Assembly: GCA_003141415.1 (NCBI GenBank)
Contig: PLLX01000152.1
Coordinates: 1-58,622, forward strand
DNA length: 58,622 nt
From: Bacteroidales bacterium
GTDB lineage: Bacteria; Bacteroidota; Bacteroidia; Bacteroidales; VadinHA17
Direction: 5' to 3'
Shown here: positions 1 to 58,622 of the stretch, in pieces
How the letters are laid out: the number at the start of each line of letters is the position of its first letter
Numbering within the stretch: the first letter of the stretch is position 1
The notes under the pieces: model-generated
Seen by the model: the letters and a program-made list of their open reading frames with translations, nothing else
Told to the model about the DNA's origin: nothing
Database searches by the model: none
Translations under genes and position numbers: made by a program

Positions 1-111
1 CAAGCTTGGAATAATACCAAGACAACTGTAAGTAACACTGCTACAAAGTCAACTCAAGATGCTAAGGACTTTAAGAAAGGCTGGAATTCATATTCTCCAA
101 ACCGTAGGTAA
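1..111 (+). CDS. C-terminal end of an unknown protein (cut by window edge)
   Basis: Reading from base 1 in frame 1 gives 36 codons before a TAA at 109-111. The tail is polar and rich in Thr, Asn and Lys and ends in DAKDFKKGWNSYSPNRR, which looks like a hydrophilic C-terminus. The start lies outside the window. No family can be recognised from so short a piece, and it could be chance open frame. Confidence 0.4.
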   Translation, partial: QAWNNTKTTVSNTATKSTQDAKDFKKGWNSYSPNRR

Positions 112-350
112 TGATAATTATGATAGTCTCATAACTAAGAAAGTTTTTAATATAGAATATGCTATATCTGAAACTGAGTCTTTCTAAAAATGGCGATAAA
201 CAATTACAAATTTTCATGGGGCTAATTGCTATTATCATACATTTTGAAGGATTGAAGATTATAACTAAAATGTTTATTGTAGCAATTTGGGAATAATCAG
301 GAAATATCTAGAAATCATATAAATTAAATATTACATATCAATTCAAGATC

Positions 351-971
351 ATGAAAAAGAACCTATGTTGTTTTATAATTTTAGTGATAAATATTAATCT
401 GATACCTCCAATCTTAGCACAACAAAATGAGACTGGGACTTTTATAGATAACCGTGATAATAAGTCCTATAAATGGGTAAAAATTGGAACCCAGGTGTGG
501 ATGGCTGAAAATCTTAATTATAATTCTGGTGAAGGAAGTTGGTGCTATGATGATAATGAAGTTAATAGTTCTATCTATGGAAGGATTTATCAATATAGTA
601 TAGCAATGAACGTATGTCCAACTGGTTGGCATTTGCCAAGCCGAGATGAATGGATGATTTTAGTTGACTTTTTAGGAGGTAAAGAGGATGGTGGAGGGAA
701 AGCGAAATCAATAACTGGATGGGCAAGTCCAAATGTAGGTGCCACCAATGAAAGTGGGTTTTCTGCTTTGCCTGGCGGGTATCGTATAGATAGATTGAAT
801 AAGTATCTAGAAATGGGAGAAGCCGGTTCGTGGTGGGTATCACCTAAAACATCCGATAGTTTTCCAATGACATTCAAGCTATATTCTAATTATAAGAGTT
901 TTAGTTGGTCATGGGAGGGTCAGTTGTCAGCTCTTTGTAGTTCTTATATTCGTTGCATTAGAGATACTTAA
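351..971 (+). CDS. Secreted FISUMP-domain protein
   Basis: The 206-residue product begins with a signal peptide (about residues 1-24, likely cleavage after ILA before QQN), so it is exported. The mature part matches the Fibrobacter succinogenes major paralogous (FISUMP) domain: GTFIDNRDNKSYKWVKIG near the start, then QVWMAENLNY, CPTGWHLPSRDEW, GFSALPGGYR and a C-terminal SYIRCIRD. This domain is common in Bacteroidota and Fibrobacterota surface or secreted proteins; its molecular role is not established. The gene stands alone and converges on the ATPase gene at 1251. The length fits a single-domain member. Confidence 0.85.
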   Translation: MKKNLCCFIILVININLIPPILAQQNETGTFIDNRDNKSYKWVKIGTQVWMAENLNYNSGEGSWCYDDNEVNSSIYGRIYQYSIAMNVCPTGWHLPSRDEWMILVDFLGGKEDGGGKAKSITGWASPNVGATNESGFSALPGGYRIDRLNKYLEMGEAGSWWVSPKTSDSFPMTFKLYSNYKSFSWSWEGQLSALCSSYIRCIRDT

Positions 972-1250
972 AGAGTCGTAATTATTAATTATTTAAGGGA
1001 TAATAGCAAATGCGATAGACAAATTGATAGTTTTTCTAAATTCATTGATACCTTGACTATATTTAACCGTTCTGGTTGCATTTAGTAGGATTGAATAATT
1101 AGTGCAGTAGAAAACAAATAAACTTATGTTCGATGTATTGAACTTTATGATAAGGGTACACTTTAATTGGCCATAAATAATTCTAAAAATTAACAGAATA
1201 AGACACTTCCGGATAATTCTTTCTGTATAAAACTATTTCAAGCTCCAATT

Positions 1251-3830
1251 TTAATTCAGCATTTTTTTCACACGTTCAATGTTCTCCTTCATCTCCAAAA
1301 CTTTAGAGGTATTGCTTAAATCTTCATATACCAACAATGCCTTTTCATAGAATAAATTTGCAGTTCTAAAATCTTTTTTTTCTTCATATGAAAGCCCGAT
1401 GTTTTTGTAACGGGGAGCCATTTTTACCCTATCATTATTAGTTTCATCTATTTCAATTCCTTTATTATACCATAAAATAGCACTATCGTGTTTCCCTTGT
1501 GAGTTTAATACAAATCCAATATTGTTGTAAAGGGTTGCCATCTTCACCATATCATTCTTTTCTTCAGCAATTTCGAGCGCCTTTTGGAACCAGGAAATAG
1601 CACCATCGTAATCTCCTTTTGCGCTTAATGCAGAACCTATATTGTTATAATGGTTAATCATCATTACTCTATCGTTAATGTTTTCATCAATTTCAAGTGC
1701 CTTTTGGAACCAGGGAATAGCACTATCGTAATCCCCTTTTGATTTAATTGCAAAGCCTATGTTGCTGTAACGGGTAGCCATCTTTACTTTGTCGTTATTT
1801 ATCTCGGCAATTTCAAGTGCCTTTCGATACCATGAAATAGCGCCATCATTATCACCTTTTGAACCTAACACGCTACCAATGTTATTGTAACAGATTCCCA
1901 TCTTTACATGATCATTGATTTGCTCATTTATATCAAGTGCCTTTCGAAAAGAAGAAATAGCACCATCATAATCCCCTTTTGAATAAAGCACTTCACCTAT
2001 GTTGTTGTGATAGATTGCCATATTAACCAAATCATTATTACTCTGAGCAATTTTAAACGCTTTTTGATGCCAGGAAATTGCGGTGTTAAAATCCCCTTTT
2101 GAATGGAGGGTCAGGCCAATAGAGTCAAAGGCTGTTGAAATATTTTCTGAGTTTTGTTGTTTTTCAGCTATACTTGCCATTTGAATGGCTGCCTGTTCCG
2201 CCTGGTGATAATGTCCCAACCAAAAATAAGCATCAAATGTCTTTTGTACAGCTTTGTAGTTAGTTTCCAGGATTTCAGGATTGCTATAATAGGCACAGTT
2301 GATCATTCCGCTTGCTTTTTGAGCATGCTCTAAGCATTCTTCCATAGAAAAGGTTTTGTAGGCTTGATCTGCCTGGTCAACCTCAGCCTTTGCAGCCTCC
2401 AGTAAAAAGTCTATGTCTTCCCGTCTTTCGCAAGGTTGACCTGTCAATTTGTAGGTTATCGGGTCAATCAAACCCTTTGAAATCTGCATATGCCTGTTAT
2501 ATTCGGCCCTTATCTCTGGCATTTTTTCAAGTTCTTCTCCGAAAATGGATTTTAACACATCGGCTGCTTGATTGTGGTAGACCCTGCGAGTGTTCTCATC
2601 AAGCGTTTCATAAACATATTTATGAATAAGTGAATGAGTAAAACTGTAAATGTAAAGTAGGATTTCTTCAATGTTTCGCATCTGAAGCGATTCTATTAAG
2701 CCATGTTTAAAAGAAAGTTCATTCAATCCTTTTGAAAGCTTGATTTTATTTTCGCCAGTCATTCCGGCAATCATTTGCAACGAGAATTGCTCTCCCCCTA
2801 TACTAGCACAATTTAAAATATCTCTGAGATCATCGTTAAGAAGCCTTACGCGTTCAGCAATAATACCTTTAGCTGTTTCCGGCATATAGGATAGACTTAT
2901 CGGTTTTACATGATACACTTCTTGTGCGTCAGCATATATATCTTCGTTTAATAACAAATAATTAACGATGGATGTGGCAAATAGAACATTGCTATGTGCA
3001 ATACGGTGCAGGTTATCAGTGAAATCGGATGGAAAGTCATTTACAGGAAATCTATTTCGAATAAGATTAACAATATCTTCTATCCCGAAAGGTGGCACGC
3101 TCATTTCGTGAAGCCATTGATCAGTCCTTTTAATATGCAATTCGGGTCGTGCATAACTTCGCAGATTATTAAGAAGGCTTTCGAGGTTTGGATTTGTTTT
3201 TAGCTCATTACTTCGGTAGCAGGCGATTATCATGAGCGGGAAAGGATTAATGCGTTGTGATAGGTATAATGCAAAAATCAAATCGAGAGTTGAAGAGTCA
3301 GCCCACTGAATATCATCGATAAATATAATCACAGGCTGTTTCGCAGCCAGTTTACGAAGTTCAGTGTCAAAAAGTTTTTGTATGTCCTCTTTGCCATTAA
3401 TTACGTTGGATTCAACCTGTTTACTAAAGTGTTCCTTTGCAGCTTGCATAGTTCTAATGCCTGCAGTTACAAAACTGCCGACCACAGGAATTACAGAAAT
3501 CCAATCAGGCCCGGCTTGCCCTATTATCCCGGATAAACGATCATAAACCGTTTTCTTATCTTCAGTTCCCGAAAAGGCATCAGCATTAAGTTGCAGAAGA
3601 ATATCTTTAGCTGGCAGATAAGCATCTGACATATTTTTACTGAAACATTGTTTCTCGGCTATATAGGATCCAGCATCATTCCTGCTTAGAAAATGGTGAA
3701 CGAGCTCTGATTTTCCATAGCCTGGTTCGGCACTTATCATAATCACTTTACCCAAGCTTTTTCTGGTCTCTTCCAGAAGTATCTCTAAAAGAGCAATTTC
3801 CTTCTCACGTCCCACAAACTGGATTGGCAT
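1251..3830 (-). CDS. AAA-type ATPase with C-terminal TPR array
   Basis: The 859-residue protein has an N-terminal AAA_16-like NTPase domain: VGREKEIALLE at residues 6-16, a Walker A-like AEPGYGKS at 34-41 (first Gly of the usual motif replaced by Ala), and Walker B IIFIDDIQWAD near 167-177. A helical middle region is followed by about seven tetratricopeptide repeats of 40 residues from roughly residue 570 to 840, each with the pattern YNNIG...KGDYDGAI.WF.KALEI. This layout resembles the ATPase/TPR half of MalT-like and adenylate-cyclase-associated regulators, but no DNA-binding or cyclase domain is present. No signal peptide, so probably cytoplasmic. It may act as a signal-sensing scaffold; partner unknown. 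Confidence 0.85.
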   Translation of the reverse strand: MPIQFVGREKEIALLEILLEETRKSLGKVIMISAEPGYGKSELVHHFLSRNDAGSYIAEKQCFSKNMSDAYLPAKDILLQLNADAFSGTEDKKTVYDRLSGIIGQAGPDWISVIPVVGSFVTAGIRTMQAAKEHFSKQVESNVINGKEDIQKLFDTELRKLAAKQPVIIFIDDIQWADSSTLDLIFALYLSQRINPFPLMIIACYRSNELKTNPNLESLLNNLRSYARPELHIKRTDQWLHEMSVPPFGIEDIVNLIRNRFPVNDFPSDFTDNLHRIAHSNVLFATSIVNYLLLNEDIYADAQEVYHVKPISLSYMPETAKGIIAERVRLLNDDLRDILNCASIGGEQFSLQMIAGMTGENKIKLSKGLNELSFKHGLIESLQMRNIEEILLYIYSFTHSLIHKYVYETLDENTRRVYHNQAADVLKSIFGEELEKMPEIRAEYNRHMQISKGLIDPITYKLTGQPCERREDIDFLLEAAKAEVDQADQAYKTFSMEECLEHAQKASGMINCAYYSNPEILETNYKAVQKTFDAYFWLGHYHQAEQAAIQMASIAEKQQNSENISTAFDSIGLTLHSKGDFNTAISWHQKAFKIAQSNNDLVNMAIYHNNIGEVLYSKGDYDGAISSFRKALDINEQINDHVKMGICYNNIGSVLGSKGDNDGAISWYRKALEIAEINNDKVKMATRYSNIGFAIKSKGDYDSAIPWFQKALEIDENINDRVMMINHYNNIGSALSAKGDYDGAISWFQKALEIAEEKNDMVKMATLYNNIGFVLNSQGKHDSAILWYNKGIEIDETNNDRVKMAPRYKNIGLSYEEKKDFRTANLFYEKALLVYEDLSNTSKVLEMKENIERVKKMLN
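1390..2110 (-). repeat. 120-bp tandem coding repeat (TPR units)
   Basis: The 3' part of the ATPase gene repeats every 120 bp: on the plus strand the phrase around 'gccttttggaaccaggaaatagcaccat' recurs with small changes near 1580, 1700, 1820, 1940 and 2060. Each unit encodes one 40-residue TPR. Nucleotide similarity between units is high, so unit number could change by recombination. Confidence 0.8.
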
Positions 3831-4611
3831 ATTGCTATGATTTTGTTATATTAATTTTGACTTGAGAGATAAACAGAATGTCTATGTAATGTACATATGA
3901 TTATAATCATAATGCAATTAAAACAAAGGTCTACCTAACAGTGTTAATTTCTGACAGAAATCAAAAGTACTAAAAAAGAAAACTCTTCTTTACAACAATA
4001 TGTTTAAAAAGCAAAGTTAAGATTATCAGGGTTTTCCCAAAATGTTAATATTTAGATTTATTTTATTTGTTTCTTTCGATAATTGGTTAGCCAAACTTAC
4101 TGGTCATAAGATGTAAAAATTTTCAGAATTATTACAAAGGCATTGTAAACTCTCTTCTTCTATTTTTGGATTCATCCTGATAAATTTGCTATAACTTGCC
4201 TCCTACAATTGCTTTTTATTCCATTTCTTGATTCTTCAGTTTTCGTTGTTTTTGAGTTTTATCTATAGGTGAGAAAATAATTCCTTTAGAAACATAAGCC
4301 TATTTGCATGAAAAAAATATTTTAACCGTTATCTAATATTTGTTAAATATTTTATATTTTTATGTGCAACAGTACTTGCTTTTAAAAACCTGGGATGAAC
4401 TGATTCATCTAAAGAAGAAAACGCATTTTATTGGATTCTACCATAATTTATTGCTCTAGTTTGAATTATTTAGATGGACTGATGATCATAAAAGCTAAAT
4501 TTAATCATTGAGTAAAATTATTTTAAAATAACATAATGATTGATAAGGAAGTATAACCTAAACTTGTTCCTCATTAAACCTTTTTCTTTGTAGAATTTAA
4601 AATGTCTGTTT
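3831..4611. other. 780-bp intergenic region, no gene seen
   Basis: Divergent spacer between the AAA/TPR gene and the HELGH membrane protein gene. It is very AT-rich with stops in all frames. Apart from a possible minus-strand promoter box at 3962-3969, I see nothing recognisable. Confidence 0.6.
3962..3969 (-). promoter_or_regulatory. Possible -7 promoter box for the AAA/TPR gene
   Basis: On the minus strand this reads TACTTTTG, an exact match to the Bacteroidota -7 consensus TAnnTTTG. It lies about 130 bp upstream of the start at 3830. No convincing -33 TTTG is found at 18-20 bp, so the call is weak. Confidence 0.25.
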
Positions 4612-5487
4612 ATGGAATATGTAAATATGTTACTGAAATATCTGGGGACAGTATTATCATCTGCTTTCTTCCAGATTATGGCAGTTTTCGGATTTTTCTT
4701 CATTTTTGGTATCCTGCTTTATTTTATATCGCGTTCCACAAGAGGTACTTTCGCCAATTCCGGTAATCAAAAATTGGATATTTACTTTACCGGATGGATA
4801 GGAACCCCTGTTCATGAACTTGGGCATGCATTCTTCTGTCTTATATTTGGTCACAGAATTGATAATATCAAATTATTTTCTCCGAATAGCTTAGATGGTT
4901 CACTTGGTTATGTCAATCATTCCTATAACCCTGATAGTTTTTATCAGAATGTCGGCAAATTTTTTATCGGATTGGGGCCAATTATATTTGGATCATTCAT
5001 ATTGTATGCGTTGATGTATTTTATGCTGCCTAATTTCAATGAAATCTCTTTAATTCTTTCCTCAAGCAAAATACAAAACACCGGATTCTTTGACCTGATG
5101 CGTAATTTTGGATCATTGTTTCAGTATGGGCTGAAAATCCTAGCCATTGTTTTTACTTTTTCAAACTTTGGTTCTTTGTTATTCTGGTTATTTCTTTACC
5201 TCTCTTTTTCAATTTCATCTCATATGCAGCTAAGCCCTCCTGATCTTAAAGGAATGTTTGAAGGTCTGGGCACCATAATTGGGATCTTTCTTCTGATAAA
5301 TATGGTTACAGTACTTCTGAAGTTTGATCTTACGGGTTACATACTAAAATACAGCCATTTCACCGGAATACTTTTTGGTATATTTTTATTTTCTCTATTC
5401 ATTTCACTGGTTAATTTTATACTCACTTATATCATAATTACAACGATACATTTTATTAAGTACAGAAGGCTTGTATCAATTATTTAG
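4612..5487 (+). CDS. Multi-pass membrane protein with HELGH metalloprotease-like motif
   Basis: A 291-residue, strongly hydrophobic protein with about six membrane segments (near 18-40, 103-125, 165-200, 220-240 and 255-283). The sequence TPVHELGHAFFCLIFGH has HExxH at residues 68-72, next to a membrane segment as in site-2-protease (M50) zinc peptidases. A later motif of the LDG type expected for M50 is not clear, though GSLGYVNHSYNPDSFY (about 101-116) could hold further ligands. It may be an intramembrane peptidase or a relative that only keeps the fold. ATG at 4612 is the only good start. It converges on the gene at 5755. Confidence 0.65.
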   Translation: MEYVNMLLKYLGTVLSSAFFQIMAVFGFFFIFGILLYFISRSTRGTFANSGNQKLDIYFTGWIGTPVHELGHAFFCLIFGHRIDNIKLFSPNSLDGSLGYVNHSYNPDSFYQNVGKFFIGLGPIIFGSFILYALMYFMLPNFNEISLILSSSKIQNTGFFDLMRNFGSLFQYGLKILAIVFTFSNFGSLLFWLFLYLSFSISSHMQLSPPDLKGMFEGLGTIIGIFLLINMVTVLLKFDLTGYILKYSHFTGILFGIFLFSLFISLVNFILTYIIITTIHFIKYRRLVSII

Positions 5488-5754
5488 TACAAACTTCAAG
5501 AACGGTTTTTCCATACTAATTTGTCATCGGAAGTGTCAGCGGAAGAATAGCTTTTTGTCGCCAAAGATATTTTACATCAATCAGTTACAGAAATTCTTTG
5601 AAAGGGAAATGCATTAACGTACTATTAGAAATTCTGATAGGTTTTGTACTAGACAGCTCAATACAACGGAATGTCAGATTATTTGAATATTCAGTGTAAT
5701 AAACATAGGTAATATCTCGTTTTTTTCATAATGTAGGTAAGGATTTTTTGTAAT

Positions 5755-6246
5755 TTACTCTTCCGTTTTGATCGCTTTTACAGCATCCCTGAATTTATCT
5801 CCAAATTTTAATGATTTTATATCTCCAATAAATTCGTTCCAGTCATGTTCGGCATTTTTTTCCTTAAGACAAGCCTTAATATCCGTTCTGTTTTCACTTA
5901 ATAATTTTACTAGTACCTCAACTGTTTTTGCCGGATCTTTTGATATTTCTGCAATCTCTTCAGATTTATATTTCTTGTTAAGATCGTTAAGAAGAGGATT
6001 AATAATGCATTCACATTTGACGGTATCCAATTTCCCGGCACAATATTTTTCCTGCAAAGAATAAAGCATAAATGTCTTTTCACCGGAATTTCTATTTCCC
6101 CCGGTATAGAAGAATATGAGGTAACAAATTATCCCGGCAACAGCAAGGAATATAAGTACTTTAAAGAAAATTTTGGCTACAAACTTGATCAATAGTATGC
6201 CAATAATAACAGCAATTGCTAAGAGAATAATACTGTGTATGCTCAT
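5755..6246 (-). CDS. Small membrane-anchored hypothetical protein
   Basis: 163 residues. The N-terminus (about 6-50) holds two closely spaced hydrophobic segments, suggesting a membrane hairpin or a long anchor. The soluble part carries the cysteine-containing stretch YCAGKLDTVKCECIINPL and a later Cys in IKACLKE, so disulfides are possible if it faces the periplasm. The rest is helical and charged. No family recognised. It is transcribed away from the operon that starts at 6681. Confidence 0.6.
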   Translation of the reverse strand: MSIHSIILLAIAVIIGILLIKFVAKIFFKVLIFLAVAGIICYLIFFYTGGNRNSGEKTFMLYSLQEKYCAGKLDTVKCECIINPLLNDLNKKYKSEEIAEISKDPAKTVEVLVKLLSENRTDIKACLKEKNAEHDWNEFIGDIKSLKFGDKFRDAVKAIKTEE

Positions 6247-6680
6247 ACGATCAATTATTAATATGCAGTTTTAATGCATTGCTGTATAAAGAATTATGTC
6301 TAATTTACTGTTTTTTATTGAATTCTTTTATCTATTTCAAGATATTTTCAATTTCTCCTGAATAATAAATCGTTGTCAAGAAAATTCATGAAATAATTGT
6401 ATTTCAATGGGCAGGTAAAGAGCAGATTGTCATTGGATTCATTTTCTATTGTGGTTTTATTAAATCCGCAGACATAAACTTCCTTTTTAATAAAAAATGC
6501 CGGGAATATGAATTTGGCTTGATAAATTTTTATAATTTTAAGTTTTTGTAAACTTGATCATTGATTTATAATTCGTATTTAAAAGTACGTTTACCTTGGA
6601 ATCTACATTTAGGCTTGGAGACATAAATTTTTAAAGTTGAATCTAAAAATACTTAATTTATATTGAAATTGTCAAAAAGC
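6247..6680. other. Divergent intergenic region upstream of the main operon
   Basis: 434 bp of AT-rich sequence between divergent genes. It must hold the promoter of the plus-strand operon. Near matches to TAnnTTTG occur at 6586-6593 (TACGTTTA) and 6604-6611 (TACATTTA), each one base off, without a well-placed -33 element, so no promoter is called. No hidden gene seen. Confidence 0.5.
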
Positions 6681-7082
6681 ATGAAAAAACTGGCTTTGCT
6701 TTCTCTAATCTTGATTTCATGTAATCCTGCAAATCGTGCGATTGTTTATCTTAATGGATTTGAGCAGTTTGTTAACACTACTATCTCAGAAAATTCTGCC
6801 TATTCTTCGAAAAATTGGGCTGACGCTGATTCTACTTTCAAATATTACAAAAACTATTTCTCGGAAGAGAAGCTAAATCTTTTATCTGAAGATGACAGGG
6901 ATAAATTTATTCAGCTTGAGGGAAAATATGAGGGAGCAAGAACAGTTTATAGTACTCAAAAATTAATAAATGATGTGGAAGAAGGTGCAAAAGATTTTAG
7001 CAACCGGGCAAAAGGATTTATAGAAGGAGTGAGTAAGAGCATTGATTCCAATGTAATTAATAAAGTGTTAAAAAATAAATAA
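6681..7082 (+). CDS. Small lipoprotein, first gene of the cytoskeletal/kinase operon
   Basis: From the ATG at 6681 the product is 133 residues and starts MKKLALLSLILISCNPANR, a lipoprotein signal with lipobox LISC (Cys at 14). The open frame extends six codons upstream to a TTG at 6663, but the ATG gives a proper signal peptide. The mature part is short, charged and helical, and no family is recognised. It ends 9 bp before the next lipoprotein gene, so both are probably co-transcribed and may act together in the envelope. Confidence 0.7.
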   Translation: MKKLALLSLILISCNPANRAIVYLNGFEQFVNTTISENSAYSSKNWADADSTFKYYKNYFSEEKLNLLSEDDRDKFIQLEGKYEGARTVYSTQKLINDVEEGAKDFSNRAKGFIEGVSKSIDSNVINKVLKNK

Positions 7083-7091
7083 TATATTGTT

Positions 7092-8621
7092 ATGAAGAAC
7101 AAGTTTTTATTATTATCAGGAATTCTGCTGCTTTTTCTAAGTTTTGGTTGTAAGCAATCAGACCTGGTTCTGCAATGGGATAAAGTTAGAGATTACCATC
7201 TTCTTTACATGGGAATAGGACTGCAAAACCAAGACTTAAGAAATGTTGATTTTTACCTTGATTTTACTGAAGGTCTGAAAGTAGCTTTTCAAAATGATAA
7301 CAGCAAGAAATTTTTTGATGCAGTCATTAATTCAATGAAGATAAATACAATTGATTTTTATGAAGTAGCAAATGATTCTATTTCCCTGATTGAAAATATG
7401 CCAAAAGGAGACATGTTTGCAAAATTAGAAAATCCTTCAAATTATGATAAGGAATATGCACCTTTAGACAAAGCATTGGATAAAATAGCCGAGAGTAATA
7501 ATTTTTCAATATTTGTTACCGACGGAGAATTATGGAAAAAGAAAGTTGGAGAAAAGGCATCTGAAAGTCCATGGGCAAGGGAAGCATTTGCAAAATGGCT
7601 GAAAAAAGGTAACCGGATAGATTTTTATATTACTGACCATCCGGATGCGGGCAAAACAAAACATCTATTCTATATGATTTTTATACCTAAAAGTTTTAAC
7701 GGAGAAAAGCTCCCCTCAGATGATATTTCATATTTTCTTCAAAATGATATTGCAGCAAAAAGATTAGTTTACAGTAGCTTTACATTCAGCAATGATTTTT
7801 TTACCTTGAAACAGGATTATCCAACTGAACAATCTTCCGGTTCGGCTGAGGAAATGGCTCTCGATATGGGATCTTATAAGAAAGATTTAGACCTTGGTTA
7901 TGAATACATGGATTTTGCACTCGGCTGGAAAGACATTGTAAAATATATACGTAATGCAAAAGATGAAAATTCAGGTAATCCAATTCCAGGGGGGAAGGAT
8001 TTCATAAGGAAACTTTTTCTAAATGCAAAAAACAATGAATTATACCAGTTAAATGAAATTGGCATAAAAACCTACGATATTTATGAAGATTATTCCAAAT
8101 TTGAATTTTGCAAACAATGTCAGGCGAAACCTCCATTGTTCAAACTAGATGAAAAAGGCAATAAAGTGCTTGATTTGAACAATAATAATATGCCTTTTAT
8201 TCTTGAGGAAGGACTTAAAGGTTGTTATGACGAAAAGGGGGATCTTCTATCAGAAAGAAAATATTCGGGTCCAGATATTAAACCTATTGAAGAATTATTT
8301 CAGCTTGACAACAAACTTTTCAACTACACGTATTCTCGAGATACTGTAGGGGAAATAGGATTAAAAATACACCCTAACTTTAATGGGACACAATTATCAT
8401 CTACCCATGAGAATTTTGTAAAAGTTGATATACTATTGACCAAATGCAAACCAAATACTTCAAATCCGAAATTTGAAAAATTTATCTGGCAGGGCAAGCA
8501 GATAACTCAGAATAAAGCACTTTATGAAAGCATAATTCTTGCAATCCAGGATGCAAATCCAGAAGGGAAAGTAATATATTCTTACTATATAAAAACCCTT
8601 CCAAACAATTATTTTGAATAA
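7092..8621 (+). CDS. Large lipoprotein, possibly with a degenerate von Willebrand A fold
   Basis: 509 residues with a lipoprotein signal (SFGC, Cys at 20). The segment NVDFYLDFTEGLKVAF followed by helices and then FSIFVTDGELWKKK is arranged like a vWA domain: a first strand ending in an acidic loop and a later strand ending in TDG. The DxSxS metal site is not intact (DFTEG instead), so metal binding is doubtful. A small region has FCKQCQAKPP (CxxC). Downstream beta-rich part unknown. Placed before a membrane protein and the tubulin-like gene, it could be the envelope-side member of the system. vWA assignment is inference. Confidence 0.6.
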   Translation: MKNKFLLLSGILLLFLSFGCKQSDLVLQWDKVRDYHLLYMGIGLQNQDLRNVDFYLDFTEGLKVAFQNDNSKKFFDAVINSMKINTIDFYEVANDSISLIENMPKGDMFAKLENPSNYDKEYAPLDKALDKIAESNNFSIFVTDGELWKKKVGEKASESPWAREAFAKWLKKGNRIDFYITDHPDAGKTKHLFYMIFIPKSFNGEKLPSDDISYFLQNDIAAKRLVYSSFTFSNDFFTLKQDYPTEQSSGSAEEMALDMGSYKKDLDLGYEYMDFALGWKDIVKYIRNAKDENSGNPIPGGKDFIRKLFLNAKNNELYQLNEIGIKTYDIYEDYSKFEFCKQCQAKPPLFKLDEKGNKVLDLNNNNMPFILEEGLKGCYDEKGDLLSERKYSGPDIKPIEELFQLDNKLFNYTYSRDTVGEIGLKIHPNFNGTQLSSTHENFVKVDILLTKCKPNTSNPKFEKFIWQGKQITQNKALYESIILAIQDANPEGKVIYSYYIKTLPNNYFE

Positions 8622-8660
8622 CCTGTAATTAACTGATTATAAACCTCAAAACTTTATTTT

Positions 8661-9050
8661 ATGTATAGCCATTCGTATTCTTTTACAAATATAGGAGGAC
8701 TAATAAGTGTTACCTATATTTTTGCTATTGTTTGGGCTGTTGCCTGTCTTTTTATCTGTTGGTTAATAGCAAGTCTTATTGCATTTGAAGGTGGTAAAAA
8801 TCCAAGAGACGCATTTAAGAGAAGACTCTGGTTTTATGTTATCCTTGCGTTTAGTGGAATCAGTTTTTTTCTATGGAATCTTCTTTATGTTATAGGAATT
8901 ATTAAAGGTGTTCCTGCCCAGGATAAGTTTACCATCCATATAGCAATAACCACTTTTCTGGTATTTTTAGTATATTTCTTACTGGTCTTCATTGTATCAA
9001 AACTTTTTCCAAAATCAAAAATCGGGACGATCTTTCCCTCTAAAAAATAA
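8661..9050 (+). CDS. Three-helix inner-membrane protein of the operon
   Basis: 129 residues with three hydrophobic segments (about 12-38, 52-75 and 88-112) and a basic loop (GGKNPRDAFKRR) between the first and second, so the loop is likely cytoplasmic. No enzymatic motif. It lies 6 bp upstream of the tubulin-like gene and 39 bp after the lipoprotein gene, which suggests it links envelope and cytoplasmic parts. Family not recognised. Confidence 0.65.
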   Translation: MYSHSYSFTNIGGLISVTYIFAIVWAVACLFICWLIASLIAFEGGKNPRDAFKRRLWFYVILAFSGISFFLWNLLYVIGIIKGVPAQDKFTIHIAITTFLVFLVYFLLVFIVSKLFPKSKIGTIFPSKK

Positions 9051-9056
9051 CGTTAT

Positions 9057-10628
9057 ATGGAAGACAAATACTTCGTAATAGCAATCGGCGGTACCGGCAT
9101 GCGTTGTCTTGAAGCCTTCATACACACCTGTGCTATGGGAATGTATGATGGGAAGGAAATAACAATCCTGGCTTTGGACACAGATCTTGAGAATGGCAAC
9201 TTTGCAAGAGTGAAGAATCTTATCGACGCTTATAAACGTATAAAAGGACCCGATGAGAAAAGCCATGTGTCGCTTAAAGACACATTGTTCTCAGCAAAAA
9301 TCAGGTTCTATAAATATAGTCCTGATTATTCTGATTTCAACAAAAATGGAAAGTTTACCAGCCTTTTCGACTATAACAAACAGAAAGACAGGGACATTGC
9401 CAATCTACTGTTGAGCAAGAATGTACGGGAGTTTGACCTGAGACACGGATATAGGGCTCAGACCCATTTAGGTTCTCTACTTATGTATCATTCTATACTT
9501 AGTGATATCAGGAAGAATCAGAAATGTGATCTTGCAAAATTCATAACTGAAATCCTCGATGCATCAAATAATGGGATGCCAAAGGTATTTGTTCTGGGTT
9601 CTGTTTTCGGGGGAACAGGTGCTTCAAGTATTCCGGTTATCCCTAATGCTTTTAATGCCGCACTGCAAATCATAGATCCAAGTAAAAAGTTGGATAAAGT
9701 ATTATTTGGAGCCACATTGCTTACTTCCTATTTCACTTTCCCGGTACCGGATGAGGCTCAGAGAAAAAACGAAAAGGTTATTGCAAGCCACAACAACTTT
9801 TCTATTAATTCCCAGGCAGCTATGATGTTCTATGAAAATGATAATACTGTCAAGACTACATATAAGAGTTTTTATGTTCTCGGTACGGAGTCACTTAATT
9901 TCAAGACAGAACAACCAGGCAACAAAACCCTGACAGGTGGTCTTGAGCAAAAAAATGACAGTCATTTTATCGAGCTCATGGCAGCTTTTGCAGCATTTGA
10001 TTTTTTTAAAACACCAGTTACATCTCTTACTGAACACCATACAGCAAAATACTATTGCAGATCAATTGACGATAGCGGAAAACTTGAGTTTACTGATTTT
10101 GTTGGAGCAAATGAAGAATTTAATTTTGCTTCAAGATTTGCCGCACTTGTCGTTTCATCATTTCTGGCCAATCACCCAAAAGCAGAGTTATTTTCTCAGG
10201 CACAGTTGGGGAAAATCGAAAATTACAACACATCCGTGGACTTGCCAAGAGTTACAGCTCTCAAGGAATATATGAGTATGTTTCACTATAAAATTGATCA
10301 GAATAATAACATAGAAGATGGTTGGTTAAGACAGGTTCACCGTTCTGCAGGAGGAAGCGATAAGTTTCTGTTTCATCCTGAATTATTTAGTATATCGACT
10401 TTTAAACAGTTGGATAAGTTTGATTGGGGAAAATATCTTTACTGCAAAGACAATAATTATGCTGATTGTAATTTCTCTTCAGGTTTCTCTTCACCGTATG
10501 CAAAATTCAAATCTGAATTTCTTAAAGAGAATGATTCATATGAAATCGTGGACCCTATGGAGAAACTGATTAAAAGATCTTTTGATACGACTCTAAATAT
10601 TTACAAATTTTCAAAGAAGACCTCTTAA
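9057..10628 (+). CDS. Tubulin-like GTPase domain protein
   Basis: 523 residues. The N-terminus FVIAIGGTGMRCLEAFIH (GGTG at 11-14) fits the first nucleotide-binding loop of the bacterial tubulin-like family (Pfam Tubulin_2 type). The sequence VLGSVFGGTGASSIPVIP (FGGTGASS at 184-191) corresponds to the tubulin/FtsZ signature loop GGGTG[ST]G, with the final Gly replaced. Between them a DTDLENGNF motif follows a strand, as in the T3 region. The C-terminal third shows no recognised domain. Such proteins are cytoplasmic and are predicted to bind GTP; polymerisation is not proven for this family. It is embedded between a membrane protein and an ASKHA ATPase, which points to a complex. FtsZ itself is excluded by length and low similarity. 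Confidence 0.75.
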   Translation: MEDKYFVIAIGGTGMRCLEAFIHTCAMGMYDGKEITILALDTDLENGNFARVKNLIDAYKRIKGPDEKSHVSLKDTLFSAKIRFYKYSPDYSDFNKNGKFTSLFDYNKQKDRDIANLLLSKNVREFDLRHGYRAQTHLGSLLMYHSILSDIRKNQKCDLAKFITEILDASNNGMPKVFVLGSVFGGTGASSIPVIPNAFNAALQIIDPSKKLDKVLFGATLLTSYFTFPVPDEAQRKNEKVIASHNNFSINSQAAMMFYENDNTVKTTYKSFYVLGTESLNFKTEQPGNKTLTGGLEQKNDSHFIELMAAFAAFDFFKTPVTSLTEHHTAKYYCRSIDDSGKLEFTDFVGANEEFNFASRFAALVVSSFLANHPKAELFSQAQLGKIENYNTSVDLPRVTALKEYMSMFHYKIDQNNNIEDGWLRQVHRSAGGSDKFLFHPELFSISTFKQLDKFDWGKYLYCKDNNYADCNFSSGFSSPYAKFKSEFLKENDSYEIVDPMEKLIKRSFDTTLNIYKFSKKTS

Positions 10629-10710
10629 TTAGCATAGAATCAACAGAATGGTCTTTTTAAAGGGCCATATTATGAATTTTTTTTTTCTAAACATTCAAAC
10701 AATTAAGAAA

Positions 10711-13700
10711 ATGAGCGATCCTAAACCATTACTTATAAAAAGTTCAGATACCAGGAGAACGACAAAAGGAGTATGGGAAGAATTGACCCAGGCCTGGTCA
10801 TATATAAAGGGAATAGAGACACCATCCACTACTGACACGGATGCTGAGGTTTTTAATTCAATGGTAACAGGTGTTCCAACTGTATGGGCTCGGGCCAGAT
10901 TATTCAAATATGCTTTTAAAAATGCAGGGGAAGACGATAAAAGTAATGCTTCGTTATTGCAAGTATATCGACAGATAAGGAACGAATGGAAAGGACTACT
11001 TGCCCTTTTGGCTATATTCCCTGGCAGAATTACTATCAAGGATAAAATTATAATGGATCCTAAAACAGATGACTTATTTGCTATCCCAGGAGCATTTGGC
11101 AGACTACTCTTTGACGATATAGATCTTTGGTGTGAGCCGGATAAGATTAAACCGGATCAAATACCCTTTATTCAACTCATTTATTATAACGATATACTTG
11201 TGGGGGCCACTTCTCCATATACAATGCTTTTTACAGCGGTTGATTACAGTAGCTTGCCGTCATTAGACATTCCGTGGTTTCGGAATGGCAAGTTTGAAGA
11301 TCCTTTTCAATTTGGTCTAAGTCCGGATAATCTTCAGCGGCTATTAATATTAGCACAAAATATTAATGAAAAGCTAGAAGGTTTTTATAAAAAACTTTAT
11401 AAAAACAGAGTAGACAAGGAGGATACACCATATAAAGAAATACACTCTGTAGTTGAAGAGATAATTGACAAGATTACTGGTCAAGGAATAGTTGCAGAAG
11501 GTTCTCTTGGGGAGTTAAGATTTGCTGAGCCTTTTTATGATATATTAAATTATAAGCAAACATTTTTCTTTGGCGAAGGACGGTTCAGCAAAACTCAGGA
11601 AAAGGATTTTATCCAGATTGACCCTTCTAAACTTTTGTTAGATAGTGATTATTTGTACCTCTTTACATCTCCCGATTCAAAATACCCTCTTTCTGAAATC
11701 TCGGCATATTTCATAAAAGTCCAATCTGAGGGTGAAACTTATTTTGCCGCTCTTCCCCTGAGTGCAGAGGGATTGAAAATATTCTTTCATCAGGTGGGAG
11801 ATCTTGTGATGCCTTCAGGTACACAGAACCAGGATATATCTTCGAATCTGAGTGCCTACCTTTTTAATGATAAGTTAAAAGTTGAATTACGCCTTAAGGT
11901 TGGAGGAGTTGCAATAAATCCAATCACAAGGGAGTACGGCATTAAATTCCTTGCAGAGCAGCAAAGATGCATAATAATGTGGCCGGGGTTTATTTCCCAG
12001 GGATGGAATCAGTATTTCCTTTATTCAGAATATCCATCAAACCACGTCAGTTTAAGGGCTATGCCATTCTTTAAAATGTACAATGCAGAAAAGAAAAGGT
12101 ACGAACCTATCCTAAATGAGAAAAATGAGATTATTACTATTGATACTCCTACAGATAAAGATGATATTAAAATAGCCCAGCTAGTTAAATATCCTGTTGA
12201 CACAGCTTCATCAGATGACTGGCCATATGAGATCATCAGATCCAGTCAGCCTTTGGCCGGCGTTGAGCTCCGAATGATGGTAAGCGGCAAGTATATTAAC
12301 TGCGGTTATCTGGTTGTTAAGAAACCGGATACTCCTAATATGTACCAGCCGATTAAAGATCTGAATACGGAGTCATCTTTTAAAGATGTAAAGTTTGGAA
12401 TAGATTTTGGCAGCAACAATACTGCAATGAGCTATAGCGTTGATAATGAAGCAGCTACTCCTCTTGCTTTTAAGAACATGCGCCGTTTCCTGCTTGGCTC
12501 TGAAGTTGTGGATCTAAAACATGAACAGACTGCACGGAAAGATGAGTTACTCTTTTTCCAGAATGAAGAGCCAAAGAATGGCCAGGTTAAATCATGGATA
12601 CATGATCACAAGGAAATTTACGCTTTGAGCAATCAGAAAGAGGGAATAGCTGGCGGAGTACCGGTTTTTGAGCCAAATATTAAGATCCATGACATGGACT
12701 CAAGGACAATTAAAACCAATGCCGGGAATATGCATTATAATACAAAATGGCTGACAGATCAGAAAGGGCAAGAGAAAAAGGGTGCATTCCTCCGGTCAAT
12801 AGTTCTTATGGCAGCAGCATCACTTTATTCTGAGACTAAGAAAATAAGTGAAATAAAATGGTCTTATCCTGGTTCATTTTCAAAATCTGATGTTAACACA
12901 TACAAAAATATCTTTGATGATCTGTCATCTCCATACTCCGGTTTGTCCACTTTTAAAGCCGGGGTACCTATTACAGAGGCTGAAGCAGTCTCTAAATACG
13001 TACTAAACACTGGGAGAGGGTATGCAGGTGATAATCTGATTCTCGGTATAGATGTTGGTGGAAGCACGAGCGATATACTGATTATTGCAGGCGACAGAAA
13101 AAATTTAGGATATGTTTTCAAAAAACAGAGTTCTCTTCGCTTGGCATCAGGAATACTTGCAGATGTTATTCTTAAATCACCAGACCTGCGAAATACTCTC
13201 TATTTGTTTCAGAGCTCTGCAGATTGCCCTTTCAGAATAGCTGGCATCGATACTATAAAAACCAAGCCGCAAACATCTCCTTTCTACCTTAATTCAATAC
13301 TTGATAGACTTCAGACAGAGGACGATTTTAATAGATTTTACAGGTTTGTGGCAGGAAAGAATCCTGCAGTTTTTGCCATCCCTGCTTATATAAGCGGATT
13401 ACTGTTGTTCTTTGCGGGTCAGCTAGTCGCAAATGTAGTTAAGGGATTACCTCCTGAGGATGCACAAACGATCAGTCGTGTTGATTTCTACAGTTTTGGT
13501 AAAGGTGGTAAAATATTTGAATGGCTTTATGTATTTCCAGGTACATCGGATGCAGAAAGCTATTACAAGACTTGCTTCAAGAGCGGACTCGGTAACGAAC
13601 TAAATATTACCCTCGATTTAGGCAAAAGAAAAGACATGCTTAAAGACACTAAGCTTGAAGTGGCAAAAGGACTTACATCGCAGGAAAGTAAAGGACTTAG

Positions 13701-14127
13701 TTATGAGGATCTTGCAAAGATTAGAAGCGAGTCTGACATAATTGGAGAAAAAGGGTATAAGTTCCATCCTCGCGGTGAGAATCCTATTGAATTGTCGATT
13801 GATGCACCTGCAATTGATGAATACTTCACAGACATTTCATTTTCTCTTGAATTGCCAAAGGAATTTGTTGAATTTAATAGGTTCCTTGACATTTTCCTTG
13901 ATTTTTCAGGTCAGCTGGCTAATACTATTAATATCAATGAGCTCAACAAACTGAAGTCTGAACTATACAAGGAATTAATGACCTTTATTTCCTCTGATCC
14001 GGAGTACATTAAGGCAATGAATAGTAAGGATAATGTTAAAGGTGGTAGCGGATTCCGCCATTCACTCCTTATCTATGAAGGAATGTGTTATCTGCATAAG
14101 CATCTCATTCCAAATTTATTTAAATAA
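10711..14127 (+). CDS. Large actin/Hsp70-fold (ASKHA) protein
   Basis: From the ATG at 10711 the protein has 1138 residues (the open frame runs 21 codons further upstream to 10648, but MSDPKPLL follows an AT-rich spacer and starts a normal soluble protein). The C-terminal half is an ASKHA ATPase: FGIDFGSNNT at 562-571 is the phosphate-1 loop, GIDVGGSTSD at 779-788 the phosphate-2 loop, and DFYSFGKGGKIFEWL near 925-940 may be the adenosine loop. The first 550 residues are mixed alpha/beta of unknown type. No signal or membrane segment. Lies 82 bp after the tubulin-like gene and 1 bp before the PP2C gene. It could be a chaperone-like switch or a filament former; similarity to SrfB-type Hsp70-like proteins is possible but unproven. 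Confidence 0.7.
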   Translation: MSDPKPLLIKSSDTRRTTKGVWEELTQAWSYIKGIETPSTTDTDAEVFNSMVTGVPTVWARARLFKYAFKNAGEDDKSNASLLQVYRQIRNEWKGLLALLAIFPGRITIKDKIIMDPKTDDLFAIPGAFGRLLFDDIDLWCEPDKIKPDQIPFIQLIYYNDILVGATSPYTMLFTAVDYSSLPSLDIPWFRNGKFEDPFQFGLSPDNLQRLLILAQNINEKLEGFYKKLYKNRVDKEDTPYKEIHSVVEEIIDKITGQGIVAEGSLGELRFAEPFYDILNYKQTFFFGEGRFSKTQEKDFIQIDPSKLLLDSDYLYLFTSPDSKYPLSEISAYFIKVQSEGETYFAALPLSAEGLKIFFHQVGDLVMPSGTQNQDISSNLSAYLFNDKLKVELRLKVGGVAINPITREYGIKFLAEQQRCIIMWPGFISQGWNQYFLYSEYPSNHVSLRAMPFFKMYNAEKKRYEPILNEKNEIITIDTPTDKDDIKIAQLVKYPVDTASSDDWPYEIIRSSQPLAGVELRMMVSGKYINCGYLVVKKPDTPNMYQPIKDLNTESSFKDVKFGIDFGSNNTAMSYSVDNEAATPLAFKNMRRFLLGSEVVDLKHEQTARKDELLFFQNEEPKNGQVKSWIHDHKEIYALSNQKEGIAGGVPVFEPNIKIHDMDSRTIKTNAGNMHYNTKWLTDQKGQEKKGAFLRSIVLMAAASLYSETKKISEIKWSYPGSFSKSDVNTYKNIFDDLSSPYSGLSTFKAGVPITEAEAVSKYVLNTGRGYAGDNLILGIDVGGSTSDILIIAGDRKNLGYVFKKQSSLRLASGILADVILKSPDLRNTLYLFQSSADCPFRIAGIDTIKTKPQTSPFYLNSILDRLQTEDDFNRFYRFVAGKNPAVFAIPAYISGLLLFFAGQLVANVVKGLPPEDAQTISRVDFYSFGKGGKIFEWLYVFPGTSDAESYYKTCFKSGLGNELNITLDLGKRKDMLKDTKLEVAKGLTSQESKGLSYEDLAKIRSESDIIGEKGYKFHPRGENPIELSIDAPAIDEYFTDISFSLELPKEFVEFNRFLDIFLDFSGQLANTININELNKLKSELYKELMTFISSDPEYIKAMNSKDNVKGGSGFRHSLLIYEGMCYLHKHLIPNLFK

Positions 14128-14128
14128 A

Positions 14129-14887
14129 ATGTTCCGTTTGTTTTATGATTTATTCGGATCAGGAAAAGCTATAATATCCGCCAAGAGTGAAAAAGGATTA
14201 AAGAATAACCAGGAAGATTCTTATTTTATTTCTACGGTAATCAGAGGCTGCAGGCTGATTATTGTTGCCGACGGTGTGGGTGGTCATGGTCATGGAGACT
14301 TTGCAAGTGAATTTTGTGTTAGGGCATTCAGCAATGAATTCAGAAACATTGAAAAAGGATTCAGTCCTTCAGGCTTCCTGGAACAGACATCAATCATTAT
14401 AGCTGAGAAAATCCTGCAGAAAACAAAGGAAGATGAATCATATAAGAACTGTGGCACAACTGTATCAGGCTTTTTACTTTCAGGGAGTGAGTACTATACC
14501 CTGAACATTGGAGACAGCCGGGTATATCTGTTCAGGGAAGAATTGTTAATTCAGCTCACAGAAGACCATTCACTTGTAAAAAAAATGGTGAAGGAGGGTC
14601 TTATTACTGAGGAAGAAGCCTTGGTACATCCAAAACGAAATATTATGACTTCTGCACTGGGTCAGCCGCTGGAAATGATGACCATTTCAATTAAGGGTCC
14701 TCAGAAATGGATGAAAGGAGACATCATCCTGGCATGCACTGATGGCGTACACGGATTCATAAATGATGACAGACTTTCGGGAGTAATTAAAAAGAGTCCA
14801 CCTGAAGCACTGGCGGATCATATTGTTGATTATGCTCTGAAGTCAGGAAGTACTGATAATATAACTTGCTGTTGCATTAAACTTTGA
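14129..14887 (+). CDS. PP2C-family Ser/Thr protein phosphatase
   Basis: Start chosen at ATG 14129, one base after the stop of the previous gene, giving 252 residues; the frame continues upstream inside that gene but adds no recognisable sequence. All PP2C metal-binding motifs are present: NNQEDSYF, VADGVGGHG, GDSRVYLFRE, LACTDGVHGF and GSTDNITC. The length fits a single catalytic domain of the Stp/PrpC type. It should remove phosphate from Ser/Thr residues in the cytoplasm, and the natural partners are the kinases encoded at 16291, 18142, 25205 and 27933. Tight spacing shows co-transcription. Confidence 0.92.
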   Translation: MFRLFYDLFGSGKAIISAKSEKGLKNNQEDSYFISTVIRGCRLIIVADGVGGHGHGDFASEFCVRAFSNEFRNIEKGFSPSGFLEQTSIIIAEKILQKTKEDESYKNCGTTVSGFLLSGSEYYTLNIGDSRVYLFREELLIQLTEDHSLVKKMVKEGLITEEEALVHPKRNIMTSALGQPLEMMTISIKGPQKWMKGDIILACTDGVHGFINDDRLSGVIKKSPPEALADHIVDYALKSGSTDNITCCCIKL

Positions 14888-14892
14888 ACTAA

Positions 14893-16284
14893 ATGGAAAA
14901 GAAAATTTCAATAGTATTTACCCCAGAATACTTGATAGTTGCGATGGCACCTGCAAATCGGTTCGAGGTTATTAAGGATTCTGATAACCAGGATAAATTC
15001 TGGCTATACTTTTTTACTGGGCTGGAACTGGAAATTGACAACAGTGACAGGTATAAAGAACCATTCCTTGAGAACAAGCCAGGTTATTTTGGGGACATTT
15101 ACGAGTTGCTTTTAACACGAACAACTTTTGGTAAGTATAGTCTTGAAATGGGATCACTTTTCAAACCGATGCTTGAAAGGATCAAAAAAAAATACGTCGA
15201 CGCTTTATCCCAGCTCAGTGATTCGTTTGAGGAGTTAGATGGCCCTATATTTGTTAGTGCTATTGCACATTCATCGATAAAAAAAGAAGCATTTGAAGTC
15301 CTTAAGAAATATTTTGAAGAAATAAAATTAAGGTTATCATTTTCTCCACTATCATTCCCTTACCTTTTTATTCGCAGTCAGTATAGCAATATTCAAGCGC
15401 CTGACGTTGCCTTAAATTTTATTATCATAGACGGATTAACTGATGATTTGAAATTCATAGCAATATCCATGGGAGCTGCTGGTGCATTTGATACTATTGG
15501 AGATCAACTATTCGATAATGAAGGCATGGATCCAAGATTAAATATTATTCTTAGTCAAATAATTGACGATATTAACCGCAAAGAGGGTCTGGAATTGACA
15601 CCTGAGAAAAAGAGCTTCTATATGAAAAAATATTCCAGCTTAGCAAGGCAGGTCCTCGAAAATTTGAATAAGTCGTCATCAGGACGTTTTAAACTTGAAA
15701 TGGATCTTCTTATCGATGGGATATCATATCATTACTCATTTACATTTCAGAAGAAGGTTATTGAAAATACAGTTCAGGATTACATTCATAAAATTAGAAT
15801 TGAGCTTGAACACTTTCTTGCCAGGTATAAGCTGACTCATCAGACGATTGGGAAAGTCTTTATACTTGGAGATAGCCTTAACATTGAAGGATTTCAAGGG
15901 AACCTAAATCTTGAATCTCAGAAAGTAATTTCTTTAAGAAGTGATGAAGTATACACGGGATTATTAAAAGAACTTCTGGCAAATAAAGTTGAGAGTACTT
16001 CTGTGAAGACTGATAGTAATATTGATAAGATTGAATCGTCTTTACTTAATCCAGGAACTCAGATCGAAGTTGGCTGGATTTCAAGCAAGGGATCATTCAG
16101 ACATCTTAAAGCAACTTATGTAAGCAACAAAAAATTTTCGGTATTTGAGAGTGAGAATTGTGATCTTAAAACAGGGATGGATTTCACTTCAGATAAGTTA
16201 GAATTTAATAAGGTAAATGCTCTAAAGGTTGGGAACCTTAAATTTAATACAGGTCCTTTAACAATTTTGAGAATCATTAAATAA
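14893..16284 (+). CDS. Degenerate ASKHA (Hsp70/actin)-like protein
   Basis: 463 residues, no signal. No catalytic motif is intact, but the order of elements resembles an Hsp70 nucleotide-binding domain: NFIIIDGLTDDLKFIAISMGAAG followed by FDTIGDQLFDNE recalls the phosphate-2 strand-turn-strand and the following GGEDFDN segment of DnaK; IELEHFLARYKLTHQTIGKVFILGDSLNIEGFQGNL recalls the adenosine-motif helix and strand. The glycines that contact phosphate are missing (GLTDD), so it probably does not hydrolyse ATP. Lies 5 bp after PP2C and 6 bp before a kinase gene. I infer a pseudo-ATPase partner of the large ASKHA protein. Confidence 0.5.
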   Translation: MEKKISIVFTPEYLIVAMAPANRFEVIKDSDNQDKFWLYFFTGLELEIDNSDRYKEPFLENKPGYFGDIYELLLTRTTFGKYSLEMGSLFKPMLERIKKKYVDALSQLSDSFEELDGPIFVSAIAHSSIKKEAFEVLKKYFEEIKLRLSFSPLSFPYLFIRSQYSNIQAPDVALNFIIIDGLTDDLKFIAISMGAAGAFDTIGDQLFDNEGMDPRLNIILSQIIDDINRKEGLELTPEKKSFYMKKYSSLARQVLENLNKSSSGRFKLEMDLLIDGISYHYSFTFQKKVIENTVQDYIHKIRIELEHFLARYKLTHQTIGKVFILGDSLNIEGFQGNLNLESQKVISLRSDEVYTGLLKELLANKVESTSVKTDSNIDKIESSLLNPGTQIEVGWISSKGSFRHLKATYVSNKKFSVFESENCDLKTGMDFTSDKLEFNKVNALKVGNLKFNTGPLTILRIIK

Positions 16285-16290
16285 TTAATT

Positions 16291-18090
16291 ATGTCTCTGG
16301 AAACATTCAAAGTCATCCTTGAAACCCTTTGTAAAACAGGTGAAATATCTGACGAAGACAGAAAACACCTATATGCTGAAGGGAGGAAAGTCTCTCTCTC
16401 CAAAACTTCTGTCGACCATATGATCGGCAGTCAGTTGAAATTTGCTAAAGGCGCCGGATCAGTACAGAACCAAATTGCAGGGTCAGGATTTCTTACAGGA
16501 AATGAAGAATCCAAGTCAGGATCAGGATTTGTAACAGGCTCCGTCGACGAAGCTGAAAGCTCAGGTTTTACAATGGATAATGACATACACTCTGGATTTA
16601 CACACTACGAATCTTTTTCATCATCAAAATTTACCAATGAGAGGATTCTGAGTGAATCAGACCAGGGTGCGATGAGCATTGTCTCTGAAGCAAGGCAGGG
16701 ACCTCGTTTTGTAATTATTAAACGACTCAAACCTGAACATAAAAATGATCCCCAAAGAAGAGATCTGTTTTTCAAGGAATTTGAATTTTTGTCAGGCCTC
16801 AGACACGAATACATCATAAGTGTCATAGAAAAATCAGAAGATGATTTGGGACCGTATTATTATATGGAGAATATAGATGGACATACACTTGAAAAAAAAA
16901 TTGACGGTAAGAAATTAACTCCCGAAGAAATAAAAAGTATTGCCCTTAAAATACTCTCCGGATTAGATTATCTACACGGAAAAGGTATTATTCACAGGGA
17001 CCTGAAGCCCGGGAATATAATGATAGGCAACAGAACTCAGCAGGTAAAGCTTATTGACCTTGGTTTAGCCTATTCTGAAGGATATGTTGATTCACTCCTG
17101 GTTGCCGGCACATCAAAATATATGGCTCCAGAAATATCAGGAGGGAAGAAATCATTCAATAAAACCACAGATATTTATTCTTTCGGATTAATCCTTCTGG
17201 AAATGTTCACCAAAAGTGTCGATCCTGAAAAGATTGGCAAGATAAAACCTTTTGAGTGGCAGAGTATAATCAGCAAATGCATTCAGGAAGAGTCCAAAAT
17301 GCGATACCAGACGTGTGATGCTCTTATAACTGATATAGAAAATATAGGGATCGCTCCTGGAGGGCAGGCTACTTTAGACAAGGAAAAATTCATTAATAAA
17401 AAGCTGGATGAATATTTTGAAGATGGGATTTTTCTTGAACAGGAGGAGAAACTGTTATATATTGAAGCAAAGGAGATTGATTACCCGCTTGACAAATTAA
17501 AATTACTCATCGAAAAACGATTGGCTGAGGAAGATATCAAACTCAAAAAGAATGAGGAAACAAAAATTCAAAAACAAAAAGAAGAAGAAAGCAAACTGAA
17601 ACTAAAAGAAGAATCAATCAGGCTGAAGCAGATCGAAGAGGTTAATAAGCAAAAGGGGAAAAAGGAAGAACTACAATTGAAGCTGGTAAAAGAGAAGGAA
17701 ATTACTAGACAAAAAAGAATTCAAGAGATAAAAACAATAAGGGGGAAGAAAAAAAAGGAAGCCATTGATAATTTTGATAAAGAAAATGGGGCGGGATGGA
17801 TAGTTTTCTTTTTTTTCTTAGGAGTGGTTCCAGGGATAATATTTTGTATTTTACATCACCGGGGATTCTTTGCATATATCCTTATCCCAATTTTTTCTGC
17901 ATTAGTTTCAACATCATTTACACTGTTAATTAGTGCTGTTATTCATAAAACATCTTATAGATTTCAACCTATTTTTAAAATTTTAGTTGTGGTTTTATAC
18001 CTGATTCTGGCATACTCTTTTTGCAGAGGATTTTCAGGATCTTACAGAGACTTGTCATCCTTGTGGATTTGGATTAAATCATTCATCTAA
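16291..18090 (+). CDS. Membrane Ser/Thr protein kinase with flanking TerB-like domains and GSGF linker
   Basis: 599 residues. Order: a small helical domain (1-55, SLETFKVILETLCKTGEIS...), a low-complexity linker with four [GSH]SGF motifs (64-67, 77-80, 90-93, 100-103), a Hanks-type kinase domain (about 113-352), a second copy of the helical domain (about 365-410, with DG.F...E..LL..A), a highly charged Lys/Glu coiled coil (about 425-495) and four membrane segments to the C-terminus. Kinase residues: Lys144 (VIIKRL), Glu163, HRDLKPGN with Asp237, and DLG in place of DFG (Asp256). The glycine-rich loop is weak (DQGAMSIVSEA). Kinase faces the cytoplasm. Likely active; partner phosphatase is the PP2C at 14129. 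Confidence 0.85.
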   Translation: MSLETFKVILETLCKTGEISDEDRKHLYAEGRKVSLSKTSVDHMIGSQLKFAKGAGSVQNQIAGSGFLTGNEESKSGSGFVTGSVDEAESSGFTMDNDIHSGFTHYESFSSSKFTNERILSESDQGAMSIVSEARQGPRFVIIKRLKPEHKNDPQRRDLFFKEFEFLSGLRHEYIISVIEKSEDDLGPYYYMENIDGHTLEKKIDGKKLTPEEIKSIALKILSGLDYLHGKGIIHRDLKPGNIMIGNRTQQVKLIDLGLAYSEGYVDSLLVAGTSKYMAPEISGGKKSFNKTTDIYSFGLILLEMFTKSVDPEKIGKIKPFEWQSIISKCIQEESKMRYQTCDALITDIENIGIAPGGQATLDKEKFINKKLDEYFEDGIFLEQEEKLLYIEAKEIDYPLDKLKLLIEKRLAEEDIKLKKNEETKIQKQKEEESKLKLKEESIRLKQIEEVNKQKGKKEELQLKLVKEKEITRQKRIQEIKTIRGKKKKEAIDNFDKENGAGWIVFFFFLGVVPGIIFCILHHRGFFAYILIPIFSALVSTSFTLLISAVIHKTSYRFQPIFKILVVVLYLILAYSFCRGFSGSYRDLSSLWIWIKSFI

Positions 18091-18141
18091 CTGTAATATG
18101 AACAGCATTCAGATATAATAATTAAATAAAATACGAAATAT

Positions 18142-21100
18142 ATGTCTCTTGAGAAATTCAAACTAGCCCTGGAAACATTCAGCAAGAGTGGCGAAATTTC
18201 TGAAAAGGAGCGTAAGCATCTGTATAAGATCGGATTAAGTGCTGATCTCGATCATGACACTATCGATATGATGATTGACAGCCAGCTGAAGTTCGTTAGA
18301 AGCTCAGGATCCGGAGCGAAAATAAGTTCAGGAGGCTCGGTTTTCGACACAGAAAATGTTGTTAAAGAACCAGGATCGGGTTTTGCAACAGGGCAATCCT
18401 CAGGATCAGGTTTCGAATCAGTGAATTCCTCGATAATATCTGGAGAAAGTACTTTTTCCTCAGCCAAATTTACAAATGAAAAGGTTTTAGCTTCTCAGGG
18501 CAATATGAGTACAGTGTCGGAAGCTATGAAGGGTTCTCGCCATGTGATTATAAAACGCTTGCTTCCAAATGCTGATAATTTTGAGAAAAAACTTGAGTTA
18601 CTTTATAAAGAGTTTGAGTTTCTCTCAGCGCTACAGCACGATAATATAGTTAGCGTTTATGATAAGGGAGAAGACGAAAAGAGTCCTTATTATTTCATGG
18701 AGAAAGTAATCGGAAATACACTTGAAAAAAAACTATCAGGAAGGAAAATGAATGTGGAGGAGATAAGTGATATATCTCTTAAAGTCCTCGATGCCTTGAA
18801 ATATCTGCATGACAGGGGCATAATTCACAGGGACCTTAAACCAGCTAATATAATGGTAAATGATAAAACAAGCAAAGTAAAGCTGATTGACCTCGGGCTT
18901 GCATATTCTGATGAGTTTACCGATAACTTGTCCAAACCAGGAACACCAAAGTATATGGCTCCTGAAATGAAAGGAGAGAACGACTTTGACAAAACAACCG
19001 ATATCTATGCCTTTGGATTAATATTGCTGGAGATGTTTACCAAGGATATCAATCAGGATAATATTCCCAAGGTTAAACCCGTTGCATGGCAGAATGTAAT
19101 AAATAAATGCCTTAAACCCGAACCAAAAGCCCGTTACCAGTTTTGTCAGAAGATAATCGATGATATCAAGAAGCTGGGAGAACCTAAAGCTTCATCTGCC
19201 ATTATTGACCAGAAGGAAAAAGCAATGACCCAGCTGCTCGATAAATATTTTGCAGATGGTGTATTGAATAAGGAAGAGAAACAACTTCTGTTCACTAAAG
19301 CAGAAGAGATTGATTACCCGGCAGAAAAGCTTCAAATGGAAATTACTCGCCGAAAAAAAGAAGTAGCTATCAATCAGTGGGATGAGAAGCGCTGGCAGTG
19401 GGTTATCTTATTGATTGCTTTAGGATTGATTGCAGGCATAATGTTTTGTATATTTAAAGGTAAAGAATTCTGGTCATATTTATATATTCCGATTATATGG
19501 GCTCTTGTATCTGCCTTGTTTGCGGTGGTACTGAACCTTATAACAAAGAAGATACAAAAACTTCCTTCAAATTACTCACCTGTTCTAATTATTATTCTCG
19601 TTTTACTGTATGCAGGTTTAAATTCAGTTCCGTTTATCCCTGCACCTGCACCGACTAAACTTTGTTCTAACCCTGAAGATTGCCTTTCCAAAAACCTTTT
19701 TACCGAAGCAATACTTTATGCTGAACGCTACCCTAAAAAGAAGAAAACCGAAACGCTTAAAAAAATTGTAAAAACTGAATCTGCCACTTTGATCGGAGGA
19801 GACCAGTATGATGATGCTTTTAATTCTTTAAGCGTATTAAATCAAAAGGATAAGGAATATCCTGGTTACAAAATCAAGATTGCGTCTGACATCGTAAATG
19901 CCCTGTTATGCAAGGAAGCACTTAATTCAAATATGATAATTAGGTATTTGTCAGAACTTAATATGAAAAGCAAGGATCCGATTTTGGAGAATTCAAGGGT
20001 GAATACTGTTAGAAATGCATTATTATTATTATTGAGTAATGCAAGTTATAACAAAGGTACTTTGGAGTTTATAAAAACATTACCGGCTGATCAGAAGTTC
20101 AGTACACTTTTGACTCTGATAGAATATCAGGATGATAAAAGTTTTCAATCAATTAATTCGGAACTGGCTGGACTTTATGCTAGCTCATTATCTGGAATTG
20201 ACGAGAAATTAAGAATTGAAGATATCCAGATGCTGGCAGACTTTTGTACCAAAATCTACAAGCAGAGGAGTAATGATTCAAATATTCTGATGAAGGAAGT
20301 CATAAATGGAATTCAACTTCTTGATAAATCTGACAGGTTAAAAATGTATGTTCTGATTCTTAAGACCCCTGATGTCATTACCCCCTTTATGAGCCAGATT
20401 GCTGGGGATATTGCCCAGGAAGTAGTAAATACTCCTTCGGAATGTCCTGCTGTAATTGATGAAGTTATTGCCTTAAGCGACAAAGTATTTTCTGAATATA
20501 AAGACTCTCAGTCTAAATTTCTCATTGACCAGGCGATTGGATTAAGCTTGTATCTGGACCCAAAATTAAAGGTTGAAAAGATGAATATGATACTCGATAA
20601 ATGCCTTATGAAAAATTATATTGATTTGGCAAATAAATGCGCAATGAATTTGCCTGAGAAATTTGCAATAGATAACAGGACAATTGAAATTAAAAAAGGG
20701 TTATTCAGATCAGCAAAAACCAGATACGATGACGCAGTGAAACAATTATTACCCGGTGAAGAAATTGAACCATTTAAGGGGGGAAACGAAGACTACACTA
20801 TTACCAAGTACCAGAATATAAGGGCAGAAGCAAAGCGTCGCATTAGGAATTATTCTTATTCTGGTTCTCAAAGATCAAGGTTGGCAGAAACCGGTAATAA
20901 CAATATGCTTATTTCTAAAAAAGTATTAATTCTTAGTAATGCAAGATATATAGGGGAAACAAACTCTGGCAAGGCTGAAGGACTGGGAACAGTTTACTAT
21001 TTTGATGGCACATGGTTCTATGGGACATTTAAAGATCAAAAAAAGAACGGAAAGGGAACTCTTTATATGAAAGATGTCTCAAAATTAGAAGGAGAATGGA

Positions 21101-21192
21101 CTAATGACCTATTGAATGGATTAGCAATAAGATCCAAAGCCAACGGAGAAACAGAAGCTGTTAATTACCATAACGGGGAAGCCGTTAAATGA
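18142..21192 (+). CDS. Ser/Thr protein kinase with TerB-like domains, membrane anchor and MORN repeats
   Basis: 1016 residues. N-terminal helical domain (1-55) nearly the same as in the kinase at 16291, linker with GSGF at 78-81 and 88-91, kinase domain (about 108-348; Lys138, HRDLKPAN with Asp231, DLG Asp250), second helical domain (about 360-410), membrane segments (about 417-500), then a long helical, probably extracytoplasmic part with CSNPEDCLSKN, and C-terminal MORN repeats (GKAEGLGTVYYFDGTWFYGTF, KKNGKGTLYMKD). MORN repeats bind lipid or protein in other systems. It is the last gene of the plus-strand operon and ends 62 bp before a strong terminator. A kinase-MORN fusion of this kind is unusual. 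Confidence 0.85.
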   Translation: MSLEKFKLALETFSKSGEISEKERKHLYKIGLSADLDHDTIDMMIDSQLKFVRSSGSGAKISSGGSVFDTENVVKEPGSGFATGQSSGSGFESVNSSIISGESTFSSAKFTNEKVLASQGNMSTVSEAMKGSRHVIIKRLLPNADNFEKKLELLYKEFEFLSALQHDNIVSVYDKGEDEKSPYYFMEKVIGNTLEKKLSGRKMNVEEISDISLKVLDALKYLHDRGIIHRDLKPANIMVNDKTSKVKLIDLGLAYSDEFTDNLSKPGTPKYMAPEMKGENDFDKTTDIYAFGLILLEMFTKDINQDNIPKVKPVAWQNVINKCLKPEPKARYQFCQKIIDDIKKLGEPKASSAIIDQKEKAMTQLLDKYFADGVLNKEEKQLLFTKAEEIDYPAEKLQMEITRRKKEVAINQWDEKRWQWVILLIALGLIAGIMFCIFKGKEFWSYLYIPIIWALVSALFAVVLNLITKKIQKLPSNYSPVLIIILVLLYAGLNSVPFIPAPAPTKLCSNPEDCLSKNLFTEAILYAERYPKKKKTETLKKIVKTESATLIGGDQYDDAFNSLSVLNQKDKEYPGYKIKIASDIVNALLCKEALNSNMIIRYLSELNMKSKDPILENSRVNTVRNALLLLLSNASYNKGTLEFIKTLPADQKFSTLLTLIEYQDDKSFQSINSELAGLYASSLSGIDEKLRIEDIQMLADFCTKIYKQRSNDSNILMKEVINGIQLLDKSDRLKMYVLILKTPDVITPFMSQIAGDIAQEVVNTPSECPAVIDEVIALSDKVFSEYKDSQSKFLIDQAIGLSLYLDPKLKVEKMNMILDKCLMKNYIDLANKCAMNLPEKFAIDNRTIEIKKGLFRSAKTRYDDAVKQLLPGEEIEPFKGGNEDYTITKYQNIRAEAKRRIRNYSYSGSQRSRLAETGNNNMLISKKVLILSNARYIGETNSGKAEGLGTVYYFDGTWFYGTFKDQKKNGKGTLYMKDVSKLEGEWTNDLLNGLAIRSKANGETEAVNYHNGEAVK

Positions 21193-21253
21193 AATGTTGA
21201 TCTCTTTGTCAAAAGAATTAATGATCTGAAAGTCATGAGATTATAAGGAAAAC

Positions 21254-21284
21254 AAAATGCATTGATCACAAATCAATGCATTTT
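21254..21284. terminator. Bidirectional intrinsic terminator
   Basis: AAAATGCATTGAT (21254-21266) and ATCAATGCATTTT (21272-21284) form a perfect 13-bp stem with a 5-base loop, followed by T-rich sequence; on the other strand the A-run also gives a U-run. It lies between two convergent operons (ending at 21192 plus and 21316 minus) and can serve both. Confidence 0.85.
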
Positions 21285-21315
21285 TCTAATTATACATGGT
21301 AATTATTAACAGCAA

Positions 21316-22242
21316 TTAGGAAAAGGCAATATCCAGGAGTATCCTTTCAACTCCAAGTTCTTTATCCCATACTTTTTGAGATTCTTCTTTTGAGCTAGAG
21401 TCAAGATGCTCATACTTGGATAACTCGGTTAAAAGAATTTTGACTTTTTGAATATCACTTTCTATAGAGTGGAAATTCAAAGCCCTTTTTGCCAAGTTAA
21501 GAAGATAATAAACTTCTCCGTTAACTGTTGAATCCTGGAAAACATCGCTGGGAAATATTCTGGCTTTTGATTTTAAAAGTTTCCTATAATAATTGATAAC
21601 GCCATTTTCTTCAACACTCTCCGATATAAGAGGAAGATAGTGTACTTCAGCAGTTTTCCCATCATCGGAAGTTTCAAATTCAAATGGTGAACTCGAAATC
21701 GCGAATGGGAGCCACCAGCCATTTATCCCGACTATTTTTGCCTTTCCGGCCTGGAATGAACCGAATATTGAATTCTCTATTCTAAGCATTTCATCAACAA
21801 AAATAGCTCCAAGAACAATAGAATTTACTATTGATACTTGTTTCGCCCTGATATTCCCAAAAACCAGTGCATTTTCCAGTTTAATATAATTACTGATAAT
21901 ATCTCCTTTTACCATAACTCCCGCTTTATTCAAATCTCCTATAACGCTCTCTTCAGGAGGTTTATTGGTTTCCATTATAGCAATTGACATAGTAGCATTG
22001 ATTCCGGACATGAACCTTATTGGATTGCCCGGAATAGATCCTGCTTCAAGAGTTATCTCTTCGGTAGCTAATACTGGTCCATTAACGGTACCAACCCCTA
22101 TATTTTTAATATTCTGAGCAAATATGCCACCATTGACAGTAAATGGGCCTCTCAAAATAAGATTTCGTAACAATTCAGATTGCGTCGAAGGATAAAAATT
22201 CCCGTTTACTTCGTTTTGTAGTTCTACGTTATTAGGATCCAT
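21316..22242 (-). CDS. Bactofilin-like beta-repeat protein (putative polymer-forming)
   Basis: 308 residues with no signal. From about residue 10 to 180 the sequence shows short repeating beta-strand units rich in Gly, Val, Ile and Asn (NGNFYPS, GPFTVNGGIFAQNIKNI, GTVNGPVLATEEITLEAGS, GVMVKGDIISNYIKLENALVFGNIRAKQVSIVNSIVLG), the pattern of a right-handed beta-helix as in bactofilins and other polymer-forming proteins. The C-terminal 100 residues are helical. Last gene of the minus-strand operon (kinase, membrane protein, coiled-coil protein, this). A cytoskeletal role would fit the tubulin-like and ASKHA genes across the terminator. Family assignment rests on repeat pattern only. Confidence 0.5.
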   Translation of the reverse strand: MDPNNVELQNEVNGNFYPSTQSELLRNLILRGPFTVNGGIFAQNIKNIGVGTVNGPVLATEEITLEAGSIPGNPIRFMSGINATMSIAIMETNKPPEESVIGDLNKAGVMVKGDIISNYIKLENALVFGNIRAKQVSIVNSIVLGAIFVDEMLRIENSIFGSFQAGKAKIVGINGWWLPFAISSSPFEFETSDDGKTAEVHYLPLISESVEENGVINYYRKLLKSKARIFPSDVFQDSTVNGEVYYLLNLAKRALNFHSIESDIQKVKILLTELSKYEHLDSSSKEESQKVWDKELGVERILLDIAFS

Positions 22243-22247
22243 AATTT

Positions 22248-23264
22248 TTATTTTTTAGCAGATTCAATGGTTAAAGGAGGATTATTCTTAAGCGAAACTA
22301 TGAGGAATTTCATATATTCCTCACTAATGAAACCTTGCTTTGCACATTCATTAAGATTATTTTCCATATTGCTAATCTCATTTTCAGACATATTTCTCCA
22401 GGTAACCCTGGAGGCCATCTTACTCATATCAACATTTGTTCTTTGAGTAAGCTGAACTTTAACTTTATCATTATCCTTCGTGCCAGAATAAATATCGCAA
22501 TTAAAGAATACCTTATCATTATTTGATTCCAATATAGTTACAGGCAATTCAATAGGACCACTGAATCTGAATGAGTCAGACTTTATATTTTGAACGGCAA
22601 AATCAAATGCAGCCCTGTTAGATTCAAACTCAGCGATTTTAACATCAACTGCCTTTAACAGATTTGTTAAGATCTCTTCACGCTTTGATTTTATCTTATC
22701 AATTGTGGCGGTTGAATTATTGAATAATTCAATATGCTGGCTTTTTAATCTCAGGTAGATGGTTTTAAGATAGTGCAATTCCCACACCTCAAATATGTAT
22801 TTCCCTAGGCGAGTAATGTCTTTTACGTAGCTGTCCTTCACCTGCTCATTGGCTGTGTCAAATTTGTTATTGATTTTCGCCAGGCGTGTAAAGGTTTTTG
22901 TGTGTTCTTTCTTTATTCTCTGGAAAGCAGTATGAATCAAGGAAATATCTTCTGATAGGTTGGATATATGTTCCAGGATGTTTGTCTGTGCATCTACCTC
23001 AATTGTCCTCGTAATTTCATTTTTTACAGATGTAAGACGCTCAAGCTCGATAACCATCTGAGCCATTAGATCTCTGTTCAGAGCTGAAATGCCACCGCTG
23101 ACACTGCTTAATCCACTATTAACATTGCCTAGGCCGTTGCTTGTGGTAGTGTTAAGAGTTCGAATATCATTTTTAAGTTGACCAATGATCTCTGAAATTC
23201 CATCAACCATTATTTTCATTGATCTTGTATCAATTACTGCTGATAGTGTAGTACCTTCTGCCAT
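22248..23264 (-). CDS. Coiled-coil protein of the minus-strand operon
   Basis: 338 residues, no signal or membrane segment. The first 230 residues are heptad-like and helical (SEIIGQLKNDIRTLNTTTSNGLGNVNSG, then long Leu/Ile/Lys/Glu stretches), with a Gly/Ser patch near 45-62. The C-terminus (FSGPIELPVTILESNNDKVFFNCDIYSG) is more beta-like. No known family. Five bp from the next gene and 27 bp after the previous one, so certainly co-transcribed. It could be a structural adaptor that clamps a filament or scaffold. Confidence 0.65.
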   Translation of the reverse strand: MAEGTTLSAVIDTRSMKIMVDGISEIIGQLKNDIRTLNTTTSNGLGNVNSGLSSVSGGISALNRDLMAQMVIELERLTSVKNEITRTIEVDAQTNILEHISNLSEDISLIHTAFQRIKKEHTKTFTRLAKINNKFDTANEQVKDSYVKDITRLGKYIFEVWELHYLKTIYLRLKSQHIELFNNSTATIDKIKSKREEILTNLLKAVDVKIAEFESNRAAFDFAVQNIKSDSFRFSGPIELPVTILESNNDKVFFNCDIYSGTKDNDKVKVQLTQRTNVDMSKMASRVTWRNMSENEISNMENNLNECAKQGFISEEYMKFLIVSLKNNPPLTIESAKK

Positions 23265-23291
23265 AGATATAGTATTTTCAGATTTTAAAAT

Positions 23292-25181
23292 TTACTTCTG
23301 TGTTAAATAAAACTTTTCCTTGTTCCTGACCTGGAGAGTATAATCTTTGAGATCACCCCTGACAAGCATTACGCTTTCTGGTTCTTTTTCCAGATTAGCC
23401 TCCATTGTGTCGGCTTCTTGGAAAACTGTTTCAACTTTGACTTCATCAGAGGCAAGATAGGATTTCATCCTGCTGATAGTACTACTATTGAGAATATCCT
23501 GGGAAGTGTAAAAGTCCATTGATAATTTAAGTTTTTGCTCACCAACTCTGGCTTTTACTGCACTCTCTTCAAGCCTGTTCCTAATAGGTCTGAGCTCTTC
23601 GGTAAAGATCTTTACCTCTTCACGTAATTCTGAATTCTCCTGTTTTTTATTTTCTCTGAGTTCAAGCTCTTTTTCCCTTATTATTCTTACTTTCTCATCA
23701 TGTTTTTCAAGCCACAATTTATCCCAGATTGGATTAATAAGGTCTTCCTTTATTTTCAGGATCCGTGATTTTAAAGCTTCTACATCAGTAAACTCTTCTC
23801 CTGTAAGCTGGCAAATCCATTTCTTCTTAAATGTATTATAAAACAATATAGCATTCTTGTAATGTTTTGAATTCTCTTCCTCTTCATCTGGTGCTATCTC
23901 AAGAGACATATCCTTAATCAGATCTGCATATTTATCATATCTTTTCTGCAGGTATGAATTCAGTTCTGAATTTGTTATCTTTTCATTTTCCGGCATATTC
24001 TTGAGTATACCCTTAACTTTTGCCTGAATATCCCTTAATTTGATCATGTCGTCTTTCTTATAAAAGGATTCAAATTCAGCGACTTCAATTTTATCAAAAT
24101 CATTACCATCGTACTTTCTGATAGAATTTTCAAGTAGTTTTGATCCGCTTAACTTCGGATTATAAAATCTGGTAAGCGGGAAATCATATATATCTTCTAT
24201 TTCTTCCACACTTTTCAGGAGGACATCATTTATAGAATAATTCCGATTATCAGTCAGGCTAAAGGATAGATCATCCATCTCTTTATAAACGCTTCTTATA
24301 AGCATCTCAATTTTTTGGTAGCCGAATGACTTAACTATTTCAACCTCAGAATTTGTCATCCTTAATTTGTCAGTGAATGTGCTTCTGTCTCTTGAAGTCA
24401 TCACTGATATTAAATCATTAGAGACATCGCGGAACTTAGGTTCAAGGTCTTTTATGATTGTAGGAATTTTGTCATCTTTCTCATAAATAGGCAGGTTAAT
24501 GTTAATTACTGAGCAATCAGTAATAAGCTCATCAAGAAGATTCAATATATCTTCAACATCTTTTTCAATCCCGGTTAAATAAATAGTATCTGAAAATACA
24601 CTTTCTTGTCCCGGAGGAAGCAGAACTGGAAAATCTTTGTTTAATTTTGATCTCCGGTCCATTAGTTCTGTAAGCTTGTTTTCGCAATTTTCTATCAAAG
24701 AGCAATTAATGCTCGAATTGTCTATGATTTCTGAAACATCTATAATCAATGAACCATCTCCGAATGGCAAAATTTCAGCGCAATAGTTTACGGTTCCGAT
24801 TTTCTTAACCAATTGAGGCATTTTTGCATTCAGCTCTTTAACAAGCCGATCTCTGTCTGCCTTTAAGCCATCCAGCTTCTCGTTATTTGTTTTATAACTA
24901 AAGTAAAGCCAGATGGCACCTGCTAAAAGTACCACCAGCAGGAAGTAACTTACCACAAAAGCAAGAATAATCCCTACTAAACAAACAATTGAAGGTAATA
25001 TCAAGTATTTATTATTTTTAATCTCTTCTTCCTGTTTTTTAACAGAAAGCAAGCTTTTTTGCAGTTTTGCATAATGTTCAGTTATGGCATTATGATTTTC
25101 AAGTGCAAAAAGAAGTGCAACATCCATCCCCTTTTCAAGGGGTTGTTCTTTGTAAAAAATTGAGGAGGGAATTGATTTCAT
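23292..25181 (-). CDS. Membrane hairpin and coiled-coil protein
   Basis: 629 residues. Two adjacent membrane segments (about 58-95, YLILPSIVCLVGIILAFVVSYFLLVVLLAGAIWLYFSY) are flanked by coiled coil, so both ends should be cytoplasmic. A beta/alpha region follows (AEILPFGDGSLIIDVSEI), and a long helical charged C-terminus (about 480-600). No enzymatic motif recognised. The topology suits a membrane anchor for a cytoplasmic scaffold. It sits between the kinase gene at 25205 and the coiled-coil gene at 22248. Confidence 0.6.
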   Translation of the reverse strand: MKSIPSSIFYKEQPLEKGMDVALLFALENHNAITEHYAKLQKSLLSVKKQEEEIKNNKYLILPSIVCLVGIILAFVVSYFLLVVLLAGAIWLYFSYKTNNEKLDGLKADRDRLVKELNAKMPQLVKKIGTVNYCAEILPFGDGSLIIDVSEIIDNSSINCSLIENCENKLTELMDRRSKLNKDFPVLLPPGQESVFSDTIYLTGIEKDVEDILNLLDELITDCSVININLPIYEKDDKIPTIIKDLEPKFRDVSNDLISVMTSRDRSTFTDKLRMTNSEVEIVKSFGYQKIEMLIRSVYKEMDDLSFSLTDNRNYSINDVLLKSVEEIEDIYDFPLTRFYNPKLSGSKLLENSIRKYDGNDFDKIEVAEFESFYKKDDMIKLRDIQAKVKGILKNMPENEKITNSELNSYLQKRYDKYADLIKDMSLEIAPDEEEENSKHYKNAILFYNTFKKKWICQLTGEEFTDVEALKSRILKIKEDLINPIWDKLWLEKHDEKVRIIREKELELRENKKQENSELREEVKIFTEELRPIRNRLEESAVKARVGEQKLKLSMDFYTSQDILNSSTISRMKSYLASDEVKVETVFQEADTMEANLEKEPESVMLVRGDLKDYTLQVRNKEKFYLTQK

Positions 25182-25204
25182 ATCTATAGGAGGTAATTAT
25201 TGAT

Positions 25205-26584
25205 TTATTGCAAGTAAAATGAATCAGTAAAATTTTTGGCAATCCTGGAATACTCTAATGTTATTTTATAGTTCTTGCTGGTATCGGAAATGAGTATGTT
25301 AAACTCTTTCCTGAAAGAAGTACCCTGAAAAAAAAGTTTATTATTTCCGTTAGCAGCATCGACTGATACATTAAAGCCCCTTTTAATGGAGACTTTTTCT
25401 ATTAATCGATTGTTAAAGAAAAGATCAACCAGAAGGTCCCCCGGTAAACTAGCTCCGAAAAATTGAATCGAGATCTTACCATAATCCCTTTTAGTCATAT
25501 TGGGCGGAGGATTGAAATTAGTTCCCGGAGATATTAATGTTGCTTCAGATTGATAGTTCTGGAATGCTGATTTATTTATTACTATCTCTTTTAAACTGTT
25601 TAATCGCTCAATATTTTCAATATCCTTAATTATTTCTGAACAATAGTTGTAACGATCATTTTTAATATTTTCAATACATTTGGAGATAATCACTTTCCAT
25701 TCCTCGCTTTTTATTTCATTTGCCTTTACCCTATCTGTGGAGCGAGTGAACATTTCGAGTAGGATAATACCAAATGAATAAATATCTGCTCTTCGATCTA
25801 TTTCAGACTGTCCAGTTTTCATCTCAGGAGCCATATATTTAGGAGTACCTGCATTCGCAATATTATCGACCATTGAATCTGAATAAGCAAGTCCCAAATC
25901 AATCAGTTTAACATTATCTCCAATTGTGGTGATCAAAATATTGTCTGGTTTTAGGTCACGGTGAACTACCTGGCTTTTATGCAGATAGCCAATTACATCT
26001 AATAATTCCAGTGATATTCTGGTAATATCCTTCTCATTAATACCCGAAGATATTAATATCGATAGAGGAGTTCCATCAACATAATCCATCACAATATAGG
26101 GACCATTTTCATCGCTCCCTTTCTCGTTCATCACTACCAGATTAGGATGATCGAGTTTTATTCCATTTGTATATTCTTTAAAGAACAGTTCTATTCTCTT
26201 CTCATCATGTAAAAATTCTTTCTTTAATCGTTTGATTATTACTTTTTTAATTTTATCCTGACGAGCGAAATATACATCGCTCATTGCACCCTGGAATATA
26301 GTTTTAGTAATATCGGTATATTTTTCTCCTGCTTTATTACTATTGTTGAAGAGATTTCCTGCAGATTGATTCTGGAAATTTGTAAAACCAGAACCTCCTA
26401 AATATTCTGATTTTTCTAATTCTTTCAAATCTTCATTCAGAGAAGGTTCGTTTTGTACAAAACCGGAACTTTCTTCTGGTTTATCTGGTTCAGATTTTAA
26501 AACAAAACCCGATCCGCTTTCCTCGGGTGTAATCGGTGAAAGTAATTTTGAAAGATTTGGATAATATATATTCACAAAAACCAT
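25205..26584 (-). CDS. Ser/Thr protein kinase with GSGF linker and C-terminal beta domain
   Basis: 459 residues. It lacks the N-terminal helical domain of the other kinases but keeps the linker with GSGF (24-27), SSGF (39-42) and GSGF (64-67). Kinase domain about 88-335: loop FQGAMSDVYFA, Lys118 (VIIKRL), HRDLKPDN with Asp210, DLG with Asp229, GTPKYMAPEM activation segment. The C-terminal 90 residues (YGKISIQFFGASLPGDLLVDLFFNNRLI...) are beta-rich, possibly an immunoglobulin- or PEGA-like domain. No membrane segment. First gene of the minus-strand operon, with a good promoter at 26729-26758. Probably active. Confidence 0.87.
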   Translation of the reverse strand: MVFVNIYYPNLSKLLSPITPEESGSGFVLKSEPDKPEESSGFVQNEPSLNEDLKELEKSEYLGGSGFTNFQNQSAGNLFNNSNKAGEKYTDITKTIFQGAMSDVYFARQDKIKKVIIKRLKKEFLHDEKRIELFFKEYTNGIKLDHPNLVVMNEKGSDENGPYIVMDYVDGTPLSILISSGINEKDITRISLELLDVIGYLHKSQVVHRDLKPDNILITTIGDNVKLIDLGLAYSDSMVDNIANAGTPKYMAPEMKTGQSEIDRRADIYSFGIILLEMFTRSTDRVKANEIKSEEWKVIISKCIENIKNDRYNYCSEIIKDIENIERLNSLKEIVINKSAFQNYQSEATLISPGTNFNPPPNMTKRDYGKISIQFFGASLPGDLLVDLFFNNRLIEKVSIKRGFNVSVDAANGNNKLFFQGTSFRKEFNILISDTSKNYKITLEYSRIAKNFTDSFYLQ

Positions 26585-26728
26585 AGTTCTCGTGATACTA
26601 ATTCTTAAAGAAATATAAACAAAAAATTACCTGAATACATTGCTTTAAGAATTTATTGATCTGAGATTCAAGAATGTTTGTAACAGTTAAAAGGGGTATC
26701 AAATAATTTTTAAAACAAGTAAGTTAAC

Positions 26729-26758
26729 CAAATATAGAAAAAATATTTTGTTAATCAA
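26729..26758 (-). promoter_or_regulatory. Promoter of the minus-strand kinase operon
   Basis: On the minus strand a -33 element TTTG (26758-26755) and a -7 element TATATTTG (26736-26729) are separated by 18 bp, matching the Bacteroidota primary-sigma consensus TTTG-N(about 19)-TAnnTTTG. The predicted start would leave a leader of about 140 bases before the ATG at 26584. Confidence 0.5.
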
Positions 26759-27185
26759 ATTTGTGTATAAAGGTTTTTATATAATATAAATAAAATTTTC
26801 CAGAATGATTGTGGTATCTACGTTATAGATTCAAACTAATAAATAGCTTAAAGTTACTTATTGTCAGGATAGGTGTTTAAACTAAGGATTATGCTTTAAT
26901 TCTAATCGACTAATATCGAAAAAGCTGGATGTGCTACTTTTGCTAAGAGAGTAAGTCATGCTAAAATTCTAAATTTAAAAGCAAAAAATATTTGATCAAG
27001 AGTATAAATAGAGGATTATAGAACTCAGTTATTATTGTAAAAATCTCCTTGCCTTATAAGCCGAACTGGAAATGGGTGCAGATCAGATCTATCAATGAAG
27101 ACAAGATGCAACAAAACATTAGTATTCGCAGATAGGACACGACCTCTTAAAGAAAACTGTAAGTATTTTCTCCAAGAACAATTAG

Positions 27186-27344
27186 TTATCAAATCGCATA
27201 AAAAAGATAGATGATTCTGGTAAAAGAATCTATGGAAGCCCCAGGACTGCAATAGCAATCTTAAAAGAAGAATTACATATGGCAATAACAAGAGAAATCC
27301 GATACTTGCAGGACATTCATTGTTTTTCTTTTCTGAATGGGTAG
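27186..27344 (+). pseudogene. IS3-type transposase fragment (decayed)
   Basis: The open stretch reads IKKIDDSGKRIYGSPRTAIAILKEELH, which fits the YGSPRI...L segment in the OrfB transposase of IS3-family elements. Only about 50 codons remain between stops; upstream bases in another frame (RPLKENCKY) may be a further piece. No inverted repeats seen. Not functional. Confidence 0.4.
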
Positions 27345-27387
27345 ACAAAAATTTATTTAGAAAATTCTGCATGGAAATAATTCATAA

Positions 27388-27687
27388 TTTGCTAGAAAGT
27401 GGGGTATAAAATATGCATATGCCATAAAATCCTGGAGAGATAACTGGGATGAACTTACTGCTTATTATGATTACCTACAGGAAATTCGCAAAATCATCTA
27501 TACAACGAATGCTATCGAAAGTTTAAATAGCTCCATTAGGAAAATAACTAAAACAAAAACAGTCTTTCCTGACGATCAGGCAGCATTAAAGGCTGTATAT
27601 CTGGTAATTGCAAATGTCGAGAAAAAATGGACTATACCGATAAGAAACTGGAGTTCTGTTATTAATCTATTAGTCTTTAAAATTTGA
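27388..27687 (+). pseudogene. IS256-type transposase C-terminal fragment (decayed)
   Basis: About 100 codons, open from 27388 to the TGA at 27685-27687. The translation KYAYAIKSWRDNWDELTAYY, IYTTNAIESLNSSIRK and then NVEKKWTIPIRNWSSVIN is typical of the C-terminus of IS256 (mutator-type) transposases. The N-terminal three quarters, including the first catalytic Asp, are missing. It lies just upstream of the kinase-gene relic and marks a past insertion or deletion. Confidence 0.75.
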
Positions 27688-27731
27688 GGACAGATGTGGC
27701 GTTCTTTAAAATTGTCAATTAGTAGTTTATA

Positions 27732-27914
27732 CAAAATCTTTCAAAGACTCCATTATTTACTTTTTTAATTTCATTAATCATTCATCAAACAACAATAAGA
27801 GTTCACCTCATTCTGAAAATATTAGTTTTATTGGTTTACTTTCTGTTAGCATATGCATTTTGTCGGGGAATTTCAGGCACGTTTCACGATATTTTTTTAA
27901 ATTTCATGGATTAA
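27732..27914 (+). pseudogene. 3' relic of a lost kinase gene
   Basis: In one open frame, LISLIIHQTTIRVHLILKILVL and LLAYAFCRGISGTF closely follow the C-terminal membrane region of the kinase at 16291 (LISAVIHKTSYRFQPIFKILVV, LAYSFCRGFSGSY). The relic ends with a TAA at 27912-27914. Only about 60 codons of the last membrane segments remain; kinase and linker are gone. The IS256 fragment directly upstream suggests transposon-mediated deletion. Confidence 0.75.
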
Positions 27915-27932
27915 AACTAATATATAATATTT

Positions 27933-29774
27933 ATGTCAACCGATAAGTTTAAGCTCCTCCTTGAAACTTTTGTCCAGAAGGGCAATATTACTGAAGATGA
28001 AAGAAACTATCTCTATAAACTGGGTAAAAGTGCGATGCTTGATAAGAAATCCATTGATATGCTGATCGATAGCCAGCTTAATTTTGTAAGAAGTTCATCT
28101 GCCGGGCAGATTCAACAGCCAAAAGGATCCGGATTTGTTCAGGACTCAGAAGAAGAGCCAACCGGATCTGGATTTACCGGAAGGTCCAATAATAAAAATG
28201 AGGGTTCGGGATTTGAGGATCAGAACCAATCCGGTTCAGGGTTTTCTGTTGGTGAATCCTTCTCTTCAGCAAAGTTTACAAATGAAAAGATTCTTGATAG
28301 TCAGGGTGCAATGAGCATTATCTCTGAAGCGAAGCAAGGGTCAAGATATGTAGTAATTAAACGCTTGCTTCCAAAATATCAGGATGATCAGGCCCGAAAG
28401 GAGTTGTTTTACAAAGAGTATGAGTTTTTATCATCACTGCAGCATGATAATATTGTAAATGTTCATGATAAGGGAGAAGACGAGAAGGGTCCTTATTATT
28501 TCATGGAAAAAGTAAGCGGTGATACTCTTGAAAACAGATTATTAGCCGGGAAACTGAACATTGAGGAGATAAAAAATATCTCGTTAAAAGTCCTCGATGC
28601 ACTTCAGTATTTGCACAGCAGAGGAATAATTCATCGCGACCTTAAACCCGGTAATATAATGGTCAACAATAAAACCGGTAAGGTAAAACTGATTGACCTG
28701 GGGTTGGCATATTCGGATGAATTTATAGACAATCTGTCTAAAGCAGGGACTCCAAGGTACATGGCTCCTGAAATAACCAGTTCAAAAGAGTTTGATAAAA
28801 CAACGGATATTTATTCATTCGGGTTAGTCCTGCTTGAGATGTTTACGAAGGATATTAATCTGACTGGAATATCAAAAGTTAAGCCTCAGGTCTGGCAAAG
28901 TATCATTAACAAGTGTATTAAAGCCGAAAAAAAATCGAGATATCAGTTTTGCAATGAAATTATTAATGATATAAATAAGATCAGTGACAAAAAACATGAC
29001 GATGCATTTGAAAAACTGATTGAACATGCTATAGCAGATGGTGTAATAACAAAGAAGGAGAAAGATGTTCTTTTAAAGAAAGCAAAGGAAATCGGGATGG
29101 AGGAGGATGAACTTGAAATGATTCTTGAATCAAAATTATACACTAAACTGCAGAGTCTTAAAAAAGGTGAGGGGACTGTTAAATGCGCCAGTTGTGGGGA
29201 GTTAATCCCCCCCTTTAGTCGAATATGTCCAAACTGTGAGCATATTGTTTCATCAGCAGACCAAACCGGCTTGGATAATATCATTGAGTCAACAGAATCA
29301 GCTCTTGCCAAGTTAAAATCTTCGAATTTGTTAACGAAGAATCTGCCAAATTATGCTAATCAAAAGGATAATATTATTGAAAAAGGTCAGAATAAAAATT
29401 CTATAGATGAGCATCATGGTACTAAGGTGGAGAAAAAATCCGTAATAAAAAATAATATAAATCTCATTTCTTTCATGGCAGATTTGTCAACAGAACCTCA
29501 AATTATAAAAGTGAACATTAAATTACTCCCCTTCTTTTGTGCATGGGAACAGATTACTTCTGATAAATATTCTTATTTTCACTTATCCGATAAAACTGTG
29601 CCTTTTGCTTTTGCCTATATGGATAAAAGTTTAAATGGAGCAAATGATTTAAGGAGACTAGTTAGTGATGGATTCTTTCATAATGTGACCCTTGAATTAG
29701 TATATAAAACAATTTTTTTATATAGCGATAAAAGTGAACATAAAGAACTGCTTATTACAAAATTTGTCCAGTAG
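27933..29774 (+). CDS. Ser/Thr protein kinase with TerB-like domains, GSGF linker and zinc ribbon
   Basis: 613 residues. Helical domain (1-55), linker with four GSGF motifs (65-68, 78-81, 91-94, 101-104), kinase domain (about 113-352; Lys143, HRDLKPGN, DLG), second helical domain (about 355-400, ADGVITKKEKDVLLKKA), then a zinc-ribbon KCASCGELIPPFSRICPNC (two CxxC pairs), a polar linker and a C-terminal domain of unknown type. Unlike the kinases at 16291 and 18142 it has no membrane segment, so it should be cytosolic. It follows the relic of another kinase, which points to tandem duplication. Probably active. Confidence 0.87.
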   Translation: MSTDKFKLLLETFVQKGNITEDERNYLYKLGKSAMLDKKSIDMLIDSQLNFVRSSSAGQIQQPKGSGFVQDSEEEPTGSGFTGRSNNKNEGSGFEDQNQSGSGFSVGESFSSAKFTNEKILDSQGAMSIISEAKQGSRYVVIKRLLPKYQDDQARKELFYKEYEFLSSLQHDNIVNVHDKGEDEKGPYYFMEKVSGDTLENRLLAGKLNIEEIKNISLKVLDALQYLHSRGIIHRDLKPGNIMVNNKTGKVKLIDLGLAYSDEFIDNLSKAGTPRYMAPEITSSKEFDKTTDIYSFGLVLLEMFTKDINLTGISKVKPQVWQSIINKCIKAEKKSRYQFCNEIINDINKISDKKHDDAFEKLIEHAIADGVITKKEKDVLLKKAKEIGMEEDELEMILESKLYTKLQSLKKGEGTVKCASCGELIPPFSRICPNCEHIVSSADQTGLDNIIESTESALAKLKSSNLLTKNLPNYANQKDNIIEKGQNKNSIDEHHGTKVEKKSVIKNNINLISFMADLSTEPQIIKVNIKLLPFFCAWEQITSDKYSYFHLSDKTVPFAFAYMDKSLNGANDLRRLVSDGFFHNVTLELVYKTIFLYSDKSEHKELLITKFVQ

Positions 29775-29926
29775 TTATACTGATAAAAAAATTGTAATTA
29801 CTTTGTTACAAGTAACTTGATATCCACATAATCTTAGTAAGTTTCTTTCAAATGCCAATTTCCTGTTTTTCAGATTAGTTCAAACCGCTGAATTTAATAT
29901 GGATTGTATTACAAAAATAGTGTCTT

Positions 29927-30550
29927 ATGAATATGTTAATGGTAATAAGAAATAAAGGATTCAAACTAGGGTCTGGAATTGACCAAATAGCAGGGTTATG
30001 GCCTGGAGTGGATGCGATTCTCGGCGAAGACAAAAACTGTTTAAATGGGTGTTATGGTAAAATTTACCTTGAAGATGACAGAATTTGCATAATCAAGATT
30101 ACCTCGGGAGATTTGGTTTTAAGGTCGCTTAAAAAGGATTTAATTAAAGCTAAGTTCGGTGTTTCGGATGTTAAACTAACAAGTCACGAAGGCTCGCATG
30201 TTACAATCCTGGATCAACTGACTGAGCCCGAACTATATTCAAGGATTAAGGTGTTTTATAGGGAAGTCCTTAAGCATTGTCCTGGCAAAACCCCGGACGA
30301 GCAATCAGATTTTCTCTTTGGACCGGAGGAAAGAACTCGTCGGGCTAAATTATGTGTAAGCTTAAAGGAGGGTGCGGTTGAGGCCAGCGAAGAATACATA
30401 TTAAGTCTCGGTAACAGTCCCTCAGCAGGTCAAATTGGAAATTTATGCAAACAGATTAAACAGGGTTTGCTGGAGTATGCAGATCATTCTACCGATGAAT
30501 ATGCTGTTATGATGATATGGTATGCAGAAGAGCTGGATTCCCGTATGTAA
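29927..30550 (+). CDS. Hypothetical protein next to the fourth kinase
   Basis: 207 residues, no signal or membrane segment. The N-terminal half is alpha/beta (GLWPGVDAILGEDKNCLNGCYGKIYLEDDRICIIKI), the rest helical (YREVLKHCPGKTPDEQSDFLFGPEERTRRAKLC). No known motif. It is 150 bp after the kinase gene on the same strand. Start at 29927 is the first ATG of the frame; M4 at 29936 is an alternative. Confidence 0.55.
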   Translation: MNMLMVIRNKGFKLGSGIDQIAGLWPGVDAILGEDKNCLNGCYGKIYLEDDRICIIKITSGDLVLRSLKKDLIKAKFGVSDVKLTSHEGSHVTILDQLTEPELYSRIKVFYREVLKHCPGKTPDEQSDFLFGPEERTRRAKLCVSLKEGAVEASEEYILSLGNSPSAGQIGNLCKQIKQGLLEYADHSTDEYAVMMIWYAEELDSRM

Positions 30551-30699
30551 AATCAGCCAGTTGCTTATTATCAGGTGAAATTTGTAAAGATTGAGGAACC
30601 ATTGTAAACCAATTCCGATAATTGATTATTGACTTTCCTTAATATTAATCTCTTACTTGCTATGTTATTCACAACCCCGCCGGTTATCAAACTGTTCTT

Positions 30700-31091
30700 A
30701 ACAATATATATATTGGTAGCTATGCAAATAAGCATCTTATCAGCAATGAATCTGTGGTTTTTGAAACCAAACTGCACTGGATCACTTTCTTCACACTTGG
30801 GTTCGTATTAACACTTACATTTGCAGCCTGGTTCGAAAGGTGGCTCTCAGAATTTGTGATAATAAACAGGCGGATAATTATTAAGTCAGGCTTTATTGCC
30901 AAAAGAACTTTTGAGATGAACCTCTGATGAACCTCTCAAAGATTGAAAGCGTAAATGTCGGCCAGTCGATATTAGCCCGTATCCTGAACTACGGATCATT
31001 GACAATAATCGGCTTAGGCGGCAGCAGAGAAGAGTTTCGTAATATTTTCCGGCCACTTGAATTCAGAAAAGCTTTTCAGGAACGGTGCTGA
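30700..31091 (+). pseudogene. Bacterial PH-domain (DUF304-type) gene broken by an 11-bp duplication
   Basis: Frame one reads YANKHLISNESVVFETKLHW, a membrane segment, then EFVIINRRIIIKSGFIAKRTFEMNL and a TGA. After a shift, NLSKIESVNVGQSILARILNYGSLTIIGLGGSREEF and FRPLEFRKAF continue to a TGA at 31089-31091. Together these match small bacterial PH (bPH_2/DUF304) membrane proteins. The break is a perfect 11-bp tandem duplication at 30915-30936 that causes the frameshift. No clear ATG remains at the N-terminus. Confidence 0.8.
30915..30936 (+). repeat. 11-bp tandem duplication inside the PH-domain pseudogene
   Basis: GATGAACCTCT occurs twice in direct succession (30915-30925 and 30926-30936). 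Removing one copy restores the reading RTFEMNLSKIESV, the normal PH-domain sequence. Confidence 0.85.
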
Positions 31092-31203
31092 AGCTTTGTT
31101 GTCAATCGAAAGTCCAAAATATGTAATAAACTGATTTAATTTAATATCCACATAACATGAAGCTTCAAAAAAATTGGACCTCAAATAATATCAATTATAA
31201 ATT

Positions 31204-31818
31204 ATGGAAAAGGCCGGCAATTCAGTTCAGCTGAACAACTCTGAAAAAGAAACTCTTAAAAAACTTATTGACCGAAAATACGGAAAACTTACCACTTCAA
31301 TAGATTTTGAATCAACTGGTGGATTGCATGATTATGGCATGGAAGCTGATATTTATATCCGCATCGGAAAAACACTTAGTGGCTCAACGATAGAACGAAT
31401 TGTGGGATTAACTAAAGATCAGAGAAACATCCGAATCAGTTCACTTGAAATACTTTCAGAATATCTCGATTTTAAAAGTGCTGATCATCTGCTTCACTAT
31501 ATTGAAAGGAATTCCTCAAAAAAGCAAAGTGAAGTATTTTCTTTTAGCTTAGGTTCATTTATTAAGAGTCATATTATACAAATAATATTTGGAGAAAATA
31601 AAGAGATATCCATCAGATATCTGGAAGAAAATAAGTTTGAAGTTGTTCTTTCAAGAAACTCAAAACTTTTAAAAGGAGATAGTATTGAACTAAGTCAGCT
31701 TGAAATTGGAGAAGAATTAATTTACAAAAATATCCGCTGGTTAAAAGTAATCAATAACCCCGGGCCATACAGATCGGGTGATAACAACAGGGTAAATGCC
31801 ATCATATTAGGCAAATAG
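31204..31818 (+). CDS. Putative HTH-like regulatory protein of a Bacteroidota-specific type
   Basis: 204 residues. The N-terminal segment LSGSTIERIVGLTKDQRNIRISSLEILSEYLDFKSADHLLHYI matches a pattern common in Bacteroidota proteins (S.STLKRLWGY....PR.STLD.LA.YLGY..W..F) that looks like a helix-turn-helix fold. The C-terminal half (ISIRYLEENKFEVVLSRNSKLLKGDSIEL...) matches the beta-rich partner domain seen in those proteins. DNA binding is likely but not proven; target unknown. It could sense and regulate neighbours. Confidence 0.6.
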   Translation: MEKAGNSVQLNNSEKETLKKLIDRKYGKLTTSIDFESTGGLHDYGMEADIYIRIGKTLSGSTIERIVGLTKDQRNIRISSLEILSEYLDFKSADHLLHYIERNSSKKQSEVFSFSLGSFIKSHIIQIIFGENKEISIRYLEENKFEVVLSRNSKLLKGDSIELSQLEIGEELIYKNIRWLKVINNPGPYRSGDNNRVNAIILGK

Positions 31819-31913
31819 GCCTCCTTTGTACCTTAAATGAACAATATGAACTTTTTTAGATGCACTTTATTGCATTATTTTGATTCATGTAATCATTTAA
31901 AAATTTAACAAAC

Positions 31914-32933
31914 ATGAAATTACAAGAGTTTATCACAAATGAGTTAATAACATTTGCCGATTCTGATATCAGATTCTCCTTAAAAAACGGACAATTAAAG
32001 ATCCTCCTTGACAGAGTAAAGAACCTTCTGAATGAAATTGAAGAGTACGAAATTGACTTTGAGAAGATTTTGACTGAAATTCAAAATGATGAAAAGTTAT
32101 CCACATTAAAAACCTTCAGATGGCATGTTGAACAATTGGCAAGAATCAACACCTATTATGGAACCATAATTGACTTGCCTTCAGATGCTTTTATTGAAGC
32201 TGATATTAAAAAGGTCAATGAACTGATTCTGTCTCAACCCAGGAACAGGCTACTGCCCCTTTTCTGGTTAATATATAAAATGGAATCGTTCAAAGCATCC
32301 GAATCCTTTACAATAGAGATCGTCTCCTTTTATGAGACTATATTTGAAGAATATGGTTATCTTGTTGAGTTCGATGATTTCTTTAAAAGAACAAACTTAT
32401 TGTATCAAAGTTGTTTAGTTGAAAATCCCGAAGGAGGTTGTTTTATACCAGTATTCCAAAAAGCAATCGAAAAATTTCCTGAGAAGCTTGTCTTAAAATT
32501 ATCCCTGGCTCGTTTTATGCATGATAATCAAAACTATAAGGGTTCTGTTGAGGTTTTGAAATCAATTTGCAATCAAACAGAAAATCTAGTCAAATTTCCG
32601 GACAAGTCTCCACAGGATAGCTTCATTTATGATGATTATATATATGCAAAACAATTTCTTGCAATAAATTATGATAAGCTGGGCGAAATTGATGAGGCTC
32701 AGTACTATGCAGACTCTGTGATAAGTTATTTCTACCAGTCAGGCGGAGAAGATATTCTGAGTTATACAGATTCATTTTTATTGCGGATGAGAATTAATTT
32801 AAATAAAGGAGAAAATCAGAAAGTTATGGAAGACTACCAAGTCATTATGTCATGTCTTGATATGGCTCCGGAATATTTTCATGATGAATATGGAGATGTT
32901 TTGAATTTCGCTGAAAAAGGCGATAAGTCATGA
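31914..32933 (+). CDS. Helical-repeat (TPR-like) protein
   Basis: 339 residues, no signal. Mostly helical with loosely repeated helix pairs in the C-terminal half (FQKAIEKFPEKLVLKLSLARFMHDNQNYKGSVEVLKSI, FLAINYDKLGEIDEAQYYADSVI), a TPR-like pattern; such proteins usually bind other proteins. The last 6 bp overlap the stop end of the cold-shock-like pseudogene on the opposite strand. No specific function. Confidence 0.65.
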   Translation: MKLQEFITNELITFADSDIRFSLKNGQLKILLDRVKNLLNEIEEYEIDFEKILTEIQNDEKLSTLKTFRWHVEQLARINTYYGTIIDLPSDAFIEADIKKVNELILSQPRNRLLPLFWLIYKMESFKASESFTIEIVSFYETIFEEYGYLVEFDDFFKRTNLLYQSCLVENPEGGCFIPVFQKAIEKFPEKLVLKLSLARFMHDNQNYKGSVEVLKSICNQTENLVKFPDKSPQDSFIYDDYIYAKQFLAINYDKLGEIDEAQYYADSVISYFYQSGGEDILSYTDSFLLRMRINLNKGENQKVMEDYQVIMSCLDMAPEYFHDEYGDVLNFAEKGDKS

Positions 32934-33145
32934 TGTTTTCAATAACCTTACTTTTACACCAGGAATTGGACCTCCTAAACATGCTATCTCAAAAGCAACT
33001 GGAGAATCTAACGTTTCAAAAATTACCCTGTCCCTTTTTTAAATTTTTTCTTTGATTCGAAACCATACCAGTCTCCGTTATCAGCATTTATAAAACCAAG
33101 GTTGTTTTCGAAACTTTCTATTGTACCTGTCAATTGCTCTTCCAT
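32928..33145 (-). pseudogene. Cold-shock-domain-like gene with 1-bp frameshift
   Basis: From ATG at 33145 the minus strand reads LTGTIESFENNLGFINADNG and DWYGFESKKKFKKG, then a stop; one base later the other frame continues RVIFETLDSPVAFEIACLGG and ends with TGA at 32930-32928. The pattern G.I.SF....GFI resembles cold-shock-domain nucleic-acid-binding proteins. Adding one G in the GGG run near 33034 gives KKGDRVIFET and a 72-residue protein. Could be a true pseudogene or a sequencing error. Confidence 0.7.
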
Positions 33146-33308
33146 TGTTATCTCAGTTCATTAATTAATTCTAAAATCTTTATATCGGTTTCAATATTTT
33201 TCGCAGCGGTTTAAACTTTAGTTAAAGCAAATTCCAAATTTTTAAGTCAGATACAATTTTAGCTATGCATCAAAACTAAATCTGTCTTACAATTTAATCA
33301 ATTATTTT

Positions 33309-33828
33309 TTATGCAAAAGGATCCATTATAGCAGCCTCTTTAATTTTTTCCATCATAAATAGAATATATAACTTCTTATAATCCAGTTTCTCATGAATCC
33401 AAATACTTTTCCTGATTACGGATGTCTGAATTTGAGGATTTAGTGACAATAAGAGATCATCACTTAGCATTTCTTCAGGCGCTCCGGTAATGAAATGGAT
33501 GGATTTAAAAAATTACTTCGAATATAACTGTTCAAAAAGAGATATGCTTTTTGAGTATGAATCCGCATCCCACGACCTATAAATAAGATCTCCCTTTTCA
33601 AACTCCTTAAGGGTTTTTCCGCTTTCAGGATATGAACTGTCGGGGGGGAAGTTAGAAAATAACAGAAACTTCTGATCCCTGTTCTGTTCTAACAGTTTTG
33701 ACAGATTATCTGTGGTGTAGGCATTGGGGCTCATCTATACCCACTGCTTTACAATGCTCTTTAAGTTTTGAGGTTTCGTGACCTGAAAGCGAAGAAGATC
33801 CATTAATTTCAGCAATGATTACAACCAT
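33309..33828 (-). pseudogene. Broken gene of unknown function (frameshift plus nonsense codon)
   Basis: From ATG at 33828 the minus strand reads VVIIAEINGSSSLSGHETSK and CKAVGIDEP, then must shift at a CCCC run (one extra C) to continue NAYTTDNLSKLLEQNRDQKFLLFSN to SISLFEQLYSK. A TAA at 33515-33513 interrupts, and the same frame continues FFKSIHFITGAPEEMLSDDLLL to TAA at 33311-33309. The intact protein would be about 172 residues. Family not recognised; the start looks alpha/beta. It ends 16 bp from the phosphatase gene at 33845 in the same direction, so it was likely co-transcribed. Confidence 0.7.
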
Positions 33829-33844
33829 AATATAATTGCTTTAA

Positions 33845-34558
33845 TTATTTAAAAGCTTCGTTGTCAGATTTGATCTTCAATGGTCGTTGATATTTATGCT
33901 TAACTTCATGGGTTTTTAATTCATTTTTAAGAAAATATTTTCCGTTACTCTCTCTTTCTAATACTATCAGTTGGCAATTTTCAGGATTTGCAAGCTTCTC
34001 ATAATCCTCAACACTCATATGAAACCATTTCATTATGAAGAGCCTGATTGTCATCCCGTGTGTTATTATCACTGCATTCTCAGGGAAGTTTCTCTTTTCA
34101 AAATCACGAAACAGTGTCCCAAAGAAACTGCTTACTCTGTCATAAACATCAGCTCCTGATTCACCATCAGGGAACCGGAAATAAAATGGACCGTAAGCGT
34201 CTCTCACTTCTTCAATCAGTTTTGTCTCATCAGCAGACCTGAGGTGCCCCCATTCTTGCTCTCTGAGACGTGGCTCTTCAATGAATTTAAATTGCTTACG
34301 GGAAAATTGACTAACAACCTGCTCAAATGTCATACGTGTTCGCCAGTATGGAGAAATGTAAAAAAAGATTGTTTCTTCTTTGATCAAATCTTTCAGATTT
34401 TTCCCTGCTTCACTGGCTTGCATAATACCTTCATCGTTCAATTTAAGAGCATAGTCCGGTTTCAGGCTGTTGATTTCTGGATTAGCATTTCCCTCCGACT
34501 TTCCATGCCTGATAAGGATAATTCTTTTGGGATTCATAATTCTTTTTTGTGAATTCAT
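33845..34558 (-). CDS. Histidine phosphatase superfamily protein (phosphoglycerate-mutase-like)
   Basis: 237 residues. IILIRHGKSEGN holds the catalytic RHG motif near the N-terminus, RTRMTFEQV and LREQEWGHLRS are further conserved phosphate-pocket segments, and VIITHGMTIRLF contains the second catalytic His. The closest type is the broad-specificity acid phosphatases of this superfamily rather than glycolytic mutase. Cytoplasmic. Starts at MNSQKR (34558) or at the second Met (34537), which is nearer to RHG and plausible. Heads the pseudogene downstream at 33309. Confidence 0.88.
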   Translation of the reverse strand: MNSQKRIMNPKRIILIRHGKSEGNANPEINSLKPDYALKLNDEGIMQASEAGKNLKDLIKEETIFFYISPYWRTRMTFEQVVSQFSRKQFKFIEEPRLREQEWGHLRSADETKLIEEVRDAYGPFYFRFPDGESGADVYDRVSSFFGTLFRDFEKRNFPENAVIITHGMTIRLFIMKWFHMSVEDYEKLANPENCQLIVLERESNGKYFLKNELKTHEVKHKYQRPLKIKSDNEAFK

Positions 34559-34570
34559 TAATCCTTGGAA

Positions 34571-34831
34571 CTAGGCCTTAAGCTTAATGGTAATATATAC
34601 TTTACCAGAATTTACAAATTCCGGTGTAATTTTCTCATTTTTAAAATCCTCTAACATATCTGTTTTATCAACTAAAACTCTAAAAGAGGTTGTAGAACCA
34701 TTTTTATCAGTAAATCGTTTCATATTCTCCTTTTTGAAGGGAATAGAATACTTTTTTAACCACTTTATAACAAGGGCTACCTGACCAATTTCCATATCAG
34801 TCAGAAATTCATTGTACTTTTTAGTAGGCAT
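34571..34831 (-). CDS. Small hypothetical protein
   Basis: 86 residues from ATG at 34831 (MPTKKYNEFL). The frame continues upstream to a TTG at 34858, which would overlap the preceding stop by 4 bp (TTGA); either start is possible. Helical N-terminus and beta C-terminus (FRVLVDKTDMLEDF, VYITIKLK). No known family. It lies between the 138-residue gene and the histidine phosphatase gene on the same strand, forming a short operon. Confidence 0.55.
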   Translation of the reverse strand: MPTKKYNEFLTDMEIGQVALVIKWLKKYSIPFKKENMKRFTDKNGSTTSFRVLVDKTDMLEDFKNEKITPEFVNSGKVYITIKLKA

Positions 34832-34854
34832 AGTATTAGTTTTAAATTTTAAAA

Positions 34855-35271
34855 TCAATAAAGTATCTTCCTGATTTCCTCATCGTCAATAAAATTGTCC
34901 CATGCATGATATTGATCCTGATTTAATTTCATGTTTATACTTGTAATGTAAAAAAGGACTATTAGTGCACAAAATGTGCAAAAATCAACTTCATGAGGTT
35001 CATTTTTATTATCCAAAACAATCGCTGACCCTTTGCCCGCTTCATCAAAGTCGTACTTATCCCAGAAGGTGTGGCCATTCATTGCACAAGAAATTTTATC
35101 TGCTGCCAGAGCTACTCCTTTCCATTCCAATGATTTTTTATACATTTTATGCTCTTTCACCAAGAGGATTCTATCTATTCTGTATTCAGTGAGATTATTC
35201 ATTAGGTCATGAAATGAGGGAAATACTTCCAAGACTTTCTGAGCCTTTTGATTTCTTGGTTCCATTTCCAT
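34855..35271 (-). CDS. Hypothetical protein
   Basis: 138 residues, no signal peptide. Contains a segment VDFCTFCALIVLFYITSI that is hydrophobic and has CTFC (CxxC), perhaps a buried helix. The first part is helical and charged (FHDLMNNLTEYRIDRILLVKEHKMYKK). No known family. First gene of the minus-strand run toward the phosphatase at 33845. Confidence 0.55.
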   Translation of the reverse strand: MEMEPRNQKAQKVLEVFPSFHDLMNNLTEYRIDRILLVKEHKMYKKSLEWKGVALAADKISCAMNGHTFWDKYDFDEAGKGSAIVLDNKNEPHEVDFCTFCALIVLFYITSINMKLNQDQYHAWDNFIDDEEIRKILY

Positions 35272-35383
35272 TATTTGTATAAAAATCCGATAAAAGAGAA
35301 TATTTCGTATCTAAGTTTAGAGTCAGAATGTTTAAGCTAAAGTAATAAAAAAGACAGTAGGATTATTAATCCACAGGATTTTA

Positions 35384-35391
35384 TACTTTTG
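35384..35391 (+). promoter_or_regulatory. Possible -7 promoter box
   Basis: TACTTTTG matches the Bacteroidota -7 consensus TAnnTTTG, 46 bp before the ATG at 35438. No good -33 element is visible. Confidence 0.3.
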
Positions 35392-35437
35392 AGTTATACA
35401 TTTTTCCCTTCTAAAAACTACTTAATGTATTTTCCTC

Positions 35438-35734
35438 ATGGCTAAAAAAGAAGAATGGGTTAATCCAAGGTTGATCGATTTCACTTTGTCTAAGTGGGAT
35501 GAAGAATCAGCCACACAATATATAGGTTCTTATAATGGATTATTTATTGGTTGTGCAATTAAAACACCCGATATCACATACAAGGATATTGCCAGGACAA
35601 TGCTTGATACTGAACTCACTAAAAAAATGTTCTCCTCCCGATTATCAAAATTGAAAGTTCTGGTTAAAGAAGAAGAGATCACATTTTATATTTCAGCCCG
35701 CAGAGTTGAGGTCTCATATGCATTACCGCGCTAA
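35438..35734 (+). CDS. Small hypothetical protein before the receiver gene
   Basis: 98 residues, no signal. Mixed alpha/beta with a central YNGLFIGCAIKTPDITYKDIA. No known motif. It is 25 bp before the receiver-domain gene on the same strand and is likely co-transcribed with it. Confidence 0.55.
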   Translation: MAKKEEWVNPRLIDFTLSKWDEESATQYIGSYNGLFIGCAIKTPDITYKDIARTMLDTELTKKMFSSRLSKLKVLVKEEEITFYISARRVEVSYALPR

Positions 35735-35759
35735 GTAAAATCAGATTAATAATGAGAAC

Positions 35760-36128
35760 ATGGAAAACTGGAAGCATCTTAAAGTTTTAGTCGTGGATGA
35801 TCTAAAGATAAAGTTGTTCATGATTTCAAAATTGCTTAAAACTACACAGATTCAGATCACTCATGCCGAAAATGGGAAAATAGCAGTTGAACTTTGTTCT
35901 AACGAAAAGTTTGACATTATATTAATGAACATTCTGATGCCCGTGATGGATGGATTCGAGGCAACAAAAGAAATAAGACGATTCAATAAAGATGTTATTA
36001 TAATTGCCCAGACAAATTATGCTAACCTGCTTGAAAAATGTCTTGAAGGAGGGTTTAATGATTATATCCGGAACCCGTTTAGTAAGGAGGCATTGATAGA
36101 AATAATTAAAAAACATATTAAGAGCTAA
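35760..36128 (+). CDS. Stand-alone receiver domain lacking the phospho-acceptor Asp
   Basis: 122 residues, one CheY-like receiver domain and no output domain. The fold motifs are clear: LKVLVVDD (acidic pair Asp13/Asp14), ILMNILMPVMDGFEATKEIR, IIAQTNYA and GFNDYIRNPFSKEALIEII. The phospho-acceptor Asp of the LMDI.MPVMDG motif is Asn57, and the conserved Lys before Pro is Asn105. Phosphotransfer from a histidine kinase is therefore unlikely, so it may act as a pseudo-receiver that binds partners. No sensor kinase gene is nearby. Confidence 0.85.
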   Translation: MENWKHLKVLVVDDLKIKLFMISKLLKTTQIQITHAENGKIAVELCSNEKFDIILMNILMPVMDGFEATKEIRRFNKDVIIIAQTNYANLLEKCLEGGFNDYIRNPFSKEALIEIIKKHIKS

Positions 36129-36162
36129 AGAGAGATAAAATCTCCTTACTTCACACAATTTA

Positions 36163-36582
36163 TCAATTAACAATTGAACCGAAATAGGCTTCAATACTCT
36201 CAATCTCAATAAGATTAAAACTGAAGTCCAGTTGTTCCGACCACCCCTCACCCTTTTCCTTCATATCTGTATCATCATGTTCATAATACCAGTTAATTAT
36301 TACGCTGAAGTTCTTCTCTTGCAACATTATTGCTTTTCGAAGAATCTCTAGCAAATTTCTCTGTTCCATGCCTGTGATAATTTCAATACCAAAGAATATT
36401 TCCAATCTGGCAGCAGGGTCAAGGCAATACACATTCATTCTTTCTCTTAATGATGTATAATAATCAACAGTATTTTCCCCATCAAAGACCTGGAATGAAC
36501 GTCCCCAGATAAACAGCTTTCCATTTGTATTGAATATGATTGCAGGTGTTATGATGGTTTTAGGTACATAAAGGTTTTCCAT
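36163..36582 (-). CDS. SiaC-like (DUF1987) regulatory phosphoprotein
   Basis: 139 residues. MENLYVPKTIITPAIIF, GKLFIWGRSF and above all VIINWYYEHDDTDMKEKGEG with FNLIEI match the DUF1987/SiaC family. In Pseudomonas SiaC is phosphorylated on a Thr by the kinase SiaB and dephosphorylated by the PP2C-like SiaA, and it switches diguanylate cyclase activity. Here the phospho-site region is EIITGMEQRN, with Thr70 the likely candidate. No SiaA or SiaB gene is adjacent, so the partner must be elsewhere. Converges with the receiver gene. Confidence 0.75.
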   Translation of the reverse strand: MENLYVPKTIITPAIIFNTNGKLFIWGRSFQVFDGENTVDYYTSLRERMNVYCLDPAARLEIFFGIEIITGMEQRNLLEILRKAIMLQEKNFSVIINWYYEHDDTDMKEKGEGWSEQLDFSFNLIEIESIEAYFGSIVN

Positions 36583-36647
36583 AATCTGAGATTGTTACTT
36601 AGTTCTTATTTAAAAAATACATGCTTTTCTGCAAAGGTGATCCGCAC

Positions 36648-37997
36648 CTACTGAAAATCAGCAATTATTAACTGATAACGGTCACTTTCCAAAACAGGTA
36701 AAATCTTTTCACGGTCTTCTGAAAAAACCGGAGTCTCTTTGCTTGTATCACTATTGCCGGTTCTTACCCAGAGTTCATTATCTTCGATCTTTGCTCCATT
36801 ATTTACGGATGAATTCAAATGGTTTATTTCAGAATTTATAAGCTGTAAATAATTCTTTATCACTTCTTCATAAGATAACCGGATTGAACTATACGCTTCA
36901 ATAAATGGCTGATATGATTTGAGTTTAAGATAATCGGACAGATAATTCTGTTTCATATACAGCAAGTACTCTTTGATGAAAAAATCGAACTCATAGAATG
37001 CTGTCATTGCACTTTGTGAGTGATGAACCCATTCATAGAAACCTTCAGTATCAGATCCTTCAGAAGTTTTGTATGCATCAAGCATTTGAGAGTAAAACTT
37101 TGATTCAAGATAATATGAATGCAATTCATCAAGCAGTCCGATAACTCCTTCTCTCTGAGTTGATGTGGTGCCGGCAATATAGGTGTTAAAACGAAATGTT
37201 CTGAGGTTTTCAGGAATGACAGAAACAAGTTCATTTGAGTGAAATAACGAACTCAAGGGAAAGGAAATGAAAAAAGATCTGGAGGGCGAGTAATAAAAGA
37301 ATAGTTCTGCCTTATTCATGTCAAGCTCCAGTCCCTTTTCGGTGGCATACTGAAAAATATTCTGATTGCAGTATCCATGAGCAATCTCGTGTATGTCAGT
37401 TGCCATTGAGGAAAGGATTTCAGTCCTGGTGTTACCCTCGAGGTAAAAAAAAGTTGTTACCGACTTTTCAGTTGAAACACTTCTGCCATTTATGGCAGGA
37501 GCAGAAGATCTTGTTGGCAGATTTTCATATTGCATTAATAAATTCCAGGAATCAGGGGAATACAACTTAGTTTCTGTTTTTACCCAGTCACTGTTGTCAG
37601 TGATCCCTTCCTGCTTGATTTGATTATTGTCATGGTGAGGTATGTTTTCTCCGGGATTGTTGTATTCATTTTTATTAGCATGTGCTCTGGTTCTCTCTGT
37701 TTTACTGCCTTCGATTGAACTTATGATGACCTTGTTATGTATTATTTTCTTATCGGAATTATCTTCTTCAAGTCCGGAAGCGGGATTTTTATGTTGACTA
37801 TTGGTTTTCTGTTGGGTCTCGGACAATGAGTCTTTCGTTACTGGTCCTGGTTCTGATTCAATGTCCTTCAACTTTTTTTGAACCCATGCTAATGAATTAA
37901 AAAATTTGTCTTTAACACTAATATTATTATGATCAAGATAATTCCAGATTATGGCAATAATGATACACAGAAAGATAAGCTTTATAAAGGTTTTCAT
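36648..37997 (-). CDS. Membrane-anchored protein with HEIAH metalloprotease-like motif
   Basis: 449 residues with an N-terminal anchor (about 4-20), a long Ser/Glu/Asn-rich linker (about 45-150) and a helical domain. The motif TDIHEIAHGYC has HExxH at residues 203-207, and a downstream EL in GLLDELHSYYLESK could supply a third zinc ligand, as in gluzincin-type metallopeptidases. The rest (YSQMLDAYKTSE, FYEWVHHSQSAMTAFYEFDF) is helical. It faces the periplasm and could cut proteins there, but activity is inferred from the motif only. Confidence 0.6.
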   Translation of the reverse strand: MKTFIKLIFLCIIIAIIWNYLDHNNISVKDKFFNSLAWVQKKLKDIESEPGPVTKDSLSETQQKTNSQHKNPASGLEEDNSDKKIIHNKVIISSIEGSKTERTRAHANKNEYNNPGENIPHHDNNQIKQEGITDNSDWVKTETKLYSPDSWNLLMQYENLPTRSSAPAINGRSVSTEKSVTTFFYLEGNTRTEILSSMATDIHEIAHGYCNQNIFQYATEKGLELDMNKAELFFYYSPSRSFFISFPLSSLFHSNELVSVIPENLRTFRFNTYIAGTTSTQREGVIGLLDELHSYYLESKFYSQMLDAYKTSEGSDTEGFYEWVHHSQSAMTAFYEFDFFIKEYLLYMKQNYLSDYLKLKSYQPFIEAYSSIRLSYEEVIKNYLQLINSEINHLNSSVNNGAKIEDNELWVRTGNSDTSKETPVFSEDREKILPVLESDRYQLIIADFQ

Positions 37998-38044
37998 CGT
38001 TTCTGATAGTATTTATTCAAATTGTGAAACATAAGAAAAGTAAT

Positions 38045-38052
38045 CAAAGTTA
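38045..38052 (-). promoter_or_regulatory. Possible -7 box for the HEIAH protein gene
   Basis: On the minus strand this reads TAACTTTG, matching TAnnTTTG, 48 bp before the start at 37997. No clear -33 element. It sits 31 bp from a plus-strand box, giving a divergent promoter region. Confidence 0.3.
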
Positions 38053-38082
38053 ATTCATAATCTGGTTACTTACGATTTTTTC

Positions 38083-38090
38083 TACATTTG
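38083..38090 (+). promoter_or_regulatory. -7 promoter box for the LMW-PTP-like gene
   Basis: TACATTTG is an exact match to TAnnTTTG and lies 19 bp before the ATG at 38110, so the leader would be about 12 bases. A -33 element is not evident. Confidence 0.4.
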
Positions 38091-38109
38091 CAGCTGTTAC
38101 GTCTATAAT

Positions 38110-38433
38110 ATGAACCTTCTTTTTATTTGTACGCATAATCAGATGCGAAGTCGTACTGCAGAGACAATTTATGCGGAGAATCCATTTCATAAGGCCAAAT
38201 CGGCCGGAGTGACAAAAGGAGCAAAAGTTAAAGTCACGTCAGAACTCCTTCACTGGGCCGATATGATATTTGTTATGGAAGATGAACATGAAGAGTACTT
38301 GAGAGAAGAATTCTGGAATGAAATACGGTATCGTGAAGTTATTAATCTCGATATTTGTGATAATTACTATTTTATGGATCCGGAATTGGTTGAACTCATA
38401 AAAACCAATGTCTCTCCTTATCTTGAAAGATGA
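38110..38433 (+). CDS. Low-molecular-weight protein tyrosine phosphatase-like protein
   Basis: 107 residues. LLFICTHNQMRSRTAE contains the P-loop Cys-x5-Arg-Ser of LMW protein tyrosine phosphatases at the N-terminus, and MDPELVELI holds the position of the usual Asp-Pro acid motif. Shorter than classical 150-residue enzymes, as in the small LMW-PTP-like family of about 105 residues. Cytoplasmic. With PP2C, histidine phosphatase and SiaC-like proteins nearby, it adds to a phospho-signalling cluster. Divergent from the HEIAH gene. Confidence 0.85.
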   Translation: MNLLFICTHNQMRSRTAETIYAENPFHKAKSAGVTKGAKVKVTSELLHWADMIFVMEDEHEEYLREEFWNEIRYREVINLDICDNYYFMDPELVELIKTNVSPYLER

Positions 38434-38469
38434 ATCTCTTTTTTTGACATTATTACCCTACAAAAGAAA

Positions 38470-38682
38470 ATGAAAAAAAGCGTCATTGAAACTGAGTTTA
38501 GTAATCGATTTGACGGGAACGGTTTGAAAATTACTCCTATTGGAGATAAGAGCGATTATCTGATTTCCAAAAGGGATGTACCTGGATCTCTTTTTGTGAG
38601 AATTTTATATCCAGTTAAAAAGGGAATCATTGATATTATAAGGTCTCCATCCCCAGAATACAATGCTGAGGCAGTTCTCTGA
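38470..38682 (+). CDS. Small hypothetical protein
   Basis: 70 residues, 36 bp after the LMW-PTP-like gene and on the same strand. Sequence DSDY-like polar with VRILYPVKKGIIDIIRSPSPEY at the C-terminus. No known family; it may be a truncated gene. Confidence 0.4.
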   Translation: MKKSVIETEFSNRFDGNGLKITPIGDKSDYLISKRDVPGSLFVRILYPVKKGIIDIIRSPSPEYNAEAVL

Positions 38683-38784
38683 CCAAACCAGATCATAAAG
38701 TTCTTTCCGGCTTAAAACTATTTTTTTCATTGGAACATCCATTTATTTAAATGCACAACTTAATTCAACAATTTAACAAAAAAA

Positions 38785-38813
38785 CACCTCCATCAAAATG
38801 ATTGATGAAGGTG
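38785..38813. terminator. Hairpin, possible terminator
   Basis: CACCTCCATCA (38785-38795) and TGATGAAGGTG (38803-38813) form an 11-bp stem with one mismatch and a 7-base loop. The A-run on the left would give a U-run only for minus-strand transcription, where no gene is seen, so its role is uncertain. Confidence 0.4.
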
Positions 38814-38871
38814 CAAAATGATTGTTGAAAGAGTGAGTAAAATCAATATAATCTTACTTATTCTTGTCTTG

Positions 38872-38919
38872 CTGGTTCATAAATAGTTCACAAAACCATC
38901 GTAACTTATTGTGAACCAG
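38872..38919. repeat. Overlapping inverted repeats
   Basis: CTGGTTCA (38872-38879) pairs with TGAACCAG (38912-38919), and GTTCACAA (38886-38893) pairs with TTGTGAAC (38909-38916). The two hairpins share their right arm, so they are mutually exclusive. Function unknown; a binding or recombination site is possible. Confidence 0.35.
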
Positions 38920-39416
38920 TAAATATTAGTCGGAGCGGGGAAAGTTAGTAAAACTAGCAAAGTTTCATTCTAAATGTTTAGGTCAATCAAAATCTTTTAA
39001 GGCTATATAGTCAGCTCCAAAGTTCCTGTCGGATGTAAAAGGACATTCCGCTAAAATAATAATTGATGCCGTGTTCAGTTTAGAATTTTTGCTTATTTGG
39101 ATCCACCTAAAAACACCGAATTAACAATATTTATGTATAATTAGGTTTGCTAATTTATTATGGAGGGATCATTATAGACACAGATTTATTGCGATATTAT
39201 AAATTTACTAACTTGCCCCCATGATTAGTTGACCTGGAATATTCATTTAGCAAAAATTCTGGTAAATTCAAGATGGTACATTAAAAAGCGAATCATACTG
39301 AAAACTAAATTATCATGAAGCAGACTTTTAACCTTTAATACCTCATATAATGATTAAACTAAAGAGCCACATTCTTGTAAACCCTAAGAGAAATAAGCTT
39401 TTATGTCAAATTATGT

Positions 39417-39424
39417 TAGCTTTG
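39417..39424 (+). promoter_or_regulatory. -7 promoter box of the ECF sigma gene
   Basis: TAGCTTTG matches TAnnTTTG and lies 18 bp upstream of the ATG at 39443, giving a leader of about 12 bases. No -33 TTTG at the expected distance. Confidence 0.35.
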
Positions 39425-39442
39425 ATATGTTAGTCAACTTTT

Positions 39443-40030
39443 ATGAAGGAATTTGTTTTATATAATGATGAAGAACTGATGCAGGAAATTAAGGCAGACA
39501 ATATGTTTGCTTTTGATGCATTATATAAAAAATATAGTAAAAGGTTATATAAATTTGGTTATTCAATTCTTAAATCACAGGAAGAGGCAGAAAACCTTAT
39601 ACAGGATGTTTACCTTAATTTGTGGGAGAATCGATATAAAGTAGAAAAGGACTCATCAATTAAATCCTATTTATTTACAATAGCCTATAATTCAGCTATT
39701 ACCATTATCCGTAAGAAAGCCAGGGAATCTGAGTTTGTCGAATATTTGAAGACTCTGCAGGAAATTAGCGAAGAGCCGGTCAATATGGCATTCGAATATA
39801 ATGAACTGACAAATAAGCTTGAAGAAATTATAAAAGCATTACCTCAGCGTCAAAAAGAGGTTTACCTGTTACATAGAGTTGAAGGCTTGAAATATAATGA
39901 AATCGCTGAACGCTTAAATATTTCTATGAATACTATTGAAAACCACATGTCTCGTGCACTTAAAACTATCCGTAAAAAACTAGGCAATTACTCCCTGATA
40001 GCAATACTCTTCTGCTATCTTTTTGTATAG
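39443..40030 (+). CDS. ECF-type RNA polymerase sigma factor
   Basis: 195 residues. Region 2 is seen in FDALYKKYSKRLYKFGYSIL and AENLIQDVYLNLWENR, region 4 in LPQRQKEVYLLHRVEGLKYNEIAERLNISMNTIENHMSRALK. It binds core RNA polymerase and directs it to promoters of the uptake locus downstream. The C-terminus ends in an unusual hydrophobic tail (SLIAILFCYLFV) that could weakly associate with membrane. The neighbour FecR gene is its probable anti-sigma factor, as in Bacteroidota ECF/FecR/SusCD loci. Confidence 0.95.
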   Translation: MKEFVLYNDEELMQEIKADNMFAFDALYKKYSKRLYKFGYSILKSQEEAENLIQDVYLNLWENRYKVEKDSSIKSYLFTIAYNSAITIIRKKARESEFVEYLKTLQEISEEPVNMAFEYNELTNKLEEIIKALPQRQKEVYLLHRVEGLKYNEIAERLNISMNTIENHMSRALKTIRKKLGNYSLIAILFCYLFV

Positions 40031-40220
40031 TATTGATATTCAAAGCAATTAAATTATTTTTTAAAATTTTCTGCTTTTAAGTAGTGGTAATTATTGATTA
40101 TTGCGTCTTACTGTTAAAAAGCGCAATTCAATTGTTAAAGTAAGTATCACTTTTGTAAAAATATAGGTTAGGTTTTTGTAATTAGGGCTTGGTTAGTTAG
40201 TTGGTTAGGATGGGGTAATA

Positions 40221-40252
40221 AAGCACTTCCGGTATATAATTCGGAAGTGCTT
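40221..40252. terminator. Hairpin between sigma and anti-sigma genes
   Basis: AAGCACTTCCG (40221-40231) and CGGAAGTGCTT (40242-40252) form a perfect 11-bp stem with a 10-base loop. It lies 190 bp after the sigma gene and 28 bp before the FecR gene and may end or attenuate transcription there. No long U-run follows. Confidence 0.55.
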
Positions 40253-40279
40253 GTTAATCAAAATATTTGAGAATTAATA

Positions 40280-41374
40280 ATGAACAAAGAACTTTTAATA
40301 AAATATTGCAACAATTGTTGTACTGAAGTGGAATTAAAAACTGTTTTAGCATGGTTCGAAGAATCTTCAAAAACAGCTGATGGGAAGGTCCTTTTATTTA
40401 AAATTTGGGAAGAATTGCCTGATGAAGAAGGTAATCTTCAAATAAATTTTGATATAATTCTAAATAAGATACATCATAAAGTTAATCTGGCCCAATCAAA
40501 AAAGCTTCTTGAGGAAGCCAATCAGAATCTAATAAAGTATAAAAGAAGAAAACATTTTATGAATGTATTTATGAGAGCGGCCGCAATAGTAATACTTCCT
40601 CTTTTAATTTTCGGAATGTACATGACTTATAAGTATGAGTCGACAAGGCATGGTCAGATTTTTGTAAATCAAGCATATAATGAAGTCTTCTCATCTGTTG
40701 ATGCTATTACCAAAGTTACATTACCTGACGGTTCAAATGTTTGGTTGAATCATAGCAGCACATTAAAATATCCGGCAATGTTTCGCGGGAATATCCGTAG
40801 TGTTGAACTTCATGGCGAAGGATATTTTGAAGTTAACCACAATTCTAAAATGCCTTTTATTGTAAAAACAGGAGAGCTTCAAATTAAGGTCCTTGGAACA
40901 ACGTTTAATATTATGGCTTATCCGGAGGAAGACAGAATTGAGACTTCACTTATTAATGGGTGCGTTGAGTTACAACGAATGGAACCCAATGGTAAGGTAA
41001 TTCCCCTGTTAAAAATGAAACCTACTGATCTAGCCATTTTTCAGAAGAGTAATAATGAAATTAGTACCCGCACTATAGATGATGATAGGTATTTTTCGTG
41101 GAAAGAAGGGAAACTTGTGTTTGATAAGGAACCAATTGGTGAAGTAGTTAAAAAACTAAGCAGATGGTTTAATGTTGATATAAAGATAAAAGATCCTGAA
41201 TTACTTGAGCTTACATATACCGCTACTTTTGTTCATGAAACACTTCCCCAGGTGATGGAACTTATAGCCTTGGTATCACCAGTCAGTTATTCAATATCAG
41301 ATCGGAAAGAAATTAGTCCCGGGACTTTTTCCAAAAGAAAAATCATCCTCAGCTACCGAAATAAACCAATATAG
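40280..41374 (+). CDS. FecR-family anti-sigma factor
   Basis: 364 residues. An N-terminal cytoplasmic part (1-95) precedes a single membrane segment (about 98-114, AAAIVILPLLIFGMYM), then the periplasmic FecR domain: VTLPDGSNVWLNHSSTLKYP, VELHGEGYFEVNHNSKMPFIVKTGELQIKVLGTTFNIMAY. The C-terminus is DUF4974-like (LVFDKEPIGEVVKKLSRWFNVDIKI). It holds the ECF sigma factor at the membrane and responds to the STN domain of the SusC protein encoded 3' of it. Confidence 0.95.
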   Translation: MNKELLIKYCNNCCTEVELKTVLAWFEESSKTADGKVLLFKIWEELPDEEGNLQINFDIILNKIHHKVNLAQSKKLLEEANQNLIKYKRRKHFMNVFMRAAAIVILPLLIFGMYMTYKYESTRHGQIFVNQAYNEVFSSVDAITKVTLPDGSNVWLNHSSTLKYPAMFRGNIRSVELHGEGYFEVNHNSKMPFIVKTGELQIKVLGTTFNIMAYPEEDRIETSLINGCVELQRMEPNGKVIPLLKMKPTDLAIFQKSNNEISTRTIDDDRYFSWKEGKLVFDKEPIGEVVKKLSRWFNVDIKIKDPELLELTYTATFVHETLPQVMELIALVSPVSYSISDRKEISPGTFSKRKIILSYRNKPI

Positions 41375-41516
41375 AATAATCATTAACCTTTAACCTAAAG
41401 CCCATGAAACACAACTAATTATGAAAGAAAGCGGGATAGTGTTTGCCCACGATCCCGCTAGACTAAGCACTTTATTTTTCTATGAAACCTTTAGTAAACT
41501 TAATCCATTCAAATTT

Positions 41517-44500
41517 ATGAAAAAATTTCAAGATTATTATGGAAGGATTCTGTTAAGATTCCTTTCAAAAAAAACAATCAGAGTCATGAAACTAACCCTC
41601 ATCTTATCTATCCTGACAATTTCTCAGCTCTGGGCAACTGAAACATATTCACAAATGACAAAGCTTACCCTTAAGCTTGAAGATGTTAAAATATCAGATG
41701 CGCTTAAAGAGATTGAAAATCAGAGTGAGTTTTTTTTCCTCTACAGTCCTAAACTAGTCAATGTTGAAAGAAAAGTTAACATTGATGCTGATAAAGAATC
41801 TATCAAAGATATTCTAAGTAATATTTTTGATGATAAAGTAAAATTTACTGTTTTTGACCGACAGGTTATACTCACTCCAAGTGATAAAACGTCTCTTCCT
41901 GCGGCTATACAACAATTGAAAATAACCGGAACTGTTACCAATGAAAAGGGAAATCCATTACCTGGGGTAACTGTTCTTGTGAAAGGGACTACGAACGGAG
42001 TGCTTTCTGATGCCGAAGGAAATTTTAGTTTATCCAATCTCCAAGCTAATGCTACTTTAGTCTTTTCATTTGTTGGTATGGTACCGCAGGAAATCAGTAT
42101 CGGGACATTAACCCAAATCAATGTAACTTTGGCTGAGTCTGTAACTGGGCTGGGAGAGGTAGTTGTTACGGCGCTTGGGTTTAAAGAAGACCGGGATAAA
42201 ATAGGGTCATCCACTTCGCAAATTAAATCGGAAATTATCAATACTTCAGGGGAAGTTGAATTACTGAATAAACTGGCTGGAAAAGCAGCGGGTCTATTTG
42301 TAGGTAAATCATCAGGTAGTGATCCTGGTGGTGCCTCATTTGTGCAGATCAGGGGGGCTAATACATTGTCAGGCGATTTTCAACCCTTATATATAATAGA
42401 TGGTGTACCTATGAGCAGTTCAATAATTGGGGGTACGGTTTACAATGGTGTTATTCAAGAATCACGCGTGAATGATATCAATTCTGAGGATATTGCCTCC
42501 ATTCAGATCCTGAAAGGCGCATCTGCAGCCGCACTATGGGGTTCGCGTGCTTCAAATGGCGTGATGATGATCACTACAAAAAATGGTGCTTATAATGAAA
42601 AAATGAAGATATCGTTTAAAACCACTTATTCGTTAGACGAGATTGACCGTTATCAAAAAAAACAAACTAATTATGGGCAGGGTACTGGTGGTATTTATAA
42701 CCCTACTTCGGTAGGGGCTTGGGGCGACAAAATCGCAGATAGGTCTGGTGGTGAAGATGTAGTGAATAAAACAGGACAATTCTTCCAAGGATATGAAACA
42801 GGGAATGATTACTATCCTATAATTCAGAAAAATTCGAAAGAAAATTTTGCAGATAAACAATTCAATGAAATTTTCCAAAATGGACATTCTATCGATAATG
42901 ACCTGACTATGAGTGGCGGTGGGGCCAATTCTAATTATATGTTTAGCGCCAGTAATGTCTACCAAAATGGCATATTCAAAAATAGTAGTAATTATAGGCG
43001 CAGTACTATCAGGTTGAATATAGAAAGCAAATTAGGTGATATTATTAAGCTTTCTACGAATGCCACTTATGCAATAACTGCATCGGATCGGGTACAGAGA
43101 TCTAATAACGTGGCAGGTACAATGCTTGGGTATTACAGAATGCCAACTGATTTCGACATAACGGATTACATAGGAAGTTATTACAGTTCGCCAAATGCCG
43201 CTCCAATAATCAATCGTCAGCGTTCATACCGAAATTACCTAGGTGGTTCGAATCCTGTTTATAATAATACATTATGGACGATTGACGAACAGAAGAATCC
43301 TGATGATGTAAACAGATTCATTGCCAGTACTGAATTAACCATCACACCTGTTAAGTGGTTTGAATTCGTTACAAGGGGAGGCGTGGATAACTATTCAGAC
43401 AAAAGGCAAACTTACTTCCCGGTTTATTCAGCAGGATATTTAAATGGCAGCTATGATGAACAAATTATAGGTGAAAATCAACTGAACTTGGACTTGATCG
43501 GAAGAGCCAAACATGATTTCGGTAACTTTTCTTCTAGCCTGATTCTTGGATTTAATTTAAATGACAGAAAACTCTCAATTTTGGAGGGAAACATGACTAG
43601 TTTTCTAATTCCCGATGGACCATTGAATTTTTCAAACGCGCAGTCTATAAATAAAAACCCCTCCAATTCAATAACTAATATACGTAGCTCAAGAGGCTAT
43701 TCTTTATTAGGACTTACGGCATTTAATTCGATTTTTCTTAATTTGTCATATGCTGCTGAAGCTGCATCAACTTTCGGGCAAATATCCAACAGTGTTTTCT
43801 CCTATCCTTCTGGAGATATTGCTTGGCAATTTTCCACACTGCCCCTGTTTAAAGATTCTCATGTTTTATCTTTTGGAAAATTAAGGCTTGCTTATGGTGT
43901 GGTAGGGGTTCAGCCACAACCATATCAAACGGAGACGTTGTATTTAGCAGGAAATTCTTTGTTTGGTAACGGTGCATATTTGCAAAGTTCCAACATTGGT
44001 AATGAGTCATTAAAACCGGAGAGAAAAACAGAATATGAAATCGGATTCGACCTGAGGTTCTTAGATAATAAGCTATCGACAGGCATCACGTATTATCAGA
44101 ATTATGTGGAAGACATGTTGTTGAATGTACCGATTGCACCTTCTACTGGATTCGGTACCATTTATAAAAATGTCGGAAAAATGCAAAACAAAGGCCTTGA
44201 ATTAGATTTTAATTATGATATCATAAAAAGAAAAGATTTATCTGTTTCCATGTTTGCGAATTTTAGCCAGAATCGTAACCTTGTAACCGATCTTGCCGGA
44301 GCATCTAGTGTCCAAGTAGGTGGTATCGGAGGCTTTATGGCTAACTATGCGGTACAAGGTCAACCCGTAGGCATATTTATGGGCGGTCGTTATGCTAGGG
44401 ATAATCAAGGAAAGATTTTATTTGACGCAAACGGTTTCCCAGAAGTGAATGCATCAATTGGTAAAATCGGGAACCCAAATCCCGACTGGACAGGAGGCTT

Positions 44501-45047
44501 TGGTGCGGAAGCTCAATATAAAGATTTTATATTAAGTATGTCATTTGAAACTTCCCAAGGTGGTGATTTCTATGATGGAACAAGAAGTGTAATGTATAAC
44601 TTTGGTACATCTGTAGATGTTGGGAATGAAGTTACAACAGATAAAGATCTAAAAAATTTTCAAGGAAAACTTATACCTGCAGGAACTACTGTAAGAGGTA
44701 ACGTAGTAGATTTTGGTGCAGGACCTGTGTTGTGTGATGAATCTTGGTATACATCCCAAGGTGGAGGAATGGGCTCGCTTAAAGAGCAGTTCGTTGTAAA
44801 CGGAAGCTGGACAAGATTAAGAGATGTTTCTTTGAGTTATGTGTTGCGGACAGAATCATTTCGCAAGTTGACGAAATTGCAATCGATACAATTTAAATTC
44901 ACTGGACGTAACCTGATACTCTGGACCGGATTGAAAGATGTAGATCCTGACTTAAATCAAACACAGGCTACACTTGGTCGGGGAATAGACTATTTCGAAA
45001 ATCCAGGTACCAGATCTTATCTATTTTCTATACTATTTAATTATTAA
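41517..45047 (+). CDS. SusC/RagA-family TonB-dependent outer-membrane transporter with STN domain
   Basis: Start at ATG 41517, giving 1176 residues: the frame begins 32 codons earlier at 41421, but MKKFQDYYGRILLRF then a hydrophobic signal (LTLILSILTISQLWA) is the usual leader. Domains: secretin/TonB N-terminal STN (LTLKLEDVKISDALKEIENQ, about 45-120), carboxypeptidase-regulatory-like domain (ITGTVTNEKGNPLPGVTVLV), TonB plug (GGASFVQIRGANTLSG, PLYIIDGVPM) and beta-barrel ending in FSILFNY. Imports oligomers across the outer membrane with SusD; STN signals to FecR. Substrate unknown. Confidence 0.95.
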   Translation: MKKFQDYYGRILLRFLSKKTIRVMKLTLILSILTISQLWATETYSQMTKLTLKLEDVKISDALKEIENQSEFFFLYSPKLVNVERKVNIDADKESIKDILSNIFDDKVKFTVFDRQVILTPSDKTSLPAAIQQLKITGTVTNEKGNPLPGVTVLVKGTTNGVLSDAEGNFSLSNLQANATLVFSFVGMVPQEISIGTLTQINVTLAESVTGLGEVVVTALGFKEDRDKIGSSTSQIKSEIINTSGEVELLNKLAGKAAGLFVGKSSGSDPGGASFVQIRGANTLSGDFQPLYIIDGVPMSSSIIGGTVYNGVIQESRVNDINSEDIASIQILKGASAAALWGSRASNGVMMITTKNGAYNEKMKISFKTTYSLDEIDRYQKKQTNYGQGTGGIYNPTSVGAWGDKIADRSGGEDVVNKTGQFFQGYETGNDYYPIIQKNSKENFADKQFNEIFQNGHSIDNDLTMSGGGANSNYMFSASNVYQNGIFKNSSNYRRSTIRLNIESKLGDIIKLSTNATYAITASDRVQRSNNVAGTMLGYYRMPTDFDITDYIGSYYSSPNAAPIINRQRSYRNYLGGSNPVYNNTLWTIDEQKNPDDVNRFIASTELTITPVKWFEFVTRGGVDNYSDKRQTYFPVYSAGYLNGSYDEQIIGENQLNLDLIGRAKHDFGNFSSSLILGFNLNDRKLSILEGNMTSFLIPDGPLNFSNAQSINKNPSNSITNIRSSRGYSLLGLTAFNSIFLNLSYAAEAASTFGQISNSVFSYPSGDIAWQFSTLPLFKDSHVLSFGKLRLAYGVVGVQPQPYQTETLYLAGNSLFGNGAYLQSSNIGNESLKPERKTEYEIGFDLRFLDNKLSTGITYYQNYVEDMLLNVPIAPSTGFGTIYKNVGKMQNKGLELDFNYDIIKRKDLSVSMFANFSQNRNLVTDLAGASSVQVGGIGGFMANYAVQGQPVGIFMGGRYARDNQGKILFDANGFPEVNASIGKIGNPNPDWTGGFGAEAQYKDFILSMSFETSQGGDFYDGTRSVMYNFGTSVDVGNEVTTDKDLKNFQGKLIPAGTTVRGNVVDFGAGPVLCDESWYTSQGGGMGSLKEQFVVNGSWTRLRDVSLSYVLRTESFRKLTKLQSIQFKFTGRNLILWTGLKDVDPDLNQTQATLGRGIDYFENPGTRSYLFSILFNY

Positions 45048-45058
45048 AAGATAATATC

Positions 45059-46516
45059 ATGAAAAAATTATTGAATTATTTTAGCATAGTTTTTGTTTGT
45101 CTATTAATGACCTCATGTAAAAAGTTTGTTGCGAATATGAATGTAGATCCTAATAATCCGACATCTGCACCAGTTGATCTTATTTTTACTGCTGCAGAGG
45201 TTAATGATAGGGCTATTGATGGCGCAAATCGTGTAGCTATCATTGCAAATATGTGGTCGAGTTATATGACAGGCATTGGAAGACAATACCTAACTTACCA
45301 AACTTATCAAATCACTTCTGTTGAAAATTCTGGCTTGGCAAATGTTTATGAAGGTGTATATGTTCAGCTCGAAAAAGCTATTGAAAAATATCAGCTAATT
45401 AATAATCAATTGGGTATTGGTATCTCAAAAGTTATAGAAGCACATGTGATAGGTACGGCGACAGCTTTATATGGAGATCTACCATTTTCGCAGGCAAGCA
45501 ATTACATTGAATTTCCTAACCCTGTTTTTGATCAGCAAGTTCAGGTTTATGCAGGGGTTCAAAATTTGCTAGATGATGGTATTTTAGCATTGGAATCAGG
45601 TATTGGCTCACTGCCTGATAAAACAGATATTTTTTTCAATGGAAATGCAGGAAAATGGATCGAAGTGGCGCATACATTAAAAGCAAGATTCTATACCGAA
45701 ACTAAAGAATATGACAAAGCCTATACAGAGGCATTAAATGGGATAAGTTCGCCCTCTAATTCTATGCTTAGTCCCAGTACTACTATAAGTGGCATGAGGA
45801 ATCCTTATTATGTTCACCAAGTCGAAACTCAACCTGGCGATGTGAATTCGAAAGGAGCCTATCTCACTTCACTGCTTGATCCAACAAATTCAAATTACAG
45901 GGGCAATGCAAAAACCAGTGAAGACGCTCGTTTCCATTACTATTTTATTCTTCCGGGAACAATTGGAGGATTAACCGGAGATATTGAACCAAACTTTTTT
46001 TCTGTCGGAAGGGGTGATAAGTTTACTGGAATTATTGGAATGGAAGTAAGAGCACCGCTAGTTACTTATTATGAGAATTTGTTAATACTTGCAGAAACGG
46101 CCGTTAGAACAAAGGATTTTGCTACCGCATTAACTCATCTGAATAATTTCAGAAATTTCATGAACTCAGGAGGATACATTGATCCAACTTACGTTGCAGC
46201 ATTTCCTTTAAAATACGAACCGTATGTTGAAGCAGATTTTGAGAATGGGGGAATGAAAAATCTTGGTGGCCTTGATGAGACCCAAGCCTTGCTTAAGGAA
46301 GTCCTGGAGGAGAGATACGTGACTTTCTTTTGCCAGATGTTAGGTTTCAATGATGTTAGAAGGACACGTAAAGAATCAGTTGGAGTTCAACTTACTCCTA
46401 CCATTGGTGATAAGCTCCCTGAGCGTTTTTTATATGACCAGGAAGAGATCACTTCAAACGCAAATATACCAAATCCTCAGCCAGGATTATTTGATCCTAC
46501 CCCAGTGAATAAATAA
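45059..46516 (+). CDS. SusD-like surface lipoprotein
   Basis: 485 residues with lipoprotein signal ending LMTSCKK (Cys at 20). NVDPNNPTSAP at the N-terminus and GTATALYGDLPFSQA with LKARFYTETKEYDKAY are typical of the SusD/RagB and SusD-like 2 families, and APLVTYYENLLILAETAVR is the C-terminal helical core. It caps the SusC pore and binds substrate on the cell surface. Twelve bp after the SusC gene; co-transcribed. Confidence 0.93.
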   Translation: MKKLLNYFSIVFVCLLMTSCKKFVANMNVDPNNPTSAPVDLIFTAAEVNDRAIDGANRVAIIANMWSSYMTGIGRQYLTYQTYQITSVENSGLANVYEGVYVQLEKAIEKYQLINNQLGIGISKVIEAHVIGTATALYGDLPFSQASNYIEFPNPVFDQQVQVYAGVQNLLDDGILALESGIGSLPDKTDIFFNGNAGKWIEVAHTLKARFYTETKEYDKAYTEALNGISSPSNSMLSPSTTISGMRNPYYVHQVETQPGDVNSKGAYLTSLLDPTNSNYRGNAKTSEDARFHYYFILPGTIGGLTGDIEPNFFSVGRGDKFTGIIGMEVRAPLVTYYENLLILAETAVRTKDFATALTHLNNFRNFMNSGGYIDPTYVAAFPLKYEPYVEADFENGGMKNLGGLDETQALLKEVLEERYVTFFCQMLGFNDVRRTRKESVGVQLTPTIGDKLPERFLYDQEEITSNANIPNPQPGLFDPTPVNK

Positions 46517-46629
46517 ATTTGAGTATCGGGTAGATTAAATAAGAGTATAAATAAATTTCTAATGACATACATTTTGGTGTTTTATAGAAAGGTAAGTTTT
46601 GAACAAAAGTCAATAATCATTTGATTATC

Positions 46630-46659
46630 AATTACCCCGGTCTTAAAGCCGGGGTAATT
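46630..46659. terminator. Hairpin after the SusCD genes
   Basis: AATTACCCCGG (46630-46640) and CCGGGGTAATT (46649-46659) form a perfect 11-bp GC-rich stem with an 8-base loop, 114 bp after the SusD stop. It may end most SusCD transcripts before the secreted M23-like gene. Confidence 0.6.
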
Positions 46660-46750
46660 AAACAACATGAAAAGTAGGGCTTTAGCCATGAACTTTTCAA
46701 GATAATCATTCGTGATGCATGTATAAATAAATTTTTAAACCAGAAGTATT

Positions 46751-48889
46751 ATGTTTATGTATTATAAAAAAAAGATTTTTCTGAAGCTATTTGCTGCAAT
46801 AATTTTTCTAATAGCAATGACACCTCCTTCCAAAGGTATGGCTATCGCCAGAAAAGCAAAGAGTACACTTACGCCTATTGAAATGAACATAGGTGATACA
46901 TTAGAATACACACTTCGTAATGGGCAAACCAGAACAATGGTATTGGAAGAAACAGATGCTGGCGTGATAATTACTAATCTGGATACACTAAAAACAGAGC
47001 GAAAACACGGAGCTACTTTATATCATTTTACCTGTAAAGTTGTAATTGATGGGCATCCTATGACTATGGAGCGTTATGTAGGATCACAGGAAAGTTTTTA
47101 TGAACCTTATGTAATCAATGGGATGCGCATTTGGTTCGACGGGGTTGCCGCTATTTTTAATAATGGTATTGTAAATGAAGAGCATGGTGAGTGCAAACCA
47201 AATAAAGACGCTCGTTTTGCCATAACAGATATGACAGACAGGATCTGCCCAGATGAATTATACTGCTTTTACGATAACAAAGAAAATTTTATTGATATAA
47301 GTTTTTGCTATAATGGAGACGACTGCTGGATGGGTGCTTACAACGGACTAGAGGCACATGGTGGTTTGGATATAGACCAACCTAAAGGCAGTCCTAACTA
47401 TACTCCTTTTACCATTGATGATCATTATCTTTTTAATAGTCTTTCCAAGGGTGATGAAAATAACAGATGGAGAGGAATTCACAAATGGGATAACGGAGAT
47501 GTTTGGGTGATACAGAATGCTCATATGCTAAATCTATTAATTCCCGAACATGTACCTATCAAAGCTGGTATACACTATGCTGATGCTGCAAGTGTTCATC
47601 TTGGAGATAATGAACATGCTCATTACATTTTCAGGGTTAAGTCAATGGAGAATGAAAAAGAAATCCTACTAGATCCATGGATAATTCTCTGGCAGAATTT
47701 TGAAGATAACAGAAAAAGAAACAAAGAAATAAAAGCCGATATCAGTCCCCTGTACCCAGGCAAAACCAATGCCCCATTTCAATTTTCAAGTAGGGGTTCG
47801 AACAGTGGAATGAATGGTCAAAAACTTTCTTATTACTGGACTTTTGGTGATGGTGGCTTTTCAGTTGAAGAAAACCCCCTTTATACTTTTGTGAACGCAG
47901 GAATTTTCCCAGTAACTTTGGTGGTAGACGATGGCGCGCATAAAGCGTCCTTTACTCAGCACATTACAATTGATGGAAACAATTCAAATAAACCCTCATT
48001 GATTCTAGCAGCTAAAGAAGAGCCTTCTTTTCGAATACGACCTGTTATGGCAATGGATGTATATGGTAGTCCAGTAAAAGTCATCCCTCATTCCTTATTT
48101 TTTTTGGCAAGGCCAACACGACCCAGACCGGATGAACAAATTTTAGTCCTTTTTAATCCTGGGGGCGGAACATTACCTAAAGTAATGCTTCCAAAAATTG
48201 TTTATTCCAAAGGCAGTGAATGGCTTACGGTCAAAACCATTGGAAAAAATAATGATCAGGAATTAATTGTAACAGTCGATGGAACTGGTCTTTCTACAGG
48301 CAGGTATACCTCGATGGTTCAAGTGGAATGCCCTGGAGTAATCAACAGCATTCAGTATTTTCTTGTTGAACTTTCTATTCCCACATACCCTCCCACACAT
48401 AGAGAAATGTCTAATGAGAAGCAGGAAATCATTGACAATGAGGATATCCGTCCTGACCGGTTTTACTGTACTCCCTATTTTTGGGTGGGTCCGCATTTTA
48501 AAAGGTGGAAAGAGAATGGATATAAAAATTTTTACCTTACCAATGGTGGCCGTGCTGTAAAAGGTGAGTTTGCTCGTTTCAGACCTGATCTTGAAGCGGC
48601 CAGCTATGAAGTTTCCTTTACGAAAGAAACACCTTTTGATCCGCAAAGGCGTGCGATGGATGGTGAGGAGAAAATGCCTGTTAACAATGTATTAAACCCG
48701 GTGCCAAGTTTCACAGTTCGTGTTCATTCCAAAACAGGTGATAAAATAATTCAGGTGGAACCGACTAAATCTAGCGTGATAGGGGTATTTGAGTTCTCCG
48801 AGGGCATGGATGGATATGTAGATATCTTAAGTGAAGGATCAATAGGCCAGGTAATTATAGATGCAATAATTTTTAAAAAATTAAAGTGA
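46751..48889 (+). CDS. Secreted M23-like peptidase with PKD domain
   Basis: 712 residues with a signal peptide (about 1-30). A LytM/M23-like metallopeptidase domain is seen: AHGGLDIDQPKGSP gives His203 and Asp207, VWVIQNAHML gives His258, and EHAHYIF gives the HxH His289/His291. All canonical zinc and catalytic positions are present, although spacing to known enzymes is longer. A PKD domain follows (SYYWTFGDGGFSVEENPLYTF). The C-terminal 300 residues are beta-rich with no known domain. It should act in the periplasm or outside the cell; M23 members cut peptidoglycan or small peptides. Substrate unknown. Confidence 0.6.
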   Translation: MFMYYKKKIFLKLFAAIIFLIAMTPPSKGMAIARKAKSTLTPIEMNIGDTLEYTLRNGQTRTMVLEETDAGVIITNLDTLKTERKHGATLYHFTCKVVIDGHPMTMERYVGSQESFYEPYVINGMRIWFDGVAAIFNNGIVNEEHGECKPNKDARFAITDMTDRICPDELYCFYDNKENFIDISFCYNGDDCWMGAYNGLEAHGGLDIDQPKGSPNYTPFTIDDHYLFNSLSKGDENNRWRGIHKWDNGDVWVIQNAHMLNLLIPEHVPIKAGIHYADAASVHLGDNEHAHYIFRVKSMENEKEILLDPWIILWQNFEDNRKRNKEIKADISPLYPGKTNAPFQFSSRGSNSGMNGQKLSYYWTFGDGGFSVEENPLYTFVNAGIFPVTLVVDDGAHKASFTQHITIDGNNSNKPSLILAAKEEPSFRIRPVMAMDVYGSPVKVIPHSLFFLARPTRPRPDEQILVLFNPGGGTLPKVMLPKIVYSKGSEWLTVKTIGKNNDQELIVTVDGTGLSTGRYTSMVQVECPGVINSIQYFLVELSIPTYPPTHREMSNEKQEIIDNEDIRPDRFYCTPYFWVGPHFKRWKENGYKNFYLTNGGRAVKGEFARFRPDLEAASYEVSFTKETPFDPQRRAMDGEEKMPVNNVLNPVPSFTVRVHSKTGDKIIQVEPTKSSVIGVFEFSEGMDGYVDILSEGSIGQVIIDAIIFKKLK

Positions 48890-49234
48890 CCACTTAACGA
48901 TAAATAATGTATTCAAATTGTCTTGATTTAAACCAAAGCTTCAAATTGTCACGTAATAATATTTAAGAGGAAGAAAAAAGCAAAAAAAGGAAAAATAAAA
49001 TGAGATCTGCTGATTTAAAGACAGCCTTTATGAATACAGATATTATTAGGAGCTCTTAAAATTATAATTAGCACAAAGCTCTCTTATGTAACTCCTTTTT
49101 AAAGTGTTGAAATTTATTGTCTTAACAGTCACTATTTTAGACGCAATATTACATACTGAGGTACTGGGTTAGATCTTTAATAGATATCACTGGACTATTC
49201 AGGAGGACGCAATGAAATATTTTAATTTTTAAAA
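48890..49234. other. 345-bp intergenic region, nothing recognised
   Basis: AT-rich, no open frame of note and no clear promoter box or hairpin before the FAD enzyme gene. Confidence 0.5.
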
Positions 49235-50899
49235 ATGGATATGAAAAAAATCATTATTTCATTGGTATTTATATGTATCGTGTTTAGCTCATTATCCTGC
49301 AAAAGGAATTCTGAGAAAAATGTATTCAAAGCTGATATCATTATATATGGTGGTACCTCAGCGGCTATTATTGCTGCCGTACAGTCAAAAAAATTAGAGG
49401 AAAGGGTTATCGTAGTTTCTCCAGATAAGCATTTGGGAGGATTATCATCAGAGGGTTTGGGGTTTACTGACACTGGTAATAAATTAGTAATCGGAGGGCT
49501 GGCTAGAGAATTTTATCACAGGATATTTATGCATTATCAGAAAAACGAATCCTGGAAATGGCAGAAAAAAGAAGAATTTGGTTACAAAGGGCAGGGCAAT
49601 TCGGCTTTAGGAAATAAAGACAGTACTATGTGGTTATTTGAACCACATGTCGCCGAAGAGGTTTTTGAGAACTTTATTAAAGAAAATGAAATTTTAGTTG
49701 TGCGTAATGAATGGCTTGATCGTGAAAATGGAGTAAAAATGCAAGCAGGTAAAATAGTTTCTATCCGGACGATGAGCGGCAAAACATTTGCTGGTGAAAT
49801 GTTCATTGATGCTACGTATGAAGGCGATTTGATGGCTGCAACTGGCGTAAGTTACCATGTTGGTCGGGAAGCCAGTAATGTTTACAATGAAGAATGGAAT
49901 GGGGTACAAACTAACGCATTTCATCACGATCATTACTTCAAATCCCAAATTGACCCTTATAAAGTGCCAGGTGATCCGTTAAGTGGGCTTCTCCCCCGCA
50001 TTTCCTCAGAAAGCCCCGGCATCAACGGTGAAGGAGATAAGAAAATACAGGCTTATTGCTTTCGGATGTGCCTAACAAATAATCCTGAAAACTGCGTTCC
50101 GTTTCCTAAACCGGACGGATATGATCCTTATCAATATGAGTTATTGATAAGGGTATTCGATTCCGGCTGGCGCGAATTATTTAATAAATTCGATCCCATT
50201 CCCAATAAGAAAACGGATACAAACAATCATGGCCCATTTAGTTTGGATAATGTTGGGCTGAATTATGACTATCCAGAAGCTTCCTATGAAAGGAGACGGG
50301 AGATAATAAAAGAGCATGAAACATACCAGAAAGGATTAATGTATTTTATGGCTACTGACCCAAGGATTCCACCTGATCTGCAAAAGGAGCTAAATACATG
50401 GGGGCTTGCTAATGATGAATTTACGGATAACAATAACTGGCCGCATCAGATCTATGTGCGGGAAGCACGGCGCATGATCAGTGATTATATAGTGACGGAA
50501 AATGAAATCCTTGGGAGAAAACCTGTGCCTGATCCCATAGGCATGGGTTCGTATACCTTAGATTCTCATAATACCCAGAGATATGTGAAGCCGGACGGTT
50601 ATGTGCAAAATGAAGGAGACGTTGGAATAAAGACGCCAAAACCTTATAGCATATCCTACAGAGCTTTGGTACCGAAACAAGCCGAATGTCAAAATTTACT
50701 TGTACCGGTTTGTGTATCCAGTTCACATATCGCATTTGGTTCCATACGCATGGAACCTGTCTTTATGATCCTGGGTGAATCTGCCGCGACCGCCGCGGTA
50801 ATCGCAATTAAAGACAATGTAAATGTGCAACAGGTAAACTATAAGAAATTAAAAAAGCTGTTATTGAGTCAAAAGCAACGCCTGACTTTAAATGAGTAA
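49235..50899 (+). CDS. Secreted FAD-dependent oxidoreductase (PF12831-type), lipoprotein
   Basis: 554 residues. Lipoprotein signal (SSLSCKR, Cys about 22). The Rossmann segment IIYGGTSAAIIAAVQSKK and the FAD loop KHLGGLSSEGLGFTDTGN begin the enzyme; later segments YEGDLMAATGVSYHVGRE, REARRMISDY, YSISYRALVPKQAECQNLLVPVC and GSIRMEPVFMILGESAATAA are typical of the FAD_oxidored family found in Bacteroidota polysaccharide loci. Substrate unknown. It is a paralogue of the next gene. Start at 49235 or at M3 (49241). Confidence 0.85.
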   Translation: MDMKKIIISLVFICIVFSSLSCKRNSEKNVFKADIIIYGGTSAAIIAAVQSKKLEERVIVVSPDKHLGGLSSEGLGFTDTGNKLVIGGLAREFYHRIFMHYQKNESWKWQKKEEFGYKGQGNSALGNKDSTMWLFEPHVAEEVFENFIKENEILVVRNEWLDRENGVKMQAGKIVSIRTMSGKTFAGEMFIDATYEGDLMAATGVSYHVGREASNVYNEEWNGVQTNAFHHDHYFKSQIDPYKVPGDPLSGLLPRISSESPGINGEGDKKIQAYCFRMCLTNNPENCVPFPKPDGYDPYQYELLIRVFDSGWRELFNKFDPIPNKKTDTNNHGPFSLDNVGLNYDYPEASYERRREIIKEHETYQKGLMYFMATDPRIPPDLQKELNTWGLANDEFTDNNNWPHQIYVREARRMISDYIVTENEILGRKPVPDPIGMGSYTLDSHNTQRYVKPDGYVQNEGDVGIKTPKPYSISYRALVPKQAECQNLLVPVCVSSSHIAFGSIRMEPVFMILGESAATAAVIAIKDNVNVQQVNYKKLKKLLLSQKQRLTLNE

Positions 50900-51076
50900 T
50901 TAAAAATATAAATTGTGATAAGCTACAAGTATAAGAGGTATTACTTAAGAAGGTAATATAAAAATTCAAGATAACAATGTATACTGTTTATAGTTAAAGT
51001 GTTAAGAAAATATAAACAAAAACAACACTATTAGTATATGAAACATAAATTATATTTAAGTACTAAAAAATTAAGT

Positions 51077-52699
51077 ATGAAATCAAAAATAATAACTTAC
51101 TGTATTTTTATAATATTCAGTAATATTTCACTAGCCGAACCTTTATCCGTACATTTTGAAAGCATAAAGAAATATTCCGTGGATGTCTGCATCTACGGAG
51201 GTACATCAGCCGGCGTAATTGCAGCCTATTCGGCCCAAAAGTGCGGGAAATCTGTGTTGCTGATTGAACCTGGGAAAATGCTTGGTGGAATGACCACTGG
51301 GGGATTGGGGCAAACTGATATCGGAAACAAACAAGCAATAACAGGCCTAGCCCGACAATTCTATAGAAGAATAGGTAAAGAATATGGTGTGGATGAGCAG
51401 TGGACTTTTGAACCGCATGTGGCCCAGAAAGTTATGCAGGATTATATAAATGAAGGGAAAATAAGTGTATTGCTTCAAAAACAATTATTCAGGGTAACCA
51501 AGGAAGGAACGGTTATTAAATATATCTTACTAAAAGATGCAGAAAATGCTAAGGCTGCACCCATAAAGGTTAGCGCAAAAGAATTTATTGACTGTACTTA
51601 TGAAGGCGATTTAATGGCTAAGTCCGGTGTTTCATATACAGTAGGACGAGAAGACAATAAGCAGTATGATGAAACATTAAATGGCTTTCAGTTACCGGAA
51701 TACCATAAGCAATCGGGGGGTCATCAAATTCCCGATGGAGTAAGTCCATATAAAACACCCGGCAATCCTTCCAGTGGATTAATATGGGGTATTAGTACCG
51801 ATACTGTACAACCAACAGGATCGGGAGATAAAAAAATACAAGCCTATAATTTTCGTATTTGCCTTACTGATAGCATAGAGAATAGCATAGCGATTACACG
51901 TCCAAAAGATTATGACTCCACTAAATATGAGCTTTTAGTGCGCCTTTTTGCAGCACAATCAAATATGAGAAATATTGAAGATTACTTTATCTGGAGCCGG
52001 ATGCCGAATCACAAAACAGATATTAATAATGGCGGGGGATTTTCCACTGATATAATAGGCGTAAATTATGACTGGCCGGAAACAGGTTTTGAGGAAAGGC
52101 AGAAATTATTTGAGGCGCATGTTTCCTATACAAAAGGCCTTTTGTATTTTATGAAAACTGATAGCAGGGTACCGGAACCATTGCGTCAATTCGTAGGAAA
52201 TTGGGGATACCCGAAGGATGAATATCAGGATTATGGTCATTTTACCCCGCAGTTATATATCCGGGAAGGACGCCGGATGATAGGAGAATATGTGATGACC
52301 GAACATAATTGCTTGGGAGCAGAAAAGGTGATGGACGGAATAGGGTTGGCCGCCTATACGATGGATAGCCATAATTGTCAGCGTATCATAGTAAATGGCA
52401 TGGTAAAAAACGAAGGAAATGTGGAAGTAGGAAGTTTCCCTCCTTACCCGATTTCTTATCGTTCAATCACTCCAAAAGAAAATGAATGTACGAACCTTGT
52501 AGTACCAGTATGTTTGTCTGCCAGTCATATTGCTTACGGCTCTATACGCATGGAACCTGTTTTCATGGTATTGGGGCAGTCTGCAGCAATGGCGGCTTCA
52601 ATGGCTATTGATGAAAATGTTCCTTTGCAACACGTAAATGTGAAAAAACTACAGGAAAAACTAAGTTCCGATCCTTATCTGGACAAAAATCTACGGTAA
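51077..52699 (+). CDS. Secreted FAD-dependent oxidoreductase (PF12831-type), paralogue
   Basis: 540 residues from ATG at 51077 (MKSKIITYCIFIIFSNISLA is a clean signal peptide); the frame begins 13 codons earlier at 51038. The enzyme motifs match the preceding gene closely: VCIYGGTSAGVIAAYSAQKC, MLGGMTTGGLGQTDIGN, TYEGDLMAKSGVSYTVGRE, REGRRMIGEYV, YPISYRSITPKENECTNLVVPVC, GSIRMEPVFMVLGQSAA. Unlike the first copy it has no lipobox Cys, so it is probably periplasmic or secreted. A tandem duplication is likely. Confidence 0.85.
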   Translation: MKSKIITYCIFIIFSNISLAEPLSVHFESIKKYSVDVCIYGGTSAGVIAAYSAQKCGKSVLLIEPGKMLGGMTTGGLGQTDIGNKQAITGLARQFYRRIGKEYGVDEQWTFEPHVAQKVMQDYINEGKISVLLQKQLFRVTKEGTVIKYILLKDAENAKAAPIKVSAKEFIDCTYEGDLMAKSGVSYTVGREDNKQYDETLNGFQLPEYHKQSGGHQIPDGVSPYKTPGNPSSGLIWGISTDTVQPTGSGDKKIQAYNFRICLTDSIENSIAITRPKDYDSTKYELLVRLFAAQSNMRNIEDYFIWSRMPNHKTDINNGGGFSTDIIGVNYDWPETGFEERQKLFEAHVSYTKGLLYFMKTDSRVPEPLRQFVGNWGYPKDEYQDYGHFTPQLYIREGRRMIGEYVMTEHNCLGAEKVMDGIGLAAYTMDSHNCQRIIVNGMVKNEGNVEVGSFPPYPISYRSITPKENECTNLVVPVCLSASHIAYGSIRMEPVFMVLGQSAAMAASMAIDENVPLQHVNVKKLQEKLSSDPYLDKNLR

Positions 52700-53130
52700 A
52701 ATAAAGAGATGCTTGCAAACACAAATATTACTGATTACCTGATGCTATCAATAAATTAAAAAATACTAGAATCATTTTTTTCTTATCCTATATAATCCTA
52801 GTATCTAATTGACAGGCTATTATTCCTTTTCCAGGTAGGAAGAAAAAGCATTTGAAACCGAATTTAACGTGAAAACACCGACAGTTACAACGTAAGATAA
52901 AGTAGGTTATGTACCTATGAACTAGTGAAGAATGTTATAAATTCAATTCTTGTTTATTGTAGACTTGGGGCCTGAGTTTTGTGAAAGGTGGCGGCTTTTT
53001 TGTGGTCGTTCGGTAGGTAGTTTATTATTTTTGAGGACTATATAAGTTTGTAAATCAATTAAAAGTAATTGCATAGGATTATTGAAATATTAGTTCTTCT
53101 AGTATTAATTATTGGTAATAAATATTTTTT
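52700..53130. other. 430-bp intergenic region before the CstA gene
   Basis: No gene seen. A promoter-like TAAGTTTG at 53043-53050 precedes the CstA gene. Confidence 0.5.
53043..53050 (+). promoter_or_regulatory. Possible -7 promoter box of the CstA gene
   Basis: TAAGTTTG matches TAnnTTTG, 80 bp before the ATG at 53131. No -33 element at the correct distance. Confidence 0.28.
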
Positions 53131-54945
53131 ATGAATGCTATGCCATTTGTAATAGGAACCATAGCAGTATTTGCAATTGCTTACAGGTTATATTTCAGTT
53201 TTGTTGCTGCAAAAGTTGCCGTCGCGAACGATCTAAATCAGACACCCGCTTATAGGTTATATGATGGGAAGAATTATTATCCAATGAACAAATGGATATT
53301 ATTCGGCCAGCATTTTGCTGCAATTGCAGGGGCCGGTCCGCTTGTAGGCCCCGTTCTGGCTGCGCAGTTTGGTTTTATGCCGGGATTTTTATGGATGCTG
53401 ATAGGCGCTGTTATGGCAGGTGCCGTTCACGATTTTGTGATACTTACAGCTTCGGTTCAACACGACGGGAAGTCGATTGCTGCAATAGCAAAAGCAGAGA
53501 TCAATAAAGTAAGCGGCAGCACAACAACATTTGCAATAATCCTGATAATTGTGCTTGCTTTGGCGGGATTGGGTCTTGTTGTAGTCAATGCTCTTGCAGA
53601 AAGCTCCTGGGGAACATTTACAATCGCTTCAACCATCCCTATAGCATTCATTATGGGTGTTTGGATGTTCAAAATCAGAAAAGGCAAAACGCTGGAAGCA
53701 ACAATCTTTGGTGTTATCATGCTTATTCTGGCTGTGATTATTGGCCGTTATGTGCCTGATTCTCAATTCGCAGGGTGGTTTTCTTTCAACTATAAAACTA
53801 TTACAATCCTTATTGCCATTTATGGATTTCTGGCAGCAGTTCTCCCGGTATGGCTTCTCCTTGTCCCTCGTGGTTACCTGAGTTCTATCATGAAAATATC
53901 ATTTATGGTGTTGCTTGCTGTAGGGATAATTATTGTGGCTCCGGAAATAAAAATGCCGTTATTCACTGCTTTTGACAAGGGGGGAGGACCAATCATCCCG
54001 GGAAAATTATTCCCTTACCTTTTTATTACTATTGCCTGCGGTGCAATTTCCGGTTTTCACTCACTTGTAAGTTCCGGGACAACTTCTAAGATGGTTATGA
54101 AGGAGTCTCATATGAAGACTATTGCAGTTGGCTCAATGCTTACCGAGGGATTTGTGAGTATTATGGCGTTGATAGCTGCCACCAGTCTTCTTCCGCTAGA
54201 TTATTTTCAGATAAATGTTCCTATTGAGAAGTTTCAGGCAATCCTTCCAAAACTTCATGCAATGGGTTTTACAGAATCCAGCCTCAACCAGCTTTCTGCC
54301 AGTGTGGGAGAAAAAATTGCAGGGCGAACCGGTGGTGGTGTCTCACTTGGGGTAGGAATAGCTTACATCTTCTCTTCTATTAAGTGGATGAGGCACCTGA
54401 TGTCATACTGGTACCATTTTGTAATTATGTTCGAGGCTTTGTTCATTTTAACAACCATTGATTCCGGAACACGTATCGGAATGTTTTTATTGCAGGAGGC
54501 TTTTGGCAAGGTTTATAAGCCGTTTCAGAAAACAAACTGGCTTCCCGGAAATCTTATAGCTAGCGGTCTGATAGTATTTGGCTGGGCTTATTTTATTTAT
54601 ACCGGGACAGTGTCAACAATCTGGCCCATGTTTGGAACAGCCAATCAACTGCTTGCCACTATTGCACTGGCAATCGGTACATCTTTTATAATTAATAGGG
54701 GAAGAGCAAAATATGCATGGGTGACAATTTTACCTATGACTTTTATGGGAATCACAACAATGACAGCTGCATACCTTAACATGAAAAATATTTATATTCC
54801 ACAAATGAAGGAATCTCCAACAATGGTTCCAGGGCTGATAAATCTTATCCTGACATTATCTATTATGATTTCCGTCCTGGTAGTAATTTATAATGCAGTT
54901 CCGAAATGGATAAAGGCATTCAGAAATCCTGATTCAAAGGTTTAG
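53131..54945 (+). CDS. cstA: CstA-family carbon starvation transporter
   Basis: 604 residues with about 16 membrane segments. GQHFAAIAGAGPLVGPVLAA and VHDFVILTASVQHDGKSIA are characteristic of the CstA N-terminal domain, and GAISGFHSLVSSGTTSKM and WPMFGTANQLLATIALAI are conserved pore segments. E. coli CstA and its paralogue BtsT import peptides or pyruvate during carbon limitation. The length is shorter than E. coli CstA (about 700) but fits Bacteroidota members. Stands alone. Confidence 0.93.
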   Translation: MNAMPFVIGTIAVFAIAYRLYFSFVAAKVAVANDLNQTPAYRLYDGKNYYPMNKWILFGQHFAAIAGAGPLVGPVLAAQFGFMPGFLWMLIGAVMAGAVHDFVILTASVQHDGKSIAAIAKAEINKVSGSTTTFAIILIIVLALAGLGLVVVNALAESSWGTFTIASTIPIAFIMGVWMFKIRKGKTLEATIFGVIMLILAVIIGRYVPDSQFAGWFSFNYKTITILIAIYGFLAAVLPVWLLLVPRGYLSSIMKISFMVLLAVGIIIVAPEIKMPLFTAFDKGGGPIIPGKLFPYLFITIACGAISGFHSLVSSGTTSKMVMKESHMKTIAVGSMLTEGFVSIMALIAATSLLPLDYFQINVPIEKFQAILPKLHAMGFTESSLNQLSASVGEKIAGRTGGGVSLGVGIAYIFSSIKWMRHLMSYWYHFVIMFEALFILTTIDSGTRIGMFLLQEAFGKVYKPFQKTNWLPGNLIASGLIVFGWAYFIYTGTVSTIWPMFGTANQLLATIALAIGTSFIINRGRAKYAWVTILPMTFMGITTMTAAYLNMKNIYIPQMKESPTMVPGLINLILTLSIMISVLVVIYNAVPKWIKAFRNPDSKV

Positions 54946-55123
54946 ATATTACTTTTTATAATACTTCCCAAATATAGAACTATTGGTTAAGATTAAAGTT
55001 GATAACTTCAACCATGTGACATGGTTCATCTTCAGGGGAAAAATATTGATATATTACTCAGCGTATATCACCAAAAGAGTCGTGATACAATAATTTAAGG
55101 GGAACAAATTTAGAAAGATAGCT

Positions 55124-56050
55124 ATGAAGAAGAATTCCACATTAGATCTGATAACAAAGACTCCTTTATTGCATTTGGATAAAATAACCAATGGAAATGG
55201 GATAATATATGGAAAGCTTGAATATCTTCAACCTGGAGGAAGCTTGAAAGACAGAGTTGCTTATCAAATTATAAAGGATGCTTATAATTCTAATCAATTA
55301 AAGAAAGGACAACTTGTCATTGAGATGACAAGTGGAAATATGGGAGCTGGTTTAGCAGTCGTATGTAAACAATTTGGAAATCCTTTCATTGCAGTAATGT
55401 CAAAGGGGAACAGTCCGGAAAGGAGGAAAATTTTGAAAGCTCTGGGATCAGAAATAATATTAACTGAACAAGTTGATGGTCAACCAGGAATGGTAACTGG
55501 GAAAGACATTGAATTTGCCGCAAATATTGCAAAAGAGATTGCTAAACAAAGAGATGGATTCTATGTTGACCAATTCAATAATCCTTCCGGTATTAGGGCA
55601 CATTTTGAAACAACCGGGCCAGAAATATGGAATGATTTGAACGAAATAGAAGTATTTTTGGCATCTGTTGGAAGTGGTGGTACTTTTATTGGCACCTCAA
55701 GATATTTGAAAAGTAAGAATAAGAACATCAAATGTATTGCAGTCGAACCAGAAAATGCTTCTATATTAAAAACAGGAAAAATTTTAAATCCCAAACACAT
55801 AATACAAGGTACCGGTTACGGCATGATACCACCTCTTTGGGAAATAGATTTAGCAGACGAAATCATAACAGTTACAGACCAAGAAGTGGAAGAAATGACA
55901 AGAAGATTATCGTCAAAACAGGGTTTATATGTTGGCTATTCATCAGGAGCAAATGTTAAAGCTGCTTTGAAATACCTTGAAATGACTAAATCTGATAAAG
56001 TAATTGTTACTATACTTTGTGATTATGGATACAAATACACAGATTTGTAA
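55124..56050 (+). CDS. Cysteine synthase-like PLP-dependent enzyme
   Basis: 308 residues. GGSLKDRVAYQ contains the PLP-binding Lys42, EMTSGNMGAGLAVVCKQFG is the substrate-binding loop (TSGNMG 69-74), and VGSGGTFIGTSRYL is the phosphate-binding Gly loop. These place it in the cysteine synthase / cystathionine beta-synthase family (OASS or CBS-like). It makes or uses O-acetylserine and sulfide, or a related beta-replacement substrate; exact substrate cannot be read off. Confidence 0.88.
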   Translation: MKKNSTLDLITKTPLLHLDKITNGNGIIYGKLEYLQPGGSLKDRVAYQIIKDAYNSNQLKKGQLVIEMTSGNMGAGLAVVCKQFGNPFIAVMSKGNSPERRKILKALGSEIILTEQVDGQPGMVTGKDIEFAANIAKEIAKQRDGFYVDQFNNPSGIRAHFETTGPEIWNDLNEIEVFLASVGSGGTFIGTSRYLKSKNKNIKCIAVEPENASILKTGKILNPKHIIQGTGYGMIPPLWEIDLADEIITVTDQEVEEMTRRLSSKQGLYVGYSSGANVKAALKYLEMTKSDKVIVTILCDYGYKYTDL

Positions 56051-56099
56051 GACCTTGATAAACTGTCATACGAAGATTTAGACTTAGACCAATATTAGA

Positions 56100-56717
56100 A
56101 TGAAAAACAATCGAAGAAATTTTTTAAAGCTTACCGGTCTGGCAGGGCTCAGTGTAGCTGGTGTAGTTTCCTGAAAGGATTGGCTGCCGAATCGGAGAGC
56201 TTAATAAATCAAACAATAAAAATCTTCCGAAACAAGCAGCGAAACGACGTACAAAGCAATTCAATATGTCAGGTTATAAAGCGCCTTAATTAGATACTGT
56301 CCGCGTTGGCTTTATTGGACTTGGCAGAAGGGGACCCAGGTCATGTATCGAATATGAGTCTTCTTTAGGGAGTAGACATGAAGGCCTGAAGTGACATAGT
56401 TCTTGCAGAAGCCGAAAAAGTCAGAAAACAGATTGAATTTGCCGGCCTTAATCCTACCATTTACAGGCGATGCAGAAGTATAGAAGAAGTTATGCGATCA
56501 GCAGGATATAGATCTTGTATATGTCTGCACTCCGTGGAATTTGTATACACCTATGGCAGTTTATGCAATGGAACATCGTAAACATGTTGTTATTGAGGTC
56601 CCTGCAGCTGATAATCTGGATGAATGCTGGCAACTTGTGGAAACAGCTGAAAAAACACGTAAGCAATGCCAGATGATGTCAATAAGCATTCGAAATTCAT
56701 TTCAGATATTTAACTAG
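56100..56717 (+). pseudogene. Truncated GH109-like (Gfo/Idh/MocA) gene with multiple lesions
   Basis: ATG at 56100 starts a Tat-type leader (NNRRNFLKLTGLAGLSVAG) that hits a TGA at 56172. Other frames then show DTVRVGFIGLGRRGP (NAD-binding loop) and [38 protein letters not shown] and [13 protein letters not shown], the N-terminal domain of GH109 alpha-N-acetylgalactosaminidase-like enzymes. It ends in TAG at 56715-56717, so the catalytic C-terminal domain is missing. Several frameshifts are needed to join the parts. Confidence 0.85.
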
Positions 56718-56833
56718 TAAAATATTAGTGAAAAAGGATAATAATTAAACTCTATTTACTTCAACTATAATAACCACATAGCGCAAAGCACTGCGGATCA
56801 AGATTTGACGAAAATCAATAAAAATCTTTATAT

Positions 56834-57607
56834 ATGGACAATCACATAGATATTTATAAACCTTTAGTTGAGACTTTTTGCGAAGAGACCAAAAAGTTTA
56901 AGAATTCAATAGAATTACAAGGGTTATTTCTGCCGCATGGACTAAAAAATTATGAAATAGCAAATAAAAAGTATTTTTATGTTGGCTGAGACGCTACTAA
57001 ATGAGGTAGTTTTAAAAAATTAATAGAGGATTATGAAAATAATCGAATAGAGGAATATATTGATGATATTAATGACATTGATGATTATCTTAGCTATACG
57101 AATAATAAGGCAGGCGGATTTTGGACATTTGCCGGGAAGCTTCATCTAAAATTACATGGTTTCAATGAACCTTTTAACATAAATGCCAAACTTGGAAATA
57201 AATACAAAGATATATTATCTGAGATGGGTTATGGCAATCTTAATTCGATCGAAACGTATCTGAATTTAGAAAGGGAAAAAACTTGGGATACAATAAACAA
57301 AGATATTTATTGGGATATAAAAAATAAATCAAAAAAATTTGATAAGCTTAAATTTATCATAGAAATTTATAATCCGGATTATATTTTTATTTTTAATTGG
57401 ATAGAGGACGAAGATGCTGAAGCATTGGCATTTTCAGATTTAAATTTTGAATGGGTAAAAGAAGAGCATATTCCAAAAACAATTTCAACATATCTGATTA
57501 AAGGTTATAATACCAAGATCATATGGACTGTGCATCCTATGAGATTAAGTTTTCTGAAAATGAATGCTGATGATTTGATGGGAAAGATTTTAAAATGCGT
57601 AAAATGA
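56834..57607 (+). pseudogene. Gene of unknown function with two in-frame TGA codons
   Basis: From ATG at 56834 to the stop at 57605-57607 the frame is open except for TGA at 56987-56989 and 57002-57004. Read through, it is a 257-residue protein (HIDIYKPLVETFCEETKKF, KYFYVG[stop]DATK[stop]GSF, YLNLEREKTWDTINKDIYWD). Both stops sit in a motif-like region where Arg (CGA) and Trp (TGG) would fit, each one transition from TGA; such a VGRD.N.WGS motif recalls uracil-DNA-glycosylase-like hypotheticals. No other gene here uses TGA as sense, so inactivation is more likely than recoding. Confidence 0.7.
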
Positions 57608-57808
57608 AAGCTCCAGGTTCAAAATGCAATACTGCTGTGCAAACAGTGGGATATCAGAAATAAAACCTGTAAAGTACTATTCTCGTTGCAACCCTCGATA
57701 AGCTAACTCCTGATAAATAGATTCAGTTTAGCCTCCAGAAAGGACTTCTTTCTTCCTCTTGTATCGAAGCGGAGAACTACGCAAATTTTATGCCTTTTTT
57801 GCTTTGCC

Positions 57809-58516
57809 TTAAGGTTCTGGGGTAATATTATATAAGTCGTGTCGTTTTAGCCAATGCAATAACCCAGCCGAAGTTACTCCATAACGCCTTGCAATAAACT
57901 GCCGCTGAGATCCATTTTTCATCAAAGCAATGATTTCTGGTTCATATTTATCCAAGCGCGATTTACCAAGACCTTTTGGTCTTCCTAATAGTTTCCCTTT
58001 TGCTCGAGCTGCGGCAATACCCTCTGTAGTCCTTGCAACGATCAGGTCGTGTTCAATTTCAGCGAACAAAGCTAACATTGTTCGCATGACCTTACTATGA
58101 ATGTCATCACTATTTAGTTTGAAATTCTCCTTTACTGAATATACTTGAACTTTTTTATTGGATAGTTCATTGAGTACATCCAAGACATTGACTAATGAAC
58201 GACCTAGGCGGCTAAGTTCTGGGACGATCAAAACATCATCAGCACTTAATATTTGGACAACGTCAAAAAGCTTACGCTTTTTCCAGGACTTGGTTCCACT
58301 TATCTTTTCAGTGATAAACTCAACATGACCCAGCTCATTTTGATTGGCAAATTTCAAAACGTTCGCTTCGTTTTTTTCAGTATCCTGATCAAACGTGCTG
58401 ACACGGAGATATCCAATTGTTCTTCTAGGGAGCTTTTGAGGATTATTAGGGGTTATATTTTCAGGCTTCTTCCTGTAATTCCTTACAATTGTCATCGACA
58501 TTAAATTTAAGTACAC
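57809..58516 (-). CDS. Serine recombinase (resolvase/invertase type)
   Basis: 235 residues. IGYLRVSTFDQD contains the nucleophile Ser40, VPELSRLGRSL the conserved Arg pair, and LLALFAEIEHDLIVARTTEGIAAARAKGKLLGRPKG the linker E helix; a C-terminal helix-turn-helix (QRQFIARRYGVTSAGLLHWLKR) binds DNA. This fits Tn3-type resolvases and Hin/Gin-like invertases. Start could be 58516, or Met8 at 58495. No crossover site or invertible segment was identified. It borders decayed genes and marks a mobile or rearranged edge. Confidence 0.92.
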   Translation of the reverse strand: MYLNLMSMTIVRNYRKKPENITPNNPQKLPRRTIGYLRVSTFDQDTEKNEANVLKFANQNELGHVEFITEKISGTKSWKKRKLFDVVQILSADDVLIVPELSRLGRSLVNVLDVLNELSNKKVQVYSVKENFKLNSDDIHSKVMRTMLALFAEIEHDLIVARTTEGIAAARAKGKLLGRPKGLGKSRLDKYEPEIIALMKNGSQRQFIARRYGVTSAGLLHWLKRHDLYNITPEP

Positions 58517-58622
58517 TTTCAGGCTTTAATAAAAACCATAATAATGCCTTAAAGGTAGTATAATGTTTAGTATAAACCTAATCTTTAGGCTAAATATTAA
58601 TAGATATTTAAATGATCATTTT

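Follow-up and report, generated by a model that had tools for sequence, protein, structure and literature searches.

Gene content of the locus

The window analyzed here, a stretch of 58,622 nucleotides, carries a locus that combines a tubulin-fold protein (TUB), a large protein with an actin/Hsp70-fold domain (ASKHA1), likely lipoproteins, a small membrane protein, a PP2C phosphatase and four Ser/Thr kinases (K1–K4), which confirms the gene set of the original prediction. The forward strand begins with a small likely lipoprotein (6681..7082, start read as ATG 6681), which matches DUF6565 with 30 bits (cut-off 24.5) and whose N-terminus appears lipobox-like by eye. It is followed on the same strand by LIPO, the likely lipoprotein of the conserved core (7092..8621), with a hydrophobic N-terminus that by eye ends in FGC; by TM, a small membrane protein with three hydrophobic segments in a hydropathy scan (8661..9050); by TUB, of the FtsZl1/Tubulin_2 type (9057..10628); and by ASKHA1 (10711..14127, in a frame open from 10648), in which a region of ~550 residues precedes the actin/Hsp70-fold domain. 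Further along this strand lie the PP2C gene (14132..14887, in a frame open from 14033, with the start chosen by means of relatives), ASKHA2, a degenerate Hsp70-like protein without phosphate motifs (14893..16284), and two of the kinases. K1 (16291..18090; Pkinase 132 bits) has an N-terminal helical unit, a GSGF linker and C-terminal membrane segments, and K2 (18142..21192; Pkinase 138.6 bits) has helical units, a GSGF linker, membrane segments and a long C-terminal region.

The convergent operon on the reverse strand encodes a weakly supported bactofilin-like protein (21316..22242), a likely coiled-coil protein (22248..23264), an apparently lineage-specific membrane and likely coiled-coil protein (23292..25181) and K3 (25205..26584; Pkinase 130.5 bits), which has a GSGF linker, no membrane segment and no N-terminal helical unit. 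K4 is again on the forward strand (27933..29774; Pkinase 143.5 bits) and has two helical units, a GSGF linker and a zinc-ribbon-like segment with a match below the cut-off, but no membrane segment.

That a third cytoskeletal fold class belongs to the conserved system was not supported. The window bactofilin-like protein has no match to PF04519 (bactofilin), four of eight members of its family match that profile with a best E of 0.016, and a PDB search with the family returned nitrophorin alone (E 0.19–0.2). The neighboring membrane coiled-coil gene is not conserved: across the 393 genomes surveyed in the order it has, besides itself, one weak match. On these grounds bactofilin was rejected as a third conserved class. 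A cyanobacterial relative of the bactofilin-like protein was found (P0216); searches of plasmids with the window's bactofilin-like and membrane coiled-coil proteins gave no match.

Folds of the core proteins

The predicted structure model of TUB has a tubulin/FtsZ fold, in agreement with the original prediction; the assignment rests on this model, because the TUB sequence profile has no PDB match at E 1. TUB groups with FtsZl1 (Tubulin_2), the family that Makarova and Koonin described in 2010, and shares its N-terminal FtsZ/tubulin-fold domain. It scores 15.3 bits against Pfam PF13809 (cut-off 27), and PF13809 is the precomputed label of many of the 120 relatives listed, which are 45–53% identical to TUB. 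Most FtsZl1 members have an extended coiled coil and an alpha-helical C-terminal domain (PMC2875224); residues 365–523 of the TUB model are mostly helical or loop, with no long coiled coil in the secondary structure. Conserved motifs predict nucleotide binding by TUB. The 2010 analysis did not recognize the T6-H7 elements in the FtsZl1 family (PMC2875224), a point against the assembly reading given below; polymerization of TUB stays putative. The canonical FtsZ is encoded by a separate gene elsewhere in the same genome.

The actin/Hsp70 fold anticipated for ASKHA1 was likewise upheld by its predicted structure. Both phosphate motifs (1 and 2) and the adenosine motif lie on this fold, and DFGS, DxGGxTxD and GKG are invariant across 22 ASKHA1 sequences, so that ATPase activity is predicted from conserved motifs. 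Its best matches favor none of Hsp70, MreB, MamK and FtsA, being divided evenly among them. No SrfB family was found among the Pfam matches of the 22 members at E 0.05, and membership in the SrfABC systems was rejected. ASKHA2 matches HSP70 with E 0.0011, under the cut-off, and DnaK with E 0.0012; hhalign to the DnaK of its own genome gave 54% for the window protein and 13.5% for the ASKHA2 family, and phosphate motifs are not among the conserved columns of the family alignment A3 (10 sequences). ASKHA1 and ASKHA2 are not supported as paralogues, because comparison of their profiles gave no similarity.

Distribution of the core and its control genes

Bacteroidota and plasmids of cyanobacteria share the recurring arrangement LIPO-TM-TUB-ASKHA1. 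We compared 58 TUB loci, some of which share a genus and some a genome (L068 duplicates the record of L020 and was left out). Of the 57 loci with downstream sequence, 50 have ASKHA1 as the first or second frame after TUB, and upstream of TUB a LIPO profile match was found in 45/58 loci and TM in 47/58. Comparison of the families from loci with close and distant TUB types indicated homology across phyla for ASKHA1 (E 2.6e-61), LIPO (E 3.7e-10) and TM (E 5.8e-5, probability 65.6%). A lipobox-like pattern occurs in 7/13 close and 12/15 distant LIPO family members. Carriers of the module include Algoriphagus faecimaris DSM 23095 (L025), which has the distant version together with the lipoprotein and membrane protein genes, and Xanthocytophaga flavus YF14B1 (L022).

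The close TUB type was found in 12 of 393 genomes of the order, belonging to eight families. ASKHA2 is present in all 12 and in 6/381 others (nominal Fisher p 8e-19; related genomes, including three from family f61 and three from f106, are non-independent). ASKHA1 and LIPO were each found in 11 of the 12; the sole genome without a match to either, G312, is 70% complete. ASKHA1 is present in none of the six genomes that have ASKHA2 without close-type TUB, and of the 11 genomes of the order with distant-type TUB, 10 gave no ASKHA2 match. In close-type genomes the core genes often sit on other contigs than TUB, and several of these genomes have LIPO and TM at a distance from TUB. Co-occurrence of TUB, ASKHA1, ASKHA2 and LIPO extends beyond the window, to 11–12 of the 12 close-type genomes; the core recurs and the folds of TUB and ASKHA1 were upheld, so that neither a set restricted to this locus nor unrelated folds, the two outcomes named beforehand as adverse, were found.

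The module is accessory and rare: four genomes of the same genus or family lack TUB, ASKHA2 and LIPO (0/4), and among 296 genomes from across the phylum, 5 gave an ASKHA1 match. At one locus (L168) the module lies beside a relaxase gene and an integrase gene.

The expected association of PP2C and GSGF kinases with the core was found in part of the genomes. The window phosphatase matches PP2C_2 (52.7 bits, cut-off 24) and, below the cut-off of 230, an Stp1-type model (192 bits), and it has the motifs DGVGGHG, GDSR, TDGV and DN. PP2C adjoins ASKHA2 in 8/18 genomes but not in the other 10/18, among which G305, G422, G519, G467 and G352 show neighbors of ASKHA2 and no PP2C. A contiguous GSGF kinase-PP2C-ASKHA2 arrangement was found in four genomes of family f106; G371 keeps the order TUB-ASKHA1-PP2C-ASKHA2 together with an opposed kinase, in which no GSGF was found. 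Some kinases of relatives are encoded away from the locus. In the window, the linkers of K1–K4 contain 12 GSGF/SSGF motifs against 0.26 expected, a number that 0/20000 shuffles of these linkers reached; the motif also occurs once in TUB and once in ASKHA1, both away from the linker repeats.

Relation to known systems and proposed function

The view that no named system has this gene set was too strong, given that TUB falls with FtsZl1 (Tubulin_2) and that overlapping themes were described by Kaur (2020). FtsZl1 operons contain in most cases a vWA-domain protein and frequently a diverged P-loop GTPase and Ser/Thr kinases, with OmpA in the neighborhood in several genomes (PMC2875224). Shared with them are a divergent FtsZ-like protein alongside conventional FtsZ in one genome, Ser/Thr kinases (four here), membrane-associated neighbors, OmpA in relatives, and a patchy distribution that includes Bacteroides and cyanobacteria. 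In contrast, neither their vWA protein nor their P-loop GTPase has a counterpart here (no match to either in a scan of 19 window proteins at E 0.1), whereas a constant actin/Hsp70-fold partner, a degenerate second ASKHA, PP2C and kinases with repeated GSGF are, as far as the accessible text of that paper extends, found only here. The 2010 proposal of membrane remodeling or vesicle formation by an FtsZl1 filament, to which ASKHA1 would be added here as the membrane-linking partner, would agree with the protein family, with the kinase association (PMC2875224) and with the presence of OmpA genes close to the core at loci L020 and L069. However, it was inferred from context, the reviewer of the paper put forward transport or signaling instead (PMC2875224), and the window locus has no match to a vWA protein or a P-loop GTPase; we regard it as possible, if rather unlikely.

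Slightly less probable still seems a response to envelope stress of the Ter type, with the tubulin/ASKHA pair as a chaperone-like Ter scaffold and TerB-like kinases as relays of the signal. In common with the Ter systems, as reportedly described by Anantharaman and colleagues in 2012, are TerD/TerB-like partners in relatives, a kinase with PP2C, and TerB-like kinase units. TerD follows the TUB-ASKHA1-ASKHA2 core in L009, L010 and L018 and TUB-ASKHA1 in L069, its place being taken in other loci by a 192-residue TerD-like family (hhalign 46%, E 2e-4, against 0.1% for three controls), and the N- and C-terminal helical units of K1, K2 and K4 align with each other (83%). However, the TerB match of K4 (18.7 bits, cut-off 24.4) is below the cut-off, TerD, TerC and TerY have no match in the window cluster, and the distant loci examined, except L069, have no TerD match. 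A GTPase-centered conflict system, with tubulin, HSP70 and kinase/PP2C as effectors of a threat-sensing switch, is the least probable of these readings, and we consider it improbable. In the accessible part of Kaur (2020; PMC7159879), tubulin, HSP70 and protein kinase with PP2C are themes of GAP1-N2 neighborhoods, for which regulated assemblies akin to cytoskeletal structures are mentioned; these themes, with a zinc-ribbon protein kinase, are shared here, and cyanobacterial plasmids, as well as mobile DNA at L168, carry the core. Nevertheless, according to the same text the three themes are non-overlapping and occur in firmicutes and actinobacteria, whereas they are combined here, and the scan of 19 window proteins at E 0.1 gave no match to DO-GTPase or GAP1 (nor to vWA). 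Assignment to a defense system was also rejected: in a PADLOC run on 10 proteins, with K3 as the sole kinase, the matches listed (25 of 36) comprised kinase models for K3 and one marginal hit.

In the FtsZ-FtsA pair, the tubulin-fold member works together with a membrane-linked ATPase of the actin fold. A tubulin-fold protein is likewise paired with an actin-fold protein here, but the canonical FtsZ of this genome is encoded outside the locus, and ASKHA1 is nearly three times the length of FtsA. We give an even chance to the reading that the locus encodes a membrane-anchored, nucleotide-driven assembly, similar to FtsZ-FtsA but outside cell division, with predicted switching by reversible phosphorylation. 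Of the phospho-regulated envelope assembly originally proposed, the folds of TUB and ASKHA1 and the co-occurrence of the core are borne out, and the phosphorylation switch stays a prediction. In this assembly, TUB and ASKHA1 would act as the nucleotide-driven pair. Their genomic context suggests that LIPO and TM may anchor the complex and sense the periplasm, that ASKHA2, which lacks phosphate motifs, may be an adaptor or phosphorylation target rather than an ATPase, that the repeated GSGF linkers could provide multivalent docking or autophosphorylation sites, and that PP2C would reset the state made by the kinases. The most probable role would be in envelope stress or defense, with the genes in part on mobile DNA; this role is the least certain step. 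To our knowledge, control of a tubulin-fold and an actin-fold protein by a dedicated kinase and phosphatase would be rare among bacteria.

As some relatives carry TerD-type genes after the core, at the place of PP2C and kinases here, the regulator or output seems to be exchangeable. A broader model is tentative and, in our view, doubtful: a widespread, partly mobile two-cytoskeleton machine, in which the TUB GTPase and the ASKHA1 ATPase would be obligate partners on a lipoprotein-linked anchor, with interchangeable control modules (GSGF kinases with PP2C, or TerD/TerB) acting via a pseudo-ATPase adaptor. The accessible text of the 2010 paper describes FtsZl1 tubulins without a tested function or an actin-fold partner (PMC2875224), and the consulted portions of the FtsZl1 and GAP1-N2 literature do not describe such a partner or the PP2C/GSGF-kinase or TerD modules. 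That one large FtsZl1-type group keeps a predicted ATPase of actin/Hsp70 fold together with a lipoprotein and a degenerate ASKHA, despite contig scatter, points to a testable complex. A scan of viral contigs yielded one relative.

Gene content of the cluster and its relation to described systems

The gene cluster at 6681..29774 is real, and its core is conserved. On the plus strand, a first operon with short intergenic gaps encodes, in this order, two likely lipoproteins, a small membrane protein (TM), a tubulin/FtsZ-fold protein of the FtsZl1/Tubulin_2 type (TUB), a large actin/Hsp70-fold protein (ASKHA1), a PP2C phosphatase, a degenerate Hsp70-like protein without phosphate motifs (ASKHA2) and the Ser/Thr kinases K1 and K2. 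Genes for a bactofilin-like protein, a coiled-coil protein, a membrane coiled-coil protein and the kinase K3 lie on the minus strand within the same interval, and K4 follows this group on the plus strand. K1–K4 account for all four Pkinase matches in the source assembly (5.26 Mb, 81.75% complete). A few kb upstream of the cluster, an 859-aa AAA_16 and TPR protein with STAND-like architecture is encoded at 1251-3830 (minus strand), and the FecR, SusC-like (TonB-dependent receptor) and SusD-like genes at 40280-46516 form an ordinary nutrient-uptake locus.

A 2010 paper proposed that FtsZl1 proteins form the centre of a system for membrane remodelling, to which vWA proteins, a GTPase, kinases and OmpA also belong; it describes their other neighbours mostly as lacking recognisable domains (PMC2875224). 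The Tubulin_2 group is set aside as sparse and divergent in a 2023 paper (PMC9871819). Among the literature matches listed, with subscription papers mostly outside their coverage, no description of a tubulin–ASKHA pair with PP2C was found. The system is a variant of an already described kind, and the variant itself is new. The pairing of a tubulin fold with an actin fold and its genome-level linkage are demonstrated by prediction and comparison. The original prediction had placed these proteins in a phospho-regulated assembly at the envelope; we infer the assembly, its phosphorylation targets and the purpose of the system, all of which are putative.

Conservation and genome-level linkage of the core

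The locus set combined 18 loci from one contig scan, in which most named relatives were Bacteroidetes, with others from genome searches and fetched regions; four more, three of them cyanobacterial and one from Prevotella, came from inspected records of a plasmid collection. In total, 58 TUB loci were counted, including that of the window and leaving out L068, which is the same record as L020. ASKHA1 lay at most two frames after TUB in 50 of the 57 loci having a downstream frame. With at least two upstream frames available in 52 of the 58 loci, TM was found at most two frames upstream of TUB in 47/58 and the conserved likely lipoprotein (LIPO) at most four frames upstream in 45/58, while all three partners were near TUB in 38/58. 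Two TUB types, close and distant, are accompanied by their own core versions, and profile comparison of these versions indicated homology for ASKHA1 (E 2.6e-61), LIPO (E 3.7e-10) and TM (E 5.8e-5, probability 65.6%). The core system is not common among the genomes searched: counting the window's genome each time, ASKHA1 occurred in 5/296 genomes of the phylum, TUB profile matches in 13/395 genomes and TUB itself in 23/393 genomes of the order. Second TUB genes were observed in G422 (contig C69, L112; close-type, behind LIPO and TM, cut by the contig end) and in G305 (contig C184, L082; a distant-type TUB-ASKHA1 pair).

The close TUB type, defined by E < 1e-79 (the next genome stood at ~1e-18), was present in 12 of the 393 genomes of the order, from eight families. 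ASKHA2 was found in all 12 of them versus 6 of the 381 others (Fisher p 8e-19, nominal only because the genomes are related to each other, and treating the TUB and ASKHA2 samples of 393 genomes as identical). ASKHA1 was detected in 11/12 close-type genomes and in none of the six with ASKHA2 but without close-type TUB, one of which, G467, carries a distant TUB. LIPO was likewise detected in 11/12 and in one of these six (G350), and was not found in four same-genus or same-family genomes without TUB (0/4). The single miss was G312, which is 70% complete and has its TUB at a contig end. TUB and ASKHA1 were on separate contigs in G330, G331 and G619, as were ASKHA2 and TUB in 10 of the 12 close-type genomes (the exceptions being the window's genome and G371); therefore, the association exceeds one shared neighbourhood.

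Phosphatase, kinases and the GSGF linkers

Of the 18 genomes with ASKHA2, eight from five families have PP2C next to it (the window's genome, G371, G619, G548, G680, G350, G312 and G330). The other ten comprise G305, G422, G519, G467 and G352, where neighbouring genes were visible and PP2C was absent among them; G311, G331, G364 and G378, where contig ends near ASKHA2 cut off the check; and G567, where the ASKHA2 match itself was weak. G371 repeats the window's order TUB-ASKHA1-PP2C-ASKHA2 together with an opposed kinase, in which no GSGF was seen.

The linkers of the four window kinases contain 12 copies of the short motif GSGF (or SSGF), compared with 0.26 copies expected from linker shuffles, none of which reached 12 (0/20000); TUB and ASKHA1 have one copy apiece. 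In G619, G548, G680 and G350, all of one family, the gene for a GSGF kinase forms an uninterrupted block with those for PP2C and ASKHA2. TUB and ASKHA1 lie away from this block in the first three, and the genome search of G350 found neither TUB nor ASKHA1. In relatives, kinases are not confined to the locus: 27 of the 38 genomes searched have at least one, and part of these kinases were viewed in 20 regions.

K1, K2 and K4 each have one helical unit at the N-terminus and another at the C-terminus, and the two units can be aligned (83%, E 9e-6). Below the cut-off, a zinc-ribbon-like segment was noted in K4 (29175-29243) and a MORN-like stretch near the C-terminus of K2 (21088-21150). An ASKHA2 relative at L162:8491-11109 has an SSGF motif near its C-terminus and adjoins two identical 195-residue genes, which reflect either an exact duplication in tandem or an artefact of assembly.

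Variable partners and mobile DNA

Two proteins that the original prediction had counted as members are not assigned to the conserved system. For the membrane coiled-coil protein, a search of 393 genomes gave one match outside the window's genome (E 1.5e-4), and the matching frame contains two stops. The bactofilin-like protein, also grouped outside, had seven relatives beyond its own record, including P0216 from the cyanobacterium Limnofasciculus baicalensis (45% identical). Both may have been added locally, with K3 as their link to the system.

TerD genes follow the core with ASKHA2 in L009, L010 and L018, and three of them follow a TUB-ASKHA1 pair and one further gene without assignment in L069 (calls by Pfam for L010 and one L069 gene, by profile for the rest). 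A 192-residue family without a Pfam match follows ASKHA2 in several Bacteroidota loci (L168:15697-16875, L012:17407-17985, L020:7877-8455); it looks TerD-like in profile alignment (hhalign 46%, E 2e-4, versus 0.1% for three controls). L020 and L069 also have OmpA genes close to the core.

In the IMG/VR contig L168 (2950-15637), relaxase and tyrosine integrase genes directly precede LIPO-TM-TUB-ASKHA1-ASKHA2, and the module can therefore be mobile-element cargo. Six plasmid-collection records, five cyanobacterial and one from Prevotella (1.77 Mb), carry distant TUB proteins with 23-27% identity.
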